DNA of 64,000 nucleotides. It comes from Auricularia sp. M13 (taxonomy: Eukaryota > Basidiomycota > Agaricomycetes > Auriculariales > Auriculariaceae). The stretch is from contig CM073194.1 in NCBI GenBank assembly GCA_037042915.1, positions 372,001-436,000 on the forward strand, in the 5' to 3' direction. Position numbers and translations under genes: made by a program. This document shows, one piece after another, positions 1-64,000 of this stretch; within the stretch, counting starts at the first letter, position 1; every line of letters begins with the position of its first letter. Under the pieces are notes generated by a model. That model saw only the letters and a program-made list of their open reading frames with translations, was not told where the DNA came from and did no database searches.

Positions 1-914
1 GAGAAGACGGGACTGAGACCGCATGGAAACCACGAACAGCGACAGTATCCCCGAAGCCGGCGAAGTGCGCGACAGCGGAGGCGGAAGCGGTACGCGCACG
101 TCGTCATTGTCGTCACCTGGCTGACGACCACAGGCGTTTGTCTGTTCTGTACGATCGCGGTCACGAGCGTGTTGCATGCCCGATGTTGTGAGTGTCGTTA
201 GTCGCCGATGCCCGCGCTGACCGACACAGCGTCAACCGTCGTTTTGAAACCCGTCGGCAGTTCTATCTTGAAGAGGTGGACCTGGCGAGCGGATCCGTAC
301 GTCGAGTCTCGCGTCGACGGTTGTCCATGGCTGATAGCGGCACAGGAGGTCGTCGAGAATGCATTCATCGGAGCGCGCAACTTCCTCCTTCGTGTCGGTC
401 TCCTCACGCAGGACACGCAGCGAGCACTCGAGGCGACGTCGGCAGCGGTCTTTTTCGCAGAATTGACTCTACTCGCGCATTTGATCCTTAAGGAGGACCC
501 CGGTCCTTCGGTAGATGGTCAGCTGATCCATGACCTCGTCCGGGACTGCAAGCGAATGGGGGTGAGCGACTGGCCAGGCAGCGCGATGCGAAGTCTAATA
601 AATAATTTTAGTTCATCCTCGTCAATTATTCTGGCTGCAACAGGATCGGCAGCGACGCCGACGAGCTGTACGACGGGCTGAAGTCAAAGCAAGGCCGGCT
701 CTGGAAACGCATCGAGGCTGGGGATTATTTCGGCCGCGGGCTTGGTATGATCAAGAACAAGTATGAAGTGTGGGAGGAGGCAGTGGCCGAGGTCGGCGTT
801 ATGAACACGCTGTCTCGCGTTCGCGGCGACTGGGGCAAATCGGCGGTCCCTCTGCGCGAATTTGCACACGCACTGCGCGACGAGTTCGACCGATCGACCC
901 GTTATATGTCTTGA
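1..914 (+). CDS. Unrecognised membrane protein, 3' part (gene runs off the left edge)
   Basis: Three exons join in one frame: 1-187, 230-561 and 612-914, with a TGA stop at 912-914. The introns are 42 nt (GTGAGT...CACAG) and 50 nt (GTGAGC...TTTTAG). No start codon lies in frame at the left edge, so the 5' end is outside the window. The visible part begins with a basic stretch ending RRRKRYAH, followed at once by a hydrophobic segment (VVIVVTW...VCLFCTIAV) that should span the membrane. A soluble region of about 190 residues follows. I do not recognise the family. The gene ends 7 bp from the end of the antiparallel retroelement pol. The good splice signals and the long continuous frame after splicing argue for a real gene. 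Confidence 0.55.
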
Positions 915-920
915 ACGCGT

Positions 921-3900
921 AATCAGAGTCGGAGACTGTCGTCGTCGTCCGCACCGTCCTCCAGGTTTCCATCTTCTCCGGCGTCGTCGTCAAGTTTCTG
1001 TATTAGCCGAAGCTGAGCCTCAGCCGCCTGCAATATATCTGCGATGTCGTAGAGCGTGCCGTAGCGAGGGAAATAGGGAATGACGCGGAAACGCGCGCAG
1101 CGCAGAATCGAGACGGAGCCGTCGAGCTCAGCGAGCGTATATGCACCACCTTTGCGGCGGCGGACGACGACCATAGGCCCGTAATAGTGATCCTCACACA
1201 CCCTGCACCCAATCCTTCTCAACCCATTTTTGGTGGCACAAAAGAGGTGGAAAATGCTTCGGATGGATTTTCCTCCTGTTTTTGATGCATTTTCCCGGTT
1301 TTTAGCATTTTCCACTTCTTTTGTGCCACGGAAAATGACTTGATAAGGATTGGCTGTAGGGTGTGTCAGTTTTCTTGAGGCCAAGGTCCTTCTCGATGCG
1401 CGTATTGCGGACAAGCACAAGAGTTCCGGGCTCGAAATTCCAGTCTTTGATAGAGCTGCCATGTCGACGCATATAGTCGAGCATGTTCTTGTTGCGCGAC
1501 TTGAGCACGCGTTCCCGGACGGTGTTGAGATCATCCTCGCGGCGCTGCAGTTGCCGGGCACGCAGGACGACGAGGTCTGTCGTAGAGAGGGGGAGTTCGG
1601 GCGGCTGGACGAGGTAGGTGGCCTCCGCGAGATCGAGCGGCATGACGGGCTCGACCCCGTGCGCCATGTAGAACGGCGACATGCCAGTCGATCTGCGCAC
1701 TGTCACACGCTCTGCCCACAGTACCAGGTGGTAGACATCGTGCCATCGCGACATATCGCCGTCGCAGAGTTTGACAAGTGACTCGCGGACGTCGTAATGC
1801 TTGTGCTCGACAGCGCCGTTCGCCTGCGAGTTGTAGCCGGAAATCCGTATGTGCCTGATGCCATAGCGACGCTCGAGTTCTACCAGCACTGCGACGAACG
1901 GCTTGCCGTTGTCGGTGATCCACTCGCAGCAGAACCCCCAGCGGCAGAGGATGTCTTCGAAAAAGAAGTCGGCCAAACTTTTCGCGGTCTCGCGGCGCAG
2001 CGCGCGCGCCTCAGGCATTGAAGTCAGACTGCAACAGGCTTGAACGAGGTACGTGAAGCCTCGCGACGGCGGCAGGTGCATAGTGTCGACGTAAATGCGT
2101 TGGAACAGCGTAGCGATGGCTGCCACCGATGGTGGGATCTTCAACTTGAAGGTTGTGCGGCGCTGACAGATGTCGCACGTCGAGCAGTACCAGCGAACGT
2201 CTTCTGCTAGGCCCGGCCACCAAAACCGCTCGCGGACGAGAGCCTCAGTTGGGAACGCACCCTTGTGGCCAGTGTCGTCATGCGCGGCTTTGAGGATTGC
2301 GACCCGGCGCGTAGGCTCTTTGATGACAATTTTGTGTTTCCCGTGTTCGTCACGGCGCATAAGTCGTCCTTGAGCCGACACGAAGAATTTTGCGGCTTGT
2401 CGAATGAACCACGGAATGTGTTTGGCAGCCAGAGACTGCGGCTTCTGGAACGTACGGAGATATGCATCGAAGTCAGAAAGTTGCGCGTCCTTCCGTTGCA
2501 GGGCTTCAGAGCGCGGTGGCATGATGACCGAACCGTCCTCGAGTATATTGGCGGGTAAGGACGGGGTGAGATGTTCGGGCGCGTCGGATAGAAGGACTTG
2601 CGCGGATGATGCAGCGAACGGGCCCTCCCGGGGTACTTGGCTGTATGCGCGCTCCCGCGCGCTCCAGAGGCTGTCAGCTATGTGCTGACCGGTGCGGGAG
2701 ACAACAGGCAACGTGTGGTAAGGGAGCGCGAGCGGCGCGGCGAACCAGAGACCGAGCGCGCGATCAAGCCATTCCTCGGCGTCATCGGGCTCGTCAGGGT
2801 CGTCAGGCGAGAGACGTCGACGAGATAGGCCGTCAGCGGCTGTGTGACGTTCTGCAGGGACGTGGACGATCCTAATGTTGAAAAGTTGCACGCCCGCGAT
2901 CCAGCGGTTAATGGTGGCATTCGGTTGGAGATCAGGGTGATTGAGCATCCCCTTAATGTACTTTGCGTCCATCTCCACGAGTAGAACGGACAGCCCGAAG
3001 ACGTAGATACGCACGTTGCGAAGCGCATGCCAGAGACCATAGAGCTCGATCTTCGGCTGCGAGTAGCGAGCCTCGACTTCGTTCCAGGCGATGCTGCCGA
3101 ACCTCGCCGGGCAGCGCTCCCCCGAAGGTCCGAGCTGCAGCAGAATAAAACCCACGCCGTAGATGGATGAGTCGACGGCGAGGATGACGTCGCGGTCGCA
3201 GCAGTAATCGATGGGCTTGATGCACGGCGCGCGCACGACGGCCTCCTTGAGTCGTAACATCGCCTCGTGACAATCGTCGTCAAAGTCGAATGGAATATCC
3301 TTCTTGACGAGACTCGTGAGCGGGCGCGCAATGAGCGCGAAGTTTCGTATCCACAGACGAGCGAGGCCAACGGTGCCGAGGAAAGCGCGGACATCGCTGA
3401 CGTTCTTGCAGCGCGGCCAATCGATCATGCGCTGGACCTTGTCTTGCAGCGAACGACGTCCGTCGAAGGAGACCTCGTAGCCTACGACGACGAGTTTAGG
3501 CACGCATATCTGCGCTTTCTTGCCCGAGATGGAGGCGCCGGTGTGGCGCAGACGTTGTACGATGCGGTTGAGTGATTGCGCATACTCCCATACGAAGCGC
3601 CGTATGCCGTCGTTGTCAGGAATGGTCTCATAAGACCCATCGTCGCGCAGGTAGTAGCTGCGCGGTCCCAGTGGATGCACGTCGTCGACAAAGACCTCGA
3701 CGTCCTCTGGCATCTCGGGGCTGAGGAGGAAAAGCAGGTTGCCATGCTGGATAGCGACAGCGTTTGAATAACCCTGAGGTAGACAAGTGAGACGCAGCGT
3801 TCCGACGAGTGTCTGGAACGTAGTAAGGTCGCGCGAGTCGGGGTGCACGAGCTGAAGGTCGTATGAGCTGAACTGGTCGAGCGCGCCAATGCAGACGCGA

Positions 3901-4320
3901 CCCGCACAGCGCTCCGAGACTTCATCGGGGGATGGCAGCGTGCCGGCGTCGCGGATAGTCACGCTATTGAGGCGCTGGAGGTCGTGGACAATACGGAGTG
4001 ACGAGCCGTCCTTCTTGACCACGCAAAACCAACCCGAGCGGTATGCGGAGGTCGACGGTTCGTACACGCCGGATGCTATCTTGTCCTTTAGGAGTGCGAT
4101 GACGCGGTCGCGGATGGCAGGAGGAATGGGGATGTTTCTGTCTGTCCACGGCTCATGAGGCACAACGGGGAACTTGACCGGTGGAAAGTAATCGTCGCGG
4201 AAACGGCGGCGCTCTCTTTCCTCCCATGCAAAGACTTCCTGGTGGTGCTCGACTATAAACTCGAATAGCTTGACCTCTTCCGGCAGAAGGAAGCCATCCT
4301 TGCCGAGATCGAACCCTGCT
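921..4320 (-). pseudogene. Ty3/gypsy pol region: RT, RNase H, integrase
   Basis: The reverse transcriptase segment shows a VFVDDV catalytic box. The RNase H segment shows LAVDSS and the downstream KIELYGLWHAL. The integrase shows an HHCC zinc finger (H...H...CSTCDIC) and DDE-type blocks around YVDTMHL, WITDNGKPF and NGAVEHK. The C-terminus has a GPMVVVRRRKGGAY-type module typical of fungal gypsy pol ends, then an acidic tail; no chromodomain is seen. It is part of the fossil above and carries the MITE described next. Confidence 0.85.
1197..1365. mobile_element. MITE with 62-bp terminal inverted repeats, inserted in the Ty3 pol
   Basis: The 169-bp element starts CACACCCT and ends in its reverse complement. 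The arms 1197-1258 and 1304-1365 match at 54 of 62 positions around a 45-bp centre. The trinucleotide TCA flanks both ends as a target-site duplication (1194-1196 and 1366-1368). CAC ends with a 3-bp duplication resemble CACTA/EnSpm derivatives, but the element codes for nothing and the superfamily is an inference. It lies inside the retroelement, so it is the younger insertion. Confidence 0.85.
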
Positions 4321-6135
4321 GTTAAGCGCGTGACCGAACCGACTAGGACGCCTCGGATCGACCGATAGACCGATGTCTAAGACGGGGAGCCAGGCGCGGA
4401 TGGGGAACCTTGACGGGTGGCCCGACAGATGACCTATGGCCCCCGGAGCCCGTAGTAGGCGAACGGGGGCGCTCGAGAGGGAGTCGAGGTACTCGAGCGT
4501 CGATAGAAGGAAGAGTGAGCCGAAGGTGCCGATAGAAAGCGAGGCGAGCGAGGAGAGCGGCCGGATTGAGTGGCGCGGCTCTAGTGAGGTGGGACGAAGC
4601 TAGGCTGTTGCTATTTCGGTTTTCGAACTAGAGTACATCAAAGCGAGGCAAGGATACAAATAGGAAAGCACAGAATCACATGGGAGACACTCGGGTAACT
4701 GCTAGACCGGTCGGATCAACAATAGAAGTACGAAACACAGGAATGTGCAGTGATCGCAGTCAGAGTGATCCGATATCGAGCGGAGTGAGTCAGGATGATG
4801 ACAGAGTGCTTAGGAAGCAAAAGGGAGTGACGGAAGATGATTAGAAAGATACTAGAATGTGTTAGAAGGTGATCCGGGTTGAGCGGAGCGATGCGAAGGC
4901 GAGGCGGGACCGATAGGATCGAAGGGGAGCGAGGCAAAAGGAAAGGGAAGCGAATGGAAGCGAAGGGAAGCGAAGGGAATCGAGTGAAGAATAGATATAC
5001 TCGAACCGAAGGAAGGGCGAGGCGAGAGGACCGAAGGGTAGAGAAGGGTCGGACGAGCATGGGTCGTAACACCTGCCATCCTTTCGCGGGTGAGATGCGG
5101 CGTAGTCGGCTCCCAGAGCGGCGGGTGCGTAGGTAGAGTAGGCATATCGTCCATGCAGTCGGCGGGCCTGTGTCGCTCGATGCGATACTCCTCAGGCATC
5201 CGCTCTTGTAGTGGTTTCACCTTGCGTGCGACGGGCTTGTAGGGCTTCTTGGGTCGACCGGTATCAGGCTTGGGACCATCAGGGACGTGATGCGCGCCGT
5301 TCGCGGCGTATTCAACCTTGATTTCGGAGAAGACCTCTGCGTACGTTTGAAGCGCAGCTGCATCGGGTTGAGCGGGCATATACTGGAGATAGAAGATGTA
5401 TTCGCTGTCGTTGTGCGGCGGCAACACGACATATTCTACACCAGGCGAAGGGCTGACGGACGGTGGTGCGGACCACGGATCGGACAGCTCGTAAACAAGG
5501 CATTTGACGGATGAACGGATGGCGGACGGACAGACGGACGGATGACATGACGGATTGACTGACGGATACGTTGCGGATTGCAGACTGGACAGCGCGAGGC
5601 TGGTGGCTGCTGACGTCGCGGACGGCGCCGGTGCCGTAGCACAGGCCACCGCGAACATCGCGAGGGGGACGCGGCGCGCGTCTCCCGGGGTACTTTGCGT
5701 GATGGTGGGGTCCGCAGGGTCGATGTGGTCGTCCTGGGCACGCGGAAGCGTGGTGTTTTGAGTAGCGCGCACTCGTGGCGCGGCGGGCAGCGCGTCCGAC
5801 CGAGGCGCCGCTTGGGCACCGCGGTTGAAGCCTATAATATGCGCGGTTAATACAGTGTGACAAAGGGAGGGGACCGAGGCCATGAGATCAACAAGTAGCG
5901 AGGCGAGGAACGGGCGAGAGGAACAGACGGAGAGGATAGACAATATGACAATGAACTTGAACTGCAGGGCGGATTCGAGCACGAGCAAGAGGAGATAAAC
6001 GAGCGGGAGTAGAGCTATGTACGGGTATGCATGAATGAATGAGTTACGAACGTTCTGGAGGGGGTTGTACGAGGGAAGGGGCGGCAGCGAGGATGTATGG
6101 TATACGGCAGCGCCGGAACATCCTTCCCCGCTCAA
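4320..6135 (-). other. Linker and low-complexity stretch between gag-pro and pol of the Ty3 fossil
   Basis: The part nearer gag encodes a Pro/Ser-rich region. It includes KKPYKPVARKVKP, which resembles the linker upstream of reverse transcriptase in fungal gypsy elements. Around 5510-5580 there are GACGGA-type short repeats. The part at about 4390-5050 is purine-rich with short GGAAGCGAA-like repeats and no recognisable domain. It belongs to the fossil element or to sequence inserted in it. Confidence 0.5.
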
Positions 6136-8366
6136 AAATCCAGTGGCATGGACTCTGGGCGCGGTGACCGACGAGCGCGGGTGGGGATGCGGACTGAACG
6201 TCCCGTGTTGTCGTCGTTGAGCGTCAGGAAGCTGCTGCCATCGCCGCGAGTGTCTTCGGTGGCACGGGCAAGCGCGAGGAATGGTCGGCCGAGCAGAAGC
6301 GAGAAGGGCGCGTCCTCGACAACGTGCACGCGCAGGTAGAAGGTCAGGCCAGCAATGACAACTGGCAGGACGCAGAGGCCGAGCGTGAGATTCGACGTCT
6401 TGTTCGCCGCGGTCAGGTTGACGCGATGTTGGGCGTCGATCGGACTGCCGAGCGCCTCCCAGAACTCCTGGCTGATGATGACCAACTGGGAGCCGTTGTC
6501 AACGACGCCCTCGGCGCGGAAACTGCCAACGAGGCAGTCGAGATAGCGAAGAGGCAGGGCCGCCTCAGCTGTAATTAGATCCCGCGAAGCGTCGGCCGGC
6601 TCCGCTTGGCGGAAATGGAACACCTCCGCTCCTTGATCAGGCACTTCACCGGTGCCGGCGTATCCGATGTCGACCCGCTTGGTAGTCGCCTGCTCCTTCC
6701 AATGGCGCCGCAGATACGGGCTGATGGCGAGAAGTTCCTGCACGGTGAGCACGACTTTGGATTCCATAATGCGCTCGTTGATGATTTTAGCTAGGCCCTC
6801 GTCTTCCAACGTCGCCTGTAGCTTGAACTGCGGGCGCGGGGCGATAGCGGGCGCGACAGCGGGTGCGGCGGCGCGCGGTTGCGAAGGTGTGTCGCTGTCT
6901 GGGACTTCTTCGATCGTGGCAGCAGGCACTGACCGACGGGGCGGCGTTGCCGCAGATCCCGGCGTGATGAACCGACTGGCGGGCGACACACCCTCTCCAG
7001 CAGCGTCGCGCGCGGGGGGAATGCGGTCCACCGTGGTCTCGAAATGGGGCGGCCGGTTGCGCGCTGGTTCGGCTCGAGCAGCGGCACCCGTGGTCACGTC
7101 CTTGGTGGCATCGTTCTTCTGCACGGGACCGCTGCTGCGTAACCCGGCGCGACGCGGCTGACCATTTACGGTGCGTCCTTTCTCATATGCATACGCGTGC
7201 TGCATCATGACGTCGTACCAGGCCGCCTCTGCATCCTCCGAATCGAATTCTGGAACGGAGAACTTTGCGGCCGTTGTCTTGGTTGGCGCGTCAAAGAACG
7301 ACTCGCCGAGCTCAACGAGCATCGCCGTCGCGCTCGTAGAAGCCTTCGTTGTATACTCGGGGTGCAAGCGGTTGAATTCCAGCACCTTGTCACGCAGTGT
7401 CGTCCCGAAGGTAGTGCGTATAGTCTCGCCGTTCGGGTATACAACGCGACCTTGCTCATTCTTGATGCAGCAGCCTGCCTTGATGTCTTCGGCGAGGTAT
7501 ACGCACTGCGAGATGCGGTCATCGCCGCCGCAGTAGTAGCAGTTTGGATAGCGGGCACGCTGCGCCGCCGTTGGAACGTCGGTGCGAGTCTGCGCGGGCG
7601 CTGGAGTGGTCGCCATGGACGGCGCAGCAGCTGGTCCAGGTACGCCGCGCCTCTCGAGCGCGTCCATTCGAGCGTTGATACGTTGCAGCAGCGCGAGTGT
7701 CGGATCCTCGACCTTGACGGTGACCTGCGGCGCAACAGCAGGTGGCGACGCGGCGAGCGGCTTCGCAGCGCCTGTGCGTCGTTTGCTCTCGGCCTCGGCG
7801 TCCTTCAAGATGATCTTGGCCTGCTTGAGCGTGTCCGTGACGGACCACTCGCTGCGGCGCTTGTCCTTGTGCTCGGCGATGAGGCGCGACACGAGCTCCT
7901 GCCCGAGGGACTTCTCAAGAACATCGACGTAGTCTTTCTGGACTTCCTCGTCGTGGATGGCCTTCGCGCGCTTGACGTCCGACGCGAGGGCACGGAACTC
8001 GCGAGTGAACTCGCCGAGCTTGTCGGTCGTGCGAATGACCATGGTCATAGATTTCGCAACAAAGTCGTCGTAGTCGGCGCGGCGGTAGTCGGACGGCGCC
8101 TCAGCATCAACGTAGTCCTCGATCATTCGAGCGCGGAACACATCCCAAGTCGTGGGCGAACGGAACTCATCGTAGCGCTCGACGAGTGCGCGCGGCTTCG
8201 CGGTCATGTACAGGACGACTCGCTCAATGGCCGTCTGATCGTCGTACTGCGCAGCAGTGGCAAACGTTTTGTAGTCTCGGAGGAACGCGATGAGCAAGCG
8301 CCCGTCACCGTCGAAGTGCGGGGCGCGACGCTCCTTCGGCATCGGCATTTCAGCGGGTTGCGCCAT
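6132..8366 (-). pseudogene. Ty3/gypsy gag with protease-like C-terminus
   Basis: A long frame of about 740 codons. The N-terminal two thirds is gag-like and alpha-helical, with a short Cys-rich knuckle (CYYCGGDDRISQC). The C-terminal part resembles a retropepsin: VDNGSQLVIIS carries the DNG/S-type active-site position, and FSLLLGRPFL is the typical second motif. Upstream (to about 9000) is a Pro/Arg/Ser-rich leader that may be the gag N-terminus. It is part of the fossil. Confidence 0.8.
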
Positions 8367-9000
8367 ACTTGGAGGCGGAGCGGTCGGCGGAGACGGCGGT
8401 GGTGACTGAGATGGTGCGCGAGGCGGCGATGGTGACGGCGGTGGTGGAGGAGACGGGTGTGGAGGCGGTGACGGCGGCGGACTCGGAGAGCGCGGTCGCG
8501 GCGCGTTGAACCTGGCGAGGAACTCGACGACCGACGGTAGGTGAGACGAGTCTGTGAGCGAAGCGGCCGGTGCTGAAGACGCACGAACAGACTCGTAGCT
8601 TATCGGCGACGGGGACTGAGACGCGCTGCCGCCAGAATCTGAACGCGGAACGCGAGTAGGACTCGGAGGAAGTGAGTGCGGCCCTTCTTCGCTGGGCTGA
8701 TGCGGACGCGGAGACGCTGTACGAGACCTGGGTCGCGGATTGAGAAGGGCGTGCGAGCTCGAGGAGCCGGCGGTGGCGACGATCGAATGAGCGGCTGCTT
8801 GTCGCTCCGCACGCGCGCGATCGGTAGGCGAGGGCTTGTGTACGAAAGGCTGCGCGAGCGAAGATGGAGGCTTGGGCTTGGGGTTGCCTTGGCACGCTTG
8901 ACTGGAGGTGGTGCGAGTGGACTGGCGGGCTTCGGGGCTCGGTGACGGGTCGTGGGCTGCTGACGGTCGTAGAGGTTGCGACGCGGGTCGGAGGCCACGA

Positions 9001-11433
9001 GGACGATGCGGGACTGCGGATGAGGTTGCTATGGGCCTACCTACCTGCAGTCCCTGCGGTGGTCACCAGTATGACGCGCAGGTTCCGGGGCAGAAGGAGC
9101 TAGGGCAGTCGGGGGCGGGGACCCGGTAGGAATACTAGCCCGATAGCACGGATACGGATGAATCCCCTGAATTCGTACGGAATAGAACGGGAGTGTCGAT
9201 AGGGAATGAGTGGGAAGCAGTCAGACGGATGGCCGCCGATCTGACGCTGTGAGAACGGGCTTGAGGGAGCTGGGGGAGCTGATTTGGACTTAAGGGCTGA
9301 GAGCAGCTGAGAGAGAGTGGGAGAGTATATTCCCTGGATCAAAACGTACTGTCAGAGGCTTAAGTACATTGGGGACGAGCATATGGATGACGGGAAGCCG
9401 GATCTCAGGCCGTGTACAGCAGACGGAGGCAGAATGGAGAGAATGGGATAGGATGGTCAAAACGCAGCAAAACCGTCCGGATTGTGTTCAGAATGATGAG
9501 GCGGAGCGATTGGTATGCATATCGTAGGGGGAAAGGCACAAGGACGAGGGGGAGGTGTATCTCGGACAGGGGGAGAGCAGAGGCAACGGTGTTGATGGGA
9601 GTTGGGCGATTTGATAAGGCAGCTGCGGTCATCCCGGTCCACCGTCGCCCTATTAGTGAGAGGCTGCGAATGCGAGACTGAGAGCAGAATGACGAGAGGC
9701 TAGCGATAGAGGTCGACGCTGTGTGCCGCGAGCGAAAGCAGCTGCGTGGCTGTGCTGACAGCGCGAATCCTGCCGGTTCGGGAAGGTGCCAAATACGGAA
9801 GTAGTGAGGTTTGAGTGGTGCGTGCCTCGTTGCCACGAGCACGGCTCGTCAGCGCGAATGGCGAGGCGCAAAGCGCCTCGCATGAGCGCCTCAGTCATAT
9901 TTAGGCGCACGAACGGCGCGGAGCGCAGTGCAGCGCATGAGTGCACCCATTCAACTTCCTCCACCCGGTACCACAATGTTTATATGTGGGTGGCAGACGT
10001 GTTGTGTTCGATGTGCAGCGAATCGCATGCATTAAGCATTGGACTACACCAAGGCGCGAGACGGATGTTTGTGGGATGTCAAACAGCAAAGCTCCGGATG
10101 CCGGTCGCTCGGCAGCTGGACGATCTTCACCAAACATCAGCAGGATGTAATTCCTATTATGCACGGAGACTCCACAGACCTGGATGTCCGAGGGACATCC
10201 TGCCAGGACATGCAATGAGCATATTCTGGCCACATCCAGCTTGGAGCAGCACTGACACCTGAAAGCAATTGTGGGTTTCGACATTTGGATCTCAATAAAT
10301 GAGTCAATTTTGGGTTTTACGGTTTCTCAGTTCATTGGCCGGTCAAGAGATGGCAAAATATTTGTAATATATTAAATGGGGCAAGTATTAGTATATATAC
10401 AAAATGTAATGTGGTCCTGCATGGAATGGGTATGACTGCGGGCAAAAAGCAATGTCAGTGAAGTACAACGGAGAGCCTTCAGGATGCAGAATAGCCAGGT
10501 CAATCAGGAGGGAGCGAAGCCAGCAGAACACGACTCAGAGTCAGAGCAGGCAGGGCACAGACAGCAGAACAGGCTGAGGAACAGGGAGCAAGCCTGAGCA
10601 TGCAGCTTGACTGAACAGGGACAAAGTCTGGATTTGCGGCCTGAGGTGCGCGGAGGTGACAATCTTGAAGGTAAACGCGACAGTGAAGAATTGCCAGCAG
10701 GGCTGCGTGATCAAGAGGGGAAATCGGGGCTTTGCGGGTGCACGAGGCAAGTCATGATCAGGTCCGTGCGCCGTCCGTTTCCGCGTTCGATGGCGGCTCG
10801 ACTTTGTGTCGTTGACCTCCCCCTTTGTATCGATGTTGCTGAGCATCAATCTAGACCTAGTTGAGGACTTTAGAATGGCAGGTGCCTCCTTTTCTTGAGG
10901 GAGGCGCATTTTCGGTCACTCAGATGGAAAGGCTCAAAGGACATCGGCTGTCCAACATCCTGTGGCAGGACCGCCAAACATGCTTGAGGCATCCTGCCCG
11001 GCAGACGTCTTACAGATGTATGGGGAACATCTATTCGATCACGGAGGAAGAAATATCACGGACATTCGCGCGGCGGCATCCGGCTGACCGGGAACTCGTT
11101 TGGTGGTGTAAGCAAACGGTTCGGGTGCACAGATGTTCAGTTTGTAGTGGCCACATGCTGCAGCCGCTTGCAGAGTTTATAGCTGTCATTAAGTCTCATG
11201 CCAAGGTAATGAGAAAAATGTGCTCTATAATATCACAGAGACTAGGTACAGCTGCTGGCATTGTCTGGTGTGCGGGCGAGGTGCCAAACTGGCTGTCACG
11301 AGTCTGAGCAGCAGCACAAGCTATTACTTGTCCATCAAGGGAGTGGTTACTGATGAGGGAAATTCTAATCTACCTCCATAGTTCCGCTCGCAACTGAGTC
11401 CATACCTTCTCATAGACAGAAAACATTGGGTCT
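9001..11433. other. No gene recognised
   Basis: Mixed-composition DNA between the retroelement and membrane-family member A. Short open frames on both strands look like chance frames, with no recognisable motif or consistent splice structure. The 5' LTR of the Ty3 element would be expected near the left end, but I could not identify it. Confidence 0.5.
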
Positions 11434-12414
11434 ATGAAGGTAGCGGGTGGTGCCGGAACGGCCTATGGGACTTATGAAGAATACGGTGCGTCCCTCGAAC
11501 CGCCGCGACTTGCTGACGGTTGACCCCAAGGCGGTCTTGAAGTATCGTATTTCCCTCCTAACGCCTGGGCACCCCAACTTCCTAGCAACGCCTATCACGA
11601 TTTCTCGCATCACCTGACCAAAACTCCAGGCGCGTACTGTACCTTCACATTCACAGGTGCGCGTTCGCTGTGGTGGTGGTGGAGCGCGCACATTTTCCCA
11701 CCGGCGATGCAGGCAGTTCCGTGGCCTACTACTCCAGCAAGTATCGCGATCACGGCAACTTTACCATCGCTATAGACGGCATGGATGTCTTCACGGGAAG
11801 CTCATACAGTAGATCCTATGTCCTGCAAACGCCCCTGTTCAGCCAATCCGTCGCACCGGGTCGACACATTCTAACTGTCACCAACGCACAAAATGCAAGT
11901 GTCGCAAGCGTGGATTACTTCCTGTGCGTCTGGTCGTTGCTTGACCGTCACGGAAGCAGTGACTGACCATTCATAAAGATATGTCCCTCTACCTATTTCG
12001 TCGACATCAACTTCTCCGACGGAGGGAACGATTCGGCCGAGCAGCATTGTGCCATCTGGTCCTCCGCCTTTCAGCTCACAAACTGCTGCGCTCTCACCTC
12101 CCCATGATTTGGCCAGACGGCAAGCAAACCTGCCGCTGATCATAGGCATCGTGTGTGGTGCACTTGTGCTAATGGCGGCGGTCATGGCAATCTTCATCGC
12201 AAGAGTCAGAAAGGCAAAGCGGGAGAGGCAGGAGGAGCGAGTGCGAGCCTGGAGACAGGACTTCTGCGAGCATGACCCGACTCGGACGCAGGAGGCGCCG
12301 CCAGCGTATCCAGGGCAGCTATCCATCACTGACCCGAGAAAAGGGGGCGGCCGTCGCATTCCGGCCGCTGGCACGGGGGAATCGTCTAATATGCTGCTTG
12401 ATCTCTTATATTGA
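11434..12414 (+). CDS. Single-pass membrane protein, galactose-binding-like ectodomain, PPxY tail (member A)
   Basis: Four exons: 11434-11485, 11543-11656, 11713-11923 and 11979-12414, giving 270 aa. Intron phases are 1, 1 and 2, and every other readable member in the window has the same phases. Exons 2 and 3 encode the family ectodomain, with marks SYFPPNAW, TPGAYCTFTFTG, SVAYYSSKY, IDGMD and ending VDYFL. Exon 4 encodes a Ser/Thr-rich stalk, one helix (LPLIIGIVCGALVLMAAVMA) and a basic stop-transfer (RVRKAKRERQEER). The tail contains PPAY at 12298-12309. There is no signal peptide; the basic side follows the helix, so the N-terminus should lie outside. Beta-sandwich carbohydrate-binding folds of this kind are common in agaricomycetes, but the ligand is unknown. 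Exon 1 lacks the acidic DD motif of its relatives, so its start is the least certain part. Confidence 0.78.
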
Positions 12415-13757
12415 TGCAGATTGCGAACACGAAGGCTCCACTGCACCGTGTACGATGTACTATCTATACTTGTATCAGTTATTGAATCATTCAGGACCTC
12501 GAACGCGAAGCTTCTTTCGTCGAACTAAGACTGTCGCGCAGGTAAACGGGGTTCGGTCAAGGTCAGATTTCTGATGTAGAGGTGGCCCTGGATGATCGAT
12601 GATAAGCTAGGAATCTATTGGTGCATCTTCTTGGTCGGTCGACACCAGAGGTCGTAACGAAAATACCACAGCAGCCTTGTACCAATCTGTCCTTAATAGG
12701 ACCCGTGTGAGGCCACATCGCCCACATGTATACAGCCTATGGAGAGAGGTGATGGGGCAAAACTGTGCAGGAAGATGCGCTCTTACCTCTTGATGCAGGA
12801 CCGTGCCAGGGAGTACAGATCTTCCGTCCAGCAACGATATATTGCACAGACAGCACCGTGCAGGCTGAAGGTAGAGCAGGAAGGAGCACAAGGGACGACG
12901 TTCGCATGAGAATGCCTGTTGGTGTCGACGCGAGCGAACAGTGGCAAGGTTTCAGTGGAATACCGGAGACTTGACGCAACCCCACGCTGCAGCTGCGAAA
13001 TCAAGTCTCCCAGAGCTGAACATAGCGCCTCGATTCCTCCATCGCCATATTTTCACAGCCATCAACGTAAACGGTGAGGTATTATGTAGGCGTCGACTAA
13101 GGTTTGCGAGAGACCAGAACAGGCAACACTTCACACCGTCGGATAGGCGTTACTGGAGCAGCCAGGATTCGATAGCGGTATGCAGGTCTTTACGAAACAG
13201 TGCACAAGCATAGGGTCCGCGGACAAGGCAACCACTAGACGTTGCTCCGCGGTATTGTTATAGCGCCATACAAGCAGCGGCAACGACGATGGCCGGGCGT
13301 TTGACGTCGGTTTGGTTGGGAGCGCGATCGCAGACGGCGACCGCGATGACAGTGACGATTTTCTGGCAACGCGGGGAAACGACGGACTTTGCGGTGTGTG
13401 GAGGCAGCGGGCTGTTGAAAGGACCAACGAACCAAGGTTTCGGCACTTTTCGCTCTACACGACGAGCATTAGATTTCGTCCATCCCATTGGAGTCGCCGC
13501 TATCACGAATTTCGCGCACAGTGGTCGAACCTTTGAATATTGCTGCATCTCGGCTAATTTTGCTCTGAACCACGCTCCTACGGCCCCTAGTTGTTGCCGC
13601 GGCCCACGCTGCACGACTGCTTCTATCATCTTCGTTCACCGGACCCGACGATTGAGTCGCCCTTGCTCGCTGCTTTGCCTGTGCCGATTCTGGGTGTTTC
13701 ACGGATGAGTCTTGACCAGTGTCTGCGCGCACACCGCAACGCTACAGCAGCACCGCG
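12415..13757. other. No gene recognised
   Basis: Flank between member A and the hAT-like cluster. Only short overlapping frames are present, without motifs or convincing splice signals. Confidence 0.5.
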
Positions 13758-13765
13758 GACGCAAG

Positions 13766-14397
13766 TAGGGATGTAAACCGTCCCGTCGACGGGCGACGGC
13801 CGTCTCGAGACGGGCGGAGACGGGTACGGCCCGTCCCACAGACGGCCGTCTCACACGCAGTACGACGCATAGACGGGGGACGAGACGGGCTCGTCGGACG
13901 GCCGTCCGACGGGTTCGCACGGGACGGGTCAGAAAATCTCGCTGAGGCGGGCTAGCGCGTGTGCAAGGCCTCATGTGTGAGAAATGAGGGCCTTGGACCT
14001 GTTCCGGAGAGTCATATGTAAGTAAGAGGTTCTGTGCGACAGGAAACTGTCACTCACGGAGCATGATTGGACTGTAACAGGTCCCGACCTACGTCCGTGC
14101 GCATCGACGACGACGACTGCTCCTTGCCTTCCGGCGCCTGCTAGTCTATTGGTACCGTCCACGCGGTCTTGAGTCTATGCGAACTCACAACACTTCGTCG
14201 GTGGAGTGTATGGACACCGAACAACCCGTCAACCCGTCTGCCGGCCGTCGAAGCCGTCAGCGAGACGGGCTGGACGGGTTGCGCCCGTCCCGTTACCCGT
14301 ATCCGTCCTGGATGTCCAATGGCTTGGACGGGACGGGCTGGAACCCGTCCCGTCCGTCCCGTCTACACGGTTTGGACGGGTACGGCTTACATCCCTA
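13766..14397. mobile_element. Non-autonomous hAT-like element 1
   Basis: The 632-bp element starts TAGGGATGTAAACCG and ends in the near-complement (CGGCTTACATCCCTA). The 8-bp sequence GACGCAAG is repeated exactly on both sides (13758-13765 and 14398-14405). TAGGG-type ends with an 8-bp duplication are the hallmark of hAT transposons. Both subterminal regions are crowded with GACGGG/CCCGTC hexamers, as expected for transposase-binding repeats. There is no transposase frame. Confidence 0.9.
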
Positions 14398-14613
14398 GAC
14401 GCAAGAGAGCCTCACTTGCAGCATAAGTTCGACTCGGCCAGCATCGGACGCGCCGACTCGGACCACTTCCCACAGAGACTATTATATGTACATCTGGCGC
14501 CTCCCATGCCCTCGAGTGTCCGCCTCCGAGTCGCTATCGCGGCTGGGACTGTTCCAATCCGACGATCGTACCGCTTGTTTCTAATGTTGTATCAACTTCG
14601 CGCGAGGTTCAAC

Positions 14614-15112
14614 CAAGGGGGCACCAGAAGCAAAATGACGGAACCTGGGTCGGTTTACGCTGGGAAGCTGGTGAGGCCGACCTACCTACCTACCGTGGGA
14701 AGATATTGCCATTTCGGGAAGCCTTTCCGCGGATCCGGAAGCAAACTGGTTCCTGCCAAAGTAAAGAAACTTATTGTGATCAATGTAAGAGAGGGTGTAA
14801 CACTTGAAAGGCGCTCTAATCACGTATATTGTAGCTGTTCAATGCCTTTGATTATTTTTCAGTGTAATGTGCCGACCCCAGCCCCTGGAAAGGGGGGTGT
14901 GGAGCAGAGAGCCCGGACTGACGTATAGTGGACTTGTTTTGATGCTTTATTTCAGTGGGAATAATGCAGAAGAGTTGTATTTTGATGCAAAAATCTTTCC
15001 AGAGTGGCTCGGCAAGCCGAGTATATGGGACTCCAGTTACGTTCGCAGCCCTCCGGGCTGCGACCTACCTACCTAGGTTTGGTTCCGGGAATTTGATCCC
15101 GGTGCCCCCTTG
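14614..15112. mobile_element. Non-autonomous hAT-like element 2
   Basis: The 499-bp element has ends CAAGGGGGCACC / GGTGCCCCCTTG. Partial inverted similarity continues inward for about 20 bp, and CTACCTAC repeats are subterminal on both sides. GGTTCAAC is duplicated exactly at 14606-14613 and 15113-15120, an 8-bp hAT-like target duplication. No coding sequence is seen inside. Confidence 0.85.
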
Positions 15113-15120
15113 GGTTCAAC

Positions 15121-15609
15121 GGGTTTTGCTCATGTAGAGTAAAGTAAAGAATGTCATGCTCTCCGAGTAGCCGTCACATTTGATAAGTAGCATTCTGTGC
15201 TTACTTGGTGTCAGTCTCGTCAACGCGCGTCCATCCCTCGATGCTCGAAGAGAGACAATCACGGCCTGCAGCTCATCGTCTGTTCGACGGGGCTGAACCC
15301 GGACATCACGTGCGACTTTGAGAGTGGTCTAATAGGAAGAAACGGCATCTGACAGAAGACATCAGGCTGGAATGGCATCTATCAGAGAACCCATAAAATA
15401 TTCCAAGTGTACAGTACTGTAGCAACGCGGAAATTGACTTTAGCGCGTCGAACGTTCCCTCCTCCCCTCCTCCACCCTCACAGCCGGCAAGACGCCAGAA
15501 GCTGAACCTCCCGTAGAGTACTTTATGCGCCTCGCTATTCCGAATCCAGACTGCAGAATGCTCCCCGCATTGCACCGAAGCCTGTACTACCCTGAGAAGA
15601 CGGAGTCAC
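15121..15609. other. No gene recognised
   Basis: Short spacer between two hAT-like elements. No motif, RNA gene or long frame was found. Confidence 0.5.
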
Positions 15610-15617
15610 GGTATAAT

Positions 15618-16291
15618 TAAGGCTGCAACTAAATTAATTACTTACTAAGTATAATTAATTAACTGCCTATATAAATATAATTAGAGTACAGACATCTGTA
15701 TTTTCGAGTAATTAGTTATAATTAATTGTATCTCTATGCTGACTTGATGAGGGCTCAGATAACCTGAGATGCAGCTAGGGAGAGGTACTCTACAGCTAAG
15801 GCACCTCACTGAGACCTTCCAGCCATGCTTGTGAAGGTCCTTGAGGATACGTAAGACCGCCAAGCTTCTTATAAGTTGCCATACTCATTTTCTGCAGTAT
15901 ACTGGCATAGTACTGCATCCAAAATCAAGCTATAGGGGCTCCAAGTGACCAATAATGCACTTGAGGAGCATGTATGGTATCCCAGTCATCAGTCATGCTG
16001 CATCTTGGATCCTCCTTCCCAATTTGGTAATACTCTCACTGAGAAAGGTTTCTTGCTTCACCCCCACTTCGCATGCACTTCAACAGGTCTAGGACCTTGT
16101 GTGACCAGGATATCTCATTACAAAAGTATGTATAATGTAGTCATCAGTTATATACACTGAGTATAACTTGTCATCAATGGTATTTGATCTGATATAGATA
16201 TAACTAGTTATAATTAATTAATACTAATTACATACTGAATTTAAATAAAGTACGGTGAGGTGTACTTAGATTTAAATTAGTTGCAGCCTTA
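15618..16291. mobile_element. Non-autonomous hAT-like element 3, AT-rich
   Basis: The 674-bp element has ends TAAGGCTGCAACTAA / TTAGTTGCAGCCTTA. GGTATAAT is repeated exactly on each side (15610-15617 and 16292-16299). The interior is much more AT-rich than its surroundings, with many ATAATTAATT motifs near both ends. No transposase is present; it is probably a MITE moved in trans by a hAT transposase. Confidence 0.88.
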
Positions 16292-16299
16292 GGTATAAT

Positions 16300-16760
16300 T
16301 ATTTCGTGCGAAACTCATCAATACACCCCGCCGATCGTCCTGCCAGTCGCAACGCCCCCTGAGTCGGTCTCATGGGCCACTTGCCAATTCGCCGAGTCTT
16401 GCCACTGGCAGCAGCCCCAAGAATGAGAGTTGCACCAAGACGGGAGGGGCGCAGAATCCAACGAGCGGAACTCGGACTGCAAAGCTATGTAAGAAGAAAT
16501 GAGAGCAGCGCTAGCAGCAAGTTTTGATTTGATTTGAATTTGCAGTAGGTAGAAGTACATTTTTTGCTTTGCATCGCGTTGAGTCGTCCGGGGTCTTTTT
16601 CTTCAGTAGCGGTCGATGCAGTTTGCTGCATCCGTCACTCCTCGCGCGCACGCGAGGCCGCGTCCTCTCGTGTGTCGCACTCCTCACGCCGCAGGCTCGG
16701 GCCGCGCTCTCACGCCGCGCGCGAGGGCCGCACGCTCACGCCGCGCGCGAGGCCGCGCTC
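16300..16760. other. No gene recognised
   Basis: Between hAT-like element 3 and the 3' end of the pncC-like gene. The right part is very GC-rich with GCGCG runs and probably includes 3' untranslated sequence of that gene. Confidence 0.4.
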
Positions 16761-17779
16761 TCACACCCCGAGCGAGGAAGCCTCGACGCCCCGCGCGTGC
16801 ACCTGGCGCTCGGCAGCGCGCACGTCGCGCGCGGAATCGTCGCGCGTCTCGCTGCGCGCGCGGCCGTTCTGCTCGAGCTCTTCTACGATCTACAGTAGAA
16901 AGCAAGCAGTGAGATTCGCAGGCAAAAGAATCGAGGGGGACGGCTGGGTGAACAGGAAGGGAAGGTTATATGGATGCGATGGAATGAAGGCGAGGGCGGG
17001 TGTTGAATGAATGAACGCGGGGAAGTTCGGATGGGTGGAAGGGACTGGACGCACCTCGAGCACGACATCCAGCGCGCGCGCGACGACGGTCTCCTTGCGC
17101 TCGTTGCGGTCCGCGTCGGCCTGGTCGACGTGCGCCGCGTCCGCCGGCGGGCGGCCGCGCACGCGCTGCACGTTCATCCGCTCCACGCGCGAGCCCTCGC
17201 GCCCGTCGAACAGCTGCGAGAGCGAGGGCGAGGGCGTCAGCCCGAGCTCTACTCTGCAGCATAAATTGGAGCTAAAGACGCACCCAATGACAGCCAATAT
17301 ACACCTCGCCCTCGCGCCCCCTCTCCTCGCCGTCGGGCAGCGCGTCGAGGTAGCCGGTGGTGCTGACGCCGATGCCCTGCGCGCGCGCGCGCAGCGCGCC
17401 GAGCTTGTACGCGCGCTCGGCGCGCAGGTCGAGCAGGCCCGCGCGCTGCAGCACGCCGCGCGCCATTGCGCGCGCGCATTCCGCCGAGACCTGCGGGGGG
17501 CGGGCGCGTCAGCGTCCGCAACCCCCAGCACATTGGAGCAAGGGCCAGCTGGCGCGTACGCACCTCGCCGGGGCCGTCAAGGACGTCCTGTGGGACGCCG
17601 AGGACGGCGTGCTTGAAGAGCGGCGAGTAGCTCGTGACGCCGCCGAGGCAGAGGCTCGGGCTCGCGGGCTTGGACGTCAGCGCGGACGCCAGCGCGCCCG
17701 CTGTGCACGACTCGGCCGTCGCGATCGGCAGCCCGAGGCGCTCCAGCGCCGAGAGCAGCCGCGTTACTGCTGACGGCAT
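16761..17779 (-). CDS. pncC: CinA C-terminal / PncC-like nicotinamide-nucleotide amidase
   Basis: Four exons: 17779-17564, 17490-17284, 17213-17055 and 16889-16761 (236 aa), all joined at phase 0 with GTGCGT donors and CAG or TAG acceptors. The family hydrolyses NMN to nicotinate mononucleotide and ammonia in NAD recycling, probably in the cytosol. Family marks are TAESCTAG (residues 21-28) and SYSPLFKHAVLGV (50-62). Also present are a VSAECARAMARGVL helix, GIGVSTTGYLD and GEVYIG before the C-terminal helix (ERKETVVARALDVVLE). The length suits a stand-alone PncC domain without the MoCF-like half of bacterial CinA. The last exon (Arg/Glu-rich) is the least certain. The codons are strongly GC-rich, as in the seven-TM neighbour. 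Confidence 0.82.
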
Positions 17780-18430
17780 TGTCTTGTATTCAGTTCGAGG
17801 AGGAGTTGGAGTTGGAGTTGTAGTAAGAGTTATAGTTCAAGTCAAGTTCGAGTTTGGGAGTTGTTAAAGCTCGACGATGACGATGGCGGTCAAGCTCAGA
17901 GTCAAGAGCAAGTCCGAGTCGCCGTGCGCCCCTCGCCGGCTTGCGTCATCGCAGACGCCAGCCTGAGCCAGCCAACAGCCTCTTTGCGGCGCGATCAAAG
18001 AAAGACATTAGTTACGTAACGCGTCCCGGATCCCTCCGCTCCGGTCCAAGAACTCTCGCGGCTTCAAATTTCCTATTTATCATTATGTCGCAGAGAATCC
18101 TTGCCTATGTAATAGCTGGTACGTCGGCTTTTTATCTCTTTGGCAAAGCTCCCGGATCCGGAGTGCGAGCTCTTTTGCTCGCTGTGCTGCGTGCTCAAAA
18201 ACGAAACAGCTTGACATCGCTGCCATATAGCGCGATCTGAACCTGCCCTACGTACTGCGCTTCACCTCCTCTTGCAATATGCGCGCACAGGCCAGACAGT
18301 GTTCGGCCCAACTTTAACTTCCTGCGCTCATTCGCGTTCGCATCCAGTTTTACTTAGTTACTGTACTTCGGGATGAATTGAATTGCGATACTGTACAGTA
18401 CTCTATCTCTACTGCCAGCTGCAGTGGAAT
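17780..18430. other. Intergenic region upstream of the pncC-like gene
   Basis: Contains a stretch of imperfect GAGTT(G/C) repeats at about 17796-17865, just upstream of the pncC start, which may belong to its promoter. No gene was recognised. Confidence 0.4.
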
Positions 18431-19798
18431 CTACACTGCATCATCGAAGCCTTTCCCTTCCTCCATCATCACCCGGAGTGGCACGGCGTCCGAGCGCGCC
18501 GTCGACTCGGACGGGCGCCGGTCGTCCGCCTGCCCGTCACGGTGGACGGTACTGGCCAGCACCGACCCGAGCACCGACAGCTGCTTATTGCTCCGCGTCT
18601 GCGCCGCAAATCCCAGCGTGGACGACACCTTCGCCTTCTCCTTCTCCTCACCCCCGCCGCGGGAGAACCGCCGTCCGTCCGCAACGCGCCAAATAATAAG
18701 ATACGTCGCGACCTGCTGCGCGGTATTGGTCATGCCGAGGAAGATCTGGTTCATCGGCGAGCCCACGGCATAGGTGACGAGGAACAGCAGCGCGCACACG
18801 GAGTAGAGCGCGGCGGACTCGATGAAGATCGCCGCGAGCGACACATAGCTCCGTCCCCCGTCGTCCCGCAGGGCGGCGGAGATGCGACGGCGGTACGCGA
18901 GGAGCCGCGCGGCGATGAGCACGGTGAGGAGCACGTTCACGCCGAGCGAGAGCGCGTAGTAGGATGTGCCGAGCTCCACGGGCAGGTTGCTGTACAGCGA
19001 GAGGCCCGGCGTGGACGACTTGACCGCCCACAGCACGCCGACCACTGCTTAAAATCAGCGAAAGCGTCAGCGTCGCATCGGGAGCTAACGCACCGAATGA
19101 CGCGAGAAGCACCAGCGCGGGCAGTGCGACGGCCGCCGCCGCGGGCCCGCGGCGCCCCACGGCGGTCCAAATTGCCCAGCACCGCCATAACTGGCCCCGG
19201 GGTAAAGCTTAAGCTATCGGTCAGGCGAGGAAAACGGCGACGCACCACCAGAGCGTCGGACATGAAGTTGAGGATGAAGATCGTCGCGATGAAGAGCGCG
19301 TTCACCGCGATCGACTCTGCGGTGAGGAAGAACTGCCACGGGCCGCCCGGATATCTGTAGATCATATACAGGTTCGTCAAGCCGTATGTCTGAAGACTCG
19401 GAGGACGTACTCCCGGTTGTCGATGTACATATCTGCCACGCCAACCAACCTGTGAGCAAAGAGACCTCGGAACGAGGGAGGACATCGAGGACCTACCCTG
19501 CACGGTGCGCGCCTGGACGCCAATAAACACGCTCTCCACGAGGATCAAAGCCGTAATATACGCCAACAGGAAGGCCGTCTGCCGTTTGCCCGGCGCGAGC
19601 TGGCGCCAGAGGTAGCGCGCGCAGCCCAGGTACAGCATGATCTGGATGCCTGAACAAAGGGGCCGCTGATGTGAGAATGAGAAAGGAAACTCGAAGCCGC
19701 AACGCACCGTAGCCCGTGCCCACGACGACGTCGCCGGCGACGAACGTCCGCTCGAGGAAGAGCGTCGCGGCGGGTTCGTCCGGAGTATATGGCGACAT
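18431..19798 (-). CDS. Seven-transmembrane integral membrane protein of an agaricomycete family
   Basis: Six exons: 19798-19708, 19649-19497, 19432-19411, 19354-19246, 19190-19094 and 19044-18431 (361 aa). All junctions keep frame, including a 22-nt third exon. Hydrophobic segments include IQIMLYLGCARYLW, TAFLLAYITALILVES and FLTAESIAVNALFIATIF. Further ones are VALPALVLLASFVVGVLW, YYALSLGVNVLLTVLI, FIESAALYSVCALLFLVTY and QVATYLIIWRVA. Family-typical motifs are IDNREYPGGPW, ALVLWRCWAIW, GTSYYALSLGVNV and NQIFLGM. The cytosolic tail is Ser/Arg/Asp-rich. This is a widespread, uncharacterised basidiomycete family; the topology resembles a GPCR-like or transporter-like protein, but no ligand or pathway can be assigned. 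Confidence 0.82.
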
Positions 19799-21310
19799 TG
19801 GATTTCGAGGGCGGGTACCGTCGCCCGTCGTGTCGCATTCTTACTTATTTATGTACTGTATGTATGTGTGTTCGCAGAACCACTGGCAGTGCACGCTCGT
19901 CGCTGGCACCGGAAAAGGAAAGCAAAGCAGACGTAATTCAATGGCCCACGCCCATCTGCCAGTCCAAACCCAACGAAGAGCGTTCCGCCGCTCTACAGAC
20001 GCCAGAGGGAGTGTTAAAGCCTGAGGCGATGAGAGCGCCGATCTCGTCTGAATGAATCATGGGCCCGTTTGGACAACAGGAGAGCATCGTTGGCAGGTGC
20101 ACAAACCGTTCATAGGGCGGTAGAGCGGGTCGTGCATCCACGATCGTCCCTGCGGGCTGTGGAAGTAGTGCACCCGCTGCAACTGATGAGGCGAAGAGTT
20201 CCCGTGTAGCAGCCTGAGGCTTCGGAAGGTTGATACAGTGTGCGTGCATCAAGTTGCGGAGCACCGCACGAATTTAGAGTTGAAGGCGGTGAGCAAGCAT
20301 GGCATTCCTGGCAGTCAGTGTGCCGAGTACAGTAGTGAGTGGGTCGCTGCTTGGTCGAGCCAATACTGTACCGTCTCGCGCACTTTGCTTCGCCAATTGC
20401 AGGCAAGCGCGGGCAGAAAAATGGACGTGCGAATGCGAATGCGAGTGAAGAAAGTTCGGTCAGTTTCCAGGCATCGTGACCGTAGTCTTCGTACGAGAAT
20501 GCGCATGCTGATTAGTCGCGAAGAGCAAAAGGTCGGAAAGACTACCAGCACGGCGATGACAAGCCCGCGGTTCAATCAGTTGTGCCCAATAGCATTGGCG
20601 GCCGCATCGAAACATTTTTCAGTCCTCCGTGCGCACGTACGATGTACAGCGCAGGCGGTGTAGGCGGTCAATCATGTCCAGAATGTCAACGCAAACTACA
20701 GTATGTCGAAAAGGCCCGTGAATCGCGCAGACACGAGCGCGTTCGATGGCAGGAACTGCTGCATCGATAGACTGCAGGGAAGCACATGGGTCCAGCATTT
20801 CCCGTAACGAAATTTCCAAGGATGACGGCGCGAGTAGAAGTAAGAACTTGAAGAGAGGGCAGACCGAAACTCCGATCCTAAGTTCGGGACCGACGACCGT
20901 GGCGGAGTTTGAGAACGTGTTGTTCCGGGACAAAAATCGCATGGGATGTGCTGAAGTAAGAGACTTTCCTCGTGAGGTCATGATTTATGTGAAAAATCAT
21001 TCTCCTCCCATGTTTAAATGCTCGAAAGCCGAAAAACTAGGGTGCTTCGCTAAGATCTCATATGCCGGAACAGTTTGCATAATGGCGTGCACGGCACGCC
21101 GCCACGGGTTTTCATGTTTCATAGGGTGCATAGATATAAAGCGCGCAGCATGGAAGGCAAACGACAGCGTGAGAGAGAGACAGCAGGTTGCAGTGATTGA
21201 CGGAGCAGTGAAAGCAGAGCAACACACCGCTTGACGAGTCGAAAGCAGAACATGTAGCGCGAAAACGTGAGTGAAGGTGAAGTTGGCTTGGCGTGTGGCC
21301 TTCGGAGACT
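19799..21310. other. No gene recognised
   Basis: Upstream flank of the seven-TM gene and downstream flank of the zinc-finger gene. A plus-strand frame of about 160 codons at 20746-21234 has no motif, no homologue I recognise and no splice context, so I treat it as chance. Confidence 0.45.
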
Positions 21311-22804
21311 TTACTGGTCCGCGGGGTCCGGGGGGAGCTCGCGTATCACGCGGGGAATGTTTCGGATGCTCGTCCAGAATGCCGGGAGGATGTGCTCCAT
21401 GAGGATGTGCAGATGGCAACTATCCCGAGACACAAAACGTTTCCTGCAGAGGGCGCATTCGAACCCTGCGACGAACATCAGATCAGAATTCAGAACAGTA
21501 CCAAACCCGATACCCACTCGGTCCTCCCTGAGATCATGGTCAGATCGCTCATCGACTGGGTGTCGGGAAGGAATGACAGGAACGTACGGAAAGTGGCGCT
21601 GGAAGCGGGTTGACATGTTCATCAACGCGCGGGGCATGGTGCGCCTGCGGATGACCAGGCGGCGGATAGTTCGGAGGCATGAACGTGGGCGTGGGACCGA
21701 GCTGAGGAACGGAAGCAGCGGCGGGCGCAGGAGCGTTTGAGGGTACAGTGCGCAGTGGAGGTCCCGTCGGCTGAGCGGATGACGGATAGTTCATAGGCAC
21801 AGGACCTGGCTGGGGGGCGGGAGCGACTGTATGACGTGCATTAGAGGGTTGAATGCGCGGTCGGGGGTCCGTCGCCTGAGTCTGCTGAGCGAAGAAGTGC
21901 GCAGCGTGGCCGATCGGTAAGGTCTGCGAGGTTCCTTGAGGTGGTACGTGCGTATTAGGTTGCACCTGGGGCTGGGCCTGCGTCGCAGGCCGAACTTGAG
22001 GAGCCACAGAGTCAAAATGACCATCCCGACGATACACGTGGCCTGCACGATTGACAGATGGCAGCACAGAGTATCTGGGATCGCTCGGAAGTGCGTAATG
22101 ACCGTCTTCGAAAGAACCGTTCTGAAACTGGTAGCCGTCCGTAGGTGCGGTCTGCTGCGAGGCACCGTGTGAGATAGCCGTGTGGTCTGCCGTGTGACGT
22201 TGATGACTCCGAATGGCGCGAGCTGCGGGACCCTGACCGTGTGTGCGAGTTTGACGGCGAACGGGGCCCACACGGCCAGCGTCGTCTGCAGCACGCCGAC
22301 GGCTGGATACGGAGGGTTCTCCTTGAACTGGAACCAGCACGCCGTATGATGAACTCGGTACCACCTGGCGATTGTCGTGCAAGACGTCTGCGGTGCCTGC
22401 TCACTCTATCAGAGCCCCGAAAACAAAGCATATGAAAATTCTGGCGTACTATCATTGTGGGCACTGTGATCGCTAGTGACAGGCTGCACGATGTGCGGAG
22501 GGGCGGTCGCGGACTCTGTCGTGCGGCCTGAACACCAGCATTGCTGAATCAAGAGATGACTCACCTGACAACACCTGGGACGTGTTTCCAGCCCCAGACC
22601 CCCCAGCTGCGAGACTGAGAGTCAGTGCGGAAGTAAATCCGTCAGCGACGGCCACATACCCGCCTGAGCACTCCCTGCCTCGCCCGACGACGTGAACAGG
22701 GTGAGAGCATTGACCTGCTGACTATCGTCGGGTGGTTCTACCTTAACCATCACACGCCACGGAGGACCTGGACTGCCCGAGTCTCCTGGTCCGTTGGACT
22801 GCAT
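21311..22804 (-). CDS. C2H2 zinc-finger protein with Pro/Gln-rich N-terminus
   Basis: The last exon (21465-21311) encodes one complete C2H2 finger, C-X2-C-X12-H-X4-H (CALCRKRF...H...H). It joins through a possible 10-nt micro-exon (21527-21518) to a long Pro/Gln/His-rich exon ending at 21588 and open back to about 22382. Upstream, 22804-22655 encodes a short start segment containing VKVE, which fits the sumoylation consensus, followed by a GTATGT donor. Exons between 22655 and 22382 are not resolved. A single finger behind a long disordered region suggests a nuclear regulator; DNA binding is inferred. It is divergent from the F-box gene at 23027, with 222 bp between start codons. Confidence 0.55.
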
Positions 22805-23026
22805 GGTCGCTGTGAGTCCAAGAACGGGGAACTTGCGGTCGTCTCTGTGATCATCTTATATCGTCGGTTCCACGGTATCCAGGCACAATTCCGGTGACGT
22901 GTCCATTAATCCGTTTCGAACAGCAGCCCGGTGGACCTAAGGTGGACCCAATACAAAGCCTTGACGCTGACAGTTGCGACACTGATCCCAAACACCGAAT
23001 TCAATGTCCGCATTGTGCTCTTCGCC
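22805..23026. promoter_or_regulatory. Divergent intergenic region (shared promoter)
   Basis: 222 bp separate the proposed start codons of the minus-strand zinc-finger gene and the plus-strand F-box gene. Both promoters must lie here or in the first exons. No TATA box was clear. Confidence 0.4.
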
Positions 23027-24343
23027 ATGGACCGTCACCATCACGCGCCGATGCTTCCAGTCGAGCTGCTATCTACGACGTTCGACTCTCTCTCCATTAA
23101 CGACCTCCTGACCGCGTCCCGTGTGTCGCGCTTCTGGCACAGAGTCGCTTTCCGCCACCCGACCTTCTGGCAAGACATCACACTGGCGTGTCTGAGCCCG
23201 TCGGCAATCGACTTGTTTCTTGCTAGGCTGGATGCTAGCTCTTTTCAGAGCATTATCATCCGGATCAATCTCCCCGATACGCCCTTTCCAGCACACGCAC
23301 GCCCTATTGTTCTGGCATCGATTGCCCTCAACATGCATCGCGTCACGGGGCTACATTTCAAGGTCGAAATCGATGCGGACCTCGACGTCTGCGAGGTCCT
23401 GCGTCTACCTGCTCCTCGACTAACCACGCTGAACCTGTGGTTCCTCCATGGGACGCGGATGTCTGAGGCATTGCCCATCGACCTTTTCGCCGACTGCGCA
23501 CCGCGACTGCGGCACGTTCAACTACTGAATGTTCAACTATCGCCCGACTGTCTTCCTTCAGTGCTCTCCACCGTCGTTATATTGAGATATTTTTCTTACG
23601 AGGCGCAATCTTTACCTGCCGGCGTCTTTTCGCATTGCAAGGCGCTGCAGGAGTTGTCTATCTGGGGCAAACATTGCTCGCTCTCGGCGGACGAAGATGA
23701 AGCCTATGTTTTCGCAATCGAGAAGCTCTGCTTCTTGAACATGGCCGTGGTTTCGGGAAGTTTCAATGTCGTCCAAATGATGCCATGTGCGTCGATCCAG
23801 AACATGTTGGTGCCGCTGGTGGATTTGGAATCCGCTCGCCTGCTCCTGGACAACCTTCGTGGCCAGCTCGAAGTTCGATTGGACTGCACGGAGAAGGAAA
23901 TCCGCTTGCAGTATACCTCGCTCTCGACGAATATGGCACGCATCTTCCAGGGTCCACCAGCGCAGGCCGCCGTCGGGAAGCTACCTCGGGCCTACGTCAC
24001 GGACGACCTCCTCTCCCGCGTAACCTCAATCCACGCCTCGTGCGGCAGCGCGGATCTTCTATCCGCCTTCGCCTACCTGCCTTCGTGCTTGAGCGTCACC
24101 ATGACAGTAGCGGACAATGGCCAACTCAATGTGCCATCAATACCGCTGTACGTACCGGAACTGCTCGACGTCAGGATATCCAGCGCGAGCGAACACGTCG
24201 TGCACGTCGGAGCTCTATTTTCATTCCTCGACACTGCATTCCTCTCGGTATCACGAGTCGTACGAGTCGCGCTCGTTGGAGTAAAGCTCGATGGCGATGT
24301 CGCCACAGTACCGTGTGATCGCTTTGCGATCTCCGTCAAGTAG
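23027..24343 (+). CDS. F-box/LRR-type protein 1
   Basis: A single open frame of 438 aa from the first in-frame ATG (23027). The N-terminus is a degenerate F-box: MLPVELLSTTFDSLSINDL, then ASRVSRFWHRVAFRHPTFW. This is the usual agaricomycete pattern of a Skp1-binding helix followed by a Trp/His block. The rest is a series of Leu-rich units (for example LHFKVEIDADL, LTTLNLWFLHG and LRHVQLLNVQL), a putative substrate-binding solenoid. The expected role is adaptor in an SCF ubiquitin ligase; the target is unknown. A GTAAGT just after the stop suggests either a 3' UTR intron or an alternative last exon. Confidence 0.8.
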   Translation: MDRHHHAPMLPVELLSTTFDSLSINDLLTASRVSRFWHRVAFRHPTFWQDITLACLSPSAIDLFLARLDASSFQSIIIRINLPDTPFPAHARPIVLASIALNMHRVTGLHFKVEIDADLDVCEVLRLPAPRLTTLNLWFLHGTRMSEALPIDLFADCAPRLRHVQLLNVQLSPDCLPSVLSTVVILRYFSYEAQSLPAGVFSHCKALQELSIWGKHCSLSADEDEAYVFAIEKLCFLNMAVVSGSFNVVQMMPCASIQNMLVPLVDLESARLLLDNLRGQLEVRLDCTEKEIRLQYTSLSTNMARIFQGPPAQAAVGKLPRAYVTDDLLSRVTSIHASCGSADLLSAFAYLPSCLSVTMTVADNGQLNVPSIPLYVPELLDVRISSASEHVVHVGALFSFLDTAFLSVSRVVRVALVGVKLDGDVATVPCDRFAISVK

Positions 24344-24651
24344 AGGTAAGTATCTGATTAGTGCGTCATTCTCCTCTCACAGAGTATGGCTGAAGGCAAT
24401 AATTTCTTCCAGGCTAGTATCTCGGACCAGCTCGTCCGTCCACCGGTCCAAACTGTCCCAATGTAGTGGGCACCTGGCGAGTTGATTGCCCACCGCTATT
24501 TCGACTTCTCTTATCTACTATATTCGAGTGTTCATCCATAAGGTATCACATCATCAATCATATTCACGACGGGCCTAGTCTTCTCTACTGCGCGTGGGAT
24601 TGTTGGTCGGGCCTTGAACATTGATTTTGCGAGCACGAAACTGCATGCACA
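24344..24651. other. No gene recognised
   Basis: 3' flank of F-box gene 1. It contains possible spliced 3' sequence (acceptor-like CTCTCACAG near 24381) and no other support for a gene. Confidence 0.4.
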
Positions 24652-24655
24652 GTTC

Positions 24656-24958
24656 AACTCAAGCTCGTACCCAGCGGCTTGCACTCGTTCGTTCGCGTTA
24701 GGCATATCGGCGGTGAATGTAGTCGTGTAGATACAGGAGAAGACGGAGGAGCGGAATCAAACAAGGATCCGACGTTTAACCGAGAAGAGTGGGCGAAGAA
24801 CTTCGTGCAACAGTTCTTCGCCCACTCTTCTCGGTTAAACGTCGGATCCTTGTTTGATTCCGCTCCTCCGTCTTCTCCTGTATCTACACGACTACATTCA
24901 CCGCCGATATGCCTAACGCGAACGAACGAGTGCAAGCCGCTGGGTACGAGCTTGAGTT
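24656..24958. repeat. Perfect inverted repeat, two 147-bp arms, 9-bp spacer
   Basis: Arms 24656-24802 and 24812-24958 are exact reverse complements, separated by TCGTGCAAC. I compared them base by base and found no mismatch. Each arm holds, reading outward, an ATG-led frame beginning MPNANERVQAAGYELEF. In the right arm it starts at 24909 and runs on to a GTAAGT donor near 24984, so this may be a first exon; the left arm has the partial mirror copy. No flanking target duplication or transposon-like ends were seen. Confidence 0.95.
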
Positions 24959-25156
24959 CAACTACAAGCTCAGTTATCGACTCGGTAAGTCAGCTCGCGT
25001 GAAAATTTCCTATGACTCCACCATTTGCGCGAATGGCGGTTGCGCGTCGTCTTGTCTGACTGTCTTTTTCTGCGAATGTTTATCTGGGGGAAAACGGTTC
25101 ATTGGATATCAAACTCATAGGTAAATGACAGTTGTATTTCCTAGACATTGGAGTAT

Positions 25157-26122
25157 CTAGATGGGCGATTGCGGGACACACACGTAATGGGGAGGGCCCT
25201 CGAGATCAGGAGACGACTTGTACATCGGCGGCATGTCGAACAGCAACTCCATCTGGCAGACCTGTCTGCGCGCTCTCGCCAACATGACAATTGTAACGAC
25301 ACAGCTCACGAACAAAGCAAATACAAGCACGATGAGGGCGGGAACCGCGCAAGTCCCGCGCAGCGTTCCAGCTAGTGGACCGATTGCGTGAACAGGGAGT
25401 CCACTGGCTGGCGCAGGGGGCGCGAAGGCTGTGGAGCTACAAGGGAGATGTTTAGCCGGGATGAACGGAGTATACTTGGAAGGCTCAGGGCCTTCTCCCG
25501 TATAAATAGTCGGCGCTGTTGAAGGCTGCCCTCCTGCGCTGCGATACCTGCCGATATTGGGGATCAGCGTGGACATGACTACTGAACGCGACGCTGCAGC
25601 CCTACATACACGAAGAAGTCAACCCCCACAGCCAGACGCGTAGTGGGGTTTGCCGCGTTCGTAATGGTGAGCGTGTGCGGACCGGGAGACATGTGCGCGC
25701 TGAACAGCAGCCTTGGAGACCCGGACCAAGTGGGAGCGTAAGAAGTCCCCATCAAGCCTGGCCCATCGTCGATAGACGCTAGGAAGGCGCCGTGGTCGGA
25801 GTTGAGGTCGGCGTAGAAAGCAACATAAGTGCCTGAGAGCCTTGAGATTCAGCCTGGGGCATCAATTCCGGCCGACGCACCGGTGAACGAAAATGTCACA
25901 CTGGCACCCGGCGAGTAGGTGTAGTGGTATGACTGGTCATTGAATGAGGCGTAGAGACCAAGGTCGTGCGATACCATCAAGCCAGCGGGGAGAAAGACAC
26001 TGAAATACCGCACAATAAGTGCCCAATAGAACAGGAGCATTAATGCATGAATGCTCACCGTGGCCCTTGTCCTCATCGTCAACAATGATGTCCGGGCTGT
26101 TAGGGCTAAATGGGAGCTTCAT
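25157..26122 (-). pseudogene. Membrane-family member B, frame-disrupted
   Basis: All four family exons are recognisable: 26122-26059, 25999-25882, 25832-25610 and 25547-25157. Exon 1 carries the acidic motif IIVDDEDKG and exon 2 ends GASVTFSFTG. Exon 3 runs GTYVAFYADL to VDFFV, and exon 4 has the helix ALIVLVFALFVSCVVTIVML and a PPMY tail motif (about 25220-25231). Exon 2 has a length that does not keep frame with its neighbours. Compared with member C, its first third carries an indel, so the gene is probably inactive unless the sequence is wrong there. It is closest to member C (shared exon 4 start and GEGPEPSKYTPF-like stalk). Confidence 0.65.
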
Positions 26123-26973
26123 AACCAAGGGGCAACGAGTTACGCAGTAGGCCATAGATTCCCGATTCAGTAGCCTATAAGAGTCTCGGTCGCACTGCAC
26201 GCGACACGGGGCCGCTGCTGGGCGGCGATGGGAGCTGTCACAAACACGGAATCAGATAGTGTCTGAGCGATGTCAAGACGCTTGGTCAAGTGCATTCAGT
26301 TGTAGGACCTGATATACTGGTTGGCGAGCCCAGTGCATGAGCAATGAAGGGCGCGTGGAGCCAGTAGTCACGGATATGGAAATGTGTAATTGGCAAGCGG
26401 GGCACGACTGATACCCAAGCTGTCCGGGGAAAAGCAAGCGACTGAACCAGACGTATCAGGCACGTGGAATAAAGTAGCTTTAATGTGCGGCCGTGCGCAC
26501 AAGTACCAGGTGCAGTCAAGAATCGACGAATTTTGCGCCGGCACGCTGCTTGTTAGACCGACGACGAATCGTTGTTGACGCAGAATACTGGACAGCGGAT
26601 TCTCTGGCGGCTGCGCGTAGACAATAGATACCTCGGTTGACGAGTTTCAGCAAGGCGCTGCGCTTCAACAACCAGACTTTTTCTTCGGCAGCGAGAGAGG
26701 AGCAAGGGCGATTGCGGCCCGAAACTCCGACGATGATGACGGAGCCGTTGATCGCAATCAGCAGCAGCCTGCAGCCCAACTGCAACCTCTTTTATAGGGT
26801 ATTGGGTAGATTCAGAGCATGAGATTTTTCATTAGAGTCTCTGTGAGTTCCAGGGAGATATATTTAGGAAGATACAAAATGGGGATGTTGATGCAAATCG
26901 GCAGATCGTGACCTCGGTGGCATTGCGAACTGCAACTTCATCCCTCGGACCCGTCTGTGCGCTTGCGAAAGAA
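26123..26973. other. No gene recognised
   Basis: Spacer between tandem members B and C; presumably the promoter of B and the 3' flank of C. Confidence 0.4.
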
Positions 26974-27848
26974 CTACCAATGCAACCGCAATGCAAGAAT
27001 AACGCACACAAGACCGATTAGAGCGGGTGCTGTCACCTGCGGCGCTCCAGCCGAACCGTCGGCCGTGTGCGCAGGAAGTGCAGTATTATCCGGCGCAGGG
27101 CTCGAAAACGCAGTGTCCGTAAAGGTCGGCGCAGGGATATCAGAGGCAGGGTCCGTAGATGTAGCAGGCGGAGATGGAGGAGGGGTAAAGGGCGTATACA
27201 GAGCTGGTTCGGGACCGTCTCCGTTATAAATAGTTGGCCTTGTCGAAGACTGGTCTCCACTGCTCCTTGCTGCGCGATACCTGCCAGTGATGAAGGTCAG
27301 TAACTTTGTTCCGCGTGAGACACAGATGCAGCACATACACGAAGAAATCGATCCCCGTAGCGAGACGTGCAGTTGAATTTTGCCCATTCATGATGGTGAG
27401 AGTGTGTGAACCGGGGACGAGCTGCGTGTCGTAGAGAAGTCTCGGAGAGCTGGACCAGTTGGCAGCGTACGAGGTTCCCTGCAGTGCTGGCCCACCGTCT
27501 ATAGATGCTAGGAAGACACCGTGATCTGAATTAAGATCCGCATAATATGCAACATATGAACCTGAGCGTGTTCGATGAGAGCTCGATTTGTAGGACAATA
27601 TGAAGCATACCCGTGAACGCAAAGGTGACACTGGCGCCTGGAGAATATGTATAATGGTACGATTGATCTTGAAACGATCCGTATAAGCCAGCGTCGTGCG
27701 AGTCGGTCCAGTCGGTGGCTGATGAGTAGGACACTGCAATGCGAATTTTCAACGCGCAGCTCAGGCTGCAGTAAATGAAAATACATGACTGCGTACCAAA
27801 TGCTGTGTTCTCGTCGTCAACAATGATGTCGCGCCCGTCAGAGCTCAT
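26974..27848 (-). CDS. Membrane-family member C, truncated in the helix
   Basis: Exons 27848-27797, 27733-27611, 27561-27339 and 27280-26974 keep frame to a stop (234 aa). Marks are MSSDGRDIIVDDEN (exon 1), WTDSHDAGLYGSF and YHYTYSPGASVTFAFTG (exon 2), and SYVAYYADLNSDHGVF to IDFFV (exon 3). Exon 4 begins YRAARSSGD and has a Thr/Pro-rich stalk. The helix stops after ALIGLVCVILALRLHW. Reading another frame just beyond the break gives a basic tail similar to member B, so a one-base change inside the helix codons has probably removed the anchor and tail. As it stands the product would lack a cytosolic tail and any PPxY. Confidence 0.7.
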
Positions 27849-28248
27849 CTTCCGGACGTGCAAGGGGCAGCCACTGGTCCTGCATTCCCGTGTTGGAGTT
27901 TGTCTATAAGGCTTCTTCTGCACAGCATGTCACTCGGGGCCGCGCGGCTGCTGGGCGGCGATGGAAGCTGCGCAACAACACGGGTGGAATCACGGTCGGA
28001 GACTTCGAACAAGCGGGTCGGTAAACTGCTCCGTCGGGAGCGCTTGAGCCTGGAATGGTGCATGTCAGCCTGTGCGTAATAAGCTGCTAATGGATGCCGG
28101 GGTCGACGCGAAGCATGGCAGAAATGAAGCGATGACGGATAATGTGGCACGGGAGTGGAAGGAGTGATAATGTCCTGAACTTGCGCCGATAAATATTCAA
28201 GTATTACAGTAAGCTCGCCTTACATCCCAAATTGAGGCCGCTGGCAGA

Positions 28249-29219
28249 TCATCGGGTAGCTGTAACCTGAGTAACCCGATGTGCCTTTTTCGCATGTGGA
28301 AAAAAGCCGGTCTGGGCGCCAGGTGCCAGCACTGGGTCGGCGAGACTGGTGTTAGGGTAGGGCGGCGGGTTGTGCGGCACGAACGGCTGAATATTCGGGT
28401 CCAATGTCGCAGGAAGATGGCGCAGCAACTCTCTCTGGAGATCGCGCAACTGCTTCCGTGTCCTGAGAAGAAAGAGAGATGGGACGAGACAGCAGAGTGG
28501 GATAACCAGGCCGCATAGAAGCCCAATGACGAGATGAACCCTTGAGTACGGAATTCCGTGCGCAGGAATAACGCTGGGATCCGTGTGCACCGGCGATTGT
28601 GCGTTATCGGTCGGCGAGCAGTGTTGTGAGACCGTGAGCGGCTGATAGCTGCCGCACATGAGCAGTCAGTACTTATTAGCCCTGGACGCAACAGCAACAG
28701 CAGCCCAAGCGCACACAAAATAATCGACGCCCAGATGAGTCCCGTTGGGCGAGTTCACAATGGTGAGAAAATGCGGGCCAGGGGAGACCGTAGTGTCGAA
28801 GAGTTTCTGGGTCGGGATAAAGGACCCTGAGTTCGAGCTGCCCGTGCCGGCGGGACGACCATCGAGGTACATGGTGAATTCACCATGGTCCGGGTTGAGG
28901 TCCGAGTAAAACGCTACGTATGAACCTGAGAGATCCGTCGCATGAGTCCTCCGAAATGGTAATATGGGCAAATCAGTGCGGCATACCGTCGAAAGTGAAA
29001 TTCACAGAAGCTAATGCTCCAGTTGTTCCATGGTATGAATTGCCGTAGCGCGGGCCTACGGTAGAGTACTCCCATGCGTCCAAAGGAGAATATGATACTA
29101 GAGATATGCTCAGTTATATTGGATGCAATTAGGATAGATTCAAGGCGAGCCGCACCGAAGGTAGAGTTGTTATCATCTACAATCTCCTGATCACCAGAGA
29201 TGACGACAATTGAGCTCAT
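28249..29219 (-). CDS. Membrane-family member D, intact, PPPY tail
   Basis: Exons 29219-29156, 29097-28987, 28925-28715 and 28648-28249 give 261 aa without interruption. Exon 1 is MSSIVVISGDQEIVDDNN. Exon 2 has SYSPLDAWEYS, then GTTGALASVNFTFDG. Exon 3 runs SYVAFYSDLNPDHGEF to LGVDYFV, with an NGTH sequon just before. Exon 4 has a short stalk, the helix LVIGLLCGLVIPLCCLVPSLFLL, basic RTRKQ, and PPPY near 28357-28368. The short stalk (about 35 residues) is the main difference from members F and G. A TATTTAAG motif about 45 bp upstream of the start may be its TATA box. Confidence 0.85.
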
Positions 29220-29650
29220 GGTGAGTGATGGGCGGAACAGTGCGCACAGTTTTCCGTGTCCATATTTAAGAGCGTCGGAGCTCTCCAACACAGAAGCAAA
29301 GAACAATGGGAGATGTGCCTGTTTGGGTACACAGGTCGCGATTGAACCGAGCGGTTGCGATCTTAGTGAGTGTCCTCTTTCAGCGAGGAAGTTGATTGAT
29401 CTAGGGAAAATGCAAAACGGCTACGCACACACCATTAACACAGAATCGTTGGCATGCGTGCTTCGTCGTCCCTTCTGCGGTTGAGTACGGAACGCAGGAG
29501 CTCCGCGAGGCTCAGAGCTCAGGGGCCGAATCACGAAATCGACAAAGAAGGGCTGGCGCCGTGTAAGAAAAGAAGATGTTGAAACGGGCGAATTAGCGCC
29601 GTGATTTGTCTGCTGTGCGGTCACGTCGATGAGCTGACAGTGGTAGGTAA
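29220..29650. other. No gene recognised
   Basis: Promoter side of member D and downstream flank of the duplicated Ser/Thr-rich unit. Confidence 0.4.
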
Positions 29651-29699
29651 GTGAGCTGGCACAGACGGATGCGATTTGAAACACCGCCAGACCTTTCTT

Positions 29700-30510
29700 T
29701 CCCGGCCACTTCCATCGTCGTCCGAAGCGCTTCCGTCCTCGTCATCACTCGGCGCATCTCCAGCGCCCTAATCGTCCTCATTATCCCCTTCTTCATCCCT
29801 GTTATCGGTGTTCTCGTCGTCACCGCCGACATTCTCATCCTCGCCGTCGTCAGCCTCACCATCATCCCCCGCACCCTCACCGCCGCTCCCAGTGTCCGCG
29901 TCAGAATCCAACGGCGGCGGTGTGGGTCTGGCTCTAGACGTCGTCTTGCGCGTGCTCGTGGACAGCGCTGTGAATTTCGGCGTCGTGAAGGAGGTGGTAT
30001 CGAGGATCGACGTCGACTTCAAAGTTAGCGTCGTCGCGGGCACCTTGGTCGATATGCTCGTTTGCTTGGTCGACGTGCTGTTAGCGTGTTTCTTCGACGA
30101 CGTGCTGGTAACTTGAATGATTCGTCGACGAGCTGGGCTGTCCCGGCGCGCTGTTTGCATTTCCTGTGATCTTCGACTTCGCAGTAGACTTTCCACCGGC
30201 AGTACCAGTGGGCCTTGCAGACGTCGTCGCCTTGCTTATCGCAGCAGCATGCTTCGTCGTGCCGGTCGACTTGACCGAGCTAGTGCTGCCCTTGATCGAC
30301 GGAGCCTTGACCGGAGGAGAGGTAGAAGCTTCAAAAGTATTCAGCCTCCTCACACAGAATTTGCAAGCGTTATACTCACTCATTTTGACGCTCTTCGTGG
30401 CTCAAGACATCGTGCCCGTCGATTTGTGCGAAATCGTGCCAGTGCTCGACTTGCTCTGCGATCGTTACCGAACCCGCCTGCATCAGGCCGTGTCCTTGTG
30501 TGAGATTGGA
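29700..30510 (-). pseudogene. Decayed copy of the secreted Ser/Thr/Lys-rich acidic-tail gene
   Basis: Blocks such as STSSKKHANSTSTKQ, KVPATTLTLKSTS and TPPPLDSDAD, followed by a run of Asp/Glu/Gly, match the gene at 32985-33712. This copy has no signal-peptide exon. It has an in-frame stop where the paralogue reads through (near 30406) and a frame change near 30110. Unlike the paralogue, its acidic tail is still in frame with the Ser/Thr-rich part. Confidence 0.65.
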
Positions 30511-30739
30511 TTATCGACTGATTCCGCTAGCAGAGCTCGTTGTGGCTTACTGAAAGGTCCGAGGAGCATAGCGACGCGAGAACGGCGTTACCAGATTTTG
30601 TCTATCCGCGAGAAGACAATGTAGTGTGCTTGGCGCGTCAAGTTGCTGCAGAGAACAAAAGCGCTGTCATCCGGGCAGGAGATCTGGAGCAAAGCGGGAT
30701 GGCGGCCGACAAAGTACCATCACGAGAGTCGGCGCCTAG

Positions 30740-31030
30740 ATTCAGCACCCAGCAGTGGAAGTCCGTACTACGCGCGCGAGTCGTTGAGCAAGCCGCCAAA
30801 ATTCTTGCGCTTTTGGATGAAGGCCGTATGCTGCGTACCGGCCGACCTCAGCAGCAATGGTGTGGACTAGGGATAGGTCTAGCAGCTCGAGCAGAGAGCC
30901 AGTGTTGGTGGTAGGCGCGCCGCAAGCACAGGCAGCGTCGCGTAAAGCAGAGTCGTTGCACGAGCGGTCTAGGGTAGGAATATGAAAGCAGACGAGAGCT
31001 TTCCAAACGGTAAAGCCCAGGATGTCGACA
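30740..31030 (-). pseudogene. Decayed F-box gene, paralogue of the one at 34196-35320
   Basis: Fragments align in order with the intact paralogue: VDILGFTVWKAL with CIDILDAIL, DSALRDAACACGAP with its ATLLYATLP region, LLELLDL with LALLDHL, and EFWRLAQRLARVV with ELRQLAKRLASVL. No continuous frame remains and the C-terminal Leu-rich half is missing. Upstream DNA (31190-31260) also resembles that upstream of the paralogue, supporting segmental duplication. Confidence 0.6.
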
Positions 31031-32043
31031 CAGAGTCCTCTAAAAAATTTCAGAAAAAACGACGCCAGGCTGTCTGTGAATAGAACAGCGAGCTCTGGAT
31101 AATTTAGAAGCGCAAATACAAGCTCAGGCAGATGAATTTGAGTTATTGTAGCGACGTGTCTTGGCTCAGTAGCAGTCGGCTGTTTTGGCGCAGCAGCGGC
31201 GAGAGCAGAAGGACAGGAGCGACCTCGGGGATAAGCTCCGACAGTCCGGCCTCCGACGGCTGATCGACATCAGCAGCATCAAGCCGCATCTCCATGTCTA
31301 GAGATTCACTCGCGTCAGAAAGTAGTACAGGCCAGACCTTTCTTCGATATTCAATATGTCTTGTTCGTCTGCATCGATGCCGTATACGTATAACTATGGC
31401 GTTTCAATGGCGTCGTGCCAAGCACAATCTCGGGAATGCATTCCTGGTTCCCAAAACACTGCTTTGAGGCTCATTGCTGCGGCAGCGACTGCGGCGGACT
31501 AGACGCTTCTCCGCACCACCGACGCCAAAGATGAGATATGCACCCCAGCTGTGTACCGGGTTTGCAGACTGTCTCTTCTTGCAGTAAACCTGGGATTCTC
31601 GAACTCTTCCGGACAGCGCAGCACCCGCTGCGCGCGATCGGGGACAGATTCTCAGATTCAGGTGCCTGTACTTGCACGCGCAAGTTACCGTAAGTTTGCA
31701 CTGCTTGGAATAGAGACGTCTGCTATTGGGACCAGCTTTGTACGTGCAGGTATTGCACATTCTACAGACTAAGTCGCGAGTGGGCACTCTTAGTTGCCCT
31801 GCCAACGAGTATACGAGTATGCGTACAGTTCATACCCGAAGGTTCCTGGCCGCGGGAAGGTCAGCCATCTGTCGGCGGCCGTGCGCTGTCAGTGATCCAG
31901 GGCATTGGCTATCTACTTAGACCTGCGGAATGGGCAGGCTGTGCCTTTTGGAACTCATAAAAATCTTACACTAATCACACGTTATTCTGCATCCTGAAGC
32001 CTCCCACCCACTCTCAGCTCGGTCAACAGCTAGTATTGTACAT
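31031..32043. other. No gene recognised
   Basis: Left part (to about 31340) is duplicated flank of the F-box unit. The rest has no convincing feature. Confidence 0.4.
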
Positions 32044-32600
32044 CATGTTGAGGAACCTCCTACATCCGCGCCGCACGCCAGCGTGGGAGATTGTGACAAC
32101 CCTCAGCGCCCAGGCTTCACAATCGCCATTCGAATCCTCCAGTACGCACCCTCCTGTTCGATCTCCCTTGTTGCGCGAGGACTTCTGATCATCGTCATCG
32201 TCGTTCTCAACATAGACTATGCGACGTCGATGCACACGCGCACATACATCTTTGAGCTCCCATCGGGAGATAAGGTAGCGACGAGCGATGTGCGCCGCGC
32301 CGTCCAGCGCGCCCGTGAGATGTTCATCCTCGAGCTCCCACAATCCGAGTCGACTCACCGGCGCCTCATCAACGAGGGGCAAGTGCTTCTCCCTTCTGTG
32401 ACTGCCCTGAAGCTCATGATGGATGATTTTGTGGACTACTACTAGGTGGAAGCTGACGATCCAGCGCAGGGGCGAGCAGAACCGCGTCGAGGTCATTTAC
32501 TCTGCGGGCGTCACCAACTGGGATACAGAGTCTCTGCGCGAAGACGGAGACGCAGAGCCTCCTTTCCTTAATGTCATTGACTCGCGGCTTTGGTGATCTG
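32044..32600 (+). CDS. Possible small unrecognised gene
   Basis: An ATG at 32044 opens a short exon ending at a GTACGC donor near 32142. An acceptor (CAACATAG) leads into a frame of about 75 codons (YATSMHTRTYIFELPSGD...). A further frame downstream (VEVIYSAGVTNWD...) ends at 32594. The order suggests two or three exons, but I could not join the last one in phase. An antisense frame of similar length also exists. No family is recognised. Confidence 0.25.
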
Positions 32601-32746
32601 CGAAGGGAAAGGGAAATGCGATGGTCTTGACTCTCCTGGGATACGTCGATGGCATACGCTAGTGAAGGTTCATCGATCGGAGTTGCAGGATATGATGCTG
32701 ATGTAGTGGGTAACTGTATTCCTGTAATATGAATCCGCTATGTAAA

Positions 32747-33712
32747 TCACACGTCGTCCGAATCGTCGTCCCCAGCACTGTCCTCGTCGTCAGAAACATT
32801 ACCATCTTCCCCATCGCTCGGGGCATCTCCAGCATCCTCATCATCAGCATCGCCGCCATCGTCAACCGCGCCGTCATCTCCCTCGTCGCCTTCATCGTCG
32901 CTGCCGGCGCCAGCTTCATCCCCAGCATCCGAACCGTCATCACCATCCATACCACCATCCTCGTCATTCTCATCACCGCTATCATCAGTCATCGTCTTCA
33001 TCTTCGTCAGAATCGACAGGCGTCGGCGTAGGCTTGGCACTGGACGACGTCTTGCCTGTGCTAGTCGAAAGCGCAGAGGACTTCGGCGTCGACTTGGGCA
33101 CCGACACAGATTCCGTTTTTACAATAGACGCGGTTGACTTCAGCGTCGTCGCTGGCGCCTTAGTCGACGTGCTCGTTGTATGCTTGGTTGATGTGCCAGT
33201 AGCCTTCTTGGTCGTCGAAGAGCTGATCGAGTGCTTCATGGACGAAATAGGCTTTCCCGACGACGACTTGCCCGTGGTAGTCGGCTTCGCGCTGGACTTG
33301 CCCGTGCTAGTGGGCTTCGCGGACGTAACGGCCTTGCTCGTCGTAGATGCGCGCTTCGTCGTGGCCGACTTGGCCGAGCTAGCGTTGCCTTTCATCGACG
33401 TTGCTTTGACGGGAAAAGAAGTAGAGGCTGAGAAAGAAGAATAAGTCGCCTGAGGGAGAATGTACGAAGCAGACAACGCACTCATTTTGACGCTTCTGGT
33501 GGCAGAGGACATTGTGCTCGTCGGCTTGCGCGGCATCGTGCTAGACCTGCTTGCCATAGCCTTGGACGAAGCCTTGTCTGCCAATTCGCGTCAATAAAAC
33601 TTCTGACAGAAGAAGGAAACTGCATACTGGAGCTGGCCGGCGCGGCGCTTGCAACTCCGAACTCGGTGGCAGCGAGAGTAAGCGCAAGGGTGACAGCGGT
33701 GAGGAAACGCAT
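32747..33712 (-). CDS. Secreted Ser/Thr/Lys-rich protein with acidic C-terminal region
   Basis: Exon 1 (33712-33628) encodes a clear signal peptide, MRFLTAVTLALTLAATEFG, cut near ASAAP. A 50-nt intron (GTATGC...GGCAG) leads to exon 2 (33577-32985). Together they give 225 aa of low-complexity Ser/Thr/Lys sequence with repeated (S/T)STK and TGKSSAKP units, ending VDSDEDEDDD. Heavy O-mannosylation and a cell-wall or extracellular location are inferred. Immediately beyond the stop, another frame (to 32747) encodes about 75 mostly Asp/Glu/Gly residues. In the paralogue at 29.7-30.5 kb the same acidic region is in frame, so a one-base change has probably shortened this protein. Confidence 0.65.
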
Positions 33713-34195
33713 GTTGAGATTGTGGAATGTGACTATTGAAGCTGGAAGGCTGTTTGTCGAGCTGATGAGTGATCTGCGTGATATGGCAGAGCTCTTATAC
33801 CCTGGAGAATGGTTGTCTCAGTTAATGCTGAAATCCGGACCGTGAGGCGAATTGCGATCGCGGGCGATTTCATCCTCCGCATGCGGCCGTGTCTCGCCGG
33901 TGACATTGCGATATCGACTGAATCGACCAGCGAAGCTCGTTGAGGCCTTCCGAATGGCGAGCCGCAGCATTCCGACATTACAAAGGCGTTCGAGGGCGTG
34001 CGCTAGTAAATATTACGTAGGTTGATTCAGTCAACGCCTCAAGTCACGCTCGAACGAGAGACCCGTTGTTGCGCGAAAACCCATGGGCTGATTAGTAAGT
34101 CAGGACATCTACATTCTCCGATCGAGAATAACTGTACTACGTACAGCGATTACAAGCGGCAGCGCTTCCGACCATGCAAGCAGAAGTCCCCATCT
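33713..34195. promoter_or_regulatory. Promoter region of the Ser/Thr-rich gene
   Basis: A TATA-like GTATAAGAG (minus strand, about 33788-33797) lies some 75-85 bp upstream of the start codon at 33712. Parts around 33912-33945 match 30507-30545 of the other duplicated unit. Confidence 0.45.
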
Positions 34196-35320
34196 CTATC
34201 GTATCCGGAGGCGCTGTATCCAAGAGCGCCTATTACTCAAGTAAATAATGTGTTCCCCTTCGAACGGCGTGCCCGAAAGAATGAAAGCGTTGTCATCCTG
34301 GGTGCGCGTGACGCAGGAGAACACCAGCACAGCGGGTTGACGGCTGACAAAGTCGTTCGCCGCAAGCCCATCGACGCGCGAGATGACGCGCAAGCTACAC
34401 AGTCTAGGCAACTTTACGCGGTGATCAACCAGCCACGCGCAATCGCCGAGGATGGCGAGATGCTCGACGCTCTCGGGGATGCACACCGCGCCGCGCACAT
34501 TCATCAGCACGAGCGTGCGAAGGCGCGGCATGACCGCCTTGCCCAGCATCGCGCATTCGTCCGCGTTTAAGTCGACGAGCAGCAGGGCCTCGAGCCGGTG
34601 CAAATGTTCGAGTGCCGGCGCCCAGCTGCGCGAGGCCGACCAATCGTCGAAACCGGCGCCGCGAAGTACAAGCGAGCGCACATTATGCAGCGCGTCAGCT
34701 GGCGGGGCGCAACGTCCCCATAGCCGCACAGTAACGCGCTCGAGCTGCAGACTCGGGGCGGCGAGCGCACGCCAGGTGGCACTGGCGGGTTCGTCGCCAA
34801 GCAGATGAAGCGCGTAGTACCCGCACTTCTGCCTGAAGCGTGGGTATGACATGTAGGCGCTCATGAGCAACGGGTGCACGCCGCCGCCGAGACGAACACT
34901 GTAGACGTTGGTGAGCAGCGGGAGGACGCTGGCGAGTCGTTTGGCCAGCTGTCGCAGCTCGTCAGCGCGCTTGAGACTGAAAGCTGGCGGGCGCCTGCTG
35001 TGCACCGCCTGGGGCTCAAAGACGACGGTGTGAACCAGAGATGCGCGGTGTGGGCTAGCCTCGAGGTGGTCGAGCAGAGCCAGAGTTTGTGCGGGGCGAG
35101 ACGAAAGGACTGGCAGCGTCGCGTATAGCAAGGTGGCCGCACGATCGTGCCAGGAGCGGCATACGAGTGCTGCAGAGCGCAGGTCCGATGGCCAATTTAT
35201 ATGGCTGAGTATAGCATCCAGTATGTCAATGCAAACACCGTTGAACGGCGCATAGCTGGGATGGGGAGGACAGTTTATAAGCCATTGCCTTTGAGCTCGG
35301 GATAGTAATTGGAGGCACAT
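34196..35320 (-). CDS. F-box/LRR-type protein 2
   Basis: A single open frame of 374 aa from the ATG at 35320. The F-box lies at residues 31-75: VCIDILDAILSHINWPSDLR, then AALVCRSWHDRAATLLYATLP, with the conserved Trp-His block. A Leu-rich solenoid follows (LEHLHRLEALLLVDLNADE, MPRLRTLVLMNV and others). The likely role is an SCF substrate receptor. No other ATG precedes the F-box, though an upstream exon cannot be excluded. It has a decayed paralogue at 30740-31030. Confidence 0.8.
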   Translation of the reverse strand: MCLQLLSRAQRQWLINCPPHPSYAPFNGVCIDILDAILSHINWPSDLRSAALVCRSWHDRAATLLYATLPVLSSRPAQTLALLDHLEASPHRASLVHTVVFEPQAVHSRRPPAFSLKRADELRQLAKRLASVLPLLTNVYSVRLGGGVHPLLMSAYMSYPRFRQKCGYYALHLLGDEPASATWRALAAPSLQLERVTVRLWGRCAPPADALHNVRSLVLRGAGFDDWSASRSWAPALEHLHRLEALLLVDLNADECAMLGKAVMPRLRTLVLMNVRGAVCIPESVEHLAILGDCAWLVDHRVKLPRLCSLRVISRVDGLAANDFVSRQPAVLVFSCVTRTQDDNAFILSGTPFEGEHIIYLSNRRSWIQRLRIR

Positions 35321-35946
35321 ACGAGCTCAGGAAAGCGTCGGGCAGTAATGGTCATTGCAGCAGCGAGCCTCGGTTAAGTAGCAAGAAAAATTTCGGCGCA
35401 TCGGCGAGAGCAGGAGGACGAGAGTGGCCTCGGTCAGAAGCTCCGACCTCCGAGCTCCGACCTCTTCGATCAAAAAGGAATCCGTTTCATCCTCAAAGAC
35501 TGCCCAAGAATCGGGATCCAACTTCACGAATAATAATTCTTGAGGTGGCGAAGAAAATATGGTAATTTAGTGGCAGTTCAGATATCAAAGTCGCAGAAAT
35601 TTGGTGTTGAGATCGCCTGAATGTCACATCGAGCTCCAGTATGGCTCTCAATTCTACATATTGCCCTTTTTTCTCGCTCATTCTGGCTGTCGGAATCAAT
35701 TTCGGCGGGACACGGCGCCGCTAACCCCACTTGGTTAGCCTGTCCAAGTCCCACCTCCCCGGCCTTCCTAGCGTGAGGCATTCGGACGCGAGGAACCCGA
35801 TAAGATGTAAACGCAGAAATGTTGCACAGGAGAGAACAATTGTACCGGATTTCTGCGTACTACATAGACGGCGGATATGAACTTGAAGAGCGGACTGAAG
35901 AGGTTGAAGGGAATTATCGTCAGCTCTCGGCCGACTCGGAGTCCCT
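35321..35946. other. Promoter side of F-box gene 2; otherwise nothing recognised
   Basis: About 35370-35470 resembles 31170-31260 (shared CGGCGAGAGCAG and AAGCTCCGAC blocks) and belongs to the duplicated unit. The remainder has no recognisable feature. Confidence 0.4.
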
Positions 35947-36916
35947 TCAGATGGCCTGAACAGGGTAGCCGCCGAGCAGCCTCGTCTTCCTCGAGCGGGT
36001 GTCAGAGATGGACACAGGCTGCTGCACGGGGTATGGAGGTGGCGCAGGCTCATGCCTTGCTATTGAGGTTTGCACCACCCCTTCCTGCCTCAGCACGCGC
36101 GTCTCCAGGTCAGACTGTGCTTTCCTGTGCCTCAGAAAGAAGAAGACCATAACGATCGCTGCGACCACTGCAAGCACACCACCCGCGATGCCCGCAATCA
36201 ACCGCACGTTTGGCACCCGTGTCCGCCGAATCATAAGGTTCTTGTGAGAGCGCAGTTTGGGAGTGAGACTGGGAGCCTGGCGATGAGGCTGTAATTGTTG
36301 TTCCCTCCGTGCTATCTGGATTTACGGTCGAACTCGTCTGAGCTGACGTTGGCGAGCCAGGTATAGGGATATAGCTTTGGGAACGGACCACCTTTAGTGC
36401 AGTTTATATAGGGCAGCTACTGGACGCACAGGAAGTAGTCCACGCCGGAGATACTCGCGTTCATCGCGTTGGCGATCTTCAGCACATGTTGACCCGGTGC
36501 GACGATCTGCTTGAACAGCGGCTGCTGACGAATAAAATTCGGGGCGTAGGAGCTGCCATTGAAGACGTCGTTGCCGTCTATAGTGACGGTGAAGTTGCCA
36601 TGATCAAAATTCTTGTCGGAATAGTATGAAACCGATACTCCTACAGTAGATTGTCGAACACTAGTCGTGAGAGGAATTTCCTAGCGTGACATTAGGGCTG
36701 CACGACGCACCAGTGAATGTAAAAGTACAGTAAGCCCCTGGGGTTATCGCCATATGGTATGTCAAATTTTGATAATTAGTGCCACGCATATCCTTCCAGC
36801 CACTAGGAGGGAAATACGATACTGAGATATTCGTCAGCAGCCGGTTGAGATGCGAAATTCGATTCACCGTATTCATTGTTGCCATCGTCGATGAATATCC
36901 CCTGGACATCAGACAT
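35947..36916 (-). CDS. Membrane-family member E, PPPY tail, frame uncertain in the stalk
   Basis: Exons 36916-36868 (MSDVQGIFIDDGNNEY), 36821-36711 (SYFPPSGWKDMR to TPGAYCTFTFTG) and 36640-36430 (VSYYSDKNFDHGNF to VDYFL) keep frame. They resemble member A most. Exon 4 starts YIPIPGSPTSAQ and has a Ser/Thr-rich stalk. The helix (RLIAGIAGGVLAVVAAIVMV), basic stop and PPPY (36031-36042) lie in another frame. Either a 37-nt intron (GTAAAT...TTACAG) is spliced inside the stalk or one base is lost near the helix. The second option fits the paralogues better, so the gene may be inactive. Confidence 0.65.
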
Positions 36917-38398
36917 CGAGCTTGGGGGGATGAGGGAGCTAGGAACATTCTGTTAGTGTCAGTCCGCTATTTCACTGTGTTGCCACCGACGTCGCGGAGC
37001 CGACCTGACTGATGATGCACGACACTAGCTGATCATCGATGTGCGCTGACCTTTCAACAGACTGCTGAGACGAAGCAAGCATTGCAATGTTCCGAGCTGA
37101 CCGATGATATACGAAACGAGCTGATCATCGACGTGCGCTAATTTTGTAGCAGACCGCTGCGACGAAGCAAGGGTTGAAGAAATAGCCGCAGGATTCCAGG
37201 TTTGCATCAGCAAAGACGCACAATACAGTAAGGCGACTGCAAGTGACCTACCCTATGCCTCGGACACGGAGCCCATGAGCAGCTTCGGTGAACCCGTCGG
37301 ACAGCGAAGATCTGCAGCGCCACGTCCAGACAATGAACTGCAGCGGCGGCAGCGGCGACTGAGCTGGTGATGAAGAAGCAGCCGCCGATTGAGACTAGAA
37401 GGGCACTGGAACGTAGCCGAGGCGCCGGAGGTAGTCTCTGCAGAAGTGTTTGCAATGTCCGATGCTGGCCAAGTTGAACTGTGCTCAAAGTGAGCCTCTG
37501 TCGCAGATAGTCCTGGAAACGCAGATCCACGGAGTTGCTGCGGCTGTCCGCGGCGACAGCATTGCGGCGGACGCTCATCCGCAGACGCCGGACTCCATGG
37601 AATCGGGATATGCAAAGCAGTGAAGAAGGGAACCCGAGCATTGATATTCTGCGCCAGAAACAACGGTCCAGTGTACGAAAATGATAGCTGAGTCGCTCGG
37701 AACAGGTGCGACGCCGCCGATCCCCATTCTGCTGCACAGCGCTAGGCGCTTTCGTACCGTGCTGCCGCTGGAGTCGTCTTGTAATGCAGCGCATCGACGC
37801 CAATCTCCATGAAGCGCACAGTGGGCAACATGGTGCGCGCACAAGCTTTGACCCGCGTCGCCGGTCACGGGAGGCGCTGTTGGTGCCTTCAAAACGATCT
37901 CCACAGATGTGTAATGCGGGTAAACCGCAGACAACGGGAGCGCATGGTAAGAATGGAAGCACATAAGATCTAGGGCTTCGCGCGGTCAAACAGCGGCAGA
38001 CGAATGGGTAGCGCGTGTAGTAGTAGTATTCAGATACGGGAAGAGACGAAGACCAGCCGCATCATGCTGCAAAACGAGAAGAGCAGTCGTGCCTCTAGGC
38101 AGTAACGGAGAGCTTGCATACTGCCGCCCGCGTTTTGGGCAGCAAGCGCAACACGTAGCAGGCAGTCGGTAGCTTGCGCCCGAGCGGGAGCATGACGGTC
38201 GGAGGCAGAGCGGTATCCGTGGCTGTGCGAGTAACATCAATTACCACCGCGTTGACAAAGAGCAGACTTTCGCGGACTGTTTCAATCCAATCTCATCCTC
38301 GCGAACGCTTACCCGAGTGAAATTTCGATTGAATGAAACTGAGATGAAAGGAGATGGTTCTGTACAGGTTTACTGCGGAGACATCCTAGTAGTAATAC
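36917..38398. other. No gene recognised with confidence
   Basis: Minus-strand frames at 37207-37989 overlap in all three phases and hold a Ser/Thr-rich patch and an Ala-rich hydrophobic patch. These vaguely recall the stalk and helix of the membrane family, but no ectodomain motif or intron pattern is present. I cannot support a gene. Confidence 0.35.
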
Positions 38399-39457
38399 TT
38401 ACAGAGTGCGTGATATCCTCTTGAAATCCACTGTCCGGCTGTTGCTTGATGCGGGTACCGTGGTAACACTGGGATTGAGAGAGAAAGGCGCTATCGTCGA
38501 CTCTGCTTCCGCCGCATCGGTCATCCGGGCCTCGAAGGCCAAACCTGGATAGGGAGGTGGACTCTCATCGCGCAGACGTCCCAGCCGTCTTTCTCGCAGT
38601 TTAAGAAAGGCTACCAAGGCTGCGACACAGCCGAACACCATACAACACGCGAGGGCGATGAGCGCGGCTACGGATGCTGATACGCGGCTGGGGCGCGACG
38701 CAAAGGAATGTTGTGGCACGGCTGAGGTGCGCGGCGCAGGCTCCGCCAGTGTGGGAGTAGGATTAAATGTGAATGTTCCAGTTGAATCATGATTTGGGTT
38801 TGAGCTCGACGCGGAGGGATGGTTGTCGGCATTGTCAGAGGACGTTGTCGAAGCTGGAATAGTAGTGTTGCCCTCCAGTGGCCGATACCTAGGATTGTAA
38901 ATCGCGTACAGCGCGATTTAAGCAACTGAAGGGGTCCTCAAGCTCGACCACCCACGCGAAATAGTCCAGGCCCATAGACGCGCCGTCCCGCACATTCGTA
39001 ATCGTGAGCGTATGTCGTCCCGCGGACAAATCAGTGTAAAACAGCAATCGGGGTCCGTCCGACCACCTCGCAGAGTACGAAGATGCATTCGTGGGTGGCC
39101 CGCCGTCCACGGACGCGAGGAAGAGGTCGTGATCGTAGTTAACATCCGAGTAATATGCCACATATGTTCCTGCCGCCTGAGTCAGCACTCGCAAAATCTA
39201 GAATGTGTCTCACCGCTGAATGCAAAGCTGATGCGAGCACCCGCGAGCGTCGTGACATGGTACGAGTCGCCATGGTACGAGGCATACAGCGATCCACCGC
39301 CCGTCTTCCATGCGTCGTCTGGGGTATAAATAACTACGGAATAGATTGATCGACGTGCCACACGCAGCCGGCGAGCAGCATCTGAAGATGATTGCGCACC
39401 CACGGATATATCGCTGTCGTCCACTAGAACGAGATCGCCCACGGCTTCCGAGCTCAT
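38399..39457 (-). CDS. Membrane-family member F, intact, PPPY tail
   Basis: Exons 39457-39400, 39333-39214, 39169-38956 and 38888-38399 give 293 aa without interruption. Exon 1 is MSSEAVGDLVLVDDSD. Exon 2 has IYTPDDAWKTGGGS and ARISFAFSG. Exon 3 runs TYVAYYSDVNYDHDLF, with SVDGGPPTNASSY, to LDYFA. Exon 4 has a long Ser/Thr/Asn/Pro stalk, the helix SVAALIALACCMVFGCVAALVAF, basic LRERRLGRLR and PPPY (38549-38560). A LINE tail sits about 110 bp upstream of its start codon. Confidence 0.85.
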
Positions 39458-39564
39458 GGTTAGGTATGACTGCGAGTGCCCGCAGTCGCTAAGCAGTTCA
39501 AGAGACCGCAGGGCGAGGTTTGTACGGTTATGAGGGATCCGCAGAGAGGACCAAAGGGTTCGGT

Positions 39565-40152
39565 GAGCATTATCACGCAGCTCAGAACAGGCCACGTTCA
39601 GCTCAACAAGCACCTAGCTCGCATCAACCGAGCAGACAGCGCACTATGTCCTTGCTGTGTTGGAGCTGCGGAGTCGGTGCGACATTACGTTCTGGAGTGC
39701 CCGGCTCATTCGCACGAGCGCTGGGAAATGAGAACGCGAGTAGGACGCGACGGTGGAAAGCTATCGACGCTGCTTTACACGAAGCGGGGAATACGCAGTC
39801 TGCTGCGCTTTGTAGCAAAGACGGGCCGCTTTCGGTCAACACACGGTATGATTTCCATTGAGCATTGAGTAGTTTCACATCTCTCTCTTTACAGGAGCCG
39901 CAGCGACGTACCGAATCAGCAACAAAGTAGTTGCCAATCACCCGCCTGTCCGCCGCGAGCCTGTCATGCGTACGTACAGCATGGCACTGCGAACGGCATT
40001 TGAGGCATGCCTCCGAGCACCGGCGGCTGATTATAATGGGGACGCCCTGATAGAAACCTATATATGTGATTTTCAAGCAACGTAATCTCTGATGTAAATG
40101 TCCACATAGGCTTCGCCTCATGGACAATATATGATAATAATAATAATAAAAA
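39565..40152 (+). mobile_element. 5'-truncated LINE (non-LTR) fragment with poly(A)-like tail
   Basis: The frame encodes the C-terminal end of a LINE ORF2: QLRTGHVQLNKHLARI, then CPCC...A...SVRHYVLECPAH, the CCHC-type motif downstream of reverse transcriptase. The 3' end is a (TAA)n run and then A8. The 12-mer AAAGGGTTCGGT occurs just before (39553-39564) and just after the tail (40153-40164), as expected for a target-primed insertion. Only about 590 bp is present, so it is dead on arrival. The upstream in-frame codons back to 39476 are probably host flank. Confidence 0.75.
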
Positions 40153-40164
40153 AAAGGGTTCGGT

Positions 40165-41663
40165 ACCGCCATGATATAGTAAGTGTCCACCAAAGCATTA
40201 CATAGGTACGAGGCTGACCAGGGCCTTGTATCGCCAGAAAGTTTGAAATGTGGGTCTTCCGCTCGTTACGCAGCTAGATAGTCATGATATTGTATCACGG
40301 CGAGCGAAGCATTCACGTTCCCATTGAACGACAAGACCGCAGCATGATGAATCGAGATCAGAGGCAGTCGGGCGGATTTCAAGGAGAAAGAGATTGGTGG
40401 AGGGATTTATGCGTGGCGCACTGCCAGATACGCACGCAATCGAGTTTGAAACCGCCTGGCAGTGAACCGTGATCAAATGCACAGCAGCACAGGCTCGCAC
40501 TAAGGTCCCGATGGGACGCGAGCAGCAGATCTTCATGTCCAGGACACGAGAATGAATCACAACATAACAATGCCAGAGGACTCTGGGAAGACCTCGGGGG
40601 GGTGGGGGATCAAGAACATGCTGAGACTGCTCGGGCTGCAGAAACAGTTTCGAACTGAGCAGTAGCCTATCTGCCAGAGAATAGAACATGATGCATTTCA
40701 ACCTCCGAGCAGCCGGCGACTGATGAAGCTGGGTAACGTTCGCTGTCCAGTCCAGACTCCAGATACGATTCAACCAGCCGAGACTCCAGATACGATCCAT
40801 CGGCCGGCTTTTGTTAAGTACGTACGCCGTGTATACCTAGCAGCAAACAAGCGCAACAAAATCGTGCAGGAACCAAATGAGGGCGCACAGGCAGAGCGTC
40901 TGTACCAGAAAGCCAGGGTCCGAGAACGACATCGATTCGATTGAAATGACAACTGAGCGGCAGGCAGGCCAACGCTAGGAGCGACATTATTCCAAGACAT
41001 TTTGGAAGGTCTGTGCGGTGTATAATGGATTACACTCGGCGGCGACCTTCTAACTGCTGCTGAGGCCCATGAGCGCCGAAGGAGAAGTCAGAAGCGGAGT
41101 TGGATTTACCATCAACGCCGCTGTATCATACCGTGCCCGCCGCGCAGCCTGTTCCCATTACTAATGTACTTGAGGGACCCTCGTATCCTAGGCCGTGCTT
41201 CCAGTCCGTCGTTTTCTAGTACGCGGCATTGCGTGCGCTTTTATCGACTGTAGGCACAGGATCACCGTAACCCCTGCGCCGCAGAGTCGTCTACGGATGG
41301 CAGCTCGAAGAGGACGTCCTATTGTCGACGTCCCCTCGCTGCCGGCGCCTGTGACGTCATCCAGGCATTATTTTCCTGGGCTTCAAGGTGCATCGGCCTT
41401 CAAGTCCTATCTCCTCGGGGTCGGACCTCGCACCGACAACGTTTTTGCATGAGCACTGAGCAGCCAAGACTGACATGAGCACTGAGCCACTGTACAGTAC
41501 CAACGCTGATCCGAAATTGTTCCGGATCTCGGGATAGATTTGCTTCGGATCAGTCGAAAAGTTTTCTGCCTCCGCCCTCGCCTTGGCCGCACTCATCCGC
41601 CTTTTTCCTGCCCGCTGACCTCCCGTGCTACCCGGTTATCGAACACGCGGTCTTTCAGTGCTG
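40165..41663. other. No gene recognised
   Basis: Contains a short direct repeat (ACTCCAGATACGAT at about 40758 and 40784) and no convincing frame or RNA gene. Confidence 0.45.
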
Positions 41664-43184
41664 ATGTCGAGCAACCCTCACGGCAACGGGAAGGACCCGG
41701 TTCGTGTTGGCCAGAGCGACAACGAGGATGACAGCAACCCACCACCAAGATCTCGACCGCGAAGCCGCACTCTCGGCATATCTGGCAGTATCCCATGGTG
41801 TCCACGACCTGCCGTACCCGTGCTACGCCCTGGATCACCCATGGTGGTTGATACATTCCCCGTGGCTGCTCCAGTCCCTCCTTCAGCCGCGCCAGACCTT
41901 CCGTTCGACGTCTTGACGATAATCTTTCAACTATGGCATGCTATGGAATACGACCGCGTGGATGCACCGTACAGCGTGGTTCCTTTCCGTGCTGGCGGCG
42001 TCTGTCGTTCGTGGCGGGAGGCTGCGCGCGACACACCACGCTTGTGGACTCGGGCGACATTCAACTTTCGACGCATGCAGGGCAGAGGCTCCTGGCGTGC
42101 ATACCATGCCGCTCATGCGACATGTGCAGGCGGGCATGAGTACGATGTCTACCTGGACTCTAACCTCGTTAAAATCTCGAAATCGGACCCCATTTGGAGA
42201 TTATTTCGCGAGCGCATCCTCCCGCGTGCGCGCAGCATCCTCATAGAAGTCCGCTTTGAGGGCTCCGACGAGGATATCCTATCTGGATGCTTCCTTCCCT
42301 CTCTTCGAAGGCTGGAGATTTCCGCGAGCCGCCATTTTCATTATGTGCCGGCTGTGCTCTTGCATTTCGATGCGCCACTAATCACCACTCTACAAACCAG
42401 CTTTGTGTCTCCCAGCCAGCTGGACTCCCCGCCACCGGGAGACCCCTTTTCCATCATCGCGAAATTCGATTGTGCCTTTTCGACCGTTTCGCTGGGCGAT
42501 TTGGAATGTTTCATGCAGGTTTTCGCATCCTTGCAAGAACTTAGGCTCTCCCTACAGCTTTTCGAAGCGTCCCCTAATGCGCCTCTCATTTGGTCCGGTC
42601 TGCGAAGATTGACCATTGATACGGTAGTGCTTGATGCCGACCATCTCCGCGGTCAGCTTTATTTCCCGGACCTGGAAGAACTAGCGGTCAGAGACGATCC
42701 GGACCACTGGGCATTCTGGGCCCTGCTCATCGAGCGCCAATGCCCTGCGCTAACATCTCTGGTGGTACTCCGCAACCACCAAGACAATGCAGCGCCCTTC
42801 GTGGAGCACATGGCCGGTCTGTCATGCATCCGAACTCTCGTCTTCCGCGCAGGAAGCATGAACAACGACCTGCTTGATCTCCTCGTTGGCGACGACGCGA
42901 CCAGATGCCAAATATTCCCGAGCTTGGACACCCTCATATTCGAGGACACTGTTCCGCGGTCCGACATCGATCTTGTACGCATCTGGAGCCTCATTTACTG
43001 GCGGAATAACGATATCCGCGAACGCGGATCCAACCCAAACTTCAGGATTGCATGCAGCACGCGGCGCAGAGACCCCGATGGCGCGGAGAGCAGAGATGAG
43101 GACAGCAGGCGCGCGGAGCTCGAGGAGATCGTTGCCGAGATGAGTACGTTCCTGGCTGAGCAATATTTCCGTCTGTTCAAATGA
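41664..43184 (+). CDS. F-box/LRR-type protein 3
   Basis: An open frame of 506 aa from ATG 41664. The disordered, Ser/Pro/Arg-rich N-terminus (about 75 residues) is followed by an F-box (PDLPFDVLTIIFQLWHAMEY, then VCRSWREAARDTPRLWTRATF). This is the canonical agaricomycete LP-x-E/D...W-R...TP-LW layout. A long Leu-rich region follows (LRRLEISASRHF, LQELRLSLQLF, LRRLTIDTVVL and LEELAVRDDP). The C-terminus is a charged helix (RRAELEEIVAEMSTFLAEQY). It is presumably an SCF adaptor. It is the longest and best-preserved F-box gene here. Confidence 0.85.
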   Translation: MSSNPHGNGKDPVRVGQSDNEDDSNPPPRSRPRSRTLGISGSIPWCPRPAVPVLRPGSPMVVDTFPVAAPVPPSAAPDLPFDVLTIIFQLWHAMEYDRVDAPYSVVPFRAGGVCRSWREAARDTPRLWTRATFNFRRMQGRGSWRAYHAAHATCAGGHEYDVYLDSNLVKISKSDPIWRLFRERILPRARSILIEVRFEGSDEDILSGCFLPSLRRLEISASRHFHYVPAVLLHFDAPLITTLQTSFVSPSQLDSPPPGDPFSIIAKFDCAFSTVSLGDLECFMQVFASLQELRLSLQLFEASPNAPLIWSGLRRLTIDTVVLDADHLRGQLYFPDLEELAVRDDPDHWAFWALLIERQCPALTSLVVLRNHQDNAAPFVEHMAGLSCIRTLVFRAGSMNNDLLDLLVGDDATRCQIFPSLDTLIFEDTVPRSDIDLVRIWSLIYWRNNDIRERGSNPNFRIACSTRRRDPDGAESRDEDSRRAELEEIVAEMSTFLAEQYFRLFK

Positions 43185-43657
43185 TTCTCGTGATGTACTG
43201 TATTCTAGCTGTACTTTAGGGCTGCCCGTGTAGGCTGACTGCGTATTCTTTCCGTTGCTTCATTGACTGCAGTACCGCCTTGGATGGAGTAAGCCGCCGG
43301 TGAATTTGGACTTCATGCCACTAGTGAGCATCACCTCATGGATGTTATTCACTCTGAAAAACAAACGCCCAATAATCGACCTTTATCCCCCAAAAAGATT
43401 GAGCAAAGCGGGGGGGTTGCGACGGATGTTGGGCAAGTTGGAATTGCAATCGACTATGGCTGATCGATGAGAACCAAACTCAGCGTTCGAGCAGGATCAG
43501 GAACATGTCCATCTCTGGTGTCAATCATGTCGAACAGCCCTTCACCTAGCGGCAGTCCGGTACCGAAGGACTGTCGGCGACTATGCAGAAAGTTTCAGCG
43601 GAATCATTCTCCATTCTCTCTACTCCTTCAAGCTGCTCCCATACGCCGAAGTAGCCG
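43185..43657. other. No gene recognised; promoter side of member G
   Basis: Intergenic DNA between F-box gene 3 and member G. An upstream frame overlapping the start of member G is out of phase with the family exons. Confidence 0.4.
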
Positions 43658-44787
43658 ATGCCCAATGACATTGAGGATATTGTCGTTGAGGACGACAATT
43701 TCTCGCATGGTGCGACTGACGCGGCCATCTTCTCCCATCACTGAATGTACTGTATCACCCAGTATCGTATTTTCCGTCGGACGCCTTCGCATACGGTCAA
43801 GGGCCCAGCCAATCAATGTTCCGCAGCAACTCTTACCATGTAACGCACACCGCTGGGGCCTATATTCAGTTCACTTTCACTGGTACGATCGTCCAACCCG
43901 TCAATTGCGTTACAACTTAATGACGACGATCCGACAGGAAATTATGTAGCTTACCACTCTGATTTCAATTACGATCACGCGGACTGCTCCATCGCTATTG
44001 ACGGGCACCAGGTCGGGACGGCCAACTCGTACGCGCCGAAATGGACGTCGCCCAGCACGAAGGCACTCTTCGCCTCTAGTCTCGTGTCTGGATCGCACAC
44101 TGTCATTATCACCAACCCAGCCAATGGAACCTACATGGGACTGGATTACTTCATGTACGCGGCTCCGAGTCTCAGTTCCGTGTTAGACCGTTAACATCAC
44201 GGTCCAGCTATCGCGCGGCCGCGGTTGCGCTTCCGAGTACCAGTAACCCTGCTTCGTCGCCCCCTCATTTCCCGTCGATTTCCACCGTCTCCGTCTCCAC
44301 TGTTCCGCAGGCCCCCAGCGATGTTTCCACGGCCCCGTCTAGCGCCACCGATTCTCCCTCGCATCCGGCGCAATCGACACCCGAAACCGCTGTCAATGAT
44401 GGCGCTACTGTCAGCGTCACGATAACACCAACACTGCCAGCTGCAGCAACGGCGAGTACTGGCGCGCGCAACGGGACGGTATTTCTCATCGCAGGAGTCG
44501 CGTCCGGCGTCTCCGTGGCACTGTGCTGTCTCGCCGTGCTCGGATTCTTCTGTCTGCGTCGGGCGAGGAAAAAACGGACCGCAACGCAGCGACCAATTCT
44601 AGATTTCCCTGAGGCGCCGCAGGAACCGCCGCCCTATACGGAGAGCTCGACCCCGTCCGATCAGCATTGGCAAGACATAGCCGATTCTCGGCGGTACTTT
44701 CCATCTGAATCCATGTCGGTTATATCCACGAGACTCAGCCTCACAGCATCCCCTACAATGGCCTCGGAGAAGCGGCGTGGGATCTAG
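43658..44787 (+). CDS. Membrane-family member G, intact, PPPY tail
   Basis: Exons 43658-43709, 43763-43882, 43938-44154 and 44208-44787 give 322 aa without interruption. Exon 1 is MPNDIEDIVVEDDNFSH. Exon 2 has SYFPSDAF and HTAGAYIQFTFTG. Exon 3 runs NYVAYHSDFNYDHADC, with IDGHQVGTANSY, to MGLDYF, preceded by an NGTY sequon. Exon 4 has the longest stalk (about 100 Ser/Thr/Pro residues), the helix VFLIAGVASGVSVALCCLAV, basic RRARKKR and PPPY (44626-44637). It is convergent with GH76, 3' ends 215 bp apart. Confidence 0.87.
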
Positions 44788-45001
44788 AAGCAATTGTTCC
44801 TCACTGGCTTATTTGCTCTTATAAGTAAGTTATGAACTGTGCAGACGGTAGCTCGGGAACCTCCTAGGGAGAATGCACAGTAGTCATGTCACGGTTTTAA
44901 TCGTCGTACGAATTTATTCTGAATTGCTAGAAGTACAGGACGTACGGCGTAATACACTGCTGTTGGCGCAACAACACGCGACGGCGGAGGAGAGCGGGAC
45001 A

Positions 45002-46721
45002 TCACCGAACCCAGTTGAACTCGATGCCGGCCACGAAGAGGTCCAACACGTTCATTTGCCCGGACTGAGACTCTGGACGTCAACGGTCAGAAATCGCCTG
45101 CCTCATCGGATTGATAGACTCACTCGTGTAGGGACCTTTCCATACCACCCCATAGTGTCCGTTGCCATCAGTATCGGACGTGGTCACGGTCTTGTACTGA
45201 GAAAATGCGTCAGCACGGGTACGTTCAGGTTCAGGAGCGCGGGAGACACACGTTGATGTTGATGTAGCGATGAAGCAGCGCATTGAGACCTGAGTTCCCG
45301 AACTCGCGGCGCGCGACCTCAGTAAGCGCGCGAATGTAGATGGCTGACAGCAGCATGTCCGACGTCAATGCTGTACGTGTGGAAAGGGAACAAGTATGCG
45401 CACCCTTGAACTGGCGCCCATCGCCGCCCTGCGTCGGATCGCCATCCTGACCCTCGGTGATGTGCCCTTGGCTGTCCTGCCAGTTGGTCACGCGGGTGAC
45501 GGCATCCACAATGGTCGTGAGTGCCTGGTCTCTGTATTTTCCATCCCCGGTAATCTGGGACAGGATGACGGCGCCCTCGACGAACTTGCCCGTGTTGTAT
45601 GTGAAGATCCAGTTGTTCGCCGAGCAGGTGTCGATGCCCATCCCATCCGTCGGGATGTTGGGGTTCGCCTGGAAGAGCTGCGTCGTGATGAAGGTATATG
45701 CGTTCTTCGCAGCATCGATGTACTTCTGCTCCTTCGTCGTTTCGGCACTTGAGGAAAGTTCGGGTCCTCAGCCGGATAGTGAAGCTCGAGAGCGACGAGA
45801 TGGGACTCACAGGTAGGCAGAAAGCGTCTGGAAGAGCGCGGTTGTGATGACGTTTACGCCCATATCCGTCTTGTCGCTCGACTCAGACCGCCAAAAGACA
45901 GCTGCAACGTTTGTAAGTACGCTCTGGCGCACGCAATGAGCTATTCAGTCTCACCACCCGCAGTTGACTTGTTGTTGCACGTAGAGCGAATTGCTTTCGA
46001 GCGAACAGCCGACTTGCCGGCTGCCGCCTCCGCCGCGGTGATCTGCCTAAGAACGAGCGTCATCGGAACGAATTATCCGAAGTATAGTAACCGGAGGACG
46101 CACGATCTCTGGACCCAGTTCCACACGTCCTTGGCGTACTGCAGGAATACCTGGTCGCCGTAGGCGCGGTAGGCATAGAACGCGGTCGTTCCCCACCACT
46201 GCGCGTCATCGTTGTATCCTGCGCCACGTTTAGCGGAACACGATCACAGGAAGCCCGGGTGGCAACGACCTCATACCATATGGGTCGAAGTTGGAGTTAT
46301 GCTTCTTGGCAGCAGCGAGCGCGGTCTTGACGAAGTCGTAGTTGTCCCTCGTGCTCGCTACCATGTCCTTGTATGCGAACGCACCCAGAGTCGTGCCAGT
46401 GGTCCATCCCCCTGACGAACCGACAGCTTCAACACAGCTCTACGCAGTAACACAGAGAGCAGTACGCACAGTCTAAGTTGTTCGCGTCCTTCCAGTAGTC
46501 AGCCTTGAGGTTGTTGATTGCTGTCCGAGCTATGTTGTTGATATAATCGTAGCCTCCCGTGATCGTAGCATCCTACGAATCTACTTTCAGCACATCAAGA
46601 CCATGAACAGTAGCGCAGGGCGTACAGGCCAAGCAGAGGGAATGGTGTAGTTGGGTGCTCTGGCCTGGATAGCCGTGCCCGAGACTTGTGCAGCACTGGT
46701 TAAGATGCGCGGAAGGTGCAT
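45002..46721 (-). CDS. GH76 alpha-1,6-mannanase / endo-mannosidase-like protein
   Basis: Ten exons in frame: 46721-46626, 46572-46470, 46411-46277, 46218-46104, 46046-45955, 45901-45811, 45747-45404, 45343-45252, 45196-45124 and 45072-45002. The product is about 403 aa. GH76 enzymes act on alpha-1,6-mannan and, as yeast DCW1/DFG5, in cross-linking GPI proteins to cell wall. The catalytic block YNDDAQWWGTTAFYAYRAYG carries the paired Asp. Also present are GCC-type family parts (STCNNKSTAGAVFWRSE), IDTCSANNWIFTYNTGKFVEG and the C-terminal MNVLDLFVAGIEFNW. The N-terminus (MHLPRILTSAAQVSGTAIQA) is only a weak signal peptide, and no GPI signal is visible. No frame break was found. Confidence 0.85.
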
Positions 46722-46763
46722 GGTGCAAGAGATCTCGGTGACAGACAGGCCATCCTTGCTTTG

Positions 46764-46774
46764 CCATATATAAG
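46764..46774 (-). promoter_or_regulatory. TATA box of the GH76 gene
   Basis: CTTATATATGG on the minus strand, about 45 bp upstream of the proposed ATG, implying a very short 5' leader. Confidence 0.45.
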
Positions 46775-48409
46775 CCGGTGGCGGCGTTGGTCAGGTGTAC
46801 CGAAACGGAGCGGCTTCGACGCTGCGGTCGCGGAGCTCGCACCGTCAAGCAAAGAAGGGCGTGTTTGCGTCACGACGCAAGCCGGGTCATGTGGCGCAGG
46901 AATGATGACCTTGTACGCTTCTAAGCATGGCAGTCGAGAATTTTGAAGCCTTGCGTGCTCACCTGCGCAGTGTCCGCATGGGACGTTTGCATCGAAGTTG
47001 GAGAGGGTGGGAGGTGCTCCGCCTTCGACGAAATACCGGAATAAAACTGTTGGACGGCGCGCGTCGTCCCCCGCATCAAAGGATTGCATCGTGCAATATC
47101 ATTGCACCATTATTCCATATTGAAGGCGCGCATCGTTGGTTTTGAAACCTAGCGCTCAGGATCGTACTGTGGGGAAAAAAATCCAGCTCTACTCAGACCT
47201 TTGACTAATGTTGCCCGGCAATGTAATAGGTCACGCATGCTAAAGCCATATCCGCTGTCATAATACGAGCAGAAGCTGCGCAATGAAGTGCCTGGTATTC
47301 GCGCGAGTTTGAAAGAAGGAAAGATATGAATCGGATTTTGAAATTTGCTTCCGCTTCTGAACCTGAACCACGGCGCAACCACGGCGTCCGCCCAGTAGCG
47401 CCCTCGTCTTGCACACGTTATCTCCTCAACGTGAGGCGGGATATACTGCTGCATATTAACTTCTTCTTCTTCTTCTTTTATCTACTGCATGCGCCCTTCA
47501 CCGACTTTACTGTGAGTCTGCGACTATCTGCGCATGCAGCAGCAGAACGCGACTATTATTCTGCTTGCACGTTCGCACAGATATGCCGAAGGGCTCTATT
47601 TGAGTCTGAGAGGACTGTGCTCGTCTCTTGCTTATACACGTGTGACCATTTCTGCACGATGCCCATTCGCCATTTTCCGTCGCACGCTTGCTGGGTTGGC
47701 TCTCTTCTCGCCTCCAGACCACCCCATCCGCTGCACTTGCACATATGACTTCCGGAACAACGGAATATGAAGGACGAGCTCAAGTACTACTGGCTCATTG
47801 GCTCCAATTCCACTGGACAACTTTCCACTCATCTTCGCTTGATCAATCCTGAACGAGAGCGGAGGCGCTGAGCGCTGTTCTCGAATCCCGTCCATGAATT
47901 CTGGTACATGTAGCAGGCGTATGCTACGTGCAGCAGGATCTCCGGGACTATCAGCACTTTGGGAGATCACATTCCGCCGTCAACCTCTGCTGCGCAAGCG
48001 CCGCATTTCGCTTTACACAGGCTTGACAATCGACACAGGCAACTAGGAGCTGCTGCACGATAGAAGGCTGCATACCGCTACCAGTACTAATGGGAGAACG
48101 AACGCCGGACGGCGCGCGCGCAGCCTAGCATGTCGTTCGTCCAAGGTCGCCGCGCCGAACTATATACCTTCGTCACTCAGGCATCACTTTTACCTTTCCC
48201 TATTGCCTCTATGGAGGGGCCAGTGACTGATACTCGCAGAATCACTGACCAAACGACGTACTTTGCCCCTCTCCAGTCACTTCGCTTCCGGATTGCGTCC
48301 GATATTGCGATCGTGACCGAGGCGGGACTGACGTCGGAATGCTACTTATCCGCATCAATCGACTTGCCTCAATTGCAACTCAGACCAGTTTCTCATGAAA
48401 CTCGGGGAA
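46775..48409. other. No gene recognised
   Basis: About 1.6 kb without a supported gene. It contains a TTC microsatellite at 47461-47478. Frames on both strands are short, overlapping and without motifs. Confidence 0.45.
47461..47478. repeat. (TTC)n microsatellite
   Basis: Six uninterrupted TTC units followed by TTTA. Confidence 0.8.
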
Positions 48410-48415
48410 TATAAA
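48410..48415 (+). promoter_or_regulatory. TATA box of the small membrane-protein gene
   Basis: TATAAA, 84 bp upstream of the ATG at 48499. Confidence 0.5.
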
Positions 48416-48498
48416 GCGCTCATTCATCGCTCAGTTGAGTTATCAGCTCAAGCTCCCATCCTACTCTCACACTCCTCATCCAGCTTGCTCGTTGAACG

Positions 48499-49146
48499 AT
48501 GCAATACTCCGACGTCGACACTCTCACTCTCGTCAACACACTCTCCGTTAGCACGCTCTCTCCGATTCAGGAGCAGGACGAGGCTCTACACTCTGCCGAG
48601 GACTCTTTGGAAAACATCCACGAGGACCTCGAGGAGCATGACATCGTCGGGGACGAGATGTTTTACAAGAAGCCATGCGTCGAATCGGCCACCTCTGTGG
48701 GTTCTCGAGCTTCGAAGAACCTTCAAACCGACGTCGAGATGCTCCCGGCTTCGCAAACTACAGATGTACGAGCGCAGGGCAAGCGGAAATGGCTACGCAT
48801 AGGGGTGCTGGCTGCTACTCTCGTGCCATTGTGGGCGGGCTGGTCGACATTCGCCTACTTCCTGGTCCTGGCGACAATTCGTCCCGCCCCACGTACGCCT
48901 CTCACAAACTCAAACGCGGCTATCACGGTAGCTCTCATCTGCGGCCTGGCGCTCCCAGTGGTCACGGCATTTCTGTTTCTGTGGACGTTCAGCCCTGCGG
49001 GCGTACGCGCAGCCATCAAGACACGCCGGAAGGACCAGGGCAACTGCGCAGTGCTTTGGCCGTACGTCTTGCTGTTCGTCGGCGCGACAATCGCCACGGT
49101 AATTCCTGTAGCAGTGAGCTACGCCGTAGTGTCGGGGATGAAGTGA
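48499..49146 (+). CDS. Small multi-pass membrane protein, unrecognised
   Basis: An intronless frame of 215 aa. The N-terminal 95 residues are acidic and Ser/Thr-rich, without a signal peptide (SAEDSLENIHEDLEEHD). Three hydrophobic segments follow: about residues 100-127 (IGVLAATLVPLWAG...YFLVLATI), 140-163 (ITVALICGLALPVVTAFLFL) and 188-211 (VLLFVGATIATVIPVAVSYA). A basic loop (KTRRKDQG) separates the last two. No family is recognised. A foldback MITE starts 47 bp after its stop codon and may supply its 3' UTR. Confidence 0.6.
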   Translation: MQYSDVDTLTLVNTLSVSTLSPIQEQDEALHSAEDSLENIHEDLEEHDIVGDEMFYKKPCVESATSVGSRASKNLQTDVEMLPASQTTDVRAQGKRKWLRIGVLAATLVPLWAGWSTFAYFLVLATIRPAPRTPLTNSNAAITVALICGLALPVVTAFLFLWTFSPAGVRAAIKTRRKDQGNCAVLWPYVLLFVGATIATVIPVAVSYAVVSGMK

Positions 49147-49192
49147 TGCATGTTGAGTAGATGGTTCCAGCATGTACGAAGGGCGCCGGCCG

Positions 49193-49513
49193 CACTGGGA
49201 GCAGAGTAGAGAATCCATAGAGTATCTATTGAGTATCCCAACTTGACATTCAGATGAATTGCACGAGTTTCCTAAGAGTATCATATCCTGAACTACTCTG
49301 GAGATACTCTATGCACAAGGTAATATATTGAATGAGTATCTCATGAGAACATTTGTGCCTCAAGGGATACTCATCCAATATATTACCTTGTGTATAGTGT
49401 ATCACCAAAGTGGTTCAGAATATCATACTCTTGGGAAACTCGTGCCATTCATCTGAATGTCATGGCAGGATACTCAGGAGATACTCAAGGGATCTTCGTC
49501 CTTGCTCCCAGTG
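49193..49513. mobile_element. CACTA-like foldback MITE
   Basis: The 321-bp element has ends CACTGGGAGCA / TGCTCCCAGTG, and the trinucleotide CCG is duplicated on both sides (49190-49192 and 49514-49516). The inverted similarity continues nearly to the centre, so almost the whole element folds on itself. Examples are GACATTCAGATGAAT and CACAAGGTAATATATTG in both arms. A GAGTATC motif recurs many times. CACTG ends with a 3-bp duplication point to CACTA/EnSpm. No coding capacity. Confidence 0.88.
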
Positions 49514-49516
49514 CCG

Positions 49517-49826
49517 CCTGATGCTTGGATTGTGACTTTCTGCCATACGCACTGCTGTACCTCAGATGTCAGAATAAATGAATTAGCAGGGTTATGGATT
49601 TAGATCGACTTCGAACCCGATCAAATGGTGCAGAACAGAGAGACGGAAAGCTCGGGCGGTGTTCCTGATGATCTTCAATCTCAAGATGATGGTTGAACGC
49701 CCGGATCGAAATGTCGAACTCCGAACCTCTTCCTCATCAACCATCCAACTCGGTCATAATGGAGCACGTAAAGTAGATTCTGCTTCCACACAGTTTCTAC
49801 TTGGGTTCTTACTGACACTGACTCAG
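49517..49826. other. 5' flank of F-box-like gene P; possible lost or unresolved first exon
   Basis: A donor-like GTAAAG near 49768 and an acceptor at 49826 suggest an intron, but the upstream frame does not join the downstream one in phase. Confidence 0.35.
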
Positions 49827-50997
49827 CCCAAAAGTCGCTCTGTTCTGCTTCGAGGACGAGGATTTGTCGCGAGCTGTACACCTGCTCGAATCATCACGCC
49901 AGCTCGCAGACTCGATCGGATCTCTCGAATTCTTCATTGGGGACGAGGGTAATATTGGACAAGACCTTTCGCTATTTTGCACGGTCCTGGCACTGTGTGA
50001 CAACTTGGGCAACGTCACACTCGGGGCAGATGCCGACCTCGATGTAAACTTCGACCTCGAGGGCTTTCTTACCCAGCTCCAGAGCGTCAGACCCCAGGGA
50101 CTTCCAATGCTCCAACGCCTCGAGGTTACCCGCCATAGCGCCGCCCCAGTGCATCAAATCCTCCAGCTATTGCAGGGTATGCCGAACCTTCGGATATGCG
50201 ACGTGCTGCCGCAATCGCTCGGCGAGCGCTTGAGCGCTGCTGAGATCGCGGCAGTCAACCCTGTGCACTTCCAGTATCTCGCGGTTTGGCCACAATACGC
50301 CGAGCTGCTGCTTTCTCTACTTATTGCCCGCCGCTGGACTGCGCGTGCTTTGACGCTCAATATCCCTTGGACCTGCGATACCCCTCTTTTGGCCGGTATC
50401 CACTGGCAAATGTGCAGCACATTGCCAGTTGTCGCACTCTCCATCCATTGCGACCGCGATGTGCCAGGTATCTCGGAGCTCGCATCGTTCGTGGTACATG
50501 CCTGCAGCGCTTTGCGACAGCTAGATATCAAGGCATCGGATCAGGCTGTTTCCGACCTACTGCACCCCATACTCAGAGACCCGGGTTTCCGCCTGCGCCA
50601 TCTATCGCTCAACATAAACGTACCGCTCGGCGTAGCAGCTGGACGGTCCCAGCATGTGACAGCAATTGCCAAATTACTGCTCAGTCTGCCGCCTAGCCTC
50701 ACTGCCCTTAGGTCTCTCAAAATCGCGGTAACTTACAGAATCAGCGCAACCCGTGGCCGAGCGCGCCTGGCGCCCGTCTTCGACAAATTGGCGTCCTTGT
50801 GCATGGAAAGGCACATTGTGTATAGCCTGGTATGGATGTCGGTTGATCGGATTCGTGTCGTGGAACTCACATTTAATGCCTGCAGCACACAAGGGCCGCT
50901 CCCCCGAGGCTTTTCTAGAATCAGAGGATGTCCGTACATTTTGCGCGTCACACGACGTCGAAATACTAGTAATACTAATAGGAAGTGCGCACGGTAG
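49827..50997 (+). CDS. F-box/LRR-type protein fragment P (5' end not found)
   Basis: A long frame of about 390 codons opens right after an acceptor (GACTCAG, 49826) but has no early ATG. The sequence is a Leu-rich solenoid like the C-terminal part of fungal F-box proteins: GLPMLQRLEVTRHS, LRQLDIKASDQ and PGFRLRHLSLNINV. No F-box is present. A partner copy lies inverted at the right window edge. Near the 3' end a GTATGG...CTGCAG pair could be an intron, which would change the C-terminus. It may be a gene that lost its 5' half. Confidence 0.5.
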
Positions 50998-51065
50998 GTC
51001 GCTCATCCTGCACATGAGGGTCTTCGCGCGCGAATTCGCTGAGCAGATATTACAGTTGTAGCAGG

Positions 51066-51907
51066 CTACATGCTGATGGTGCATCGGATACGCCGCGCGC
51101 GACACAGCCGACGGACTGCTTCGAACCGGCTGATGTCCGAGTCGATCTTGGAGGGGACCAAAACCTCCAGAGAACGCAGCGTGTATGGTCGAATCAATGC
51201 GGCGTGCAGAATGCCCGAAATTGTCGCAAGTTGCTCGGCTTTACCGGCACGGAGATGCACGCGCAATTTGAGGGCGCAGAGGTAACAGCGAAACATCACC
51301 GTAGGTAGGACGGCACACAGAGCTTCCGCAGAAGCGCTCAACTCGAGGCGGCGCAGTGCCGGGCAGGCAGACAGCAAGGACATCACGGTGGACGCTCCGT
51401 CCGACGGCTCTGCGTGGAGTATAACGCACAGATCGACGGTGCATGGCAGTTCGCAGCTGCCCCAATCCACGCGCTCGAGAAACTTCCATGTCCAGGCTGC
51501 GACAAAGATAAACAGCTGATGCACTGTCCATCGCCGCGAGAAGACCTGCAACATCGCTGCACGATTCCACGGACGCAGCGCCAGACATTCGAAGCTGAAA
51601 GGCGGAAACTGAGCGTCGAGCGTGTCCTTCGAGAAGGGAAGAGGTTCGCCCGCCGAAGATTAGGCATAGGCCGCAACAATGTGCTGATGTCGCCAGAAGA
51701 GAGCGGCTCCTGCAATGCGAGATATACTTGCTGTAGTCTGGTCAGCGGCGTGAGTGCCAGCAGCCCAATGTGACCGGATAAGCTGCGTGCGTCGATCGTC
51801 AGGTGGCGCAAATTATGGCAAACATTTAGCAGGCTGGCCAGAGTAGTGAGGTCGACCTCGGTTGCGTATGGCATTTCAACCAGTAAAGAGAACACAGAAG
51901 CTGCCAA
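51066..51907 (-). pseudogene. F-box/LRR-type fragment Q, frame-disrupted copy
   Basis: Matches the intact paralogue at 62200-63078 throughout (VEMPYATEVDLTTLASLL near the start, LPTVMFRCYL near the end, C-terminus RRIRCTI). The frame changes once, near 51630, so the two halves are in different frames, and the paralogue's start codon is not conserved. It is convergent with P, stops about 70 bp apart. Confidence 0.7.
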
Positions 51908-52060
51908 CTGAGGAGGAGGAGGGGGAAGAACGCTTCGTATGAGCGTTTCAGGTGCAGATACGATAATACCAATACTTAATTGCGGTCAGTTTGCTATTAC
52001 AGGAGGGGTATATAGAGGTGCAGACCTTTGTACTACTACGAAGCAGCCTAGGTTCAATGG

Positions 52061-52695
52061 CTGCGCTATCCTATGAAACACACAGGTTAGTGGCGGTGAA
52101 GCATAAAATTCACTGTTCCACACCATTTTTTCCGAAGTAAGGGTAAGGTCTTTGGTGAGTTACGAGTTGGATGTGTCAACGCTGCATTGGGCTATATTCG
52201 GAGGATTCTAAGAGATCCACATGGTACCATTATACCGCAGGATGCCCAGATATCATCTCTTACCTGAAGAAGTTGGAAGCGTAATGACTTGCTGGTAGAA
52301 TCGGACGTGGGCTCTGGCAAGATTCGGAGTCGTCTGACTCGGCTCCCTGCGAGCTGCTTCCATTGTTCGTTAAGCACTGGCAGCACCATCTATTATAGCG
52401 GACTGCTTGAACTCCCGCATAACGCTACGCAAAGACAAACGCATCGACGCGGTATAATCAAGACGGCTATGGTACTGTACAGTACATGTGGCTCTGAATA
52501 AAATGCCAAATTCGCTCTAACCCGCTTCCAAAGAGCGGGCAATACCCAGTTTACATAGACGACATTACAGTACGGTGCGATATTCTACAAAAGTTAGAAG
52601 CAGTACAGTAAGCTACATGTCTTCGATCGCAAATGGCAATGTCCGTTGAACGATGAGAAGCATCCGTAAACAGTTCACGAGACTGTCACGGTCAG
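52061..52695. other. No gene recognised
   Basis: Between the P-Q block and the 3' end of the DUF6593 gene. No motif or long frame. Confidence 0.45.
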
Positions 52696-53396
52696 CTAAA
52701 CGTCGCCGCCGAGTCCTCTCTTCCGCTCGCAGCGCAGCTTGGCCATAATGAGCGCGGTGACGACCACGAGGTCGAGCATGTCCGCGGCATCGCGGTCCAC
52801 ATGCAGCGTCCATTGCTCGTAGTATCCGCAGCGGAAGACTGCGATCGGTTTGGGCTCGTTGCGCCTGTACAGCTGCGTTGCGGAGTCCGAGTCGTGTCAG
52901 AGAGATACCTACATAGCAGGGCCAGGCATGAGACGCACGTTGAGAGACTGCAGCGGCCAGTCGCGCCAGACGTAGGGCACGCCGTGGTTGACGAACGTCC
53001 GCGAACTACGCACAAGAAGATCAGTCAACTTGCGAGCGAGAGAAAGTAAACGTCGAACGGGACGTACTGCGCATACCACCGCTCGCGCGGCATGAACGCG
53101 CCGAGCTCCTTCTCGCAGTGCTCCTCGCCGGACTCGCAGACGCACACCTGCTGGCGGCGCCAATGGACGCGCACGACGGGCACGCATTCCGACGCGTGCT
53201 CCGCGTCGTCCTCCGCGTCCGTCTCGTGATAGAAGCTCAGCGAGTCGTGGTAATGCGCGGCCGAGTCGTGCACGGGCAGGTGCTTCGCGATGAGCGTCGT
53301 GCCCTGCGCCGTGCGCACGCTGAACGCCGGCGCGTCCGGGTCGAGCGAGAAGAGCGTCGTGTGCAGCGGGTCCGGGAACGTGAATGCGAATTGCAT
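52696..53396 (-). CDS. DUF6593-family protein
   Basis: Exons 53396-53077, 53005-52939 and 52872-52696 give 187 aa in frame. The order fits basidiomycete DUF6593 proteins. First come FTFPDPLHTTLFSLDPDAPA and a beta-strand-rich middle with TLIAKHLPV and PVVRVHWRRQ. Then FMPRER leads into SRTFVNHGVPYVW, and AVFRCGYYEQWTLHV leads into the family C-terminal helix (ADMLDLVVVTALIMAKLRCERK). No signal peptide or helix anchor, so a soluble intracellular protein of unknown function. A broken paralogue lies at 57.7-59.0 kb in the opposite orientation. Confidence 0.8.
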
Positions 53397-53631
53397 CTAC
53401 TGTTGCTGTATTCGATTTGATACTGGTTGGGGGTGTGTTTTGCTGCACATGTGGGCGGGAGGAGCCAGGCTTTTAAGCTGCCTCGCTGGAGCCTGGCTGA
53501 GCCTGGAGGCGGCTGCGAGATGGTTACGTAATAGTCGGGTGCTGCGGCCGATCCGTCGTGCATCACCCAAAATAGGAAAGAACTGTTCGCTATTCTTTCG
53601 CAGCTGGCTGGAAGCTGGAAGCTTGGAAGGA

Positions 53632-54560
53632 TCATGACAACGAATCGCGACTCAGACCCTGAGGCCTGCTATCCGGACTTTGCAGCCCGAAAAGACACAC
53701 GACGTCCTTTATCGAAGCTCTTCGAGTCATCGGCTGGAGATGAGGGCACAGCGAGGCGTCTGTATCCCGCTGCCTCCTCCTCCTTGCAAAGACCGTCACG
53801 GCGAGGAGGAGCAGGATCCCAGGATGAAGGCCGCGATGTTCGCCCCTCGGCCTGCGAGCGGACGGCGCGAGTCTGAGTCTCCCGCCGGCGACTCGAACGA
53901 ATCCGTTTCTTGAGATCCTGAGCGGGCGCACAATAGAGTATAGTTTTTTTAGCCAACAATTTTGGAGAAGGGACCGCAAGAACGGAACGGATACTTACAC
54001 ACAAGAAGTAATCGACGCCCTACCCGTCCACACGCCGTCCGAGTCGGATCAGCGGATTGACTGCGAAGGCAGACGCGTACCAGCTGCCAGTGTGCGTGCC
54101 GCGCGGCGTGGTCGTAAGTACGAGTAGTACGCGACCCAGGAGCCTGCAGCATGCGATCTCAGATCTCAGTGGTAAACTCGGGAGACAATTCAGAGTTGCG
54201 AGTTGACTAGATTTGCGAGGTTGCCGGCTGAGGACGCGCGAGTTGCAGCTGCAGATACCAGATAGTTTAATTAGGGATGTGTGAGACAGATATAGATGGA
54301 AATTCGAACGCACCGTTACACGCGAACGCCGGCATGGGGGCGAGTGAGTCTGAGTAGTCTTCCTCACACGCGTTCGGCGGGAAATACGAGCCTGCAGGCG
54401 CGCGCTTCCAATTCGAAGAAGTGCAGTGGGAAAGCGTACCGTCGTCAGCCTGAGCACGTCCTCTGGCGCGGTCATCCGAGTCCAGTCCAGACTCCAGGAA
54501 AAAGTGAGCGAGGGGCGAAGATGAAGAGGATGAACGTTGAGCGACGGAATGAACGGTAGC
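53632..54560 (-). pseudogene. Membrane-family member H, decayed
   Basis: Pieces in family order: SYFPPNACEEDYSD (exon 2), GSWVAYYS (exon 3 start), VDYFLCV followed by a GTAAGT donor (exon 3 end, about 54000), then a helix-like ILLLLAVTVF with basic RRRRQRD. Most of exon 3 is missing or scrambled. No tail PPxY and no continuous frame remain. Confidence 0.65.
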
Positions 54561-55550
54561 GCTCATTTGGAATTGGACGGGGCGAAGTCTGAACCAATGC
54601 ATGGAACGCGATGCACTGGACAGTAAAGCTTACGCGGAATTGCTGCTGAGGGATACAGCCGGATGTGAGATGTCGGACACGGTAGAGTAAGTAATCCACC
54701 ACAGAACAACTCGAGCCGCGGATCGGTGTGGGACAGCGAGCCTGACAGTGCGGACTTGGAGGACCTGCGACTCGGATTCGGAGGCCTGAGCTCGGACATG
54801 GTGCGCGACTCATAGTTCTCCGTGTAGACGGTGGCAAGGCGACGAAGATGAAGGTGTGCGCTGGACGGGAGATGGCTGGCTACAGGGAGGAGTCCCAGCG
54901 GGTTGATGTGCCAATGTCAAGGCCACTGAGATCTCGAGAGGGCAGTACCATTGGAGTTGACAGTACTATGCAGACTGAAGGCCCTGCTTATCAGTGCAGC
55001 ACCGACGAGAACGATCATCCGGCCGGGGAAAGGCATGGGCTTGGAAGATGGCCGACGCCGGGATCGTGGCGGTCATGTCGATCCTGCATCATCGATATCG
55101 CTCGGCAGATGAGGTTCTCAGTTGGACGCTGCGACTCGAAACCAGACCAAGACCAGCGCAGTCTACTTGTGCCCTGTGACTCACAAGGCACCAGTGGCTA
55201 GCGTGCCAAGATGCAAAGTGGAGAAAAGCATTGCAGTATTGCAGGAGGACAAGGACAAACACCCCGACTCGGCAAATCGAAGCCGTCGGGCATTCGAAGC
55301 CCTGATTGGGGAGGAGCGCCAAGCCAATCCGGTGGAGTGTCGGCGGGCGGCGCACTAAGGGCGGCAGGCGGGGTCGCCATGGCGACGGCTGGAGAGAGGA
55401 GCACGGACAGTGCGCGCACAGGGGACGGCGGCGGCGGCGGCGGCGGGATAGTCCAGGATAGTGCAGGATAATTATGGGACGAGGAAGAAGGAGAAGCGGG
55501 GCGCATGGTGTGCGGATTGATGGGCGGGAGGGTGCCGAGTAGGCTCCGGA
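54561..55550. other. No gene recognised
   Basis: Upstream of the LysM gene. A GTGGATTACTTACTCTAC stretch near 54695 resembles a family exon 3 end but stands alone. The right part has a GGC-repeat run (55429-55446) close to the LysM promoter. Confidence 0.4.
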
Positions 55551-55551
55551 G

Positions 55552-55558
55552 TATAAAG
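55552..55558 (+). promoter_or_regulatory. TATA box of the LysM gene
   Basis: TATAAAG, 125 bp upstream of the ATG, followed by a CT-rich leader (TTTTCTCCCCCTCTTCC), a strong fungal promoter arrangement. Confidence 0.6.
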
Positions 55559-55676
55559 AGCGGGCGGGGTTGGGCGGCGGCATCCATCTTTTCTCCCCCT
55601 CTTCCCGCCCGCCCCCGCAGCGCCGCCCGACGCCCGCACACGCTCGCTCCCCTCACATTCCTTTTTTAGTTCCGAG

Positions 55677-56775
55677 ATGAAGTTCCTTGCCGCCCTTTCG
55701 GTCGCCGCCGCCACCGCCGTCGTCGCGCTCCCGACGCTCGAGGACGCGCCGGTCAGCGTGCAGAAGCGCGGGTGCTACGTGCCCGGGCCCAACCAGAGCG
55801 TGATCGACACCGCGTACCGGATCTGCAAGCAGCGCAACCTGAGCGACAAGATGACGCTCGCCGTGTTCGAGACGATGGCCGTCGAGTCCAACTTCAACAA
55901 CCTCGAGTGCGGCGACCAGGACTCGCTCGGCGTCTTCCAGCAGCGCCCGAGCATGAAGGTCTGGGGCACGCGCGAGCAGATCCTCAACGTCGCCCACGCG
56001 ACGAACGCCTTCATCGACGCCGCCGTCAAGTGCAACAACGCCCACCCGGGCTACTCCGCCGGCCAGGTCGCCCAGTGCGCACAGGTCTCCGAGTTCCCCG
56101 ACCGCTACGACCAGCTCGAGGGCCGCGCGCGCGAGCAGCTCACCGCAGCCACCAAGCGCCTCGGCGGCGGCGGCAGCGGCGGCGCCGTCAACGTCGGCAA
56201 GGCCCCCACCCAGTCCTCCGGCTCCAGCTCGTCCTCGTCCTCGAGCTCGGCGTGCAAGACCCACCGCACGGCCAAGAAGGGCGACACGTGCTCCAAGCTC
56301 GCCTCCGCCGGCGGCATCTCGCTCTCCAAGTTCTACTCGCTCAACAGCAGCGTCAACACCAAGTGCACCAACCTCCAGGTCGGCAAGTCCTACTGCATCG
56401 CCGCCGGCGCCGCCTCCACGCCCGCCAAGGCCACCACCAGCACCAAGGCGTCGTCCGGCTCCAACGTTAAGGCCCCCGGCAACCTCGCCAAGGGCACCAC
56501 CACCACCTGCAAGAAGTACTCGACCGTCCAGAGCGGCGCCACCTGCTCCAAGCTCGCGTCCTCCGGCGGCATCTCGCTCAGCAAGTTCTACTCCCTTAAC
56601 AAGGGCGTCAACTCGTGCGTATCGGCCCCATACCCCCTTCACTCTTCCTGTCCCCGTCAGGGGACAAAGCATCCCCTCCTCCGCGTTGAACGACAACCTC
56701 TGACATTGCATCCCCCTCCCAAGCAGCTCGTGCAACAACCTCCAGGTCGGCAAGGCCTACTGCGTCTCCGCATAA
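55677..56775 (+). CDS. Secreted lysozyme-like protein with two LysM domains
   Basis: Exons 55677-56614 and 56727-56775 give 328 aa; the intron is 112 nt, phase 2. The signal peptide is residues 1-18 (MKFLAALSVAAATAVVA), then a short propeptide ending in a Kex2-like KR (30-31). Residues 33-160 resemble lysozyme/transglycosylase-like domains of actinobacterial cell-wall hydrolases: AVFETMAVESNFNNL, with a candidate catalytic Glu, then DQDSLGVFQQRP and WGT-EQI. After a Gly/Ser linker come two LysM modules (193-243 and 278-328). Each has paired Cys, GDTCSKLAS- or GATCSKLAS-type starts, SKFYSLN and NLQVGK-YC. LysM binds chitin or peptidoglycan. A role in attacking bacterial wall or shielding its own chitin is inferred. 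Confidence 0.85.
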
Positions 56776-57650
56776 ACGCGTCCGCCCACCGGCTCCTCCC
56801 CCCGCTGGGCCGCCCACTCATCCGCGCCGCCTCGCTCCCTCGTTGGGCGGCGCACCCCAGTCCATACCCGACTCGTCCCCTCCCGTATCTAGCCCCGTGG
56901 CCGGTCTCAGATCTACACTTTGTTGTCTAGCACTAGCACTTTTCGCGCGTACATAGTCCAGTTTTTTCCCGTGTTCGGTTTCGGCTTGCGCTAGGACGCT
57001 CGATGCTTTCATTCCTTGCTAACTGGTGCTGCGCACGGGTTCCTTCTGGCATGCACCCGGGCTCAGGATGCTTTCGACTTGAGCTTGAGCTCTGGTCCAG
57101 GTGTGGTCCCTCGGGGCAACCGTTGCCACGCGCAGCTCCAGTCATCTTCGGGATCACATCACATGTCCCTGCGCAGACAACAAATGTCGATCTTTCCAGA
57201 TCTTTCCCATCTTGGTTCTTGGATCTTGCGATGCGATGTTGGTCCGCCGGGTTTCGAGCGGATCTGCAGCACAGTCCAGCGCAATCGAGGCCCGTTCGGT
57301 GGCTACTTGATTTTTTTCTCTGAGCGCCATGTGATGGAGGACTTGACTTTGCTTTGCGCTTTGAGAGCGCGGCGGACTTGGAGCTTTGAGCTTTGACTGG
57401 GCTCCGGGGCTGTGAACCTAGTCCTAGTTTCCCTTGTATCCTCTGTTGGAAGATAGTCGCACCACTAGACAGTGAACCGCGCACTGCGCGGATTGAGACA
57501 GCGCCTCGTTTAATTTTCGCCATGCTGATCCTGATCTGACAACTGCATGCTCAGGATCAGGCAAGCTCAATGCGACCGTTTGAAGCTAAGCTTGACAGAA
57601 TATTACTCTATAAAGAGGCGCCGGCGGGTACAACGTCGCATCTTCACTCT
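56776..57650. other. No gene recognised
   Basis: Includes the 3' UTR of the LysM gene. Overlapping frames on both strands lack motifs. Confidence 0.4.
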
Positions 57651-57734
57651 TGCTCAGTTGAGTCTGCACTGAGCGCGTGAGGATTTTATTTTTTTGGGAG
57701 CACTACTTACCTCAAGGCGGAACCACTGGCAGAT

Positions 57735-59015
57735 CTCCCGGGGCCGTCCATGCACCTCACATTCGCATTCCCCGACCCGCTCAACGACACACGACGCCGC
57801 TCTTCTCAACCAAGACGCACGGCACCCGCCGCTGAGCCTTTCCCATGAGGACGCGGGGTTACGGTTGACGCGCGTCAGAATGCGTGCCCGATGCGAGTCC
57901 GGCGAGAAGGAGCGTGGAGGCTTTATGCCGCGAGCGCCGCGGTGAGAACTTGAAGGCTCCTGTGAAGTTCGCGGACCTTCGTCAGCCACGGCGTGCCCTA
58001 ATACGTCTGCCCGCTCCACACTCTCAGCGTCAGCATGCGTCCCTCCACGTTCAAATTGAAGTTCCTTCCGCGTTCGACGCATTTCTCTGGATGTCACGTG
58101 TCCCAAGAATTGCAAGTGGGATATCGTTAGGGATAGGCAGTGAGCAGGACGGATAGGATCCTCAGACCTGACGCATTGTGGTAACAGTAGCTCAGAAACG
58201 ACCGGTGGTTATCGTGCTGATCGTGCTGACTCTCTGATCAGTCTGATAACCCGCCCCACCACAGGCGATGAAAAGTACTGGAGCAGCGGCACGCGCTACT
58301 CAAGTCTTTCTACACTGCTCTCTACACCCGCACTTACTTACTTTACTTATGTACCTTTCATACAGGCCAACTTGTAACCTACTGCATCTGATATTAATTA
58401 CACTTATGTAGTATTAATGTCATGTTTGAGTCTTGAGTTGCCTTCATCAGCGTTGGAGCCGCAGCCCCACGCGCGCTTGTGTGGGGTTGGTCCCTCCCGA
58501 GGGGCCTTCCATTCGCTCATGTTTTAAGCGCGACCGACGGCTGTTAGAACCTGGTCCGTGCGCAGTGTTGCAGTGAGGTATTGCATACGCGTGGGGAACG
58601 TCAATTTCAGTATCCGCAAACGGAGTCACGTGATAACATAGATGTTATGCACCAGGATAAATGGACTGCTCTGAGGGCATTGCGATAGCTCCACATAGGT
58701 ACCGATATGTGCTGATCACTCGCCGCGAGTGGGTTATCACTGGTTATCTGCCATTTTCGGGCTGACGCTTGCTGATCAGCGGTTATGAGAGGCTACAACC
58801 GCCCCGCGTCTGATCAGAGGCTACAACCGCGTCAGCAGGAGTCAGCCCCGATAACCCATTTGCAATTCTTGGGACACGCAGTCGTACAGGCGCAACGACG
58901 ATCGCGGTCTTTCGATGCGTGTACTGCGAGCAATATGGACCGCCAGGCGGCGGACATGCTCGACGTCTCCGCTCTGGTCGTGGCTAAGATGCGGTGCGAG
59001 CGGAAGAGAACTTGA
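57735..59015 (+). pseudogene. DUF6593 pseudogene, split by an inserted element
   Basis: The left part reads LTFAFPDPLNDT (start 57750), then FMPRAPR, RTFVSHGVP and a stop, parallel to the intact gene at 52.7-53.4 kb. The last exon reappears at 58879-59015 (RQAADMLDVS, then VVAKMRCERKRT). The two parts are separated by an inverted-repeat element lying where the parent has its second intron. Several stops and indels are visible. It is opposite in orientation to its parent. Confidence 0.75.
58097..58878. mobile_element. Inverted-repeat element inside the DUF6593 pseudogene
   Basis: The ends CGTGTCCCAAGAATTGCAA are perfect for 19 bp, and the repeat continues to about 30 bp with a few mismatches (G/ATGGGA/TTATCG). 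The interior (782 bp in all) has many GGTTATC/GATAACC and TGATCA motifs near both ends and no coding frame. A target duplication is not clear (at most CG), so the superfamily is unknown. Confidence 0.7.
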
Positions 59016-59190
59016 ATCGGTGGAGATGTTCACTGACAAGCAGTTTAAAATGCTTCTTATTAGCGTTCAACAGACATTGGCATAATCGAGGACACGTATC
59101 TTACTGTACTGCATCAATTGTGTATCCGAGTCATACTGAATTGAACGTAGTCGATGTGGAGCACATTCACCTCGTCAACCAGCCTTCTTT

Positions 59191-61366
59191 TCACACATCC
59201 TCGCATCCCACCTCCGATTCCTTCCGCAGCATATCCACAACTCCCTGCGAGCGCGGCACGATGGCGCACTCGAACGGCACCGGACAGCTGGCGGCGCGGT
59301 CAGTTGGCGGCGCTAGCCCTCACCGGAATCGCCGGGCACACCTGACAAGAGACGTATGAAACTCGCCCGTAATCGCCTTCCCGTTCCCGCTATTATCCGC
59401 GGAGAATGCGAAGCAGCGCAGCATGGTCGCGACGGCGAGGAAGACTGAGGCGTCTGCGAAGTGGCGGCCGGGGCAGATCCTACCCATCACGGCGAGTTTG
59501 ACTGTAAGCAAGGGCACGAGGGATACTGAATGAGGTTCGGCTGACCGTCTGCCGAATCCGAAAAATACGGTGCGCGGGTCCGGCGGGGGCTCGTGCGAGA
59601 GCCAACGCGCCGGGTCGAATTTCTCGGGGTGTGTGTACGTCGCGGGGTCGTGTAGCATCGCCCTGAAATGAAAGTAACCTACTCAGAGCTGGAAGTCCAT
59701 GAGCCGCGGTGACTGACCAGATGTTGGGCACGATGGTCGCGCCGCGCAGGATGTGCATTCCCTCGTATACGTCGTCCTCCTCGACAGCATGCGGCGGCAC
59801 TGCCGGTTCCGATTCATCCTGTATCAGCAAGAGCAGTCCGAGTCGGACGCTGACGCTGAGACGCACCGATCGGCGTGACGGGGTAGTGCCTGTAGGTCTC
59901 CTTGATGATGGCCACGACGTACGGCAGCTTCTCCATATGCGCCAGCGTCGGGAGTCGCACGGTGCCCGTCTCCGACTGGGAGTCAACGCCGCCCAAGACG
60001 GCGTCCAGCTCCGCATGTGCGCGCGCCTGGATGTCTGGGTGCAGCACCATCGAGAGCACCACGGAGAGCATCGTCGAGACCATCGTATCGGCGCCGCCTG
60101 GAGAAACGGGCGCATGATAAAGACGTGAAGCAACGGCATGGGGTAAATCTGCATCGTACCAAGGTATGACACTGCGCTGGCCTCCTTGGCGACGTTTTCG
60201 TCGATCCCCGCGGACAGGAGGTCCGTCACCATGCATTCCTGGGCGATACCCTTTTTCTGTAGGCCAAAAAATGAGGATATTAGGGGGTTGCGGGAGGGCA
60301 GCCCTGCGCACCAGGTCTTCCTGGACGCGCGCGTACGGAACGTCGACCATCGCTTGCGGGTACTGCCGCATCTCGCGCGCGAAACGCGTCCATTTCCCGA
60401 GGAAGGGCACCCAGGGCGGCACAAATCGCACTGAAATTTCGTATCAGCTAGAGATCGTCGCAGAAATAGTCATGATAGTATGAGACAGGACTGAGAACGC
60501 ACAGGGCGGGAAGACGTCGACGAGGTTGCTCCCGGGACGACGACGCCGAGCAGGTCGACCGCGCGCTCTGCGATGGCGACGTACGGGTCGTCCATGGGCG
60601 CGACGTCGATTCCGTAGACGGCCTTCATGATATTGGCCGCGGCGAACCTACGTAAGTTATCAGTGTTGTCAATATTAACACCCGAGCACAACACCCGTTG
60701 CTAATTCGAGCATACCGCCGTATGTGATGCCGAAACTCCTCGGGCGTCTCGAGGAACCCCTTGGCCAGCGCGCGGGCATTCTTCCGCGGCAGACCCTCCA
60801 TGCGCATGGTGGCCGGGGCGGCGAAGCGCTGGTGCACGATGCGGCGGCGCGCGCGCCAGGCGTCGCCGTGCCGCATGTGCGCGGCGTTCCATTCCCAGCC
60901 GGCCCTTCGAGTTCAGGGTCAGAGATCTTAGAAACGCATGCACAGCGACGCGCGCCGAATTGGAAGGGGGCGCACATATCGTTCATATAGAATGGTGGCC
61001 GGTCCGAATAGATGCCGCCTCGCTTGTCGAGCAGTTCGGCTGCGATGCGTGCATCGCTGATGATGACGAGCGTTTGCTGCGCGATGGGGACGTGGAGCTG
61101 GAATATGGGTCCTGTCGCACAAGGAGAGACAACACACATGAGAAGTAGGGAGAGGTTGCACATGCGAAGGTCGTACCATATGTTTTGGCCAGTTCGGCGT
61201 AGACAAGGTGGCTGTCTTTATGCGGAATATCCTGAAGATTTCCGAGCAGGAGACGTCCAGGAGGACCTGGTAGAGATCTAGCTGAGCCTGGAGCGGGACG
61301 AAGCAGTCTCCAGACAATACAGGCAGCTAGTAGGAGTACCGCAAGAAATGAAGTCGTGCTGAGCAT
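59191..61366 (-). CDS. Cytochrome P450, nearly intact, one frame break
   Basis: Eleven exons: 61366-61177, 61111-60976, 60904-60716, 60647-60503, 60430-60312, 60256-60160, 60097-59867, 59799-59718, 59662-59546, 59479-59342 and 59287-59191. The N-terminal anchor is FLAVLLLAACIVW, then a proline hinge (LPGPPGRLLLGN). Also present are C-helix WRARRR, I-helix GGADTMVS, K-helix ExxR as KETYRHYP, FDPARWL, and the heme loop FGFGRRICPGRHFAD with Cys. The C-terminus is VPFECAIVPRS. It resembles fungal microsomal P450s (CYP64/CYP5150-like), an ER monooxygenase of unknown substrate. Exon 4 is one base short for the frame shared by exon 5 (near 60528, where VVVPG should run into NLVDVFPP). So it is either a young pseudogene or a sequence error. 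Confidence 0.8.
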
Positions 61367-61404
61367 TGTGCGAGGATTACGATGGCCAGTGTATCTTTTC
61401 TCGG

Positions 61405-61412
61405 TTTATATA
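61405..61412 (-). promoter_or_regulatory. TATA box of the P450 gene
   Basis: TATATAAA on the minus strand, about 39 bp upstream of the start codon. Confidence 0.5.
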
Positions 61413-62054
61413 GAGGTTGCGGGTGGGACTGTGTGGGGTCATAGTCCTTCTGCCGCCCGGGATGCTCCAAATAGAGGCTTCGCGACCGAAGTCCTGACGC
61501 CCATACTTAGTTCGGGATATCATGACGAAACGAGGCCCAGAAAGAGTCTCGCGTGCTGTTTGATAGGAGACAAGGAGCAAAGGCATTCCATTCAGAGCCA
61601 CAGGTACCATGGCCGCCTCGATCACACCGTGTCACGCTTTTGTATATGCGTGGCGCGCGTTGGAAAGCCAAATGCCGGTGAGCAAGCAGTCGGCTATAGA
61701 CGGTGCTGCCCTCCAGCGTTCATAACGGGCAATGTAAGCAGTTCGATGACCAGCTGCGGAGTGAGCCGAGTCAGACGACTCCGATGCTTGTCAGAGCCCA
61801 CTTTCCGATTTTGCTGGCACCCATTACGCTGCCGACTACTTCAGGTAATACATGCTATCTGGGCATGATGCGGTATACTCGTGCTATATTGGTCGCTGAA
61901 ACACCATCCAGCGTTGACTCAAACTCGTAACTCGTCGCAAAAAAGAACTTACTGCGGACGAAATGGTGTGGAATTATTCCCCCCCACCACACACACACAC
62001 CGTATGCTTCATCACCACTTAACTGTATGTATCACAGGTCCTGGGCCTTCAGGA
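61413..62054. other. No gene recognised
   Basis: Promoter flank of the P450 gene and a CA microsatellite (61986-62001). The right-hand limit is where similarity to the P-Q duplication starts. Confidence 0.45.
61986..62001. repeat. (CA)n microsatellite
   Basis: Short run of CA repeats after a C-rich tract. Confidence 0.75.
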
Positions 62055-62199
62055 TAGCCTAGCCAAGGAACCTAAGCTGCTTCGTGATGGTTCGACGCAC
62101 ATGCAAACGTTTGCACCTCTTCTTGCCATATAATTCTGCAGTATAAGTAACTGACTGCACTTAAGTGTTGGATTTATCGTATCTGCAGCCGAAACGCAC

Positions 62200-63078
62200 A
62201 TGCGCAGCCTTCCTCCACCTCCGCCTCCTCAGTTGGCCGCTTCTGTGGTTTCTCTATCGGTTGATATGCCCTACGCAACCAGAATCGACATCGCTACTCT
62301 GGCCAGCCTGCTAAATTCTTTCCGTAATCTGCGCCACCTGAAGGTCCACGCACGCAGCCTATCCGGCCTCATTGAGCAGCTGGTGCTCAAGCCGCTGACC
62401 AGACTGCGACATGTATATCTTTCTCCACTGGAGCCTGTTTCTTCTGGCGACTTACAAACATTTTTTCCCCTTATGCCCAATGTTCGGCGGGCTATTCAGC
62501 TTCCCTCCTCGGCGGACGTGCTCGACAGTCAGATTGCAACGCCCCTCAGCTTCGATTCCCTGACGCTGCGCCCGTGGAACGCTACATACCTGGCGCTATT
62601 CTTCTCACGTAGATGGATCGCGCGCGAGCTGATTATATTCGTGACATCGTCCATCTGGGAGGTCCTCGAGCGAGTGGACTGGGCGACTCTGGCCCTGCCG
62701 GACACCGACCAACTGCACATTATGCTCCAGGAAGAACGCGCAGATGGGCCTTCTACGATTTTATCTTTGATTCTTGCGTGTCCCACACTGCGCTGTCTCG
62801 AGTTGCGCGCGCCGGCCGAAGTTCTGTCTGCCGTCCTGCCTACGGTGATGTTCCGATGTCACCTGCGCGCTCTAAAATTGCGCTTGCATTTCCGTGCCGT
62901 CAAAGAAGAGCAATTTGCGACTATCTCTCGCATTCTGCACGCCGCATTGACGCGCTCACACACGCTGCGTTCTCTGGAGGTTATAGCCCCCACCGTTGCA
63001 GGGATTCAGATCAACCCGTTCGAAGCCCTCCGTCGACTGTGTTGCGCGCGGCGTATCCAATGCACCATCGCGCAGTGA
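62200..63078 (+). CDS. F-box/LRR-type protein Q' (no F-box visible)
   Basis: An open frame of 292 aa from ATG 62200, starting with a Pro run (PPPPPPQL). It consists of Leu-rich units: TLASLLNSFRNLRHLKVHAR, LTRLRHVYLSPLEP, CPTLRCLELRAP and LRALKLRLHFR. It is the undisrupted relative of Q. The F-box end is missing. A splice acceptor (ATCTGCAG) lies 10-12 bp upstream of the ATG, so an upstream exon is possible. The stop falls at the edge of the inserted fragment, so its last codons differ from those of Q. Confidence 0.55.
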   Translation: MRSLPPPPPPQLAASVVSLSVDMPYATRIDIATLASLLNSFRNLRHLKVHARSLSGLIEQLVLKPLTRLRHVYLSPLEPVSSGDLQTFFPLMPNVRRAIQLPSSADVLDSQIATPLSFDSLTLRPWNATYLALFFSRRWIARELIIFVTSSIWEVLERVDWATLALPDTDQLHIMLQEERADGPSTILSLILACPTLRCLELRAPAEVLSAVLPTVMFRCHLRALKLRLHFRAVKEEQFATISRILHAALTRSHTLRSLEVIAPTVAGIQINPFEALRRLCCARRIQCTIAQ

Positions 63079-63368
63079 TCGGCACTTGCGCAAGCCTTGG
63101 CTATGGTTACGATTCGCCGTGGCCTGGCGACTACAAGCCATGGCAAACGAGCGGGCAGGATGCTGTTCTGGCGCCCTCCACGACCGAGGACTATTCTTGG
63201 CCACCGCCGACGCTTGTTGATCAGGGCGACGCTGCCGTTCTGCCGACGTACACACCGACCGGCGAGCTTCCGAAGCTGCCCATGCCCACTGGCTTGACGG
63301 GCAGCGGGTGGTTCAACCAGCAGGACACAGAGGGCGCATACGTGCCCGTGCAGGGCTCGATCATGTAG
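63079..63368 (+). pseudogene. Captured C-terminal fragment of a GH5-like secreted glucanase
   Basis: One open frame reads ASLGYGYDSPWPGDYKPWQT, then SWPPPTL, LPTYTPTGELPKLP and a stop at 63366-63368. This Pro/Tyr/Trp-rich pattern resembles the C-terminal extension of agaricomycete exo-1,3-glucanases (GH5_9-type). The catalytic domain is absent. The fragment interrupts the duplicated P-Q block exactly where the left copy is continuous, so it was inserted after the duplication. Confidence 0.45.
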
Positions 63369-63389
63369 TCTGCTACAACTTTACATAAT

Positions 63390-64000
63390 ACTATGTGCTC
63401 AGCAAAGTCGGGGCGAAAAGCGTTATGTACAGGATGAGTGATTCACGATGCGCATTTCTTCGTACCAGGTCGAGGTCATGCGATGCGCAGAATGTACAGA
63501 CGTCCCCTGATTCTAGAAAAGCCATGTTGGAGCGGCCGTCGTGTGCTGCAGGCATCGCATGTGAGATCCATGACACAATTCCGTTCACGACATGCATACC
63601 AAGCTGTACACGATGTGCCTTTCCACGCACAAGGAAGCCAATTTGCCAAAGATAGGAGGCCGACACGTCCGGTTACTCGTTGCGGTGACTCTGTGAGTTA
63701 CCCTAATTCTGAGAGACCTAAGCGCAGCGAGGCTAGGGGGCAGGCTGAGCAATAATTTGACAATTGCAGACAGAATTGCAGACAGATGCACATCCTTCTG
63801 CTTGGACCGTCCAACTACAACGCCGCGCGCTAGGTCTATATCAAGTGATAGATGGCGCAGTCGAAAACCAGGGTTGGTGAGTATGGGACGCAATAGGTCG
63901 AAAACATCTTGATCCAATGCCTTGATATCTAGCTGACGCAAAGCGCTGCAGGCCTGTACCACCAACGATGCAAGCTCCGAGATACCTTGCACAGAGTGGC
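63390..64000 (-). pseudogene. F-box/LRR-type fragment P', partial at right edge
   Basis: 63585-63992 encodes ISELASLVVQACSALRQLDI through PGFRLRHLSLDID to LASLCVERHIVYSL, clearly the counterpart of P. Downstream similarity to P continues to about 63400. The same GTATGC...CTGCAG pair as in P follows the conserved end. The gene continues beyond the window. It has a short insertion after GRS relative to P and no start within view, so its status is uncertain. Confidence 0.55.

Follow-up and report, generated by a model that had tools for sequence, protein, structure and literature searches.

A dispersed family of predicted single-pass membrane proteins in Auricularia sp. M13 retains PPxY motifs in many of its tails

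A cluster of eight related genes (A to H) was located in a 64-kb window of Auricularia sp. M13 (CM073194.1), the window being the whole stretch of DNA that was analysed. All eight copies claimed by the initial annotation were found. The exon plan, a predicted beta-sandwich domain and a single helix followed by basic residues are common to members A to G. Two of the genes are on the forward strand. A (11434-12414) has exons at 11434-11485, 11543-11656, 11713-11923 and 11979-12414, with splice sites that give a complete coding model, and encodes PPAY at 12298-12309. G (43658-44787) has exons at 43658-43709, 43763-43882, 43938-44154 and 44208-44787, and its PPPY is at 44626-44637. The other six are on the reverse strand. 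D (28249-29219) consists of exons 29156-29219, 28987-29097, 28715-28925 and 28249-28648, with PPPY at 28357-28368, and F (38399-39457) of exons 39400-39457, 39214-39333, 38956-39169 and 38399-38888, with PPPY at 38549-38560. In E (35947-36916), exon 2 lies in 36709-36828, exon 3 in 36423-36644 and the helix and tail in 35947-36219, with PPPY at 36031-36042. B (25157-26122) has its exon 3 at 25603-25836 and carries two motifs, PPMY at 25220-25231 and PPHY at 25184-25195, together with a one-base frame break near 25978. C (26864-27848) has exon 1 at 27795-27848 and open ectodomain exons within 27609-27740 and 27332-27565; its frame is broken in the helix, and PPRS occupies the position of the PPMY of B. 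H (53996-54392) is a degenerate remnant in which only pieces of exons 2 and 3 are left. The PPPY or PPAY of five members, the PPMY of B and the decay of C and H are thus as first described. The stalk, which had been said to vary in length, measures 53 residues in A, 69 in B, 38 in D, 75 in F and 90 in G.

Full coding models were obtained for A and G, and D was assembled as far as the stop codon. For F, exons 1 and 2 were joined as coding sequence and the remaining junctions were taken from a splice-site scan. The intron phases are 1, 1, 2 at all three junctions in A, D, F and G, while B agrees at the second and third junctions, C at the second, and E at the second and, as read by eye, the first. 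Where splice sites scored equally or were missed by the scan (the first acceptor of A and the third of A, D and B), preference went to the site in line with the rest of the family, which means that the agreement in phase is partly built in. The segment has an apparent second copy (about 24-46 kb), which is identical at B except that it lacks the one-base frame break in exon 2. In E, the frame shifts between the stalk and the helix in both copies, barring an unusual acceptor. For exon 3, dN was lower than dS in all 21 pairs; the pairs with the lowest dS were A/G (dN 0.63, dS 1.13), A/E (0.29, 1.19) and B/C (0.19, 1.29), values of dS above 1 being near saturation.

Six genome searches with single-protein queries gave 29 further loci at E <= 0.001, so that by this sequence measure the family is dispersed and the island forms just one of its clusters. 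The family is defined by its ectodomain and extends far beyond the island. Matches with E > 0.001, at C2 (4504, 4528 and 4592k), C7, C9:2075k, C10:80k and C11, lie outside the family count. Readable tails were counted in 28 members, namely six in the window (A, B, D, E, F and G) and 22 elsewhere; E, with its frame change, and B, with its upstream frame break, were counted because the helix and tail are open in both. C6:2373k was also counted, despite an ectodomain match of just E 0.037-0.07, and the least secure of the 28 tails are those of C4:242k and C1:6710k. Left out were six second-copy genes, the broken members C and H, C2:613k (which shares 91% identity with C2:368k across 2.2 kb), C1:4612k (a near copy of C1:1030k), the fragment C2:615k, C1:4038k, whose sequence was not retrieved, and four loci in which the helix was not securely read (C8:2158.35k, C8:2158.97k, C8:2512k and C1:6806k). 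The literature search, in the partial texts that it returned, gave no paper naming this membrane protein family and none joining PPxY with Agaricomycetes.

For the outer domain, no Pfam family scored above its cut-off. CE2_N was the recurrent sub-threshold match, with E <= 0.1 in 11 of 14 members and 4.6e-5 at best, and its score for the first member was 23.9 bits, below the curated cut-off of 27.9. Sequence searches of the PDB returned nothing below E 0.025. An AlphaFold2 model of the domain was all-beta and of medium confidence (pLDDT 69.8, pTM 0.64). Foldseek matched this model to CBM6, CBM35 and CBM36 entries with E values of 2.5e-3 to 8e-2 and query TM scores of 0.42-0.56; the matches were loose, mostly with a query TM of 0.4-0.6, unrelated beta-sandwich proteins were matched as well, and 3nqh was the only match with E <= 0.001. 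In this model the outer domain resembles carbohydrate-binding modules, and it may share the beta-sandwich fold with CBM6, CBM35, CBM36 and CE2_N. It differs from CE2_N in scoring below the Pfam cut-off, and from all of these in being carried on a membrane stalk rather than on an enzyme.

In the coding models of A, D, F and G, the start lies directly before this domain with no evident signal peptide, so a long N-terminal domain would need an unusual route across the membrane. In a simple hydrophobicity scan of 700 bases of upstream sequence, D, F and G showed no start resembling a signal peptide, and A showed only two overlapping ones, 644-680 bases upstream. The cleavable N-terminal signal peptide of a classical type I protein is not evident in the models of these four members. 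The topology of A, D, F and G therefore rests on the basic flank and on sequons. In 26 of 28 proteins, the 12 residues that follow the helix include at least three Lys or Arg, compared with 0-4 ahead of it. Sequons number 22 in 14 ectodomains, against 11.8 expected (P 0.002), and no excess was observed in the 28 stalks (9 versus 11.8) or the 28 tails (5 versus 5.3). The distant paralogue C3:2043k has, as judged by eye, a signal-peptide-like start ahead of the same type of domain. From the basic flank and the sequons, the tail is probably cytosolic.

PPxY is present in 12 of the 28 tails, against 1.02 expected when each tail was shuffled. With LPxY, which was added to the pattern after the tails had been read, the count rises to 15 of 28 (1.46 expected). 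Outside the window, PPxY is found in 6 of 22 tails (0.88 expected) and either motif in 9 of 22 (1.24 expected), with a nominal P of 2e-7 that, like the other shuffle P values, is too small, as paralogues share descent and are not independent. The same short motif persists while the surrounding tail sequence changes, and it lies between 12 and 149 residues from the helix. In a further distant paralogue, C6:2373k, a plausible 51-base intron would bring PPAY into the tail. The remaining 13 of the 28 tails have neither PPxY nor LPxY, and that of C2:368k ends directly after the helix with four residues. The motif is therefore retained but not family-defining, and the proposal that PPxY could define the family did not hold.

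Two NEDD4/Rsp5-like loci, C4:1529945-1532594 and C1:8075876-8078405, were recognised by domain matches; each has a C2 domain (matched in part), three WW domains and a HECT domain in order on one strand. Taken as surface receptors or cargo adaptors, the proteins had been proposed to be coupled to ubiquitin or WW-domain signalling. The excess of PPxY, which includes distant paralogues, and the encoded WW partners favour this reading, and such coupling of the tail may be predicted from the sequence. The best reading, to which we give an even chance, is that the proteins are lectin-like, lie at the cell surface and dock to a NEDD4-type ligase. Such a protein would span the membrane once. Outside, a stalk rich in Ser, Thr and Pro would bear the carbohydrate-binding-module-like beta-sandwich; inside, the helix would be followed by a short tail rich in Arg. 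In about half of the family, the PPxY or LPxY of this tail would be a docking motif for WW domains. By analogy, the motif may recruit one of the two NEDD4/Rsp5-like ligases, and ubiquitylation of the receptor or of a bound partner would then set endocytosis and vacuolar sorting, as with Sna3 in yeast. Specificity, perhaps towards a glycan, would come from the outer domain, and the repertoire would be renewed as copies are duplicated and decay. Points against this reading are the 13 tails with neither motif, the missing signal peptides of A, D, F and G, the loose fold matches and the low lysine content of the tails (2.3%). PY motifs are also common in general, with PPxY in 11.7% of human proteins (PMC8509885).

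Bsd2, Tre1, Ear1 and Ssh4 are further membrane proteins of yeast that dock to Rsp5 through PY motifs, and we know of none among these and Sna3 with a carbohydrate-binding-module-like outer domain. Unlike the yeast proteins, the present family comprises many paralogues, whose stalks vary. The animal single-pass proteins PMEPA1, LDLRAD4 and PRRG have one helix and a short PY tail recruiting NEDD4-type ligases; their outer domains differ from that of the family. In Sna3, the PPxY is a ligand of the WW domains of Rsp5 and governs endosomal sorting (PMC2171029); the likeness to the present family is that of a membrane protein with PPxY, for which docking is here predicted.

The PPxY could instead have no function, as a by-product of proline-rich tails and common descent. 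The tails contain 11.9% proline, the window members are of shared ancestry, and among the six-frame segments of at least 50 residues in the window, 8 of the 15 PPxY lie in unrelated frames and 7 in family members. However, shuffling at constant composition yields 1.0-1.5 where 12-15 were observed, and the tails outside the window keep an excess, so a chance origin is disfavoured and very improbable. Two other comparisons carry little weight: the motif occurs in none of the 28 stalks, where only 0.5-0.7 were expected, and in none of 8 non-family hydrophobic ORFs in the retrieved DNA, too few to use. An opposite topology, with the beta-sandwich cytosolic and the tail lumenal or outside, would agree with the missing signal peptides of A, D, F and G, but the basic residues on the C-terminal side of the helix, the sequons enriched in the N-terminal domain and the start of C3:2043k make it hardly credible.

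A tentative alternative, which we consider rather unlikely, is that the PY motif serves turnover alone, the outside role being an unrelated one in wall adhesion or structure and a NEDD4-type ligase merely removing the proteins. About half of the family lacks the motif while keeping the rest of the protein, and the yeast membrane protein Sna3 uses PPxY for its own sorting. A second recurrent tail motif, hydrophobic-x-P-F-x-hydrophobic at 27-38 residues from the helix (a pattern picked after the tails had been viewed), hints at a wider docking platform. It is more doubtful that the tail binds a WW protein other than a ligase, through which the receptors would signal: six of the 12 WW domains over the cut-off in the WW search lie outside the two NEDD4-like loci, but the six best-scoring ones are those of these loci, although the score is no guide to specificity.

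Docking to NEDD4-type ligases could also be part of a broader and more speculative scheme, of which we are far from confident, in which a genome-wide repertoire of duplicating lectin-like receptors without signal peptides passes outside recognition to these ligases through interchangeable tails with [P/L]PxY and the hydrophobic-x-P-F-x-hydrophobic motif. To our knowledge, little has been learned of the surface receptors by which fungi sense sugars or other cells. The family described here, dispersed in the genome, with an outer part that is lectin-like and variable and a putative ligase-docking tag that is retained, would be a concrete set of candidates open to testing, for whose tails the two NEDD4-like loci are defined candidate partners.

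The window (G000:C2:372001-436000 in a genome of 52.1 Mb and 14 contigs) holds seven readable paralogous membrane-protein genes, A to G, all recovered by an exon-peptide search of the window (C at 27.3-27.7 kb), and a remnant, H, at 54.0-54.4 kb. A six-frame scan of the window gave 15 PPxY matches in open segments of at least 50 residues; seven belong to the family, two of them in B and one each in A, D, E, F and G, and the other eight lie elsewhere. The eight-copy island with PPxY tails described in the initial annotation stands. The members have a common plan of four exons separated by introns of phase 1, 1 and 2. Exon 2 ends in FTFTG or similar and exon 3 in DYF or FF; the last exon encodes the stalk, the helix, basic residues and then the tail. 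Exon 1 is short, with an acidic stretch in D (IVDD), G (VEDD) and F (VLVDD) that is absent from A. Models from genomic sequence alone, with splice sites picked partly for agreement among members, are complete for A and G, extend up to the stop for D and cover F in parts.

No damage was seen in A, D, F and G. Member C goes out of frame within the helix, and its PPRS takes the position of PPMY in B. In E, stalk and helix are in different frames unless splicing uses an unusual acceptor. Exon 2 of B differs by one base from an otherwise identical second copy. This difference is one of six indels of 1 or 2 bases, with no substitutions, between sampled loci in window 24106-40839 and 42261-45658 and their repeat about 229.46 kb further along contig C2. 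No second copy of A was found among the matches of six protein searches of the genome. The repeated segment is either a duplicate created in assembly or the product of a very recent duplication, and its genes were excluded from all counts.

Merged by hand, six protein searches of the genome gave at least 29 further loci at E ≤ 0.001, a lower bound like its breakdown by contig (C8 12, C1 6, C2 5 more, C3 3, and C4, C9 and C10 1 each), which excludes the seven window members and six second copies. At C3:2567-2568k, C9:2349-2350k, C10:3000-3001k, C8:2158k and C8:2511-2512k (kb positions), two ectodomain matches share a strand and are separated by about 0.1-0.6 kb. These are perhaps tandem-domain members, and each pair on C8 may be one gene with two domains.

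Helix and tail could be read for 28 genes, of which six lie in the window and 22 elsewhere in the genome. PPxY was present in 12 of the 28 tails (shuffling each tail gives an expectation of 1.02), and PPxY or LPxY in 15 (1.46 expected); outside the window the counts were 6 of 22 (0.88 expected) and 9 of 22 (1.24 expected), where LPxY was added after the tails were read and the shuffle P values treat paralogous tails of shared ancestry as independent. The 28 stalks contain neither motif, an absence that says little with 0.5-0.7 expected. C6:2373k would be a 16th tail with a motif, its PPAY being reached via a plausible 51-base intron; PPxY at C3:2651k and C3:2043k is reachable via weaker introns. 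Judged from the tail counts against shuffles, the family therefore retains the motif as an optional element. The earlier suggestion that it could define the family was not borne out, since only 15 of 28 tails carry PPxY or LPxY.

Of 29 tails, 8 have a hydrophobic-x-P-F-x-hydrophobic/P motif 27-38 residues past the helix (0.47 expected) and 12 have plain PF (6.8 expected); the longer motif also occurs in 1 of 28 stalks (0.22 expected). Because this longer pattern was picked after the tails were seen and one tail was added for its test, it is a lead only. It is carried by D and F and by paralogues on C8, C1, C10 and C6.

At least three K/R residues lie within 12 residues C-side of the helix in 26 of 28 tails, the exceptions being C1:6710k and C2:368k, whose tail has four residues. 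Sequons were enriched in 14 ectodomains (22 versus 11.8 expected, P 0.002); stalks and tails showed no such excess. By eye, the distant paralogue C3:2043k starts with a signal-peptide-like stretch. An N-out, C-in orientation is likely; the coding start directly before the domain in A, D, F and G counts against it.

The ectodomain matched no Pfam family above cut-off. CE2_N was a recurrent near-match, reaching E ≤ 0.1 in 11 of 14 members (best E 4.6e-5) and scoring 23.9 bits for the first member against a cut-off of 27.9. A PDB profile search returned 3nqh (E 0.025) and a single weaker match. The AlphaFold2 model, built from member B with its short intron read through, together with 12 exon fragments of other members, was all-beta (pLDDT 69.8, pTM 0.64). 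Its top Foldseek match was again 3nqh (E 1.9e-4), the sole match at E ≤ 0.001. The next matches included MiXBM, a glucanotransferase and entries for CBM6, CBM35 and CBM36, with E values from 1e-3 and a query TM of mostly 0.4-0.6; unrelated beta-sandwich proteins came lower down. In exon 3, dN was below dS in 21 of 21 pairs, with dS above 1 in every pair; the lowest-dS pairs (dN/dS values) were A/G (0.63/1.13), A/E (0.29/1.19) and B/C (0.19/1.29).

Two NEDD4/Rsp5-like loci, defined by domain matches and not gene models, each carry, in this order and on the same strand, a C2 domain, three WW domains and a HECT domain (C4:1529945-1532594 and C1:8075876-8078405). Yeast has one such ligase. We propose by analogy that the lectin-like surface proteins would dock to a NEDD4-type ligase via the tail motif, a mode of action exemplified by yeast Sna3 (PMC2171029). 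The initial annotation had inferred from this motif that the family is coupled to ubiquitin or WW-domain signalling; that motif-based reading is strengthened within this genome, but the motif as family definition falls away.

F-box-like proteins, at or over the Pfam cut-off, are interleaved with the membrane-protein genes at 22910-24337 (+), 34202-35326 (-) and 41619-43178 (+). Retroelement-like frames adjoin the island at 1308-9062 (-), with integrase zinc-binding and RNase H matches over cut-off and a gag-type protease match below it. Just past H, a protein with two LysM stretches is encoded at 55557-56924 (+).
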